38,693 nt of DNA from Lachnospiraceae bacterium (GTDB lineage Bacteria > Bacillota > Clostridia > Lachnospirales > Lachnospiraceae). Below the pieces are notes generated by a model. The model worked only from the letters and a program-made list of their open reading frames with translations, did not search any database and was not told the DNA's origin. The DNA is taken from positions 1-38,693 of the forward strand of contig BLMC01000021.1 of the NCBI GenBank assembly GCA_011959805.1, given 5' to 3'. Positions 1-38,693 of this stretch are shown here, in pieces. The position numbers were made by a program, and so were the translations under genes. Every line of letters begins with the position of its first letter. Positions within the stretch are counted from its first letter, which is position 1.

Positions 1-469
1 CTGACGGGTGCCCAGCGCGCGAGTAGGGGAAGATAAATTTTCTCTACTTGATTACATAGACCAATGTAGAGGAAATAACCGTTAAAGCGGGGCACAAGTT
101 GCACCCGAGTAGAGAAAGTCTTTACGACTTAATTGCACAGTTTTGTAAAATGAAATACAACTAATTTTATCGGTAACAATGCATAAAAATTAGTTAATTT
201 AAAGTAAAAAGTAAATAAGGCACAAATAAAAAGATTGTATATAATAAACAAATTATGCTACTAAAGTTTGTTGCATTGTCTAAAATGTATAAGAAAATCA
301 ACTTTAGGATATTAATATCAATAAAAAAACGTGCAATTATTAATAAATAGTTTATAATTAAATTACTTAACTAACACTAAAAAATTACTTAACAAAAAGT
401 TAAAGACTACAAAAAATTAATATGTTTCATAACATCTAAGATAAATTGTGAGAGGGTGAATAATAGCAT
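1..469. other. Intergenic region upstream of the mannanase gene
   Basis: No gene is recognisable here. Bases 1-120 are much richer in GC than the rest and can form several hairpins: 22-48, 53-68 and 79-90, with GGGTGC at 6-11 able to pair with GCACCC at 101-106. This could be a structured RNA, or the 3' end and terminator of a gene cut by the window edge; one frame reads to a TAG at 24-26. Bases 130-469 are extremely AT-rich and must hold the promoter of the GH26 gene. The best -10 is TATAAT at 353-358, without a good -35. The 12-mer AAATTACTTAAC occurs twice just downstream, at 360-371 and 382-393. Confidence 0.5.
360..393. repeat. Direct repeat, candidate regulator site upstream of GH26
   Basis: AAATTACTTAAC occurs exactly at 360-371 and again at 382-393, 22 bp apart or about two helical turns. 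The second copy overlaps an inverted repeat, TTAAC-N5-GTTAA (389-403). Two same-face half-sites are typical of activator or repressor binding, but the bound protein is unknown. AT-rich composition weakens the case. Confidence 0.35.
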
Positions 470-2137
470 ATGAAGGTAAAAAAAGTGGCGGTAGTATTGC
501 TTGCAGCAACAATGATGGCAACACAGGCAACTGGATGTAAGAATGCAGACCAGACAGTAACAAATGAAACATCTCAAGAATCAATACAAACAGAGAGGCA
601 GCAGTCTGTACAAGAAAATGAAAGAGAGGGTGTACAACAGACAATACAGGAAAATGATAATTATGACAAAACAGATAAGCAGCAATCATTACAGAAAGAT
701 GACACCATTGCTTCTAATGAGACGACACAGGAAGATAATAGTCTAAAAATAAATTATACAGCAAAACTTGTGGGGACATACGAAGCGGAGGAAGCGCAAC
801 TAAGTGGAAATGTGAAAGTAGTCAAGGAGACGAATGGTGACTATGTTTCCGGATTTGAACAAGATAGTGACAGTTGTAACTTTACAGTTGAGATTGCCTC
901 AGAGGGCTTTTACGACCTTAATTTTGTAAGTGCAACAGAGGGTGGATACAAAGAGAATTATGTGACTGTAGACGGTGATAGTATAGGAACAATTGCTGTG
1001 GAGAGTGCTGACTTTTCGGATGCAATGATTGCGCGTGTTTATCTTACGCAGGGTACACATAATATTGCAGTAACAAAGTATTGGGGATGGATTAAATTGG
1101 ACAAATTAGTGATACAGACCTCTGCGCCGATTGATGAGAATATCTATCAGGTTTCGGCGGAGCTGGTCAATAAAAACGCGACGGATGAGACAAAGCGTCT
1201 AATGCATTATCTTACAGATACATATGGAAAATATGTTTTGTCGGGACAGTATTGTGATCAGGGGCAATTTGGCAAGGAGATGACCGTTATCAATAAAGCT
1301 ACTGGGAAATTTCCAGCAGTTTTAGGACTCGATTTTATTGAGTATTCGCCTTCCCGCGCAGCAAATGGAAGTGTGGGTAAAGCGACAGATTATGCAATTA
1401 AGTTTTGGGAAAATGGTGGGATTGTAACGTTTTGTTGGCATTGGAATGCACCGCAAAAATATTTGACTGCTGAGTGGTATAAAGGTTTTAACACAGATGC
1501 GACAAATATCGACCTTGCAAAGATTATGAATGGTACAGATGAGGAAGGATATGACCTCTTGATGAAAGATATTGACACGATTGCACAACAATTGTTGATT
1601 TTGCAAGACGCAAAAGTGCCAGTCCTATGGAGGCCGCTCCACGAGGCATCTGGCGGCTGGTTCTGGTGGGGCGCAAGTGGACCAGAAGCATACAAAGAAC
1701 TTTACATATTATTATACGACAAACTGACAAATGAATATGGGTTAAATAACCTTATCTGGTTGTGGAATGGACAAAACAAAGAGTGGTATCCGGGTGATGA
1801 ATATGTGGATATTATCGGAGAAGATATTTATCCAGGAGAGAAAGTGTATGGTTCTCAGATTAATAAGTATCTGGAAGCTATCGATTACACACCAAATACC
1901 AAGATGATAGTCCTGTCAGAGAACGGCTGCGTGCCAGACCCAGATTTAATCAATCGCGATGGTGCAATGTGGGGATTTTTCTGTACATGGGGCGGAGAAT
2001 TTGTAGCGAAGGATTCTTCTATCTATGCGTTGAGTGAACAATATACAGAGAAGACAATGCTCAAGAAGGTGTATGACAGTGAACTTGTCATCACGCTTGA
2101 CGAACTTCCTGATTTAAAGAATTATCCACTTCCATAG
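470..2137 (+). CDS. Secreted GH26 beta-mannanase lipoprotein with a CBM35-like module
   Basis: Endo-acting glycoside hydrolase of family 26, expected to cut beta-1,4-mannan or glucomannan outside the cell. Residues 1-22 form a lipoprotein signal ending in the lipobox ATG-C with Cys23. A Gln/Glu/Thr-rich linker follows (about 24-95), then a beta-sandwich module resembling CBM35 or CBM6 (about 98-217), then the GH26 barrel (about 225-545). Family landmarks are HWN at 324-326, the acid/base Glu392 in RPLHEASGGWFWWG and the nucleophile Glu484 in LSENG. It opens the ABC-transporter locus and lies 29 bp upstream of the DUF624 gene. ATG at 470 follows GAGAGGGTGA. Fold and family are clear; mannan as substrate is the family norm, since some GH26 members cut other beta-glycans. 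Confidence 0.93.
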   Translation: MKVKKVAVVLLAATMMATQATGCKNADQTVTNETSQESIQTERQQSVQENEREGVQQTIQENDNYDKTDKQQSLQKDDTIASNETTQEDNSLKINYTAKLVGTYEAEEAQLSGNVKVVKETNGDYVSGFEQDSDSCNFTVEIASEGFYDLNFVSATEGGYKENYVTVDGDSIGTIAVESADFSDAMIARVYLTQGTHNIAVTKYWGWIKLDKLVIQTSAPIDENIYQVSAELVNKNATDETKRLMHYLTDTYGKYVLSGQYCDQGQFGKEMTVINKATGKFPAVLGLDFIEYSPSRAANGSVGKATDYAIKFWENGGIVTFCWHWNAPQKYLTAEWYKGFNTDATNIDLAKIMNGTDEEGYDLLMKDIDTIAQQLLILQDAKVPVLWRPLHEASGGWFWWGASGPEAYKELYILLYDKLTNEYGLNNLIWLWNGQNKEWYPGDEYVDIIGEDIYPGEKVYGSQINKYLEAIDYTPNTKMIVLSENGCVPDPDLINRDGAMWGFFCTWGGEFVAKDSSIYALSEQYTEKTMLKKVYDSELVITLDELPDLKNYPLP

Positions 2138-2166
2138 ATAAGAGTTTTTGAGAGAAGGAGGCGTGT

Positions 2167-2811
2167 ATGAAAGGAATTTTAACATTTGAAGGTCCTGTAA
2201 TACAGTTTTTTCACAAGACAGGGGAGCTGATTATTGCGACAATACTTTTTTGGCTATTCTGCATACCTGTCGTTACAATAGGAGCTTCCGCCACTTCATT
2301 CTACTATGCGGTGATTAAGAGTGTCCGTCGAGAACGCGGGTATGTTACATCAGAGTTTATGCGTTCCATAAAACGGACGTTGGGAAAAGGCAGCCTTCTA
2401 ACAGTTGGGGCGATTATATGGTTTTTTGTGCTTTGGATTGGTAGGCAGCAGTCAAGTCGGCATATGGCCTTGGTATACAATGTGCTGATGCTGGTAAGCA
2501 TTTGTATTTTAGTATATATTTTTCCAGTTCTATCCCGTTTTGAGTTGAAGCTCACAGGGATTATCAAACTGTCCTTTGTGATGAGCATACGCTATTTCTA
2601 CTATACTATACCTATTATAGCAGGAACGGTACTGCTTGCTTGGCTTCAGTTTTTTATTTTACCTATGCCCTGTATCCTTGTGCTTCCGGGGGTGTGGTGT
2701 TATGGAATCACTTTTGTGATGGAGAGAGCATTGTTGGGGTATATGCCAGCAAAAGAGGAAGCCAAAAAAAATAGTCAGAGCGTTGAGACCGACGCTTGGT
2801 ACTATGAATGA
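2167..2811 (+). CDS. DUF624 (YesL-like) integral membrane protein
   Basis: This 214-aa protein matches the DUF624/YesL family, small membrane proteins found next to carbohydrate ABC transporters of Firmicutes and of unknown biochemical role. It opens with the family-like stretch FEGPVIQFFHKTGELI. About five hydrophobic segments are visible, near residues 22-46, 76-94, 99-121, 138-162 and 166-190. A charged cytoplasmic tail follows. AAGGAGG lies 7 bp before ATG 2167. The gene sits between the mannanase and the first SBP gene, which supports a role in assembling or regulating the import system. That role is inferred from neighbourhood only. Confidence 0.8.
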   Translation: MKGILTFEGPVIQFFHKTGELIIATILFWLFCIPVVTIGASATSFYYAVIKSVRRERGYVTSEFMRSIKRTLGKGSLLTVGAIIWFFVLWIGRQQSSRHMALVYNVLMLVSICILVYIFPVLSRFELKLTGIIKLSFVMSIRYFYYTIPIIAGTVLLAWLQFFILPMPCILVLPGVWCYGITFVMERALLGYMPAKEEAKKNSQSVETDAWYYE

Positions 2812-2921
2812 GGCACAGAAAACAGATAGAAAAAGTTTTTTGTGCAGCAAATTTATGTATACGCTTTGTAAAGTTCGATTACATTGAATTTGCAAAGAGA
2901 TGCAGGAATGGAGGTTTTAAA

Positions 2922-5900
2922 ATGATGAGAGAGTCGAAATGGCGAAAGACATGTGCAAAAAAGTACATGGCAGCCCTTTTGTCAGTCACGGTGGGCGTGA
3001 CAGGAATCACAGGTTTGTCAATGTTGGTTCCACACACGTTCCTAGAGGCAAATGCTATGACAGACAAAACGATGGATGTGTACGACGATATTGTAAGTAC
3101 ATATTCTGTGGACTCTTCCGTACCGGACTACAGGTCGTATGTGGCTGGTTTTACCGCGGCTTATCCAAGTGAGAGTATCATTGTGGATGCGAAGGATTTC
3201 GTGCGGTATGAGGAGGAGAATGCGGCGGTAGAACCGCAACTGCTGTCTGACTATGAGGGCATGACAGGCCAGAGCTTACTGACAAGCGAGAAGGCGCTGG
3301 TCGAATTTGAAGTCGACGTCGCGCAAGAAGGGTTCTATAACCTGGCGATTGATTACTTTCCGGTCGAGGGAAAAAGTTCAGACATTCAGAGAAGTATTTT
3401 CGTAGATGGAATGCTTCCGTATGGAGAGATGGCACTGTTGACATTTCATCGAGTGTGGAAGTATGACATTGCACAGACAACAACAAAAAGCGGTGCGACA
3501 AGTTATGTGTGGGAGAAGGACAATCAGGGAAATGATTGCAAGCCGGGCATGCTAGAGGCACCGGAGTGGATGACTAGTTACTGTTATGACAGTGATGGAT
3601 ACATTACAACCCCGCTTGCCATTTATTTGACAAAGGGAACACACACAATCTCAATGCTGTCCTTAAAAGAACCGATGTTGATTCGCAGGCTTACCTTTGA
3701 GAATGCGTCTTCCACAAAAAGTTATGCAGAAGTAAAAGCGCAGCAGGATGAGAATGGTGTAAAAGCAACATCAGGACACAAGATTACAATTCAGGGTGAG
3801 AGCGCGTCAAAATCTTCTTCCCAGATGCTTTATCCGCAGCAAGATCAGTCCTCTCCAGCAGTATCACCATCAAGTCACAAGGAGCTTTTAAACAACACGA
3901 TTGGCGGAAATTCTTGGCGGCTTGTGGGACAGTGGATTGAGTGGGATTTTGATGTTCCAGAAACGGGGTATTACAATATTTCCCTCTATGACTGTCAAAA
4001 TTTTGTGCGCGGCATCTATGTATCCCGCCGGATTATGATTGATGGGCAGGTACCATTTGCGGAGCTTGAGGACTATGGATTCCGATATGGACAAAGCTGG
4101 CGTGAGGATGTGATTGGCGATGCACAAGGAAATCCTTATTCTTTTTACCTCGAGCAAGGACATCACACAATTCGCATGGAAGTAGTATTGGGAGATTTCT
4201 CTAGTATTATCAGTGAAGTTGAGGATTGTGTAAAGCAACTCAACAGCATCTATCGAAAAGTAATTAAAGTTACAGGGGTATCACCAGATACCTACCGTGA
4301 TTATCAGATTGAAGCGACATTACCAGAATTGCACAGTGAACTTGTATCTGTGCGCGACCAGTTAGACGCGGCAATCACAAATTTGCGGTCTCTGACAGGC
4401 AAAAAATCGGATAAAGAAACGACGCTTCTGACAATGCGGGACCAACTTGACGATTTAATCAAAGATGGAGAATATTTTGTCAAGGTTATCGGTACATATA
4501 AAATTAATGTCCGCGCATGCGGGAACTGGATTACAAGTGTGATTGACCAACCGCTGGCAGTAGATAGGATTAACATATATTCTGCAGATGTAGATTTGAA
4601 ATATGAAAATACATCGTTCTGGTCAAAGTTGGTTTATGAGATTAAACGGTTGTTTTTCTCGTTTATTATAGACTATAACCAGATTGGAAACGTGGCTGAG
4701 AAGGGCAGTAATGCACCGACAATTACACTCTGGATTGGTTCAGGGCGCGACCAGGCAAATGTTATTAAGGCAATGATTGACGAGACCTTTACAAGTAAGT
4801 ACGGTGTCAATGTCAATGTACAGCTCGTCGATATGTCGACGCTGCTGCGCGCAGAACTTGCAGGTGAAGGACCTGATGTGGCAATACAAGTTGCAAATAC
4901 AACGGGAATTGCAGGGCAGGTACTCAATACAGGAAATGATACGCCAGTCAATTATGGTATCCGAAATGCAGTGCTTGATTTGACACAATTTAGTGATTTG
5001 GATGAAGTTTCACAACGGTTTTCAAAGGCATCTATGATACCGTTTCAGTTTGACGGTGCGACTTATGCGCTGCCGGAAACAACAACATTTCCAGTAATGT
5101 TTTACAGGAGAGATATTTTGGCGGAGCTTGGTATGGAGGTTCCACAGACCTGGGATGATGTGAAGGTTGCCATGACAGTGCTTGCCAAAAATCAGATGGA
5201 GTTTGGTATGCTTCCGGGCGAACAGACCTTTGCCATGATGTTGTATCAAAATGGCGGGGAATATTACAGTGAAAACGGTGATCGTTCGGCGTTGGATTCT
5301 GATATCGCAGTCAATGTATTTAAAGATTATTGTGAGTTTTATACAGATTATAAGCTTGATAAGGAAACGAGCGTGGAGGAACGCTTCCGCACAGGAGAAT
5401 GTCCGATCATCATAGCAGACTACACAATTTACAATAATTTGGTGGTCTCAGCACCAGATATTGCAGGCCTGTGGGATTTTGTTCCTGTTCCGGGCACAGT
5501 GAAAGAGGATGGAACAGTTGACAGAAGCACTGGATGTACAGGGCTTGCCAGTATTATTATGGCAAATACTGCATATCCGCAAGAGTGTTGGGAGTTTTTA
5601 AAATGGTGGACTTCGGCGGAGGTACAGACGCAGTATGGGCGTGAGATGGAAAGTTTGATGGGTTCTGCGGCGCGCGTGCCAACTGCGAATCTCGAGGCAT
5701 TTGAGAATATGCCATGGCCGGTGGATGATTTTCGAGCGTTGGAGGAAGCGTTTGTGTGGGTAAAAGGAATTCCACAAGTTCCAGGCGGGTATTATTCATG
5801 GAGAAATGTCAACAATGCGTTCTACGCAGTGACAACAGAGACAGATACAGCGTCACCAAGAGAGGAATTGATGGATAAGGTTATCTATATTAATGCGGAG

Positions 5901-5948
5901 ATTGATTACAAGCGGCAGGAGTTACACTTACCTGTTGCGGCAAATTAG
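2922..5948 (+). CDS. Large extracellular solute-binding protein fused to two carbohydrate-binding-like domains
   Basis: Probable oligosaccharide receptor of ABC transporter 1, 1008 aa against about 400-550 for ordinary sugar SBPs. After an N-terminal hydrophobic export segment (about 13-40) come two beta-sandwich domains, roughly residues 80-260 and 286-426. Each has the FYNL/YYNI...DG...YL-GTHTI pattern of CBM35/CBM6-like modules. A helical, coiled-coil-prone linker covers 430-590, and a family-1 SBP domain runs from about 597 to the end. No lipobox Cys is seen, so anchoring must be by an uncleaved signal helix or partners. I chose ATG 2922 because GGAGG precedes it and it gives a proper signal peptide. 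The in-frame ATG at 2808 overlaps the previous stop and would add 38 non-signal residues. Domain calls come from pattern reading; the SBP assignment is firm. Confidence 0.85.
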   Translation: MMRESKWRKTCAKKYMAALLSVTVGVTGITGLSMLVPHTFLEANAMTDKTMDVYDDIVSTYSVDSSVPDYRSYVAGFTAAYPSESIIVDAKDFVRYEEENAAVEPQLLSDYEGMTGQSLLTSEKALVEFEVDVAQEGFYNLAIDYFPVEGKSSDIQRSIFVDGMLPYGEMALLTFHRVWKYDIAQTTTKSGATSYVWEKDNQGNDCKPGMLEAPEWMTSYCYDSDGYITTPLAIYLTKGTHTISMLSLKEPMLIRRLTFENASSTKSYAEVKAQQDENGVKATSGHKITIQGESASKSSSQMLYPQQDQSSPAVSPSSHKELLNNTIGGNSWRLVGQWIEWDFDVPETGYYNISLYDCQNFVRGIYVSRRIMIDGQVPFAELEDYGFRYGQSWREDVIGDAQGNPYSFYLEQGHHTIRMEVVLGDFSSIISEVEDCVKQLNSIYRKVIKVTGVSPDTYRDYQIEATLPELHSELVSVRDQLDAAITNLRSLTGKKSDKETTLLTMRDQLDDLIKDGEYFVKVIGTYKINVRACGNWITSVIDQPLAVDRINIYSADVDLKYENTSFWSKLVYEIKRLFFSFIIDYNQIGNVAEKGSNAPTITLWIGSGRDQANVIKAMIDETFTSKYGVNVNVQLVDMSTLLRAELAGEGPDVAIQVANTTGIAGQVLNTGNDTPVNYGIRNAVLDLTQFSDLDEVSQRFSKASMIPFQFDGATYALPETTTFPVMFYRRDILAELGMEVPQTWDDVKVAMTVLAKNQMEFGMLPGEQTFAMMLYQNGGEYYSENGDRSALDSDIAVNVFKDYCEFYTDYKLDKETSVEERFRTGECPIIIADYTIYNNLVVSAPDIAGLWDFVPVPGTVKEDGTVDRSTGCTGLASIIMANTAYPQECWEFLKWWTSAEVQTQYGREMESLMGSAARVPTANLEAFENMPWPVDDFRALEEAFVWVKGIPQVPGGYYSWRNVNNAFYAVTTETDTASPREELMDKVIYINAEIDYKRQELHLPVAAN

Positions 5949-5966
5949 GAAAGGAGGGGCTATTTT

Positions 5967-6905
5967 ATGGATACAGAAATTTCGAGAGAGGCGTATGAAA
6001 TTGCCGCAAAACAAAAAAAATTGAGTTACCAGATTAAACGCAATAAGGCCTCCTACCTAATGCTTGCGCCGTACTTTATCCTGTTTTTCCTATTTACAGT
6101 TTTGCCGGTGGTAATTTCTATAGGATTGAGTTTTACATACTTTAATATGCTTGAAGCGCCGACTTTTGTAGGATGGAAAAACTATGTCAAGCTGTTTCTC
6201 GAGGACGATATCTTTCTGATTTCTTTAAAAAATACGTTGATTTTTGCGGTGATTACGGGTCCAGTCAGCTATATTTTATGTTTGCTTTTTGCATGGATTA
6301 TCAACGAGTTTAAGGGCAAAGTCAGGGCATTTTTGACACTGATTTTCTACGCGCCAAGTATCTGCGGCAACGCTTATATGGTATGGAATTTGATTTTGAC
6401 TGGAGATAGATATGGATACTTGAATGGTATTTTATTAAAACTTGGCATTATGGACGAAGCGATTCTTTGGATGAAGACAGAGAAGTATGTGCTTCCGGTG
6501 TTGATTGTCGTGCAATTGTGGTTATCTCTTGGCACTGGGTTTTTATCGTTTATTGCGGGTCTTCAGACAGTCGATAAAAGTCTGTATGAGGCGGCAGCGC
6601 TCGACGGTATTAAGAATCGCTGGCAGGAGTTATGGTATGTGACACTTCCATCTATGAAGCCACAGTTAATGTTTGGCGCAGTAATGCAAATTACGCAGTC
6701 CTTTGCAGTGGCGGATATCTCCATACAGCTTGCCGGGAATCCGTCAGTCAACTATGCTGGTGCAACAGTAGTGACACATTTGCTTGACTATGGTTCTACG
6801 CGATTTGAAATGGGATATGCGTCCGCGATTGCAACAGTGCTGTTTCTACTTATGATTGGTACCAATAAGCTGGTGCAGAGAATCTTAAGAAGGGTTGGTG
6901 AATGA
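5967..6905 (+). CDS. Sugar ABC transporter permease, MalF type (transporter 1)
   Basis: Inner-membrane component of a family-1 carbohydrate importer, 312 aa with six predicted membrane segments. The first lies at about residues 28-52. The cytoplasmic EAA loop that docks the ATPase is clear: EAAALDGI...LPSMKP near residues 207-232. An N-terminal cytoplasmic stretch of about 25 charged residues is usual for MalF/UgpA/YesP relatives. AAAGGAGG precedes ATG 5967. The gene is 18 bp downstream of the fused SBP gene, and its stop lies 1 bp before the best start of the MalG-type partner, so the three form one transport unit. The substrate is inferred from the mannanase context. Confidence 0.92.
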   Translation: MDTEISREAYEIAAKQKKLSYQIKRNKASYLMLAPYFILFFLFTVLPVVISIGLSFTYFNMLEAPTFVGWKNYVKLFLEDDIFLISLKNTLIFAVITGPVSYILCLLFAWIINEFKGKVRAFLTLIFYAPSICGNAYMVWNLILTGDRYGYLNGILLKLGIMDEAILWMKTEKYVLPVLIVVQLWLSLGTGFLSFIAGLQTVDKSLYEAAALDGIKNRWQELWYVTLPSMKPQLMFGAVMQITQSFAVADISIQLAGNPSVNYAGATVVTHLLDYGSTRFEMGYASAIATVLFLLMIGTNKLVQRILRRVGE

Positions 6906-6906
6906 G

Positions 6907-7800
6907 ATGGCTGATACAAGTAAAAAGTTCAAGAATCCCTTCCAAAAACGACCGAAAGAGAAACGACTAAATCGTTCTGTTGCAGGAAATGGAATTTTGT
7001 TCTTCCTTATGGCAATTTGTGGGGTATTTATGGCGCTACCACTTGTCATGATTATCAACAATGCGTTAAAACCGCTGGATGAGATTTTTCAGTTCCCGCC
7101 CAAGATATTTGTGCGAAATCCGACTTTGGAAAATTTTTCAGACTTGTTTGTGCTGATGAATAATTCGTGGGTACCATTTTCCAGATATATTTTAAACACC
7201 GTTATCATTACGGGCCTTGGTATGGTGGGACACGTTATCTGTGCTTCGCTTGCAGCATATCCACTGGCAAAGCATCATTTTCCAGGAAAAGGGATTTTGT
7301 TTAGTATGGTTGTGCTGTCTATGATGTTCTCTTGGACAGTAACACAGATTCCACAGTATATTATTATCAGTTGGCTAGGAATCAACAATACTTATGCAGC
7401 GCTGATATTGCCAGCATTTTCGTTTGGAATGGGACTTTATTTAATGAAGCAGTTTATGGAGCAATTGCCGGATTCTTTAATGGAGTCAGCCCGACTTGAC
7501 GGGGCAAGTGAGTGGAAGATTTTCTGGTCAATTGTCATGCCAAATGTAAAACCAGCGTGGTTGACACTGGCAATTTTCCAGTTTCAACAGATGTGGGGAA
7601 ACACAGGTGGATTATTCTTAAGAAACGAGGAGTTAAAACCATTACAGTATGCGCTGCAGCAGATTACAGCAGGTGGTACAGCGAGAGCTGGCGCTGCGGC
7701 AGCGGTGACTTTTATTGTTGCAGCAGTACCAATTATTTTCTTCTTAATCTGCCAGAGCAACGTATTGGAAACAATGACAACCTCAGGTATGAAAGATTGA
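6907..7800 (+). CDS. Sugar ABC transporter permease, MalG type (transporter 1)
   Basis: Second membrane subunit of transporter 1, 297 aa with six predicted membrane segments. It carries the EAA loop ESARLDGAS...MPNVKP near residues 192-218. The N-terminus is cytoplasmic and highly basic. I start at ATG 6907, which has GGTGA (6897-6901) at 5 bp. TTG 6895 and GTG 6898 are also in frame and would add only three or four residues. The gene is translationally close-coupled to the MalF-type partner. As in most such Firmicute loci no ATPase gene is adjacent, so an MsmX-like shared ATPase is the expected motor; that is family knowledge, not visible here. Confidence 0.92.
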   Translation: MADTSKKFKNPFQKRPKEKRLNRSVAGNGILFFLMAICGVFMALPLVMIINNALKPLDEIFQFPPKIFVRNPTLENFSDLFVLMNNSWVPFSRYILNTVIITGLGMVGHVICASLAAYPLAKHHFPGKGILFSMVVLSMMFSWTVTQIPQYIIISWLGINNTYAALILPAFSFGMGLYLMKQFMEQLPDSLMESARLDGASEWKIFWSIVMPNVKPAWLTLAIFQFQQMWGNTGGLFLRNEELKPLQYALQQITAGGTARAGAAAAVTFIVAAVPIIFFLICQSNVLETMTTSGMKD

Positions 7801-7822
7801 TGGGCAGCATGGAGGGTTAATT

Positions 7823-9295
7823 ATGAATATAATGAAAAGACTTGCTGCATTTTTCATGGCAGCAACGGTTATAACAATCAGTGTTGGTACACATGTGTAT
7901 GCGGAGGAACTTCCATATGACACATATACATACACTTATTGGGAGGACATTGCAATTACACCTGCGGCGTATGTGCCAAATGGCAGTGTCATTGGGCTTT
8001 CTGTGGGAACAACGAGTTTTGCGGAACCGCAGGATTTGTGTGTGGCGCCAGATGGGCTTGTCTATGTGGCAGACACAAAAAATAATCGGATTGTCGTGCT
8101 TAGCGCAGATATGAAAGCACTTGTGCGCGTGATTGACAGTTTTGAGCACGATGGAAGTTCGGACACATTTAATGCGCCTTACGGCGTATGCGTGTCAGAA
8201 AAAAATCAACTTTATGTGGCAGATTCCAACAATAAACGCATCGTTGTAATGACGTCGGAGGGGGAATTTATTAAGATTATTGATAATCCACAGTCGGAGA
8301 TTCTCGAGGAAGGTTTTGACTTTGTGCCGTTGAAGGTGACAGTCGACTATGCGGACCGTGTGTATGTCATTGCAAAAAATGCATTTGAGGGCATTTTGGT
8401 ATTTGAGAGTACAGGCGATTTCACAGGATATTTTGGCACAATTGATGTTAAGATTACAGCGTGGGAAAAATTTTGGAGAAGGCTTGCCAGCAAGGAGGAA
8501 CGCTCTAAACAGTTATTGTTTATTCCGACAGAGTTTACAGGAATCGACGTTGACAGTGATGGTTTTGTGTATGCGTCGAACATTGATTCAGATGGTATTC
8601 AGGGTGTGCGACGTTTGAATCCTAGAGGTGAGGATGTTATTCAGAAGGGCGAGAATGAGAATCTTGGCGGCGACTTGGTTGTGGGAATGTTTGGAACTTA
8701 TGCAGGACCTTCTGAATTTACAGATGTAGTGTACCGTGGAAAGGGCATCTATTCTCTGCTTGACAGAAAGCGTGGACGAATTTTTACATATGACAAAGAA
8801 GGAAATTTGTTGTATATCTTTGGCGGTCTTGGTAGTCAGGAAGGAACATTCAATACGCCAGTTGCAATCGAGGCGGTTGGAGACACGATTATTGTGCTCG
8901 ATGCGTACAGCGGTGCGATTCTTAAGTTTAGTGAGACGCAGTATGGTTCTTTGATTAATGATGCAGTGGGACTGCGCTATGATGGTGACGAGACGGAAGC
9001 GATTGAAAAGTGGCAAGGAGTTCTAAAACTAAATGAGAACAATGAACTTGCAAACAGCGGTATTGGTAAGGCGTATCTGACGGCTGGGGATAATAAGACA
9101 GCAATGAAGTATTTAAAGCTTGCTATGAATAGAAAATATTATTCTATCGCGTGGAGGCGCTATAGAAATGAGCTGATGGCAAAGAGCATTGGACCTGCAT
9201 TGACAATTGTCGGCATTGTTATTGTCCTTACATTTGTGTACAAGAAATTTTTTAGGAAGGGTTTTGTCAAGAAGGAAGGAGGGCTTGCTAGATGA
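7823..9295 (+). CDS. Exported NHL-repeat beta-propeller / TPR protein with C-terminal membrane anchor
   Basis: This 490-aa envelope protein has a signal peptide (residues 1-27, cleavage after VYA). Next comes an NHL-type beta-propeller with blades such as VADTKNNRIVVL and VADSNNKRIVVM between about 50 and 375. A short TPR-like helical pair (about 385-440) is followed by one membrane segment at 458-477 and a basic tail. The topology implies an extracellular propeller tethered to the membrane, probably a protein- or glycan-binding scaffold rather than an enzyme. GGAGGG lies 7 bp before ATG 7823. Its last codons overlap the Yip1-family start (ATGA), so the two are translationally coupled. Function is unknown; lactonase-type catalysis is conceivable for propellers but I see no evidence for it. 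Confidence 0.8.
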   Translation: MNIMKRLAAFFMAATVITISVGTHVYAEELPYDTYTYTYWEDIAITPAAYVPNGSVIGLSVGTTSFAEPQDLCVAPDGLVYVADTKNNRIVVLSADMKALVRVIDSFEHDGSSDTFNAPYGVCVSEKNQLYVADSNNKRIVVMTSEGEFIKIIDNPQSEILEEGFDFVPLKVTVDYADRVYVIAKNAFEGILVFESTGDFTGYFGTIDVKITAWEKFWRRLASKEERSKQLLFIPTEFTGIDVDSDGFVYASNIDSDGIQGVRRLNPRGEDVIQKGENENLGGDLVVGMFGTYAGPSEFTDVVYRGKGIYSLLDRKRGRIFTYDKEGNLLYIFGGLGSQEGTFNTPVAIEAVGDTIIVLDAYSGAILKFSETQYGSLINDAVGLRYDGDETEAIEKWQGVLKLNENNELANSGIGKAYLTAGDNKTAMKYLKLAMNRKYYSIAWRRYRNELMAKSIGPALTIVGIVIVLTFVYKKFFRKGFVKKEGGLAR

Positions 9296-9924
9296 ATCAA
9301 TTGTTTTCTAAGGAGAAATGGAAGTATGCAATTTACACAGTGAGTCACCCAATGGATGGATATTACGAGATTCGGCATCGTGAGTGCGGCAGTGTGCCAG
9401 TTGCGATTGTTCTGGTAATTCTATTTGCCTTTAGTTTTTCTATCAATCGGATTTCAGCGAGTTTTATTGTCAACGATATCAACCCGCTGGCAGTCAATGC
9501 ACTGACAGAGATGATTGCAGTGCTGTTGATGTACTTGCTGTTTTGTGTTGGAAATTGGTCAATTACTTGCTTGATGGAAGGCGAGGGAAGACTAAAGGAT
9601 ATCGCAATTGCAGCGGGATACGCAATGATACCAATGATTGTATGTTTTAATATTGGTACGCTGTTTAGTCAGTACGTGACACTTGACGAGGGCGGATTTT
9701 ACTATATGATTATGGCATTTGGCGTGGCATATAGCGTGATTATGGCATTGATGGGCATTATGCAAGTGCACAATTATACGCTTGGCAAGACACTGGTCAC
9801 TATTTTTCTGACATTTGTTGCCATGCTGATTATTATCTTCGTGGTATTGCTGTTTGTGGACCTGCTCACACAGGTATACAGCTTTTTCTATAGCATTTAT
9901 CAGGAACTAATCTTTCGATTATAG
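9292..9924 (+). CDS. Yip1-family integral membrane protein
   Basis: This 210-aa protein resembles the bacterial Yip1 family (PF04893-like). A soluble N-terminal stretch of about 35 residues includes the HPMDGYYEIRH motif and is followed by five hydrophobic segments: about 38-58, 65-88, 102-124, 137-157 and 166-195. The family is small and functionally uncharacterised in bacteria. The gene starts inside the stop codon of the NHL/TPR gene (ATGA) and ends 14 bp before the DUF5696 gene. The three are therefore likely made in fixed proportion and may form one membrane complex. That complex is an inference from coupling. Confidence 0.75.
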   Translation: MNQLFSKEKWKYAIYTVSHPMDGYYEIRHRECGSVPVAIVLVILFAFSFSINRISASFIVNDINPLAVNALTEMIAVLLMYLLFCVGNWSITCLMEGEGRLKDIAIAAGYAMIPMIVCFNIGTLFSQYVTLDEGGFYYMIMAFGVAYSVIMALMGIMQVHNYTLGKTLVTIFLTFVAMLIIIFVVLLFVDLLTQVYSFFYSIYQELIFRL

Positions 9925-9938
9925 GGGGAAAGGATATT

Positions 9939-12518
9939 ATGGCTAAAAGTAAGAAAATTGTGATCGCTATCGTAACCCTCATTTTGGCAATCGTGGTCAT
10001 TTATTTCTCGCGCTGGCTGATACGCTATTACTTGTACAATGATTACCAAGAAAGTCTTTCCTCCTATGAGTATGAGGAAGGAAGCGTGTTTCAGGCTTTA
10101 AGTGACAGCAAAAAGGAAGTTGCAGGCATGGAGCTTGCAGCGGAGAATGACATATTAAAGCTCTACGCAGATAGGAAGAATGCGACAGTGGCGATTGTGG
10201 ACAAGAGAAATGGACAGATTACCTACTCGAATCCTCTCGATGCAGATGCGGATGCAATTGCGAGCACTACCAATAAAAATTATTTGAAATCGCAGTTGAT
10301 TTTGGACTTTTTCAATACATCACGGACAGAGGGAACCTATGACTCTTTTAGCTACTGCACCGAAAGAGGACAGCTTGAAGTAGAGTCGATTCGAGATGGA
10401 ATTCGTTTTATCTATACACTGGGCGACTTGGAGAGCGCTACAGGGATTGTACCTCAATACATTAGTAAGGCGACGCTCGACAGAGTGCTTGCAGCGCTGG
10501 ATGAAGATGGTGCAAAGTTTGTCCAAATGAAATATATCGAAAGCGAGATTGGTGAGGACTATATGGAACTGTTGTCCGCAGCGATGAAAGGTGCCTCACA
10601 AATTCGGAAACTGAACAAATATTTTGAGCAGGCAGGGTTTACAAGCGAGGATTATGTGACGGAGATGGAAAATTCCGGCGTGGAGGATGCGGTGCCTATC
10701 TCATTTGTGATACCACTTGAATATCGACTTAACAATGATGCAGTAGAAGTATCGATTCCTATGTGCGCAGTGCAGGAGAACGGCGGCGGAAGTATTTTTA
10801 GAATCCAGTTGTTGCGGTATTTAGGTGCGGCAGGGACAGATGAGAACGGATACATGATGGTGCCAAACGGTTCTGGTTCGCTCATTAATTTTAACAATGG
10901 TAAGACAACATCAGAGAACTATTCAGAGTATGTTTATGGAATTGATAAGCTTGCTGCGGAGTATACAGTACGGGAAAACACGGAGGATGTCAAACTTCCA
11001 GTGTATGGATTGTTCCGCGATGAGAGTAGTATTTTTGCGACAATTGAGGACGGTGCAGCATTTGCAAATATCAGTGCAGGTGTGTCTGGCAAAATACATA
11101 ATTATAATTATGTATATTCTTCATTTGTGCTACGTGGAAATGATAAGCTTTCTATGTTTGGTACAACAGGAAACGAGGCAGATATTCCTGTTGTGGAAAA
11201 AAATTTTTATGATGCAAATTTAACTGTAAAATATACAATGTTGACACAGGACTATGCAGGTTATGCGGGAGCTGCAAACTATTATAGAGAACGCCTTGTG
11301 AATGAGGGTGTGCTTAAAGCCAAGGATAAAACCGTGGATGACATTAAGTTTTATTATGATGTACTTGGCGGCGTTATGATGAACAAGTTTTTCCTTGGAA
11401 CACGCTATGAAGGAATGTATGCGATGACTACTTTTGACCAGGCGGCGGACATTTCATCGGACCTTGCAGAGGCCGGTATCACCAATCAAGTAATGAATTT
11501 TCAGGGTTGGATGAATCGTGGATATTATCATGATGTTGTGGATAAAATTCAGATTCCAGTAGCGCTCGGTGGAAAAAGTGACTTAAAAAAATTGAACGAG
11601 ACAGTAGCAAACAATGGCGGGACATTATATGCGGATGTGGCATTTCAAAAAGTGACTGAAATCAGTAAGCGTTATTCTGAGGGAAATGAGACTTCGCGAT
11701 ACTATGGTGGCGGATACATTGCGAATTTTGGACTGGTAAATCCGGCAACGCTGCGTCAAACTTCAGGACTTGGATGGGAGGAAAACATTTATTATCTGAT
11801 ATCTCCCAAATTTCTTGTGCGCTATATAGACCAGTTTACATCAAAAATTGGGAAGTATGATGTGGATGGTATTTCGTTAAGAGACCTTGGAAATGTACTC
11901 CATTCTGATAAGAAGCGAACGAATATTATTAACCGTGAGGAGGCGCTCGATGTTGTGAGTGCATCACTTGCGCAGATTGCGGCAGTCGGAAAAAGGATAA
12001 TGGTCAATGATGGAAATAATTATGCGTTTGCGTATGCAGATGATATTATCAATGCGCCACTATCGGATAATGATTACTATATTGTTGATGAGACAGTGCC
12101 ATTTTATGAGATGTTAATTCACGGATATATTGATTATTGTGGTGCGGTCATCAATCTAAGTGATACCTATAATGACAGGGATATTGTTTTAGAATTGATT
12201 GAGGCGGGCGCATCCCCACATTTTATGTTCACACATCAATCTTCAAGTGCGATTAAGGACACAGGATTAAATCGGTTTTACTCCACAAATTATGACAACT
12301 GGAAGAAGGATGCGGTGGGTATTTACAATGAAGTTAACGATGTACTAAAACATGTAAGTGGCGCGCATATTACAAATCACACAATTTTAGAAAATGACAC
12401 ACGTGTCATAACTTATGACAACGGTGTAGCAATCTATATCAACAAAAGTGCTTCTGACCAGACGATTGATGGTGTAGAAGTACCTGCAAAAAGCTATCGG
12501 TTAGGAGGAGATAAATAA
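9939..12518 (+). CDS. Membrane-anchored DUF5696-type protein, possible glycoside hydrolase-like barrel
   Basis: An 859-aa protein with a single N-terminal membrane helix (about residues 7-29) and a large exported part. From memory of similar loci in Paenibacillus and Lachnospiraceae it matches DUF5696 proteins, which sit beside ABC permeases, NHL and Yip1 genes; no database check was possible. The N-terminal half is beta-rich. The C-terminal half, from about 460, alternates strands and helices like a TIM barrel, with VDGISLRDLGN (Asp643, Asp649) and VDETVPFYEML as candidate acidic active-site segments. A short beta domain ends the protein. GGGGGAAAGG precedes ATG 9939. Its stop overlaps the next permease start by one base (TAATG). 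The family name is moderately sure; the glycosidase idea is inference. Confidence 0.65.
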   Translation: MAKSKKIVIAIVTLILAIVVIYFSRWLIRYYLYNDYQESLSSYEYEEGSVFQALSDSKKEVAGMELAAENDILKLYADRKNATVAIVDKRNGQITYSNPLDADADAIASTTNKNYLKSQLILDFFNTSRTEGTYDSFSYCTERGQLEVESIRDGIRFIYTLGDLESATGIVPQYISKATLDRVLAALDEDGAKFVQMKYIESEIGEDYMELLSAAMKGASQIRKLNKYFEQAGFTSEDYVTEMENSGVEDAVPISFVIPLEYRLNNDAVEVSIPMCAVQENGGGSIFRIQLLRYLGAAGTDENGYMMVPNGSGSLINFNNGKTTSENYSEYVYGIDKLAAEYTVRENTEDVKLPVYGLFRDESSIFATIEDGAAFANISAGVSGKIHNYNYVYSSFVLRGNDKLSMFGTTGNEADIPVVEKNFYDANLTVKYTMLTQDYAGYAGAANYYRERLVNEGVLKAKDKTVDDIKFYYDVLGGVMMNKFFLGTRYEGMYAMTTFDQAADISSDLAEAGITNQVMNFQGWMNRGYYHDVVDKIQIPVALGGKSDLKKLNETVANNGGTLYADVAFQKVTEISKRYSEGNETSRYYGGGYIANFGLVNPATLRQTSGLGWEENIYYLISPKFLVRYIDQFTSKIGKYDVDGISLRDLGNVLHSDKKRTNIINREEALDVVSASLAQIAAVGKRIMVNDGNNYAFAYADDIINAPLSDNDYYIVDETVPFYEMLIHGYIDYCGAVINLSDTYNDRDIVLELIEAGASPHFMFTHQSSSAIKDTGLNRFYSTNYDNWKKDAVGIYNEVNDVLKHVSGAHITNHTILENDTRVITYDNGVAIYINKSASDQTIDGVEVPAKSYRLGGDK

Positions 12519-13435
12519 TGAATAGCAAAAAGAAAAAAATGTCTCTTTCTGAGAAGAGAAGCCGTACAGGATTTCTGTTTGTTCTTCCGTGGCTGGTTGG
12601 TTTTATCTGGTTCTATGCAAGAAGTCTGTTTATGTCGGTACAGTTTTCGCTCTCGAACTTGACTGTTAGTCCGGGTGGGGGATACTCGTTGGATTTTGTT
12701 GGACTGGACAATTTCCTTTATGCGTTTCGAGCACATGCGACATATAAGCAAGTGCTTACGACCTCTGTCGGCAATATGTTGATTGATGTGCCGCTTATTA
12801 CATTTTTTAGTCTGTTTATGGCCATCTTATTAAATCGCAAATTCAAGGGAAGAACACTTGTTCGGGCCATATTTTTCTTACCGGTGATTCTCAACTCGGA
12901 AGCCATTGTGGATGCGATGGATTTAGCGCGAAATATGATGAGCGGCGGACTCTCCAACGCAAGTGCAGAGATGGCGCAGGCGTCGTCGGGCGGTATGGGC
13001 ATTGCGTACTATATGCAGATGTTTGGTTCACTCGGTATACCAGAGTCCCTGATTGAGTACCTTATGGGGGCGGTGGCGCGTGTCAGCGATATTATTAATG
13101 CTTCTGGTGTGCAGATTATTATTTTTATTGCAGCGTTGCAGTCCGTTCCCGGTTCTATGTATGAAGTTGCCAAGATTGAGGGTGCAACAACATACGAGAC
13201 CTTTTGGAAGGTAACATTTCCGATGGTGATGCCACACATTATCACAAACATTGTGTATACCGTTGTGGACAGCTTTACGCAGTCTGATGTAGTGGGGCTT
13301 GCTTACAAGACGGCGTTTACTGAGAGTAACTATGGACTTAGCTCTGTATTTAGCCTGTGTTCGACAGCGATTACTTGTCTGATATTGGTAATTGTGTGTG
13401 GATTTATACAGAAGCGAACATTCTATTACAATTGA
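12518..13435 (+). CDS. Sugar ABC transporter permease, MalF type (transporter 2)
   Basis: Membrane subunit of the second carbohydrate importer, 305 aa with six predicted membrane segments. A basic N-terminus precedes the first helix (about 21-42). The EAA loop reads EVAKIEGAT...FPMVMP near residues 213-238. A long extracellular loop around residues 130-165 is Ser/Gly/Met-rich. AGGAGG lies 8 bp before ATG 12518, which overlaps the DUF5696 stop. It is only distantly similar to the transporter-1 permease, so the two pairs are not a recent duplication. Pairing with the next gene is clear from adjacency. Confidence 0.92.
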   Translation: MNSKKKKMSLSEKRSRTGFLFVLPWLVGFIWFYARSLFMSVQFSLSNLTVSPGGGYSLDFVGLDNFLYAFRAHATYKQVLTTSVGNMLIDVPLITFFSLFMAILLNRKFKGRTLVRAIFFLPVILNSEAIVDAMDLARNMMSGGLSNASAEMAQASSGGMGIAYYMQMFGSLGIPESLIEYLMGAVARVSDIINASGVQIIIFIAALQSVPGSMYEVAKIEGATTYETFWKVTFPMVMPHIITNIVYTVVDSFTQSDVVGLAYKTAFTESNYGLSSVFSLCSTAITCLILVIVCGFIQKRTFYYN

Positions 13436-13454
13436 GAAAGGGGGACAAAAACAT

Positions 13455-14438
13455 ATGGCAAATATAAAAGGCATTATTGAGGATGCAAAGAACGACAAAC
13501 AGTTTGCGAATGATAGAATGCGCTGGGCATCCAACTGCAAAGGATTTATCTTATTTCTGTTCCGCCTAGTTATTATCGTCGGGATATGCTATGTGATATT
13601 AGGCCCCGTAATCGGCATTATTAGCAGTTCATTTTTTTCTGATGCAGACAGCTACAATCCTATGGTATACATGATACCACAGGAGCCGACACTGTATCGG
13701 TATGAACTGGCCTCTAAGTATCTCGACTACGCAAAGTCGATGGCCAGTTCTCTTGTCTACGCGGCAACACTTATGATAATACAAGTATTTATTTGTTCGA
13801 TGGTAGGTTACGGCTTTGCGCGGTATCAATTTCCAGGCAAAAATATTCTGTTTGCGTGCGTGGTTATTATGATTGTGATTCCTACCAACACCATTATGCT
13901 TCCACTTTACATGACATTTGCAAAGTTTGATGTGTTTGGCATAATCAATCTAATTAAAGGGTCGTCGGTGAATCTATTGTCGACACCTGTGCCAATGTAC
14001 ATTATGACAATTTTTGGATGCGGACTGCGTTCAGGCTTGTATATCTATATATTTAATCAGTTTTTCCGTGGGCTTCCTAAAGAAATTGAGGAAGCGGCGT
14101 TTGTGGATGGTGCAGGAACGCTGTACACGTATTTTCGTATTATGCTTGTCAATGCGCTGCCATCGGCAGTTACAGTCGCGATTTTTTCAATGGTGTGGCA
14201 GTACAATGACACTTTCTATGCAAAGTTGTTCTTAATTAGCGACAGTATTGTTATCAGCAAGAAGATATCAACAATTACAGCGACCATCTCTACACTGGAG
14301 AAAATTCTTGACCCAGCGATATTACAATTGTTTTTGGACGCAGGAATTGTACTTGTTATGATACCAATTGTCATTATTTATGTGCTTTTGCAAAAACAAT
14401 TTATTGAGGGTGTTGAGCGCAGTGGTATTGTAGGATAA
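13455..14438 (+). CDS. Sugar ABC transporter permease, MalG type (transporter 2)
   Basis: Second membrane subunit of transporter 2, 327 aa. A cytoplasmic N-terminal stretch of about 30 residues is followed by six membrane segments. The EAA loop reads EEAAFVDGAG...LVNALP near residues 213-238, and the C-terminus FIEGVERSGIVG is typical of MalG/YcjP-type permeases. ATG 13455 is preceded by GAAAGGGGGA. The frame is open further upstream, but that extension overlaps the previous gene and lacks a ribosome site. It is followed by the hairpin-bearing gap that separates the permeases from the two binding lipoproteins. Confidence 0.92.
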   Translation: MANIKGIIEDAKNDKQFANDRMRWASNCKGFILFLFRLVIIVGICYVILGPVIGIISSSFFSDADSYNPMVYMIPQEPTLYRYELASKYLDYAKSMASSLVYAATLMIIQVFICSMVGYGFARYQFPGKNILFACVVIMIVIPTNTIMLPLYMTFAKFDVFGIINLIKGSSVNLLSTPVPMYIMTIFGCGLRSGLYIYIFNQFFRGLPKEIEEAAFVDGAGTLYTYFRIMLVNALPSAVTVAIFSMVWQYNDTFYAKLFLISDSIVISKKISTITATISTLEKILDPAILQLFLDAGIVLVMIPIVIIYVLLQKQFIEGVERSGIVG

Positions 14439-14454
14439 CAAATTACCAAAAGCA

Positions 14455-14480
14455 ATAAAATGACACTTGTGTCATTTTAT
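14455..14480. terminator. Perfect 12-bp inverted repeat, weak terminator or operator
   Basis: ATAAAATGACAC and GTGTCATTTTAT form a perfect 12-bp stem around TT, 17 bp after the permease stop. The A-tract, short GC core and T-tract layout fits a leaky bidirectional terminator. The core TGACAC-N2-GTGTCA also recurs inside two coding regions (12395-12408 and 19752-19765), which would fit a regulator site. The sequence alone does not decide between them. Confidence 0.5.
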
Positions 14481-14503
14481 ATAAAAGGAAAAATGAACCA
14501 AAA

Positions 14504-14554
14504 GTGTACGCATAAACTTTTTGTACTTGCGTGCAAGGAAGTTTGTACGTACAC
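14504..14554 (+). promoter_or_regulatory. Long hairpin in the leader of the binding-lipoprotein genes
   Basis: Bases 14504-14519 pair with 14539-14554 through a 16-position stem (GTGTACG/CGTACAC outside, AAACTT/AAGTTT inside) with one C-A mismatch and one G-U pair. CTTG/CAAG nests at the tip. It ends 9 bases before the AGGAGG of the next gene. Such intercistronic hairpins often protect downstream SBP mRNA from decay, or control access to the ribosome site. The structure is seen in the sequence; the role is inferred. Confidence 0.55.
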
Positions 14555-14578
14555 ACGAACAAAAGGAGGATGAGAGAG

Positions 14579-16099
14579 TTGAAAGCAAGGAAATTAATCA
14601 CGTTATCTTTGACAGCAGCTATGGCGATGAGTGTGGCTGCGTGCGGTGGCAAGGGCACAGACAATACGGCAAATACCAACGCAGATGTACAAACGACACA
14701 AGCAGTAGTGCCTGAAACCACTCTGGAAGAAACAACTACACAAGAGCAGACAGAACCAGCAGCGGATGCGCAGCAGGAAGCACCTGTAGGCGAAGTAAGC
14801 ATTAACTTTGAGGATGGTGTATATGGATTTGTAGGTGTGGATAAAAGTGTAAATCCTGTAGGAGATGATTCGACACTTTCGATAGCAGATTTTTCGGGCT
14901 CCAAGGCGTTGAAAGTCGAGACAAACGGAAAAGCGCCCTATATAGGAATTCAGGTGGATGCACTCTTGGGTGAGAAGGCGGCTGAGGTGAAGACTGTAGA
15001 GATGTCGCTTGGGATAGAAAATCCAGATGGCAAGTTTAACGCAGTGTCTGGAAAAATTTACGCATTTCTTGGAGCAGAAAATGAGCGTAAGGATGGGGAC
15101 TGGTCAGTATATTTGGAGACCGCCAATCCCAAGACAGCAGTCTATGAAGTTCCTGATGGAATGACTTTTGGACAAGGCAACTATATGGTGGTGTCCCTGG
15201 AGACGGACAATGGCAAAGATGTTGGTGCTACACCCGCGATTCTATATATAGATAACATTGCATTTAAGGATGCAGCAGGAAATATTATCGCGGCAGATAC
15301 CACAGCTGAGTTTGTGTCGACAGCGACAGAAGATGACCGTTCCAACCTTGTAAATATCACAGGTGCAGTAGAATTTGAAGGCTTTGCAACAAAGGCAGAT
15401 GGCTGGGCACAGAGTGGATTTGCCATGACGGAAGATATTATAGCGGCGCTTGTTCCAGGTTCTGTTGTTGAGATTTCTTTTACAAGTGAAACTGGTGATA
15501 TGTGGATTGTTATGAATGAGGCTGAGGCGGGCTGGATGCGTGTTGGCGATGGTACAAATGGAAGTTCCGCAGTCAACGACGCTAAGACAATAGCGCAAAT
15601 TCCGTTTGAGATGTTGGCAGAATATTGTGGTGATGATGTTTCTAAGTGGGGTACGACAATGCAATGTGAAGCGTCTGGCGCATGGGAAGTATACAGCGTG
15701 AAGGTCGGTCAGGCAGCGAAAAGTTATAACCTCACAGATGTGGTGGAGTTTGATGGTTTCACTGCAAAAGGTGATGGCTGGGCACAGGATGGCAAGGATA
15801 TGACAGAGGATATTATAGCGGCGCTTGTTCCGGGTTCTGTCGTTGAGGTGACATACACAAGTGAGAGTGGTGATATGTGGCTTGTCATTCCAGATGCTGA
15901 GGCAGGCTGGATGCGCGTTGGCGATGGCACAAACGACCAGGCAGTCACAGATGGAAGCAAGGCATATATTCCGTTTGAAATGATAGCAAAGTATTGTGGT
16001 GAAGATGTGTCTAAATGGGGTACAAGAATGCAGTGTGAGGCGTCTGGTGCATGGGAAGTGTTCAGTGTGAAGGTTGGAATGGATTCAGAAGGAGAATAG
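14579..16099 (+). CDS. Lipoprotein with duplicated glycan-binding-like modules
   Basis: A 506-aa surface lipoprotein without an evident enzyme domain. The signal MKARKLITLSLTAAMAMSVAAC gives lipid-modified Cys22, then a Thr/Gln/Glu linker to about residue 75. A beta-sandwich-like domain starting INFEDGVYGF (about 77-240) resembles carbohydrate-binding modules of mannanases. Two tandem modules of about 120 aa end the protein, sharing DGWAQ, TEDIIAALVPGSVVE, GDMW and AGWMRVGDGTN with long identical stretches. I prefer the TTG start at 14579, since AGGAGG (14564-14569) lies 9 bp before it. ATG 14570 touches that ribosome site directly, and 14531 lies in the hairpin. The position between permeases and SBP suggests it captures glycan for transporter 2. 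The CBM family is not identified. Confidence 0.75.
   Translation: MKARKLITLSLTAAMAMSVAACGGKGTDNTANTNADVQTTQAVVPETTLEETTTQEQTEPAADAQQEAPVGEVSINFEDGVYGFVGVDKSVNPVGDDSTLSIADFSGSKALKVETNGKAPYIGIQVDALLGEKAAEVKTVEMSLGIENPDGKFNAVSGKIYAFLGAENERKDGDWSVYLETANPKTAVYEVPDGMTFGQGNYMVVSLETDNGKDVGATPAILYIDNIAFKDAAGNIIAADTTAEFVSTATEDDRSNLVNITGAVEFEGFATKADGWAQSGFAMTEDIIAALVPGSVVEISFTSETGDMWIVMNEAEAGWMRVGDGTNGSSAVNDAKTIAQIPFEMLAEYCGDDVSKWGTTMQCEASGAWEVYSVKVGQAAKSYNLTDVVEFDGFTAKGDGWAQDGKDMTEDIIAALVPGSVVEVTYTSESGDMWLVIPDAEAGWMRVGDGTNDQAVTDGSKAYIPFEMIAKYCGEDVSKWGTRMQCEASGAWEVFSVKVGMDSEGE
15361..16083 (+). repeat. In-gene tandem duplication of a ~360-bp module
   Basis: About 15361-15714 and 15736-16083 are two copies of one coding module. 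The copies lie 375 bp apart at their 5' part and 369 bp apart at their 3' part, so a 6-bp indel separates them. Stretches such as GATATTATAGCGGCGCTTGT are identical at the DNA level, which points to a fairly recent duplication. Confidence 0.85.
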
Positions 16100-16111
16100 G
16101 AGGTTTGATGT

Positions 16112-17575
16112 ATGATGAAAAAAAGTATTAAAAGATTAATAGCGCTTGGCTTGAGTATGACAATGATGGCAGGACTTACAGCTTGTGGAGGTGGATCAGG
16201 CGATAGTGCACAGACTCAGGCGCCTGCAGCAGACACAAACAATACAACACAGTCACCTGCAGCAGATGATAACAATGATACAGCAAAGACAGATGCAGAC
16301 AAGGATACGCCTACAGTTTCCTCGGGAGGACACAGGGTAATTAAAGTTGGGTGTTGGTATCCACACTACTATGACAGCACACATACCAGCATTGACGACA
16401 ATCCAACGATGAGCGACCCAGATGAGGCCCAGATGCAGTTTGACAGTCTCAAGGCAGTCGAAGAAAAATATGATGTGGAGATTGAGTTTGTGAATTTAAC
16501 CTTTAATGGCGTAAAAGAATCCATCAATACATCCATTTTGGCTGGACAGCCCGACTGTGATATTTATGAGGTTGATTTACAGTTTGGTATTCCTGCAGCG
16601 CTCAATGGATTTGCAACCAACTTAAAGGAAGTGCTTCCTGCAGATGCGGATGTTGTAAGTGATCAGATGATTTTTTCAAAAGTGGATATTGGCACAGATG
16701 ATGGTACCTATCTATTTCGTTCTGTGACAGGGGATGCTATTCTTCAAGATACAAATATGCTTGCATTCAACAAGCAAATGCTCGACGAAGCTGGTCTGGA
16801 AGATCCCAATACACTGTATGAAAAAGGAGAGTGGACGTGGGATAAATGGAGAGAATATATGCTTGCGCTAACTCAGGATACAGACGGCGATGGTGTGACA
16901 GATGTATATGGATATGGTGCTGTTTGGACAACGCTTTTTAGCAATCTCTTAATGAGCAATGGCACAGGTGTTGCAATGGGACCGACAGAATCTTTCTCAA
17001 GTCCTGAGGTTGCAGAGGTGCTTGACTTTATCTATAACATGTACAATGTAGACCATGTTGCATATCCGTGGAATGCGGACGACTGGGATGCAAACCAGAA
17101 CGCTTATCTGGACGGTAAAGTTGCATTTTTTATCGATGCAGCATGGATTTCCGATGCAAACAAAGATTCTGAGTTGAGTTTTGATGTGACATGGTGTCCA
17201 TGGCCAGTTGGTCCTAGTGGCAATCAGGATACAAACGCTCTTAAGAGCGCCTCAAAAGGAAGTGCGTGGATGATACCGGCAGGTGTGGATAATCCTGAAT
17301 TTGTTTATACAGTATTTGAGGATTGGGCAAACTGGTATGATGGTGATACTGATGTTCGTGACAGCAATCTTACTTGGTGGGAAGATGCAGCCATTACAGA
17401 AGAAAACTATGCAGTGATGGAATATATGGGTTCAAGAAGTTGTGTTGATGTCTGGGAAGCATTGGGACTTGAGTGGGATTTCCCAAAACTTCTGACAGGT
17501 GAGATGACAGCTGCGCAGTTCCAAGAGACCTATAAACAGAGCGTACAAGATGCGCTGGATGGATTCTACAATTAG
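16112..17575 (+). CDS. Extracellular sugar-binding lipoprotein (SBP family 1, transporter 2)
   Basis: Conventional family-1 solute-binding protein, 487 aa, the receptor for transporter 2. The lipoprotein signal ends GLTAC with Cys25. A low-complexity Gln/Ala/Asp/Thr linker runs to about residue 65, then two alternating alpha/beta lobes. Typical SBP segments include IKVGCWYP at the first strand, GEWTWDKWREYMLALT in the middle, and a Trp/Tyr-rich C-terminal lobe expected to stack on sugar rings. AGGAGG lies 8 bp before ATG 16112. It follows the duplicated-module lipoprotein by 12 bp, so the two are co-translated. The ligand is unknown; manno- or gluco-oligosaccharides fit the context. Confidence 0.92.
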   Translation: MMKKSIKRLIALGLSMTMMAGLTACGGGSGDSAQTQAPAADTNNTTQSPAADDNNDTAKTDADKDTPTVSSGGHRVIKVGCWYPHYYDSTHTSIDDNPTMSDPDEAQMQFDSLKAVEEKYDVEIEFVNLTFNGVKESINTSILAGQPDCDIYEVDLQFGIPAALNGFATNLKEVLPADADVVSDQMIFSKVDIGTDDGTYLFRSVTGDAILQDTNMLAFNKQMLDEAGLEDPNTLYEKGEWTWDKWREYMLALTQDTDGDGVTDVYGYGAVWTTLFSNLLMSNGTGVAMGPTESFSSPEVAEVLDFIYNMYNVDHVAYPWNADDWDANQNAYLDGKVAFFIDAAWISDANKDSELSFDVTWCPWPVGPSGNQDTNALKSASKGSAWMIPAGVDNPEFVYTVFEDWANWYDGDTDVRDSNLTWWEDAAITEENYAVMEYMGSRSCVDVWEALGLEWDFPKLLTGEMTAAQFQETYKQSVQDALDGFYN

Positions 17576-17646
17576 ATTAGAAATATAGTTCTGATTTCAA
17601 CCAAACAGGATTCCTGACAAGATGATTCGGCATGGAGGTTTGTGAT

Positions 17647-18672
17647 ATGGCAAAAGATGTGACAATGCGTGATATCGCAAGGGAGATGGGAGTCAGCGCA
17701 GTAACAGTTTCTAAGGCACTCAACAACAAGGAGGGCGTCGGGAATCCGCTGCGGGACTCGATTAGAAAAAAAGCCAAGGAGATGGGTTATAAGCTCACAT
17801 TTATCAACAAGGCGTTGCGTGAAGATTCCAGCAAAACAGTCGGTGTACTCGTTGATGCGCTTTATATTGTGATTGATAAAACAAGAAATACATCGCCGTT
17901 TTATCTGCGTATGTATCAGAATGTTGTGATAACACTTGCGGAATATGGATACTCTGCTATTCTTGAGGTTATTACAGATGAGATGCTACTGAAAGGGAAT
18001 CTTCCAAAGGTTCTTGTTGACAACAAGGTTGATAGTATTCTTGTAATGGGGCCAATACGAGAAAATTACGCCAATTTAGTTGTAAATAGGAATGTGCCAG
18101 TGGTATATCTTGATTTTTATGATGAAAATAAGGATATCCCTTGTGTTGTGACAGACAATACTTATGGCGTTTATTCCCTCACGCGGTATTTAATAGAAAA
18201 AGGGCATCAACAAATCGCTTTTCTCGGATCCATTGATGCGACTCCAAGTATTTTAGATCGGTATCTTGGCTATTATCGTGCACTTCTGACAAATCACATT
18301 TGTCCGCGCGAGGATTATCTAATTCCAGACAGAGGAGTCAATGGGCGTTTCATTGATTTTCGGCTTCCGGACAAAAATGATATGCCAACTGCGTTTGTCT
18401 GCAACTGTGACGATGCAGGATATGTGCTGATAGAGCATCTCAAGCAGAAGGGTTACAGAGTTCCAGAAGATATTTCTGTGGTGGGATTTGACAATTATAC
18501 TTTTTTAAATTTTGCTTCGCCAAGATTGACTACCATTGAAGTAGATGTTGTAGAGATGGCAAGAAAGGCAGTTAATTTGCTTATTTCTATGATGCATGGC
18601 GAAGATAGATCAGGCAGTAGGATTGTTGTTAGTGGCAAACTGGTAATTGGCAATTCTGTGTCTGACCGATAG
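17647..18672 (+). CDS. LacI-family transcriptional regulator
   Basis: A 341-aa regulator with the LacI/GalR layout. An N-terminal helix-turn-helix, VTMRDIAREMGVSAVTVSKALN (split here as VTMRDIAREMG and VSAVTVSKALN), is followed by a hinge helix. A periplasmic-binding-like ligand domain runs from about residue 60, with TVGVLVD, a DNT-YGVY motif and VVGFDNY near the end. I start at ATG 17647, which has GGAGG at 8 bp; ATG 17632 lies within that ribosome site. No terminator separates it from the SBP gene 71 bp upstream, so it may be read through. It is the natural candidate regulator of the import locus, responding to an imported sugar. Operators are unproven. Confidence 0.93.
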   Translation: MAKDVTMRDIAREMGVSAVTVSKALNNKEGVGNPLRDSIRKKAKEMGYKLTFINKALREDSSKTVGVLVDALYIVIDKTRNTSPFYLRMYQNVVITLAEYGYSAILEVITDEMLLKGNLPKVLVDNKVDSILVMGPIRENYANLVVNRNVPVVYLDFYDENKDIPCVVTDNTYGVYSLTRYLIEKGHQQIAFLGSIDATPSILDRYLGYYRALLTNHICPREDYLIPDRGVNGRFIDFRLPDKNDMPTAFVCNCDDAGYVLIEHLKQKGYRVPEDISVVGFDNYTFLNFASPRLTTIEVDVVEMARKAVNLLISMMHGEDRSGSRIVVSGKLVIGNSVSDR

Positions 18673-18688
18673 AACCATAGGATATGAT

Positions 18689-18731
18689 AGAAGGCTTCTA
18701 TACTTCCTTTTGTTGAGGAGAGAAGCCTTCT
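18689..18731 (+). terminator. Hairpin after the LacI-type gene
   Basis: AGAAGGCTTCT (18689-18699) and AGAAGCCTTCT (18721-18731) form an 11-bp stem with a 21-base loop, 17 bp after the regulator stop and just before the GH5 promoter. No long T-run follows, so termination strength is uncertain, but position and stability fit the end of the import locus. Confidence 0.6.
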
Positions 18732-18744
18732 TCCACGTATGTCA

Positions 18745-18773
18745 TTGTAAAACTACTGACAGATTGGTATAAT
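18745..18773 (+). promoter_or_regulatory. Promoter of the GH5 gene
   Basis: TTGTAA (18745-18750) and TATAAT (18768-18773) are spaced by 17 bp, and TGG before the -10 gives an extended -10. Half-sites TGTCA (18740-18744) and TGACA (18757-18761) flank the -35. A near-perfect inverted repeat, TTGCGAAT-N5-ATTTGCAA (18778-18798), covers the expected start site. Confidence 0.75.
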
Positions 18774-18831
18774 GAGCTTGCGAATAAAGAATTTGCAAAA
18801 ATCTATACAATAGAAAGGGATAAGAATATCT

Positions 18832-20133
18832 ATGAAGAACATATTGAAAATAAAAAAGACAATTTGTAGTATTCTAGTGATCTGTGTATTTGTACTTATG
18901 ACAGGGTGTGGAAAAGTCGACGACGCAGCGACAATTATTAAAGATAACAATACAGAAACTAACAATATAGAGAGAAATTCGTTAAAGAATATTGAAGTAG
19001 AAAGTAGTACAATAGATAACGGGTTGGTAAAGGGTACCAATGACCTGACCAAAAATGTCAGTGCAAAGACCATAACAACAGCAAATAAAAATCAAGATAT
19101 GGAGAATATAGTTGCAATGGATATTGTTAAAAATATGAAAATTGGATGGAATGTAGGAAATACATTGGATTCGACTAGAACAGACATTACAAGGATTGAC
19201 GCGCCATACAAGTTTGAGACAGCTTGGGGCAATCCAAAAGTAACACAAGAGTTAATTGACACAGTGCTGGATGCTGGATTTAATGTGATTCGTATTCCAG
19301 TATCTTGGACAAATCACATGGGACCAGAACCAGAGTATCAGATTACACAAAGCTGGATGGAGCGTGTACAGGAAGTGGTTGACTATGCATACAAAAAAGG
19401 GGCATATGTAATTCTCAATGTACACCATGAAGATTGGAACTATCCTTATTATGATAATCTTGACCGCGCTTGTGCCCAGATGGAGGCAGTGTGGAAGCAG
19501 ATTGCAGAAGTATTTCAAGATTATGATGAACATCTAATTTTTGAAGGACAAAATGAACCAAGAAAAGTTGGCACACCACTTGAGTGGAATGGCGGTGACG
19601 CGGAAGGTTGGGAGGTTGTCAATAAGACAAATCAGGTATTTGTTGATACTGTGCGTGCGTCAGGCGGCTCAAATCCATATCGCGTATTGATGATTCCAGG
19701 ATATGCAGCAAACTGTACTGTTGGTATTCAGCATGTGAATGTACCTAAAAATGACACACGTGTCATAATTTCGGTTCATGCATATGAACCTTATGATTTT
19801 GCGTTAAACCCAAATGGCAGGAGTACATGGAATCATGACACAACAGCGATTGACAAGTTAATGCATGATTTAAAAACACTTTTTATTGATAAGGGTACGC
19901 CTGTCATTATTGGGGAGTTTGCAGCCATGAATCGGAATAACGAGTCAGAGCGCGCCCAATGGGCAGCGTATTATGTCCATGCTGCCAAAGAAATTGGGGT
20001 GCCTTGTGTCTGGTGGGACAATGGATTATTTGAGGGGGATGGCGAATGCCTTGGACTGTTTGACAGGCATACATATACGTGTCGATTTCCTAAGATATTG
20101 GAGGCATTAATGACAAGTATAAAAACAGATTAA
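18832..20133 (+). CDS. Secreted GH5 endo-beta-glucanase/mannanase lipoprotein
   Basis: Glycoside hydrolase family 5 enzyme, 433 aa, most like the GH5_4 group of endoglucanases and xyloglucanases by its NVGNTLDS start, VHHEDW and WWDNG motifs. The lipoprotein signal ends LMTGC (Cys26). A flexible Asn/Thr-rich linker runs to about residue 90 and the barrel covers about 95-430. The acid/base is Glu242 in GQNEP and the nucleophile is Glu362 in IIGEF. No binding module is present. It has its own promoter 60 bp upstream, and its stop overlaps that of the convergent AraC-type gene. Expected to cut beta-1,4-glucan, mixed-linkage glucan or glucomannan at the cell surface. The exact substrate cannot be read from sequence. 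Confidence 0.92.
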   Translation: MKNILKIKKTICSILVICVFVLMTGCGKVDDAATIIKDNNTETNNIERNSLKNIEVESSTIDNGLVKGTNDLTKNVSAKTITTANKNQDMENIVAMDIVKNMKIGWNVGNTLDSTRTDITRIDAPYKFETAWGNPKVTQELIDTVLDAGFNVIRIPVSWTNHMGPEPEYQITQSWMERVQEVVDYAYKKGAYVILNVHHEDWNYPYYDNLDRACAQMEAVWKQIAEVFQDYDEHLIFEGQNEPRKVGTPLEWNGGDAEGWEVVNKTNQVFVDTVRASGGSNPYRVLMIPGYAANCTVGIQHVNVPKNDTRVIISVHAYEPYDFALNPNGRSTWNHDTTAIDKLMHDLKTLFIDKGTPVIIGEFAAMNRNNESERAQWAAYYVHAAKEIGVPCVWWDNGLFEGDGECLGLFDRHTYTCRFPKILEALMTSIKTD

Positions 20134-21011
20134 ATATGCCTTGTTTTGTTCTTTCGATATATTAGTGGTGTTGTTTGATATTTCTTTTGAAATGACCGTG
20201 TGAAGTAGGATTGGTTGTGAAATCCACAGTTTTCCATAATGTCAATTACTTTTAAGTTGGTTTCTGTAAGCTGCTTTGCCGCCAACTCCAAACGGTAGTT
20301 TATTAGATAGGCGTTAAAACTCATGCCAGTAAATTCTTTAAAGAGTTTCATAAAATGACTTTCAGAAAATCCACACTGATTGGCGGCTTCTTGAACTGTG
20401 ATATCATGGTCATAGAATTTCTGGACATAATAGAGCGCGTTTTTTAGTCGACTGTAAGATAACTGTAAAGCATTGTTATCATTGTTAGCGGCGGTACTCT
20501 GCTGAAACATATAATGCAATAGAAAAAAAAGATTAGATTTAATCATTAGTTCGTGGGTTGTATAGCTTTCTTGGCGGTGCGTCAGCATTGACTGAATACA
20601 TGGAGTTATTGTCTGGTTAAAGGAGGAATTTGCGGAATAAAAGTAGTTTAATGTCTTTTCTCCATTTAGAAAAGGCAATACATATTTGTTATAACACAAA
20701 TCTCCTTCGGCGCCTTTAAAAAGTGATGGATGAAACATAATATTAAAATATTCTCCGCTATTGGAGTTGCCTTGTGCGATGGAATGTACTGCGTGCGGAA
20801 GGATTAGTACCAAATCGCCAGCGCAGAGCAGATAAATTTTTCCCCAAATCGAAACTTGCACTTGTCCGTTGGCACAGTAGATTAGTTCAAAATCATCATG
20901 CCAGTGCAACGGAAAGGAAGAAATCCACTCAGGGATACGACCGTGGTAGACACTGTAAGGAAAAGGAATAATACCATGTATTTTGGTTTCGTGTAGAGAA
21001 GCAAGATTCAT
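20130..21011 (-). CDS. AraC-family transcriptional regulator with cupin-like sensor
   Basis: A 293-aa regulator. The N-terminal cupin-like domain (about 10-150) contains HWHDDFELIYC and the GDLVLILPHAVHS turn typical of sugar-responsive AraC members. The C-terminus carries two helix-turn-helix motifs: ITVQEAANQCGFSESHFMKLF and, about 48 residues later, VIDIMENCGFHNQSYFTRSF. I chose the ATG at 21011 because GAGG lies 6 bp upstream; ATG at 21026 or 21023 lacks a clear ribosome site and would add five or four residues. It is convergent with GH5 and divergent from GH13, so either could be its target, with GH13 more likely because they share the intergenic region. Confidence 0.92.
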   Translation of the reverse strand: MNLASLHETKIHGIIPFPYSVYHGRIPEWISSFPLHWHDDFELIYCANGQVQVSIWGKIYLLCAGDLVLILPHAVHSIAQGNSNSGEYFNIMFHPSLFKGAEGDLCYNKYVLPFLNGEKTLNYFYSANSSFNQTITPCIQSMLTHRQESYTTHELMIKSNLFFLLHYMFQQSTAANNDNNALQLSYSRLKNALYYVQKFYDHDITVQEAANQCGFSESHFMKLFKEFTGMSFNAYLINYRLELAAKQLTETNLKVIDIMENCGFHNQSYFTRSFQKKYQTTPLIYRKNKTRHI

Positions 21012-21062
21012 TTTATACCTCATCATAGGATTGTGCTAAAAAAGTAGGATAATATTGCAAGA

Positions 21063-21091
21063 ATTATATCATGCATAAGAGTACAATACAA
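21063..21091 (-). promoter_or_regulatory. Promoter of the AraC-type gene
   Basis: Read on the - strand, TTGTAT and a perfect TATAAT are spaced by 17 bp, with TGA before the -10 forming an extended -10. The expected transcript starts about 40 bases before the chosen ATG. Confidence 0.75.
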
Positions 21092-21096
21092 GTATG

Positions 21097-21176
21097 GACC
21101 GTAAATCCTTTCGCTTTTTCATATGAACGGTCTACGGCTGCTGCAATTTGTGTACCGTTGTAATCAATTGCAGCAG
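21097..21176 (+). promoter_or_regulatory. Structured leader of the GH13 gene with competing pairings
   Basis: CTGCTGCAATT (21138-21148) and AATTGCAGCAG (21166-21176) form a perfect 11-bp stem that ends 19 bases before the GGAGG of the GH13 gene. Upstream, AACGGTC (21126-21132) can pair either with GACCGT (21097-21102) or with ACCGTT in the hairpin loop (21154-21159). Mutually exclusive pairings suggest attenuation, but the repeats could also be DNA operators. Confidence 0.5.
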
Positions 21177-21207
21177 TCTCATAAAATTTATGGATGGAGG
21201 AAAAAAG

Positions 21208-22923
21208 ATGGAGTGTGCGGCAATCAGACATTTTGCGGATAAGAGATATTGTTATGCGGTGGAAAAAGGACGTTTTCTGATTCGACTTGAGGCCAAAAAA
21301 GGAGATGTTGTACGGGCTATTCTTCATACACAAGATAAGTATCTGCCGCTAGAAATGATGGATACAAGACAAGAGCAGGAGATGATACTTGCCTGTTCAG
21401 ATAATTATATTGACTACTATGAGAGCTTTGTGACAATGGATGTAGTTTGTCTGCGATATTTTTTTGAAATCGAGGACACAGTGGGAAATAAAGTTTTTTA
21501 TGGAAATCATGATTTTTATAATATCTGTATTACGGATATTGAGAAGATGTATGATTGTCCGCAAAATCTTAGAGAAGAGGAATTATTTGAATTGCCTACG
21601 TGGGCAAAGAATAAGGTCTTATATCAAATTTTTCCCTCTCGATTTGCCACAGAAAAGCAAGTATCTGATGAAATTTGGTATCAGGCACCGATTGATCACA
21701 GTGCAGATTTAAAAGGTTCCATTCGAGGAATTATTAATCATTTGGATTACCTTAAAAAGTTGGGTGTAGATATTCTCTATATGACACCCATTTTTAGTGC
21801 GAACTCTAGCCATAAATATAATATTGATGACTATTATAAAATTGACCCGTCCTTTGGCGACAAAGAAGATTTAAAGGAATTGGTTGACAGGGCGCACAAA
21901 CTTGGAATGTATGTGATTTTAGACGGAGTGTTTAATCATACAGGAGTAGATTTTTTTGCATTTCGCGATATTATGAAGAATAAAGAGCAGTCTGCTTATC
22001 TTGACTGGTATTATATCGAAGATTTTCCACTTATCATGGAGTGGGGGAAAAAGCCAAATTATAAGACGTTTGGTTATGCGGGGATGATGCCAAAACTCAA
22101 TCTGCAGAATAAAGATACAGCAGATTTTGTAATTAATGTTGCCTCCTACTGGATTCGAGAGTGTGATATTGACGGATGGCGTCTTGATGTGGCAGACGAA
22201 GTGAGCCATATATTTTGGAAACGCTTTCGGCGGGAGATAAAGGCAGTGAAGAAAGATGTGCTGATTGTCGGTGAAATTTGGCATTTTGCAGAGGACTTTC
22301 TGGAAGGCGATGAGTGGGACAGCGTTATGAATTATCAGTTTACTCGTTCCGTACTCGATTTGGTTGTGACCCAAAAAATGTCTGTCTCTGCCTTTGCGGG
22401 AACTTTGAATTTTATGAAAGGAAATCTGCATACAAATTTGGAAGGATACTTGTGGAATTTTATTGATACACATGATACCGAACGGTTTGTAAGCAGTGCA
22501 CAGAAGGATATTAGAAAGCAGATGTTGGCAGCTTCACTACAACTTCTCTTGCCTGGAATGCCAATGATTTATTATGGTGATGAAGTTGGGATTGAGGGTG
22601 GACCTGATCCCGACTGTAGGCGTGGTATGCTCTGGGATAAACATAGACAGAATGTATCTTTATTACAATATTATCAGACCTTAATTGACATTCGTCACAC
22701 TTATCCTGCACTGACACAAGGAAGCATCATAGAGCAGTATACGGAAGATGACAAGGGAATTTTTTATACTACAAGATGTCTTAAAAATCAGCAGATTACA
22801 GTGATTTTTCATACAAAAACAGGTGTGGTAAATCTGCCAGGTTTGGAGGGCAAACAAAATCTTGTGAATGGCCAACCGTTTTTAGGAACTCTTGGAGACT
22901 ACGAAACCGTAGTGCTTGTGTAG
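21208..22923 (+). CDS. Cytoplasmic GH13 alpha-glucan hydrolase (neopullulanase/cyclomaltodextrinase type)
   Basis: A 571-aa alpha-amylase-family enzyme without signal peptide, so intracellular. The first 120 residues form a CBM34-like N-terminal domain, followed by the linker LPTWAKNKVLYQIFPSRF that marks neopullulanase and maltogenic amylase relatives. Conserved regions are DGVFNHTG, GWRLDVADE (nucleophile Asp327), VGEIWH (acid/base Glu356) and FIDTHDTERF (Asp423). It probably hydrolyses short maltodextrins, cyclodextrins or pullulan fragments after import. I start at ATG 21208, with GGAGG 7 bp upstream; the frame continues into the structured leader, which is unlikely to be coding. A MATE exporter gene follows after 15 bp. 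An alpha-glucan enzyme inside a beta-glycan locus suggests a mixed diet or separate control by the AraC regulator. Confidence 0.92.
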   Translation: MECAAIRHFADKRYCYAVEKGRFLIRLEAKKGDVVRAILHTQDKYLPLEMMDTRQEQEMILACSDNYIDYYESFVTMDVVCLRYFFEIEDTVGNKVFYGNHDFYNICITDIEKMYDCPQNLREEELFELPTWAKNKVLYQIFPSRFATEKQVSDEIWYQAPIDHSADLKGSIRGIINHLDYLKKLGVDILYMTPIFSANSSHKYNIDDYYKIDPSFGDKEDLKELVDRAHKLGMYVILDGVFNHTGVDFFAFRDIMKNKEQSAYLDWYYIEDFPLIMEWGKKPNYKTFGYAGMMPKLNLQNKDTADFVINVASYWIRECDIDGWRLDVADEVSHIFWKRFRREIKAVKKDVLIVGEIWHFAEDFLEGDEWDSVMNYQFTRSVLDLVVTQKMSVSAFAGTLNFMKGNLHTNLEGYLWNFIDTHDTERFVSSAQKDIRKQMLAASLQLLLPGMPMIYYGDEVGIEGGPDPDCRRGMLWDKHRQNVSLLQYYQTLIDIRHTYPALTQGSIIEQYTEDDKGIFYTTRCLKNQQITVIFHTKTGVVNLPGLEGKQNLVNGQPFLGTLGDYETVVLV

Positions 22924-22938
22924 CGGTGAGGAGGTCCA

Positions 22939-24267
22939 ATGAAGTCATTTACAAAGTTATATATTCCGATTGCGCTGGAAACTTTGTGCTATATGCTGGC
23001 GGGTATGGTTGATACCATTATGCTTTCTACTGTAGGGGACAGTGCCGTCGGTGCAGTTGGTACGGCAAATACGTATATCAATGTATTTATTATTATGTTT
23101 CATGTGGTATCATCAGGAATGATTGCCGTGATGACACAGTATATTGGAGCAAAACGAATAGGAGTCGCGTTTCAGGCAAGACAATTAGGCGCAGTTTTTA
23201 ATATGGTACTTGGGGTTGCACTCTCTATTTTCCTGTTTGTATTTTCTGGGTTGATTCTGGAGATTGTGGGTGTGGCGCCGCTTCTGATGGACTATGCAAA
23301 AACATATCTAAAAATTGTGGGTGGATTTTGCTTTTTAAACGCGCTGATTCCAATTTTCTCAAGCTATCTGCGCGCATTTGGTTATACAAAGCAGCCACTA
23401 ATCGCAACACTTGTGGCAAATGTAGTAAACCTTTGTCTAAATGCAGTATTTCTGTTTGGATTGCACGCAGGAGTGGCAGGCGTAGCAGTGGCGACAGTCC
23501 TTTCAAGAATTTTGAATCTAGCGATTGTGATTGTGGCATCTAAAATTTTGGTCAAGGCAAAGGAAGATTCAGAGCGATTAAAAAACACAGAGGTTTTTGT
23601 GCAGATTATTAAGGTTGGATTGCCTTCCGCGCTGGAAACTGCTCTGTACAATGTCGCAATGACACTGACAATTCGCTTTTTGAATCAGATGGACGAATCT
23701 GGTTTTCATGTGACCGCAAGAGCGTATGCCACGCAGATTGCAAATTTTTCTTATTGCGCAGGGGCGGCATTGGCACAGGCAAACGCCATTATGACAGGTT
23801 GGCGCATTGGCGAAGGGGATTATGAAGCTTGCGACAAAGGAACCAAGAAGGCTGCTTGGATTGGAATTGTTGTGGCAGCAGGATTAGAGATAATATTTGT
23901 TCTTTGTGCAGATGTGTTGATTCGTATTTTTACGCAAGATTTGGAAATGATTCGGCTAGTAAAGATACTTCTTACAATTGATATTGTACTTGAGGTTGGG
24001 CGTGTGACCAATCTGGTGTTTGGACAGGCATTAAAGACCAGCGGTGACGCTATATTTACAACGATGATAGGAGTGTTGTTTATGTATCTGTGTATGGTGG
24101 GAGGCACATGGTTTTTTGGAATTCATTTAAATCTGCTCTCGGTGGGTGCTTATATAGGACTTGCGACAGATGAATGTGTGCGTGCTATGTTTATGTTTTT
24201 GCGATGGCAATCAGGAAAATGGCGAACAAAAGGGTTTATTCAACGACAAGTAGAAGCAATCGAGTAG
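22939..24267 (+). CDS. MATE-family exporter
   Basis: A 442-aa integral membrane protein of the multidrug and toxic compound extrusion family, with twelve predicted helices in two halves. The N-terminal signature PIALETLCYMLAGMVDTIMLSTVGDSAVGAVG is typical, as is the second-half start GLPSALETALYN. Members exchange cations such as Na+ or H+ for drugs, flavins or metabolites. GAGGAGG lies 5 bp before ATG 22939. It is 15 bp behind GH13, which suggests co-transcription although no functional tie is known. A second, distinct MATE gene lies at the far end of the window. The substrate is unknown. Confidence 0.92.
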   Translation: MKSFTKLYIPIALETLCYMLAGMVDTIMLSTVGDSAVGAVGTANTYINVFIIMFHVVSSGMIAVMTQYIGAKRIGVAFQARQLGAVFNMVLGVALSIFLFVFSGLILEIVGVAPLLMDYAKTYLKIVGGFCFLNALIPIFSSYLRAFGYTKQPLIATLVANVVNLCLNAVFLFGLHAGVAGVAVATVLSRILNLAIVIVASKILVKAKEDSERLKNTEVFVQIIKVGLPSALETALYNVAMTLTIRFLNQMDESGFHVTARAYATQIANFSYCAGAALAQANAIMTGWRIGEGDYEACDKGTKKAAWIGIVVAAGLEIIFVLCADVLIRIFTQDLEMIRLVKILLTIDIVLEVGRVTNLVFGQALKTSGDAIFTTMIGVLFMYLCMVGGTWFFGIHLNLLSVGAYIGLATDECVRAMFMFLRWQSGKWRTKGFIQRQVEAIE

Positions 24268-24318
24268 AAAAGGGTAGTTTCTCTACTTGCCGCGCAAAAA
24301 GAGGGCTGCTTTAGCGGC
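24262..24318 (+). terminator. Two hairpins after the MATE gene
   Basis: The stop codon itself opens a hairpin, AGTAGA...TCTACT (24263-24287), and a second stem GCCGC/GCGGC (24289-24318) follows. Neither has a strong T-run. The first resembles the hairpin at 22-48, sharing CGAGTAG and TTTCTCTACTTG, so it may belong to a dispersed repeat family rather than being a plain terminator. Confidence 0.45.
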
Positions 24319-24339
24319 TATATTAAGCGTAAATATTAG

Positions 24340-24368
24340 TTGGAAATCGTTGTTAAATTTGTTAAAAT
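24340..24368 (+). promoter_or_regulatory. Promoter of the GH3 gene
   Basis: TTGGAA (24340-24345) and TAAAAT (24363-24368) are spaced by 17 bp, with TGT before the -10 (extended -10). The transcript would start near 24375, leaving a 20-base leader with AAGGAGG. Confidence 0.65.
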
Positions 24369-24396
24369 AAGAGGAAAGAATAAGGAGGAAATAAAA

Positions 24397-26820
24397 ATGC
24401 AGAAATGGACACGTGTCATGTATCAACCCAATCTTCCATTGGGAGAGGATGGCGAGAAAGTAACGGCAAGTGGTAAGCATATTACACTCTCAAAGGAAGC
24501 TGCAAAAGAGGGTATGGTGCTTCTCAAAAATGATGGGGATTTATTGCCACTTGCAAAGGGCAGCAAGGTTGCCTTATTTGGCAAGGCAAGTTTTGATTAT
24601 GTGCGCGGAGGTGGAGGAAGCGGAGAAGTGACTGTTTCCTACGCGAGAAATTTATATGAGGGGTTATCACTTTTAAAGGATAAGATAAATGTTTTTGAGG
24701 AGCTTGCTGCATATTATCGGGACAATGTAAAGGCACAGTATCAACAGGGACGTGTGCCGGGTATGACTGTAGAGCCAGAAGTTCCAATGGAATTATTAAA
24801 GAAGGCAAGTGCCTATACAGACACGGCGATTATTACAATATGTCGCTTTTCTGGTGAAGGTTGGGACAGAAAGAGCATTGTAGATACCGAGAACAAAAAT
24901 CTTTGTATTACTGAGGATGCAATGGCAAAACAATCCGCAGAAATTTTTGAGGATGGGGATTTTTGTCTAACGCACGCGGAGCGGGCAATGGTTGATACGG
25001 TGACTGCAAATTTTCCAAAAGTGATTGTTGTTATGAATGTTGGCGGTATGGTAGATTCTTGCTGGTTTCATGACAGTGCAAAAATCCAGTCGGTGTTGAT
25101 GGCATGGCAGGGCGGTATTGAAGGAGGACTTGCCACGGCAGAACTCCTGATAGGAGAAGGCAATCCAAGCGGAAAGTTAGTCGATACTTTTGCGCGTGAA
25201 TTGACAGACTATCCATCTACGGACAATTTTCATGCGTCAGAGCGTTTTGTGGATTATATAGAAGATATTTATGTGGGTTATCGCTATTTTGAAACCATTC
25301 CTGATGCGGATAAAAAAGTGAATTATCCATTTGGATTTGGGTTATCCTACACAGATTTCACATTGACAGCAGGGGCAGCGTATGCGCAAAACAATAAGAT
25401 TTATGTGCCAGTTGTTGTCACAAATGTTGGAAAAAGAGCAGGAAAAGAAGTTGTACAGGCGTATTTTAGCGCACCGCAGGGAGTGCTTGGAAAACCGGCA
25501 AAACAGCTTGTGGCATTTCAAAAGACTAGACTTTTACAGACTGGAGAGAGCCAGAGTATTGTGCTGTCATGGGATGTGAATGATATGGCGTCCTATGATG
25601 ACCTTGGCAAAATCAAGGCATCTGCATATATTTTGGAAAAAGGCATGTATCGATTCTTTGTCGGCGTATCTGTGCGCGATGTTGTAGAATTGTCCTATCA
25701 ATATGAAGTGCAAGAAAATATTATCACACAACAATTGTCCAGAAAGTGTGCACCTACAAGCCTAAAAAAGCGGATGCTTGCCGATGGAAGTTATGAGGAA
25801 TTGCCAATTTTGGAACCTGTTGACACAGATGCAAATGAGCTCACACCACTTACCGTCGACGAGACAGATGGTTTTACACCGGCAGCACGTGCTGGGAAAC
25901 GCTATCACTTGTGGACAAATACTGCTGCACAACAGCATCATTTCTTAAAAGAAGTGGCAGAGGGGACAATTACTCTGGATGAATTTATGGCACAACTGTC
26001 TGATGAGCAGCTTGCACATTTGTTGGGTGGACAACCAAACACAGGCGTTGCCAATACATTTGGTTGGGGAAATCTGCCTGATTATGGGATTCCAAATATT
26101 ATGACTGCGGACGGTCCGGCTGGCTTACGCATCTTGCCAGAGTGCAGTGTGTATACAACGGCATGGCCTTGTGCGACACAGCTTGCATGTTCTTGGAATG
26201 AGGAATTGGTAGAACAAGTTGGAGAAGCTGGCGGTGCGGAAGTTAAGGAGAACAATATTGCAATGTGGCTTACTCCGGCTGTCAATATTCATCGCAGTCC
26301 GCTTTGTGGTCGGAATTTTGAGTATTATTCGGAGGACCCATTCCTTACAGGAAAGCTTGCAGCGGCAATGGTTCGTGGTATTCAAACCAATCATGTCGGT
26401 GCGACAGTGAAACATTTTGCTCTCAACAATAAAGAAACAAATCGCAAAAACAGCGATTCAAGAACATCTGAGCGCGCTGTTAGAGAAATTTATCTAAAAG
26501 CGTTTGAGATTATTGTAAAGGAAGCAAAGCCGTGGGCGATTATGTCTTCTTATAACATTGTAAATGGTTATCGTGCTTCGGAAAATCGAGAATTGTTAGA
26601 GGATATCTTGCGCGGCGAGTGGGGATTTGACGGTGTGGTTACAACCGACTGGTGGACAAACGGTGAGCACTACAAAGAAATTAAGGCGGGAAATGATATT
26701 AAGATGGCGACAGGTTTTCCAGAGCGGTTGCAAGAGGCACTAGATAAAGGTGTACTTACGCGCGCAGATATGGAAATCTGTGTGCGACGTGTACTGGAAC
26801 TGATATTAAAAGTTGATTGA
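24397..26820 (+). CDS. Circularly permuted GH3 beta-glycosidase
   Basis: Family 3 glycosidase, 807 aa, with the domains in reversed order. The GH3 C-terminal alpha/beta domain comes first (about 33-318), with the acid/base candidate Glu154 in FSGEGWDR. A fibronectin-like domain (about 328-431) and a linker follow. The catalytic barrel, which normally leads, comes last (about 518-807). It holds TADGPAG, GRNFEYYSEDP, KHFALNN and the nucleophile Asp751 in VVTTDWW. Such permuted GH3 enzymes are known from Ruminococcus albus and Butyrivibrio. No signal peptide is present, so it is cytoplasmic and likely trims imported beta-gluco-oligosaccharides. ATG 24397 has AAGGAGG at 8 bp. The palindrome GACACGTGTC lies at codons 4-7. 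The specificity, glucoside or xyloside, is not certain. Confidence 0.93.
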   Translation: MQKWTRVMYQPNLPLGEDGEKVTASGKHITLSKEAAKEGMVLLKNDGDLLPLAKGSKVALFGKASFDYVRGGGGSGEVTVSYARNLYEGLSLLKDKINVFEELAAYYRDNVKAQYQQGRVPGMTVEPEVPMELLKKASAYTDTAIITICRFSGEGWDRKSIVDTENKNLCITEDAMAKQSAEIFEDGDFCLTHAERAMVDTVTANFPKVIVVMNVGGMVDSCWFHDSAKIQSVLMAWQGGIEGGLATAELLIGEGNPSGKLVDTFARELTDYPSTDNFHASERFVDYIEDIYVGYRYFETIPDADKKVNYPFGFGLSYTDFTLTAGAAYAQNNKIYVPVVVTNVGKRAGKEVVQAYFSAPQGVLGKPAKQLVAFQKTRLLQTGESQSIVLSWDVNDMASYDDLGKIKASAYILEKGMYRFFVGVSVRDVVELSYQYEVQENIITQQLSRKCAPTSLKKRMLADGSYEELPILEPVDTDANELTPLTVDETDGFTPAARAGKRYHLWTNTAAQQHHFLKEVAEGTITLDEFMAQLSDEQLAHLLGGQPNTGVANTFGWGNLPDYGIPNIMTADGPAGLRILPECSVYTTAWPCATQLACSWNEELVEQVGEAGGAEVKENNIAMWLTPAVNIHRSPLCGRNFEYYSEDPFLTGKLAAAMVRGIQTNHVGATVKHFALNNKETNRKNSDSRTSERAVREIYLKAFEIIVKEAKPWAIMSSYNIVNGYRASENRELLEDILRGEWGFDGVVTTDWWTNGEHYKEIKAGNDIKMATGFPERLQEALDKGVLTRADMEICVRRVLELILKVD

Positions 26821-26839
26821 ATGTTTTGGAGGTAGTATA

Positions 26840-27709
26840 ATGGAAGATGATTACAATCCAAGCGAGAAAGCGGTCAAGATAGTGGAGAAAATCAAGGAGA
26901 TGACAGGGATTCCAGCTATTTTTATCGACAGGAAGCCAAATACAGTGCAGCCATCTCTAACAGATAGCAAGTTTGGTGGACTGCCTTATTGGGATATGGA
27001 GAAGGAATATCCAACAGATAGTAAGGGCGAAAAGATGATGCTGCTTGCACAGATTAATTTTTCGGATTTGTGCGCGTTTGATACAGAACTGCCAAAAGAG
27101 GGAATGTTACAGTTTTTTATTACAGTGGATGATGATGTGTTTGGTATGGACTTTGATAATCCAGTCTCACAGAAAGATTTTCGTGTGGTGTTCCATGATA
27201 CTGTAAGACAAGATGTCACAGAGGAACAGGTACAAACATTAAATATTGTAAGAGCAGAGGAAGCGGATGATTACAGTACCCCGATTTTTCATCAAGCAGC
27301 GCTTTCTTTCCGCGCAGGGATAGATTTTATGAGTTCTGATGTAGAAGATTTTCCAACAGTGTTTGTGCAGGCAGTAAAAGCAGTAACAGGCGAGGAGATT
27401 GACGAGGAAAACTGGTATAAATATTTTGGGGAAGATACAGATGATGGCTGCTATCTGAGTGAGGAATTATCTGGACTAGGGCATAAGATGCTTGGCTATC
27501 CCGGCTTTATCCAGTTTGACCCTAGAGAAGAACATAAGGAGCTCAAATGTTATGATACGCTCTTGCTTCAGATTGATTCTGATATGGGTGAAGATAGAGA
27601 GGATTATGTGCTTTGGGGAGACTGCGGCGTCGCCAATCTGTTTATCAATAAAGAAGCGCTGAGAAAAAGGGATTTTAGCAATATATTGTACAATTGGGAT
27701 TGCTCTTAA
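26840..27709 (+). CDS. DUF1963 (YwqG-like) protein
   Basis: A 289-aa soluble protein matching DUF1963, the YwqG family, whose function is unknown. Family-like segments are SKFGGLPYWDMEKEYP (about residues 43-58), LLAQINFSDL, MLQFFI with the following acidic DDDVFGMD, GHKMLGYPGFIQFDPR and, near the end, WGDCGVANLFINKEALRKRDFS. It is strongly acidic with no signal or membrane segment. GGAGG lies 7 bp before ATG 26840; a longer frame would overlap the GH3 stop. It is 19 bp behind GH3 and probably co-transcribed, although DUF1963 genes occur in many unrelated contexts, so no link to glycan use is implied. Confidence 0.82.
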   Translation: MEDDYNPSEKAVKIVEKIKEMTGIPAIFIDRKPNTVQPSLTDSKFGGLPYWDMEKEYPTDSKGEKMMLLAQINFSDLCAFDTELPKEGMLQFFITVDDDVFGMDFDNPVSQKDFRVVFHDTVRQDVTEEQVQTLNIVRAEEADDYSTPIFHQAALSFRAGIDFMSSDVEDFPTVFVQAVKAVTGEEIDEENWYKYFGEDTDDGCYLSEELSGLGHKMLGYPGFIQFDPREEHKELKCYDTLLLQIDSDMGEDREDYVLWGDCGVANLFINKEALRKRDFSNILYNWDCS

Positions 27710-27743
27710 AGGGTTATTGTTCTTAGATAAGGCGTAAACAGCA

Positions 27744-27863
27744 GTGTGAAATCAAAGATTTCACCATTCTGATTTGTATGCCCGCAAAAGCGGGCAGAGG
27801 GGAGTTCGTGTGAAATCAAAGATTTCACCATCCTGATTTGTATGCCCGCAAAAGCGGCAGAGG
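27744..27863. repeat. Tandem palindromic intergenic repeat, two copies
   Basis: Two copies of a unit of about 57 bp start at 27744 and 27808, 64 bp apart, with only a few differences. Each contains TGAAATC-AAA-GATTTCA and then CCGC-AAAA-GCGG, so each can form two hairpins. The layout resembles REP/BIME-type intergenic repeats. Confidence 0.8.
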
Positions 27864-27886
27864 AAAGTTAACATCAAAAGATTATC

Positions 27887-27924
27887 AGCCCGTGATTTTG
27901 CAAGGTTATGCAGAATCACGGGCT
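27887..27924 (+). terminator. Stem-loop, probable terminator of the GH3-DUF1963 unit
   Basis: AGCCCGTGATT (27887-27897) pairs perfectly with AATCACGGGCT (27914-27924) around a 16-base loop. T-rich sequence follows (TTGTGATTCTTATTT), though not a pure T-run. Confidence 0.65.
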
Positions 27925-28011
27925 TTGTGATTCTTATTTGTGCCTGACAAAGCGATTACTTTGCTTAATAAAAAATAGTAATGTGTTTTGTGCAATGATT
28001 TTGTTTTGGAG

Positions 28012-28040
28012 TTTACGGGGACAGATTTTTTTGATATGAT
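28012..28040 (+). promoter_or_regulatory. Promoter of the Nudix-permease unit
   Basis: TTTACG (28012-28017) and TATGAT (28035-28040) are spaced by 17 bp, with TGA before the -10. It is the only good promoter before the Nudix gene. Confidence 0.65.
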
Positions 28041-28101
28041 AAAAAGGCAGTAAATAACTTGTATTGAACAGTATTTTTTGAAAAAAGAAAAAGGAGGAGC
28101 G

Positions 28102-28527
28102 ATGGTAGTCAATTTTTATGAAGCGATTGATGATAATTTGTTAAAATTCGCAGTAATTGTTGCAGTAAAAGATGGAAAATACATATTTTGCAAACATAAA
28201 CTTAGAGAGACACTAGAAATTCCAGGCGGACACAGAGAACCTGGGGAAATGATATTGGATACAGCAAAAAGGGAATTGTATGAGGAGACGGGGGCGATTG
28301 ATTTTGAGATACAGCCAATCTGTGTATACTCTGTGATTGCAGAGGACAATTTTGATGGAGAAGAAACTTTTGGGATGCTGTATTTTGCAACAGTGAAACA
28401 GTTAGAACCAGAATTACAGAATGAGATTGAGAAAATTGTGATTACAGATCAAATGCCTTTAGCATATACCTATCCAGATATTCAACCCAAATTGCTTAAG
28501 GAGGCGCAGCGGAGAGGATTTTGTTAA
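28102..28527 (+). CDS. Nudix hydrolase
   Basis: A 141-aa Nudix-fold pyrophosphohydrolase. The Nudix box GGHREPGE...RELYEETGA (about residues 43-66) is complete, with the metal-binding Glu residues of REL-EE present. Members clean up oxidised nucleotides or other X-linked nucleoside diphosphates; the MutT-like substrate range here is unknown. ATG 28102 has AAGGAGG about 4 bp upstream. An in-frame TTG at 28078 would extend into that ribosome site and is unlikely. A permease gene follows 34 bp later, so the two are probably one transcript. Confidence 0.9.
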   Translation: MVVNFYEAIDDNLLKFAVIVAVKDGKYIFCKHKLRETLEIPGGHREPGEMILDTAKRELYEETGAIDFEIQPICVYSVIAEDNFDGEETFGMLYFATVKQLEPELQNEIEKIVITDQMPLAYTYPDIQPKLLKEAQRRGFC

Positions 28528-28561
28528 AGAAAATAAAATAAACAGGGAGAAGGGATAGGAT

Positions 28562-30772
28562 ATGAAACAAAAACTGGACAGAACACTTGGAATGTATTCT
28601 GCACTGATGATTAGCATTGGGACCATGATTGGCTCTGCCATTTTTGTTCTGGCGGGAACCAGCTATGCAACAGCAGGCCCGGGAGCATCATTGGCAATTT
28701 TTCTGGCGGGGATTGCAGCGGTGTTTACAGGATTGTCCTTTGCAGAGCTTGTGACAGTTATACCAAAAGCGGGCGGCGGTTATGTCTATGTGAAAGAGGC
28801 GACAGGGAACAATATTATTGGATTTATCTGCGGATGGGGATTTTGGCTTGGCTATGCAATGTCATGTGGATTGTTTGCACTTGGATTTGGCAATTTTATT
28901 AATTATATCTTTCCGTTTATTCCACAGATGGCAGCAGCATATTTGCTTGTGATATATGTTATGTTCACGAATATTAAAGGTACAAAAAGTTCTGGGGCAT
29001 TACAGAATGTAATTACTACATTGTTGGTTGCCTTGCTTGCACTTTATGTTGTGATTGGGATTTTCCATATTGATATGCAGAATCAAACACCCTATATGCC
29101 ACAGGGAATGCCTGGTGTTTTTAATGCGATGGGATTTTTGTATATGACCTATATTGGTTATGGGTTGATTACTACTGCGAGCGAGGAAGTTATTGAGCCA
29201 GAAAAGACAATACCAAAGGCAATTCTAATTTCCATTGCGGCGGTCATTGTGATAAAGACTTCTGTTTTCTTTATTGGTTGTGCAATTCTGCCGTGGCAAC
29301 AGTTGGTGCCGGAGGTTACAAGTACGCCTATGATTGACACGGCTGTAAAGATTGGCGGAGTGGTAGGTGGATATTTGTTTGCTTTTGCGGGAATACTAGC
29401 GACTCTTTCCTCGATTAATACAGCAGTGATGGCGTCCTCACGCACTTCGTTTGCAATGGCGAGAGACCAGCGTCTGCCAAGTTTATTTAAGGCGATTAAC
29501 AGAACGACGAAAACACCTGTTTTTTCGATTGTGGTGTCCTCTATCATTGTGTTTATTGCAGTGTCCATTAGAGATTTGGAACATATCTCAACAGTGACCA
29601 GTATTTTTTCATTGACAGGATACAGCCTTGTCAATGTGGCACTTATAATTTTTCGGCAGAAAAAACCAGAGCTTGAGCGGAAATTTCGTGTGCCGTTCTA
29701 TCCGATTACACCATTACTTGGCATTGGAATGAATTTATTTTTAATTTTTAATCTGGCGATTTCGGACCGCCCAGCACTGATTATTGCTGTTTCTGTAATT
29801 GGGATTGGCATCTTGTATTACTATATTGTTATGCCAAAGCTAAAATATGCTTCCAAGGGGATTTCGATTGTCGATATACCGGAGATTAAGGAACAGAAAA
29901 AAGAAAATAAAAGGAACGAGATTATTATTCCTGTATCCAATCCAAAAACAGCGGATGGGCTTTTAAATTTTGGCAGAAAGATTGCTCTGTCGGAGGAATC
30001 GACAACAGTAGTTCCCGTAAAAGTCAATGTTTTTCCTGATAATCTGCTCACAATTGCTGACTATGATGTCATGATGCAATCTATGGGAGTTCAAGACAGT
30101 GTGGTTCAAAAGTTAAAGGAATATGAATCGGAACCATGTATGCGCCCTGTTCTGATTAATTCCAGAGATGCATTTCATGCCATTATGTCGGTTGTCAAAA
30201 AAGAAAAAAATCCACTTGTGATTATGGGATGGCATGGCTCGGGTTTCGCAAAATATATGCATGGAAATATTACTTATCGCATGTTGCAGGAAGCACCAGC
30301 AGATGTTGGAGTATTGCGGATGCATGGACAGCAACAAACCTTTCAAAATATTTTATTTCCTTATGGCGGCGGAAGATATTCTAAGATGACAGCAAAGGTG
30401 GTCAATCGAATTGCCAATGCTTATAAGGCGAAAATTACCCTTTTAAATGTGGTGGATCATGAGGAGGATGTCGAAAGCACAAAAGCGTATCTTGACAAGT
30501 CAGCGGCCAAATTTGACCAACCCGCAGAGATTATGGTCTGTAGCGGTGATTTGATTGAACGGGTGGTAGAATTTTCTGACAAATACGATCTAATTATTAT
30601 GGGAGCTTCACTTGACTGGGGAATCCAGGAAGTGGTGACTGGATTTCGCACAGATAAAATTATGGAGCAGGCAGTATGTTCTGTGCTGATTATTAAGAGT
30701 TATGATATTTTCTTACAGCGGACAAAAGTAAGAGGCTTTCTCCATAAAACAAGAAAAGTAATCCATCAATAA
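28562..30772 (+). CDS. APC-family amino acid permease fused to tandem universal-stress domains
   Basis: A 736-aa transporter. The first 430 residues form about twelve helices of the amino acid-polyamine-organocation superfamily, with the unwound-helix motif IGTMIGSAIFVLAG near residue 20 and FAELVTVIPKAGGGYVYVKEA. The cytoplasmic C-terminus holds two universal-stress-protein-like alpha/beta domains, about 455-560 and 585-715. The second ends with the familiar DLIIMGAS...VCSVLIIK pattern. Fusions of this kind occur in bacteria and archaea and are thought to sense nucleotides or second messengers. The gene is 34 bp downstream of the Nudix gene and is closed by a clear terminator. The substrate is unknown. 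ATG 28562 follows GGGAGAAGGGA. Confidence 0.9.
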   Translation: MKQKLDRTLGMYSALMISIGTMIGSAIFVLAGTSYATAGPGASLAIFLAGIAAVFTGLSFAELVTVIPKAGGGYVYVKEATGNNIIGFICGWGFWLGYAMSCGLFALGFGNFINYIFPFIPQMAAAYLLVIYVMFTNIKGTKSSGALQNVITTLLVALLALYVVIGIFHIDMQNQTPYMPQGMPGVFNAMGFLYMTYIGYGLITTASEEVIEPEKTIPKAILISIAAVIVIKTSVFFIGCAILPWQQLVPEVTSTPMIDTAVKIGGVVGGYLFAFAGILATLSSINTAVMASSRTSFAMARDQRLPSLFKAINRTTKTPVFSIVVSSIIVFIAVSIRDLEHISTVTSIFSLTGYSLVNVALIIFRQKKPELERKFRVPFYPITPLLGIGMNLFLIFNLAISDRPALIIAVSVIGIGILYYYIVMPKLKYASKGISIVDIPEIKEQKKENKRNEIIIPVSNPKTADGLLNFGRKIALSEESTTVVPVKVNVFPDNLLTIADYDVMMQSMGVQDSVVQKLKEYESEPCMRPVLINSRDAFHAIMSVVKKEKNPLVIMGWHGSGFAKYMHGNITYRMLQEAPADVGVLRMHGQQQTFQNILFPYGGGRYSKMTAKVVNRIANAYKAKITLLNVVDHEEDVESTKAYLDKSAAKFDQPAEIMVCSGDLIERVVEFSDKYDLIIMGASLDWGIQEVVTGFRTDKIMEQAVCSVLIIKSYDIFLQRTKVRGFLHKTRKVIHQ

Positions 30773-30785
30773 TGAAATACAAGAA

Positions 30786-30829
30786 AACAGATGTGAAGTG
30801 TTGTTGCGATACTTTGCATCTGTTTTTTT
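30786..30829. terminator. Bidirectional rho-independent terminator
   Basis: AACAGATG...CATCTGTT with a further AAGT/ACTT pairing forms the stem. A T-run (30822-30829) follows on the + strand and an A-run precedes it. It serves the permease on + and probably the XRE gene on -. Confidence 0.82.
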
Positions 30830-30837
30830 GCAAGCCT

Positions 30838-31077
30838 TTATTTTTTCGTTCTGTCTTCTGGTGGACAAAATACCAGCAAATCTTGTATTTCGCAATCTAG
30901 GGCAGTGCAGAGTTTACATAGGACAGACACATCCAAACGTGTGACCGTATTTGTGCAGTAATTGTCAATTTGCTTCCAATTCATTTCAGCTTTGTGGGAG
31001 AGCTTGTTTTTGTTTAGTCCTCTCTCCTTTAATAAATCATTTAATTTTATTTCCAAATGGCCAAATTCCTTATTCAA
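30838..31077 (-). CDS. XRE-family helix-turn-helix regulator
   Basis: A small 79-aa Cro/CI-type DNA-binding protein. The segment from LNDLLKERGLNKNKLSHKAEMNWKQI through LSVLCKLCTALDCEIQDLL-like helices has the XRE layout, ending in a CEIQDLLVF motif common in this group. I start at TTG 31077, because AGGAG lies 7 bp upstream on the - strand. The frame is open to 31260, but that extension runs through the promoter and reads as non-protein. It is divergent from a small unknown gene. The inverted repeat TTCGCC...GGCGAA around its -10 suggests that it represses itself. Confidence 0.85.
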   Translation of the reverse strand: MNKEFGHLEIKLNDLLKERGLNKNKLSHKAEMNWKQIDNYCTNTVTRLDVSVLCKLCTALDCEIQDLLVFCPPEDRTKK

Positions 31078-31103
31078 AACAGTTCTCCTAAATAATAACT
31101 TTC

Positions 31104-31141
31104 TTCGCCTATATTCTAACAAATTTTCAGGCGAATAACAA
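31104..31141 (-). promoter_or_regulatory. Promoter and candidate operator of the XRE gene
   Basis: On the - strand TTGTTA and TAGAAT (plus coordinates 31136-31141 and 31113-31118) are spaced by 17 bp, with TGT before the -10. TTCGCC (31104-31109) and GGCGAA (31130-31135) form an inverted repeat around the -10, a layout expected for autorepression. Confidence 0.65.
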
Positions 31142-31170
31142 CTAAAAATCGCACACACAACAGCTACTTT

Positions 31171-31193
31171 TGTCGAGATGTGTCGAGATGTGT
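31171..31193. repeat. Two 10-bp tandem repeats in the divergent promoter region
   Basis: TGTCGAGATG occurs twice head to tail (31171-31190) and is followed by TGT. The period is one helical turn, and the pair lies just upstream of the -35 of the small + strand gene. It may be a regulator site or a simple slippage duplication. Confidence 0.45.
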
Positions 31194-31206
31194 AAATCGA
31201 TTTTTC

Positions 31207-31235
31207 TTGTTTTAGCGCAAAAAACTTGATATAGT
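31207..31235 (+). promoter_or_regulatory. Promoter of the small gene at 31305
   Basis: TTGTTT (31207-31212) and TATAGT (31230-31235) are spaced by 17 bp, with TGA before the -10 (extended -10). Confidence 0.7.
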
Positions 31236-31304
31236 GTAGTAAGAGACGATTATTAGTCATATATTGTTACCTATACAAACTTATATTCTGGAAAGGAGCT
31301 ACAG

Positions 31305-31529
31305 ATGAAACTGAATTATTTTAAGGATAAGCTCTTTGAGCTATTAAATGAAGAGATAAACATGGAAATTAAGGATATTACAGCAAATGATAGGGAGGAC
31401 AAATTTACAGTAGAGATACAAGATGGAAGTGTATTTGAGGTCAAATGTACAAAAATGAAAACAACATCAAAGATAGATAGACCTTTTAAAAAGGATATAA
31501 GGTTTTATTGGAAACTAAAGAATTATTAA
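31305..31529 (+). CDS. Small hypothetical protein
   Basis: I do not recognise this 74-aa protein. It is rich in Lys, Glu and Asp, without Cys pairs, signal or membrane segment. It reads as an N-terminal helix (KDKLFELLNEEINMEIKDI) followed by two or three beta strands (KFTVEIQDGSVFEVKCTKM) and a basic end. AAAGGAG lies 7 bp before ATG 31305 and a good extended -10 promoter precedes it, so it is probably a real gene. It is divergent from the XRE regulator and could be its target. A toxin-antitoxin pairing cannot be claimed from this evidence. Confidence 0.6.
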   Translation: MKLNYFKDKLFELLNEEINMEIKDITANDREDKFTVEIQDGSVFEVKCTKMKTTSKIDRPFKKDIRFYWKLKNY

Positions 31530-31679
31530 GGAGAAAAAATTAAAGGACACACATACATATAATCAAGAGGAATTCGCATACTAGAACATATCAAAATAAT
31601 ACTTTTCATCCGATAGATGTCACAATTTTTGAATAATTTGTGCCTAATATTGAAAAACAAAAAGTAAGATGGAGGATTT

Positions 31680-32255
31680 ATGCAGAAAGATTACAGTAAG
31701 CTATGGATTTTATTTCGATCCATGTTTGTGTTAAGTGCGTGTACTTTTGGAGGTGGTTTTGTCATTGTATCCCTGATGAAGAAAAAGTATGTGGAGGAAT
31801 TGCGCTGGCTGGAAGAAGATGAAATGTTGGATGTGACAGCAATCACACAGTCTGCACCAGGGCCGCTGCCAGTAAATGCTTCTGTTATCATTGGATATCG
31901 AATTGCAGGAGTAGTTGGCTCCTTGACAGCGATCTTGGGAACGATATTGCCGCCAATGATTATCATATCGATTATTTCTTTATTTTATGAGCAGTTTCGC
32001 ACAAATCCCTATATTGCCACAGCACTTCAGGTGATGCGCGCAGGCGTTGCGGCGGTCATTTTTGATGTTGTAATCAATCTGGCTGGAAATGTAATAAAAA
32101 CAAAACGAATTTTGTACATTGTGATGATGGTGACTGCGTTTGTCGCAACGTATTTCTTGGACGTGAGTGCAATGATTATTATTTTTGTTTGTCTTGGAAT
32201 CGGCTTGGTAGATTTATTCTTTACATTGCAGAATAAGAAAGGAAAGGTGTCTTAA
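31680..32255 (+). CDS. Chromate transporter family (CHR) protein, first half-size subunit
   Basis: A 191-aa membrane protein of the CHR/ChrA family in its short, single-domain form. Family motifs are FGGGFVIVSLMKKKYVEEL near residue 24 and the SAPGPLPVNAS loop near 58. About five or six hydrophobic segments are visible. Short CHR proteins work in pairs encoded by adjacent genes, matching the next gene, which directly abuts this one. Characterised long-form members export chromate, but in gut anaerobes the physiological anion is uncertain. GGAGG lies 5 bp before ATG 31680. Confidence 0.88.
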   Translation: MQKDYSKLWILFRSMFVLSACTFGGGFVIVSLMKKKYVEELRWLEEDEMLDVTAITQSAPGPLPVNASVIIGYRIAGVVGSLTAILGTILPPMIIISIISLFYEQFRTNPYIATALQVMRAGVAAVIFDVVINLAGNVIKTKRILYIVMMVTAFVATYFLDVSAMIIIFVCLGIGLVDLFFTLQNKKGKVS

Positions 32256-32831
32256 ATGCTGCTATTAAAGTTGTTTTTTGCTTTTATACAGGTCGGAATG
32301 TTTAGTGTAGGCGGAGGCTATGCAGCGATTCCTTTGATTCAAGAACAAATTGTAAATCTCCATAAGCTTATGACAATGGAAGAATTTTCGGATTTGATTA
32401 CAGTGGCAGAAATGACACCCGGACCAATTTCCATTAATTCTGCTACTTTTGTCGGAATGAGGATTGCTGGAATTCCTGGTGTGCTACTCTGCACCGTAGG
32501 TTGCATTATACCATCGTTTGTCATTTGCCTTACACTGGCACATTTTTATTATAAATATCGTACAGTAAGTGGGGTACAGGTAGTGCTTGGTTCTTTAAGA
32601 CCAGCAGTTGTAGCGCTGATCGCTTCGGCAGGCGCCTCTATTCTAATGTTGGGTTTGTTTCAGGCAGAGCTAGGGGATATTATTTTAAGCAATGTTCGTA
32701 TTGTTGAGTTGGCGATTTTTATTGTAGCGTTGCTTTTGCTTAGAAAGTTTAAATTGAGTGCAATCACTATTATTTTGGGAAGCGGTGTTGTAGGAACAAT
32801 TGCATATGCCTTGATGGGAGCAGTTGCGTGA
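32256..32831 (+). CDS. Chromate transporter family (CHR) protein, second half-size subunit
   Basis: Partner of the preceding short CHR protein, also 191 aa, starting at the base after its stop codon. It carries the matching motifs SVGGGYAAIPLIQEQIV near residue 18 and MTPGPISINSATFVG near 52. About six hydrophobic segments are seen. The two subunits are diverged from each other and are expected to insert in opposite orientation, as described for paired short CHR proteins. The ribosome site is GGAAAGGTG. The true substrate is unknown. Confidence 0.88.
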   Translation: MLLLKLFFAFIQVGMFSVGGGYAAIPLIQEQIVNLHKLMTMEEFSDLITVAEMTPGPISINSATFVGMRIAGIPGVLLCTVGCIIPSFVICLTLAHFYYKYRTVSGVQVVLGSLRPAVVALIASAGASILMLGLFQAELGDIILSNVRIVELAIFIVALLLLRKFKLSAITIILGSGVVGTIAYALMGAVA

Positions 32832-32927
32832 CGGTGAAATATAATCCGTCGCGCATATTTTTTTGCGAAATCGTCATACTGAATGTTAGAAAGTATTATG
32901 AATACAGAAAAGAAAAGAGGAACAGCT

Positions 32928-34040
32928 ATGGCAGGCAGTATCAAAGAGTTCTTTAAACAAAGGGATTATTATGAAATTCGCTTGGAGAGCATTGGCGGGT
33001 TGGGCGCAAATTTATGTGCAAAAATGGTGGGAGAACTGGCAGTAAAATATTTAAATCTTAACAGTGCAGGATTTTCTAGTTATGGCTCCGAAAAGACAGG
33101 AACACCCGTGAAGGGATATATTCGTTTTTGTCTTCCAGAACAGGAAATTCGAGTACATTCGCCGATTGTTTCGCCTGACTTGCTCGTCATTTTTCATCAG
33201 GCATTAATGCGCGATAAAAAGACATGGGCAGGTTGTGGTCCACAGACACAGGTTATTATTGCACTCGATCGTGGACAAGAAGAAATGATGGGAAATTTAC
33301 CAGAGACAATCGGGGAATGCTATGTGGTTGATGCAAGGCAGATTGCAATGGAAACAAAATCAAGAATAAATGTGGTTATGCTGGGAGCAATGGCAAAAGT
33401 GATGGGATTTATCGAATTGGATCGCGCTAGACAGATTTGCAAGGACAGTCTTGGCAGAAAGTATCCAGCTGCACTTGAGGGGAATTTAAAGGGGCTTGAA
33501 CAAGGCTATGAGAAGGTGCGTCAATTATCAAAAGAGGAGATTGCTATTTTTAAGAGCAGAGTTAATGAAGAAAATGCTTCCAATATATCTGACAAAGAAC
33601 AAGAATGGGGTTATGTGACAGCGCCAATTGGCGGTGTAAATCCACAATTTGGCAGTACCGTAACAGCAGATTTGTCTCCTTCTAGGCAGGGGTATCTTCC
33701 AGTGTTTATCAAAGAGCGGTGTATTAATTGTGGGCTGTGCGATTCCACTTGCCCCGATATGGTGTTTCAATTTGCCGAAGGCGAATTTAAGGGCAGAAAA
33801 ATGATGGTAAATCGGGGGCTAGATTACTATCACTGTAAAGGTTGTATGCGCTGCGTGGATGTTTGCCCGGTCAATGCACTGGTGCGGGGCGCCGAGGCAG
33901 AACATGCAGATAAACAGTATTTTCTGCCCAATCAGGATATGTTGCGCGCACCAGATTATTATGTGAAAACTGGACCAGACGGATATATTACCTCAGAATC
34001 TTATCTGACTGAAAAAAGGATAGAAGGGGGAGAGGTTTAA
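32928..34040 (+). CDS. 2-oxoacid:ferredoxin oxidoreductase, fused gamma and delta subunits
   Basis: A 370-aa protein joining the gamma subunit (about 1-190, starting YYEIRLESIGGLGANLCAKM) to a delta-type ferredoxin subunit (about 215-350). The latter binds two [4Fe-4S] clusters through Cys265/268/271/275 and Cys303/306/309/313, each followed by Pro. It passes electrons from oxidative decarboxylation of pyruvate or another 2-oxoacid to ferredoxin. I start at ATG 32928, which has AGAGGA 6 bp upstream; ATGs at 32883 and 32898 lack ribosome sites. The alpha-beta fusion follows with a one-base overlap (TAATG). Pyruvate is the likeliest substrate in an anaerobe, but keto-isovalerate-type enzymes look alike. 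Confidence 0.88.
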   Translation: MAGSIKEFFKQRDYYEIRLESIGGLGANLCAKMVGELAVKYLNLNSAGFSSYGSEKTGTPVKGYIRFCLPEQEIRVHSPIVSPDLLVIFHQALMRDKKTWAGCGPQTQVIIALDRGQEEMMGNLPETIGECYVVDARQIAMETKSRINVVMLGAMAKVMGFIELDRARQICKDSLGRKYPAALEGNLKGLEQGYEKVRQLSKEEIAIFKSRVNEENASNISDKEQEWGYVTAPIGGVNPQFGSTVTADLSPSRQGYLPVFIKERCINCGLCDSTCPDMVFQFAEGEFKGRKMMVNRGLDYYHCKGCMRCVDVCPVNALVRGAEAEHADKQYFLPNQDMLRAPDYYVKTGPDGYITSESYLTEKRIEGGEV

Positions 34041-36277
34041 TGGAAAAGCAGGTAATTGAGTATGCAAGCGGCAATGAGATTGCGGCGATTGCAATTAAGC
34101 AGATTGGATATGATTTGATGGGATATTATCCAATTACGCCTTCCACACAGATTGCGGAAAATCTTGATGATATGCGGGCTAGAGGTGAGACTGATTTAAT
34201 TATGATTGCCGCAGAGGGAGAACACAGTGCGGCCGGTATTTGCTATGGCGCTTCAGTCGGTGGCGGGAGAGTAATCAATGCGACAAGCGCCAACGGTTTG
34301 TTGTATGCTTTAGAGCAGTTTCCCGTTCAGTCGGGCACCCGTTATCCAATGGTAATGAATGTGGCTTGCAGGACAGTTTCGGGTCCGTTGTCTATTAAAG
34401 GGGACCACAGTGATATTATGTATTTGCTAAATGCAGGCTGGCCAATATTGTTTGCGCATACAGTACAACAGGTCTATGATTTTAATATGATTGCATTGCG
34501 TTTGGCAGAGCAAGTACGACTTCCGGTGGTGGTTGCATATGATGGTTTTTTTACCAGCCATCAAAAAAGACGATGTTTGCGATTTGAAAAAGATGAGACA
34601 GTGCGACAGTTTATTGGACCCAAAAAAGAAACATACCCTTTTTTGGATTTGTCAAATCCAATTACAGTTGGTTCTTATATGAATGAACCAGATTTAATTA
34701 ATAACCGTTATCAGCTTCATTTGGCTATGCAACAGGCAGATGAACTGCTGCCAAAGTTATTTGCGGAGTACGGTGTGCTCTCTGGAAGAGAGTATGGCAA
34801 AGTGGAAGGGTATCACTGTGAAGATGCACAGGAGTTGTTGGTGCTTTTGGGGTCTTCCTATGAGACAGCGAAGGAAGGTATTGATAATCTTCGTGAAAAA
34901 GGAAGAAAAGCGGGCATTGTGACATTGAATGTCCTCCGTCCATTTCCTGAAAGGGCATTGTATGAAGTCTGTGCATCGGCAAACACTATGTTAGTAGCAG
35001 ATAGACAAGATAGTTATGGAGCAGGAGGTGGCAACCTTTCGTTAGAGGTGCGTGCCATGATGCAGAAATTTGGCGGCAGAGCAAAAATAAAAAGTCGTGT
35101 TTATGGACTTGGCGGCAAGGATTTCTTTGCGGAGGATGTAGAGAAGCTGTTAGATATTGCGTCAGATGCAAAAGCGCTAGATTTTGACTATTATGGCGTG
35201 ACACCAGGAACCGTCCAAGAGACAATCGATAAAGGACCTTTCTTTGCTCCAGTCACAGCAGAGAGGACAGCAATCGGCGCAACGCAGGTAGACAAAAACA
35301 ATATGGGAGAGGTACAAGTAAAGGGAGGTAGCTTAAATGCAACTGCTGCCATGCCAAAACGTCTGGCACCAGGTCATGGTGCATGTCCTGGGTGCGGAAT
35401 ACCTGTCAATCTTAATCTGCTGTCAAGAGCGATAGAGGACCCAATTATTTTTCTGTTTCAGACAGGGTGTGGCATGATTGTCACAACACCCTATCCGCGC
35501 ACAAGCTTTAAGGTTCCTTATCTCCATAATCTGTTTCAGAATGGTGCCGCTACACTTAGCGGTCTAGCAGAAATCTGTTATAGAAAACAGAAAAAAGGTG
35601 AGATTCCACAGGGAGATATTATCTTTGTTATGGTCAGTGGGGACGGCGGTATGGATATCGGTATGGGATCAGCTCTGGGAACTGCGCTTCGCGGGCATCG
35701 GTTATTGCTTTTTGAATATGATAATGGTGGCTATATGAACACTGGATATCAACTGTCATACTCGACGCCAAAAGGAGCCAAAAGTTCTACTTCTCATGTG
35801 GGTGTAAAACAGTATGGAAAGACTTTTTTCCATAAAGATATGCCCCGCATAATGGCGACCACAGGGATTCCCTATGTTGCCACAGCCGCAGAATCCAACC
35901 CGACGGATTTTATTAAAAAGGCGGCGAAGGCAGCGTATTATGCAAAGACGGAAGGAACAGCATATCTTAAGGCATTGTCTGCGTGTCCTCTCAATTGGAA
36001 TGATACCCCATCCACCGAGCGAAAGGTAATTGAAGCAGGGGTAAATTGTTGTTATTTCCCACTATTTGAGACAGAACATGGAAAGACACAACTAAGCTAT
36101 GCGCCAGAAGCGACAGGCAAGAAAATTCCTGTTACAGATTGGCTTGCAATGATGGGGCGCACAAAACACCTGTGTAATGAGGAGTACAAGGAAGTCACAG
36201 AAAGTTTGCAAAAGGAAATAGACAAAAGATATCAGCGTCTTAAGTGTGAGGCGGGCCTAGCGTTAGATGTTAATTAA
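34040..36277 (+). CDS. 2-oxoacid:ferredoxin oxidoreductase, fused alpha and beta subunits
   Basis: A 745-aa protein. The alpha part (about 1-385) opens with ASGNEIAAIAIKQIGYDLMGYYPITPST, the pyrimidine-binding side. The beta part (about 435-745) carries HGACPGCG (Cys449, Cys452) for a cluster and the thiamine-pyrophosphate motif GDGG (from Gly534) ending DNGGYMNTG. Together with the gamma-delta protein it makes a complete enzyme converting a 2-oxoacid and CoA to acyl-CoA, CO2 and reduced ferredoxin. Four-subunit enzymes usually have separate genes, so pairwise fusion is a compact form, distinct from the single 1200-aa clostridial enzyme. A superoxide reductase gene follows 30 bp later, fitting protection of oxygen-sensitive clusters. 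Confidence 0.9.
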   Translation: MEKQVIEYASGNEIAAIAIKQIGYDLMGYYPITPSTQIAENLDDMRARGETDLIMIAAEGEHSAAGICYGASVGGGRVINATSANGLLYALEQFPVQSGTRYPMVMNVACRTVSGPLSIKGDHSDIMYLLNAGWPILFAHTVQQVYDFNMIALRLAEQVRLPVVVAYDGFFTSHQKRRCLRFEKDETVRQFIGPKKETYPFLDLSNPITVGSYMNEPDLINNRYQLHLAMQQADELLPKLFAEYGVLSGREYGKVEGYHCEDAQELLVLLGSSYETAKEGIDNLREKGRKAGIVTLNVLRPFPERALYEVCASANTMLVADRQDSYGAGGGNLSLEVRAMMQKFGGRAKIKSRVYGLGGKDFFAEDVEKLLDIASDAKALDFDYYGVTPGTVQETIDKGPFFAPVTAERTAIGATQVDKNNMGEVQVKGGSLNATAAMPKRLAPGHGACPGCGIPVNLNLLSRAIEDPIIFLFQTGCGMIVTTPYPRTSFKVPYLHNLFQNGAATLSGLAEICYRKQKKGEIPQGDIIFVMVSGDGGMDIGMGSALGTALRGHRLLLFEYDNGGYMNTGYQLSYSTPKGAKSSTSHVGVKQYGKTFFHKDMPRIMATTGIPYVATAAESNPTDFIKKAAKAAYYAKTEGTAYLKALSACPLNWNDTPSTERKVIEAGVNCCYFPLFETEHGKTQLSYAPEATGKKIPVTDWLAMMGRTKHLCNEEYKEVTESLQKEIDKRYQRLKCEAGLALDVN

Positions 36278-36307
36278 AATATATTTTGAGAAAAGGAGAG
36301 GGTTAAA

Positions 36308-36673
36308 ATGAGTAAGAGTGTATTTGTAAAAAATAACGACGCAGTATTATATTTGATATCTGGAAAGAAAGATGCGCTGAATCTGTCCATTTTGGACAGC
36401 ACGACATCGGAGGGCGCAGGCGAAAAGCATCTTCCAGTAGTGGAGTGCAACGGAAAAAACATTACGGTGAAGGTTGGCAGTGTAGCACATCCAATGTCAG
36501 AGGAGCACAGTATTGACTGGATTTTTCTTGAGACAAAAAAGGGTGGCCAGTTTGTAAAATTATGTCCGCAAGATACGCCAGTAGCCCATTTTGTATTGTC
36601 AGAGCAAGATGAGGCATGTGCGGCATATGCGTACTGTAATTTGCATGGATTTTGGAAAACGGAAATCGGATAA
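36308..36673 (+). CDS. Superoxide reductase (neelaredoxin/desulfoferrodoxin family)
   Basis: A 121-aa enzyme that reduces superoxide to peroxide in the cytoplasm of anaerobes. The iron centre ligands are all present: His41 in EKHLP, His61 and His67 in VAHPMSEEHSIDW, and Cys110 and His113 in YCNLHGFW. The adjacent Lys40 is also conserved. The N-terminal 35 residues contain no Cys, so the second iron site of two-iron desulfoferrodoxins is absent. AAAGGAG lies 8 bp before ATG 36308. It follows the oxidoreductase by 30 bp and probably shares its transcript. Confidence 0.92.
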   Translation: MSKSVFVKNNDAVLYLISGKKDALNLSILDSTTSEGAGEKHLPVVECNGKNITVKVGSVAHPMSEEHSIDWIFLETKKGGQFVKLCPQDTPVAHFVLSEQDEACAAYAYCNLHGFWKTEIG

Positions 36674-36681
36674 ATTTATAA

Positions 36682-36811
36682 CTTGTGTTTTAGGGTGTAA
36701 TTGTAGTAATATTTTATAGAGACTTTTATCATTTTTTGCACCCACAAGAAAATTGATGCAAAAAGTTGTTTGACATTGCTATTTGTGTATTGCCTAGAAA
36801 TTTTAGCAATG
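36682..36811 (+). promoter_or_regulatory. Structured gap between the superoxide reductase and MATE genes
   Basis: CTTGTG (36682-36687) plus GGGTGTAA (36693-36700) can pair with TTGCACCC (36736-36743) and ACAAG (36744-36748), giving a 5+8 bp composite stem around a 35-base AT-rich loop. Further on, CATTGCTA (36774-36781) and TAGCAATG (36804-36811) form an inverted repeat that overlaps a consensus TTGACA (36770-36775). The matching -10 is poor (TAGAAA at 19 bp). This is probably a control region for the MATE gene; the details are uncertain. Confidence 0.4.
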
Positions 36812-36902
36812 CAATTGCGCGAAACAGCTCGTTTATGATTCTAATTTTTGACCGAATGGAATACTAGACTGTCACTACAAAGGATAGAATGAGGAAAAAA
36901 AC

Positions 36903-38252
36903 ATGGCACAGAATGCAAAAGAAAATCTTATTACACAACCGCCGGCGCGCAGCTTATTCTTCTTTGCGTTGCCAATGATTATTGGAAATTTATTTCAGCA
37001 GTTTTATAACATGGCAGATTCTATTATTGTTGGAAATCTGGTAGGAGAGGATGCGCTTGCGGCAGTAGGGGCATCTTATTCCTTTACAACAGTGTTTATT
37101 ATGATTGCAATTGGAGGGGGTATTGGTGCTTCTGTACTTACCAGTCAGTATCTTGGCGCTGGACATTACAAGGAAATGAAAAGCTCGGTGTACACATTTT
37201 TCATTACGTTTGTGGTGTTTAGTACCTTGTTAGCAATACTTGGATTTTTTATTAATCCAACAGTATTACATTTATTAAAGACCCCGGAAAATATTATGCC
37301 AGATGCGGTGGCGTATCTTCAAATTTATTTTGTGGGACTGCCATTTATGTTTATGTACAATATTTTGTCAGCGAACTTTAATGCGCTTGGCAGGTCTAAG
37401 ATACCACTATTTTTGCTAATTTTTTCTTCGATATTAAATATTGTACTGGATTTCTGGATGGTGGGCGGACTAAATATGGGTGTGTCTGGCGCGGCAGTTG
37501 CGACAGTGATTGCACAAGGAATTGCGGCGGTTATCTCTTTTGTAATCCTAATGAGATTGCTTGCCACTTATTCAGTGGAAGGCAGAGTCGAACGGTTTCG
37601 CAAAGATATGTTTGCCACTGGAGTTAAAATTGCAATTCCATCGATTGTGCAGCAGTCTATTGTGAGTATTGGTATGCTGTTAACACAGTCAGCGGTCAAT
37701 CAGTTTGGCTTGTCAGCGCTTGCGGGATATTCGGCAGGAATGCGGCTTGAATCTCTCTGTGTTGTGCCAATGATTGCGACCGGCAATGCAATGTCCACCT
37801 TTACGGCGCAGAATCTTGGTGCGGGAAAATCGGAGCGCGTGCGGCAGGGATATCATGCTGCTTATGGTATTATCATTGGTTTTGGAGTGGTATTAATTTT
37901 AATTTCGCAGCTTTTTTATCAGTCAATTCTATCTGTTTTTGTGGAACAGGGAGAGTCTGCGGTGGCTTTTGAGACAGGGACGTCTTATTTTCGATTTATT
38001 GGTTTGTTCTTTTCTTTTCTGGGATTTAAGGCGATAACAGACGGAATTTTAAGAGGCGCAGGAGATATCAAAGTCTATATGATTGCGAATCTGATTAACT
38101 TGGCAATTCGTGTCGCAGTAGCGCAACTGTGCTCTCCTGTGTGGGGAATCCAATTGATATGGTATGCAGTTCCAATGGGGTGGATAGCAAATTATTTGAT
38201 TTCCTATTGTTGGTATCGCACAGGAAATTGGAAAAAGAATAAATTAATATAA
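36903..38252 (+). CDS. MATE-family exporter (second)
   Basis: A 449-aa membrane exporter with twelve predicted helices. The signature FALPMIIGNLFQQFYNMADSIIVGNLVGEDALAAVG at the N-terminus and the GVSGAAVATVIAQ motif near residue 200 place it in the MATE family. It belongs to the DinF/NorM-like clostridial branch that differs clearly from the MATE gene at 22939. It would export drugs or toxic metabolites using an ion gradient. The start ATG 36903 follows GAATGAGGAAAAAA, a modest ribosome site. The 230-bp upstream gap can fold. The substrate is unknown. Confidence 0.92.
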   Translation: MAQNAKENLITQPPARSLFFFALPMIIGNLFQQFYNMADSIIVGNLVGEDALAAVGASYSFTTVFIMIAIGGGIGASVLTSQYLGAGHYKEMKSSVYTFFITFVVFSTLLAILGFFINPTVLHLLKTPENIMPDAVAYLQIYFVGLPFMFMYNILSANFNALGRSKIPLFLLIFSSILNIVLDFWMVGGLNMGVSGAAVATVIAQGIAAVISFVILMRLLATYSVEGRVERFRKDMFATGVKIAIPSIVQQSIVSIGMLLTQSAVNQFGLSALAGYSAGMRLESLCVVPMIATGNAMSTFTAQNLGAGKSERVRQGYHAAYGIIIGFGVVLILISQLFYQSILSVFVEQGESAVAFETGTSYFRFIGLFFSFLGFKAITDGILRGAGDIKVYMIANLINLAIRVAVAQLCSPVWGIQLIWYAVPMGWIANYLISYCWYRTGNWKKNKLI

Positions 38253-38265
38253 AGGAGAATGACAT

Positions 38266-38625
38266 ATGAAACAGAATAAATGTACAACAACTATGCCCTT
38301 AGATAAAACTAGAATCTGGATAGATTTTAATGAACTTTGTGCCCTTGCGAAAGCGGATGAAGCACCGATCTATTTATTTTCGCAAACAGATATTACAAAT
38401 GATTCTGATGGAAATGATATTACAATATATGATGGTATGGAAGTATCTGTGTTTGATGATGACTATGATGCGTGCGATCTGCCAGATGCACTTTTGGCAG
38501 ATGGAATTATTGTTAGAAATTTTTTGGACCAATATCCAAATGTAAAGTGGTTGATAAGATTGGTAAAACATAAAAAGAATTATAAAAGTGGCGATGAATA
38601 TGTATATTGGATGTCCGATTTGTAG
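38266..38625 (+). CDS. Hypothetical acidic protein
   Basis: I do not recognise this 119-aa protein. It is very acidic in the middle (DITNDSDGNDITIYDGMEVSVFDDDYDACD), with a Trp/Arg/Lys-rich C-terminus ending YVYWMSDL. It has no signal or membrane segment. The pattern of strands around the acidic stretch is compatible with a small alpha/beta fold like those of immunity or cytosolic housekeeping proteins, but no family can be named. AAAGGAG lies 8 bp before ATG 38266. It follows the MATE gene by 13 bp, so co-transcription is likely. Confidence 0.75.
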   Translation: MKQNKCTTTMPLDKTRIWIDFNELCALAKADEAPIYLFSQTDITNDSDGNDITIYDGMEVSVFDDDYDACDLPDALLADGIIVRNFLDQYPNVKWLIRLVKHKKNYKSGDEYVYWMSDL

Positions 38626-38693
38626 ACACTTGAAATCTTTTTGTGCCTGATATTGCGAGAAGCTATATCAGATGTGGTATGACTCCCGCCTCT

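Follow-up and report, generated by a model that had tools for sequence, protein, structure and literature searches.

An NHL beta-propeller protein, a Yip1-family protein and a DUF5696 protein probably serve the CUT1-type ABC glycan importers of the Bacillota as dedicated accessory components. The basis for this assignment is computational and consists of gene order, co-occurrence, fusion of NHL with Yip1, predicted folds, export and anchoring signals, and a genomic link to glycan enzymes. In every readable case examined across many Bacillota the three proteins stand together beside a pair of sugar-importer genes, and this suggests a hitherto undescribed component of the machinery that imports fragments of plant polysaccharides. 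Uptake of large glycans by Gram-positive fibre degraders, which lack an outer membrane, has mostly been described as the work of a plain three-part ABC importer. Wherever the sequence was readable the three genes lay together; the module occurs in 26 of 299 Bacillota genomes and points to a missing layer of the import machinery. The assignment provides DUF5696 and a Yip1 subfamily with roles that can be tested, and the module can serve as a marker when genomes from gut, rumen and soil are searched for glycan importers.

Organization of the locus

The window is the whole stretch of DNA that was analysed, 38,693 nucleotides in length, and its relevant genes are listed in Table 1. Profile matches bear out all of the families and the gene order that an earlier note had proposed, from GH26 through SBP2, and identify the lipoprotein between permeases 2 and SBP2 as a CBM65 carbohydrate-binding protein. 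That note had also described the three envelope genes as joined by start-stop overlaps. Such overlaps are found between NHL and Yip1 (4 bases, 9292-9295) and between DUF5696 and permease 2a (1 base, 12518), but a gap of 14 bases (9925-9938) lies between Yip1 and DUF5696. The probable starts of SBP1 (2922), permease 2b (about 13455) and the lipoprotein (about 14570) were placed by eye from ribosome-binding sites and signal sequences. The arrangement is beyond chance and recurs in 40 phylum-wide loci and in 80 further loci (the best 80 of 583).

Table 1. Genes of the locus, with positions in the window and supporting profile matches
Feature	Position	Strand	Evidence
GH26 beta-mannanase with CBM35, lipobox-type signal (...ATGC)	470..2137	+	Pfam Glyco_hydro_26 1.9e-75, CBM_35 8e-16
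DUF624 membrane protein, distant MusI likeness, 4 hydrophobic segments	2167..2811	+	DUF624 1.6e-09
SBP1, family-1 solute-binding protein with ~550-aa N-terminal part	2922..5948	+	SBP_bac_1 3.7e-20
Permease 1a, MalF-like	5967..6905	+	BPD_transp_1 5.1e-11
Permease 1b, MalG-like	6895..7800	+	BPD_transp_1 7e-17
NHL beta-propeller and TPR-like protein	7823..9295	+	NHL 1.8e-18; TPR_11 4.7e-4, below cut-off
Yip1-family protein, 5 hydrophobic segments	9292..9924	+	Yip1 5.2e-13
DUF5696, N-terminal TM anchor and predicted GH129/GH101-like ectodomain	9939..12518	+	PF18952 648 bits, cut-off 25.6
Permease 2a, MalF-like	12518..13435	+	BPD_transp_1 1.3e-10
Permease 2b, MalG-like; ORF opens 13392	13455..14438	+	BPD_transp_1 1.1e-10; start by RBS
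CBM65 lipoprotein, two CBM65 stretches; ORF opens 14531	14570..16099	+	CBM65_1 5.3e-42
SBP2, lipoprotein solute-binding protein, lipobox	16112..17575	+	SBP_bac_1 5.1e-17
LacI-family regulator	17632..18672	+	Pfam
GH5 enzyme, N-terminal signal	18832..20133	+	Cellulase GH5 5.9e-71

Co-occurrence of NHL, Yip1 and DUF5696

Strong matches to NHL, Yip1 and DUF5696 were found in an identical set of 26 of the 299 genomes of the Bacillota sample, representing 11 families. A match was considered strong if it exceeded the Pfam cut-off (DUF5696), 100 bits (NHL) or an E-value of 1e-15 (Yip1, E<1e-15), the latter two thresholds having been chosen post hoc at visible score gaps. NHL matches of 40-63 bits, which belong to other NHL proteins, were left out of the counts (54 genomes in all had NHL at E<=1e-10 before weaker matches were dropped), as were four genomes with Yip1 at 27-32 bits and seven with DUF5696 below the cut-off. 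The order NHL-Yip1-DUF5696 is kept in 40/40 phylum-wide loci, with permease pair 2 next in 38/40. In the second set, which as the best 80 of 583 is skewed to close relatives, the order is kept in 73/80 and permease pair 2 follows in 76/80. The misses in both sets lie at contig ends. The operon is also present in RefSeq records of Butyrivibrio fibrisolvens and Paenibacillus cellulosilyticus. Lachnoclostridium phytofermentans and Thermoanaerobacterium likewise have the locus (L121 and L135).

In the converse search, starting from Yip1, 31 places with a strong Yip1 match had none listed for DUF5696. DUF5696 adjoins Yip1 in 18 of the 19 that were inspected, and the other was set aside because the stretch was unreadable. 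Five of the 26 genomes have at least 8 to 10 Yip1 matches each, with up to 10 candidates scored per genome. The co-occurrence and the constant gene order thus support the proposal that the three proteins form one unit with the permeases, and the contrary expectation, that the genes would mostly lie apart, is contradicted whether loci are selected from DUF5696 or from Yip1. Protein distances correlate among the five core proteins (Spearman 0.78-0.88 in 50 loci), a result that linkage alone would also produce. The corresponding values for SBP2, 0.67-0.83, are not lower than those of the core, with 11 loci being too few for a contrast.

The ectodomain of DUF5696

The whole ectodomain of DUF5696 (residues 66-859) is predicted to adopt a fold of the GH129/GH101 type. 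It is possible, though doubtful, that DUF5696 is an active membrane-bound exo-glycosidase of a new family, which would trim side groups such as galactose prior to import, with NHL-Yip1 serving merely as an anchor. The predicted fold matches GH129 and GH101 enzymes over the full length, with GH36 and GH13 scoring lower, and a profile search matched GH129 chains at 2.4e-11. Placement of DUF5696 within GH129 itself was rejected, as the Pfam GH129 model (PF11308) matched 0/17 DUF5696 proteins at E<=0.1; a search for GH129 homologues in 12 and 299 genomes was silent, as were its controls, and so carries no weight.

The reference catalytic aspartate of GH129 lies at strand 4 (NagBb D435, equivalent to ZgGH129 D486). 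Since HMM alignments end before strand 4, including that with a barrel-only profile, active-site positions were set by strand and spacing only. D649, D657 and D717 are kept in 50/50 proteins of the closer clade, which fits an enzyme, but phylum-wide the strand-4 candidate D649, placed by spacing, is Asp in 19/41, D657 in 34/41 and D717 in 35/41. No conserved acid was found at strand 5, likewise placed by spacing, across the 41 phylum-wide proteins; position 690 is mixed and position 693 is Asn in 37/41. Joint loss of D657 and D717, as would be expected of a catalytic pair, was rejected: D657 is lost in 7 proteins and D717 in 6, and a single protein lacks both (Fisher p=1.0). In contrast, the GH26 proteins of the same loci keep Glu 392 and Glu 484, which we take to be the catalytic pair, in 50/50 cases. 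No mention of DUF5696 was found in the open-access papers searched, and the claim of the earlier note that the joint role of the three families is undescribed is consistent with those papers only.

The NHL and Yip1 proteins

Hydropathy indicates that the NHL protein has an N-terminal signal or transmembrane segment, a C-terminal transmembrane segment (455-473) and a basic tail, and the protein matches NHL and designed-TPR chains in the PDB. NHL and Yip1 form one fused gene in 28/40 phylum-wide loci, and these natural fusions argue that at least these two proteins act together. One role that could be imagined for NHL-Yip1 is that of a surface sensor, in which the propeller would bind a glycan or envelope polymer and relay this across the membrane, acting on the permeases or on gene expression. 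A propeller and TPR region outside with a membrane domain inside, as hydropathy indicates, would suit such a role, as would the LacI-type regulators near some loci and the histidine kinase/response regulator pair that adjoins the B. fibrisolvens copy. We regard a sensor as improbable, however, given that no kinase, sigma or anti-sigma domain exceeds its cut-off, NHL matches RsgI_N only at a score under the cut-off of that family, and LacI is missing from some loci whereas the permeases are present wherever the contig allows.

Importer components

All four permeases exceed the Pfam BPD_transp_1 cut-off and have EAA-like loops by eye, as CUT1-type permeases do, and SBP1 and SBP2 supply the extracytoplasmic solute-binding protein that belongs to such an importer. 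The N-terminal part of SBP1, about 550 aa, is predicted to comprise two beta-sandwich domains and then helices ahead of the solute-binding protein (pLDDT 77, pTM 0.55). Among the 50 PDB matches listed for the SBP1 model, all are solute-binding proteins or fusions of them, and GH115_C was matched by 13/28 SBP1 members at E<=0.5 (best 1.1e-6). This N-terminal part was found in 26/26 module genomes, in one as a fragment of 75 bits where the contig begins, and in two more genomes where the contig ends after permease 1a; five genomes with matches of 42-64 bits were left out.

The transporter sets had been called complete, but an ATPase gene was not found at positions 1-20500 of the window, and phmmer detected no UgpC-type ATPase there or in 140 loci (E<=1e-20; control positive). 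Another contig of the source genome, which is 86.5% complete, encodes one ATPase of UgpC/MsmX type that exceeds the family cut-off, and in P. cellulosilyticus a UgpC ATPase gene lies immediately ahead of the operon (RefSeq). Two importers are not obligatory either. SBP1-permease 1a-1b is missing directly upstream in 22/40 phylum-wide copies; in 8 of these the upstream sequence is shorter than 5 kb, in 3 SBP1 lies elsewhere in the stretch, and the remaining 11, which have at least 5 kb upstream yet lack SBP1 throughout the stretch, seem to be genuine single-importer forms. That a pair of independent importers and an envelope module with no relation to them are stored by chance in one operon would fit these 11 copies and the looser tracking of the core by SBP1 and permeases 1 (distance correlations of 0.48-0.86), but is very improbable given that NHL-Yip1-DUF5696-permease 2 stay together wherever the contig allows, in both selection directions, and that all 26 genomes have the SBP1 N-terminal part.

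Proposed working of the module

As accessory components of the importer, the three proteins may work as follows. Secreted or lipid-anchored enzymes (GH26, GH5) would cut the polysaccharide at the cell surface, where binding proteins (CBM35, CBM65 and the SBP1 N-terminal domains) would hold it. The stalk of NHL propeller and TPR, anchored through its own helix and through Yip1, would sit with the membrane-anchored glycosidase-like DUF5696 ectodomain on permease pair 2 as an outer platform. This platform might retain oligosaccharides, orient them or hand them to SBP2/permease 2 and also to SBP1/permease 1 where these exist, with a shared MsmX/UgpC-type ATPase supplying ATP. The complex, the transport role, the ATPase pairing and the way in which the two permease pairs share the work are what we infer here; a conserved operon is in itself no proof of a physical complex. 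More tentatively, SBP1, NHL-Yip1, DUF5696 and up to two permease pairs could constitute one large envelope complex, a functional Gram-positive counterpart of SusCD, in which the propeller and a non-cutting glycosidase-fold receptor would dock long or branched glycans and feed paired ABC pores served by one ATPase.

Glycan enzymes and substrate

The window holds GH26, GH5, LacI and importers, a set that could belong to a Gram-positive polysaccharide utilisation locus for beta-mannan. The proposed link to mannan stands for the Lachnospiraceae-centred clade, with GH26 in 48/80 relatives (best 80 of 583), but is not general, as GH26 lies near only 4/40 phylum-wide copies. The CBM65 lipoprotein was found in 57/80 of the same relatives (best 80 of 583) and 0/40 phylum-wide loci. 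Among clade relatives, 8/10 hand-picked neighbouring ORFs encode GH130, 2-epimerase, alpha-galactosidase or GDSL esterase; GH130 adjoins locus L121, and 2-epimerase occurs at loci L121 and L087. The substrate in the clade of the window is likely (acetylated galacto)glucomannan fragments. Phylum-wide neighbours include GH43, GH42, GH10, GH31 and GH29. The P. cellulosilyticus operon adjoins flavin-dependent oxidoreductases, with no glycosidase annotated in the 25.8 kb shown around it (RefSeq), so the substrate there need not be a glycan.

Comparison with known systems

MusI/DUF624 is an accessory protein of the Corynebacterium maltose importer; the DUF624 protein of the window scores 61 bits against NCBIfam MusI_fam, below the cut-off of 160. 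Like MusI/DUF624, Yip1 is small, spans the membrane several times and is encoded alongside a CUT1 importer, but the two share no detectable sequence similarity and were rejected as one family (hhalign probability 0.3%). The amino-acid transporter heavy subunits 4F2hc and rBAT are type II membrane proteins with a non-catalytic glycosidase-fold ectodomain. DUF5696 may resemble them as an anchored glycosidase-fold ectodomain serving a transporter, an analogy of working and not of membership, whereas 4F2hc/rBAT are eukaryotic, of GH13 type and associated with a secondary transporter. The predicted fold of the DUF5696 ectodomain is common to GH129 (NagBb; ZgGH129/DagB) and GH101 glycosidases as described in two reports (PMC5698469, PMC8106489), from which DUF5696 differs in its membrane anchor, the lack of a Pfam GH129 match and candidate acids that are not conserved family-wide.

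A parallel in layout is offered by the MULL/MULS loci of Roseburia intestinalis, which, as described, likewise include a GH26 mannanase, a LacI regulator and an SBP with two MPP permeases, together with GH130, epimerase, GH36 and esterases, and which import manno-oligosaccharides (PMC6385246). The words NHL, Yip1 and DUF are absent from that main text (PMC6385246). The Roseburia loci as described there have one three-gene importer, whereas the locus reported here has two permease pairs, an SBP of about 1000 aa and the three-protein module (PMC6385246).

Organization of the locus

The module lies in a 38.7-kb window from a genome that is 86.5% complete, where the genes run on one strand in the order GH26-CBM35, DUF624, SBP1, permease 1a, permease 1b, NHL/TPR, Yip1, DUF5696, permease 2a, permease 2b, CBM65 lipoprotein, SBP2, LacI and GH5. 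Among the matches listed, the closest named relatives of DUF5696 are from Lachnospiraceae MAGs (85-90% identity over DUF5696). The three module genes had been described in an earlier note as joined by start-stop overlaps, which is correct for NHL and Yip1 (4 bases), but Yip1 and DUF5696 are separated by a 14-base gap; DUF5696 also overlaps permease 2a (1 base).

Coordinates of further features in the window, its genome and one fetched locus
Feature	Location	Observation
GH3 enzyme	window, 24340-26820	permuted domain order, C-terminal domain encoded ahead of N-terminal one
Glyco_hydro_3_C	GH3 enzyme, 59-337	
Fn3-like	GH3 enzyme, 370-444	
Glyco_hydro_3	GH3 enzyme, 583-821	
Amino-acid permease and universal stress protein (Usp) domains	window, 28562-30772	single ORF
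Second module copy (L047)	G000:C15, another contig of the window's genome, 28100-48000	NHL-Yip1 fused; DUF5696 shorter; adjoins SBP1 and permeases of its own
Permease 2a	fetched locus L163, 8310-10187	stop-to-stop segment of about 625 codons, about twice the usual; possible fusion or just open frame

Co-occurrence and gene order

In a sample of 299 genomes spread evenly over the Bacillota, DUF5696 exceeds its curated cut-off in 26, and the Yip1 profile (E<1e-15) matches in exactly these 26. The NHL profile (>100 bits) matches in the same genomes and in G243, where the match is a fragment at a contig end. Gaps in score are wide for DUF5696 (482 to 24.5), Yip1 (70 to 32) and NHL (121 bits to 98, a second piece of the same protein, and then 63). 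The N-terminal half of SBP1 occurs in 28 genomes, namely the 26 with the module and two whose contigs stop directly past permease 1a. In genome G103 the match is only a fragment, scoring 75 bits, where a contig begins, with the remainder of SBP1 seen in its locus, and further matches in five genomes are short (42-64 bits).

DUF5696 exceeds the cut-off at 46 listed places, the window being one, and 40 of these, covering all 26 genomes, were fetched and their gene order scored with profiles on stop-to-stop segments. NHL-Yip1 is directly ahead of DUF5696 in all 40 loci, as one fused protein in 28 and as separate genes in 12, while permeases 2a-2b are directly behind it in 38, the other two being contig ends. 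Conversely, at least 74 places match Yip1 at E<1e-15, and 31 of the 74 listed had no listed DUF5696 match, with at most four DUF5696 candidates scored in most such genomes. Nineteen of the 31 were fetched; DUF5696 adjoins NHL-Yip1 in 18 and one is unreadable, and SBP1-permease 1 is upstream in 12 of the 19. The association of the three families with permeases, which the earlier note had put forward, is borne out from either starting point.

SBP1-permease 1a-1b is directly upstream in 18 of the 40 loci, and SBP1 lies somewhere within the fetched stretch in 21. The 22 loci lacking this upstream arrangement comprise eight with less than 5 kb of upstream sequence, two with the importer behind permease 2b, one with a split permease 1b, and 11 with at least 5 kb upstream and SBP1 absent from the stretch. 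These 11 belong to five genomes (G040, G062, G082, G135 and G165) in which SBP1 is present elsewhere, and each of which has at least 8 to 10 Yip1 matches (at most 10 candidates scored per genome). In these five genomes, about 2.2-3.0 Mb in size, loci with a single importer occur as well as loci with two.

A scan of named genomes gave at least 595 pattern matches, at least 583 of them confirmed, and the best 80 of 583 were analysed. NHL-Yip1-DUF5696 is found in 73 of these 80 and permeases 2 in 76, the exceptions all being contig ends. Many contigs are short, and SBP1-permease 1 is upstream in 60, with SBP2 in 60, the CBM65 lipoprotein in 57 and GH26 in 48. The 80 include loci from Lachnoclostridium phytofermentans (L121), Anaeromicropila populeti (L131) and Thermoanaerobacterium butyriciformans (L135). 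Some relatives (among them loci L074, L081, L093 and L120) possess a second DUF624 gene behind SBP2, again adjoining importer genes.

Protein architecture

The NHL protein opens with a signal/TM segment, continues with a propeller, a TPR-like stretch and a TM helix, and closes with a basic tail. In NHL-Yip1 fusions this tail runs into the Yip1 helices, and the predicted topologies of the two proteins therefore agree. A structural model of SBP1 of moderate confidence (pLDDT 77, pTM 0.55) predicts that two beta-sandwich domains, together with a helical part, precede the SBP. At E<=0.5, GH115_C is matched in 13 of 28 SBP1 members (best 1.1e-6) and CBM35 in two (best 0.06), matches that are compatible with glycan binding but are not proof of it.

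Plasmid-borne operons and the ATPase

The independent annotation of RefSeq shows the operon on two plasmids, the only ones with a match among 72,556 plasmid records. The Butyrivibrio fibrisolvens plasmid carries genes for GH43, an SBP, two permeases, an NHL repeat protein, YIP1, DUF5696, two permeases and two SBPs, and that of Paenibacillus cellulosilyticus carries a UgpC ATPase, an SBP, two permeases, 'YIP1' (an NHL-Yip1 fusion), DUF5696 and two permeases. The P. cellulosilyticus operon (L183) lies beside genes for LLM-class flavin-dependent oxidoreductases, an aldo/keto reductase and the UgpC ATPase, not glycosidases, and it may serve a modified sugar or a substrate other than a glycan. With phmmer, neither positions 1-20500 of the window nor 140 other loci yielded a UgpC-type ATPase gene (a positive control worked); the window's genome has one over the family cut-off, on a different contig.

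Neighbouring genes and substrate

The earlier note linked the module to mannan, a proposal which holds for the neighbours in the window's clade but not for the module as such. The clade's neighbours form a beta-mannan set of GH26, GH5 and enzymes beside seven loci, where 10 hand-picked ORFs encode one GH130, two 2-epimerases, two GH27 or GH36 alpha-galactosidases, three GDSL esterases and two unrelated proteins (L131, L135). Phylum-wide, 76 of 151 neighbouring ORFs were hand-picked, and counts from the 25 of 92 families listed include GH43 (6), GH42 (3), CBM4_9 (3), and GH10, GH31, GH29, GH5, apiosidase and alginate lyase (2 each). Non-glycan genes are also present. Since the phylum-wide families are mixed, the module is not mannan-specific.

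A putative import platform

From this linkage we infer that NHL, Yip1 and DUF5696 most likely form a physical platform with the permeases, as fusion, gene order and co-occurrence suggest. Distances among the five core proteins correlate at 0.78-0.88 over 50 loci, which is consistent with such a platform, yet linkage alone would produce this too. The mechanism of the module and its role in glycan import are proposed here from sequence. In an open-access literature collection no paper mentions DUF5696, and among the papers listed for Yip1, NHL, mannan and ABC transporters none deals with the module. The arrangement is a real, widespread variant of Gram-positive glycan import loci, undescribed as far as these searches extend. 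For the mannan loci of Roseburia, the published account describes one three-gene importer (PMC6385246).
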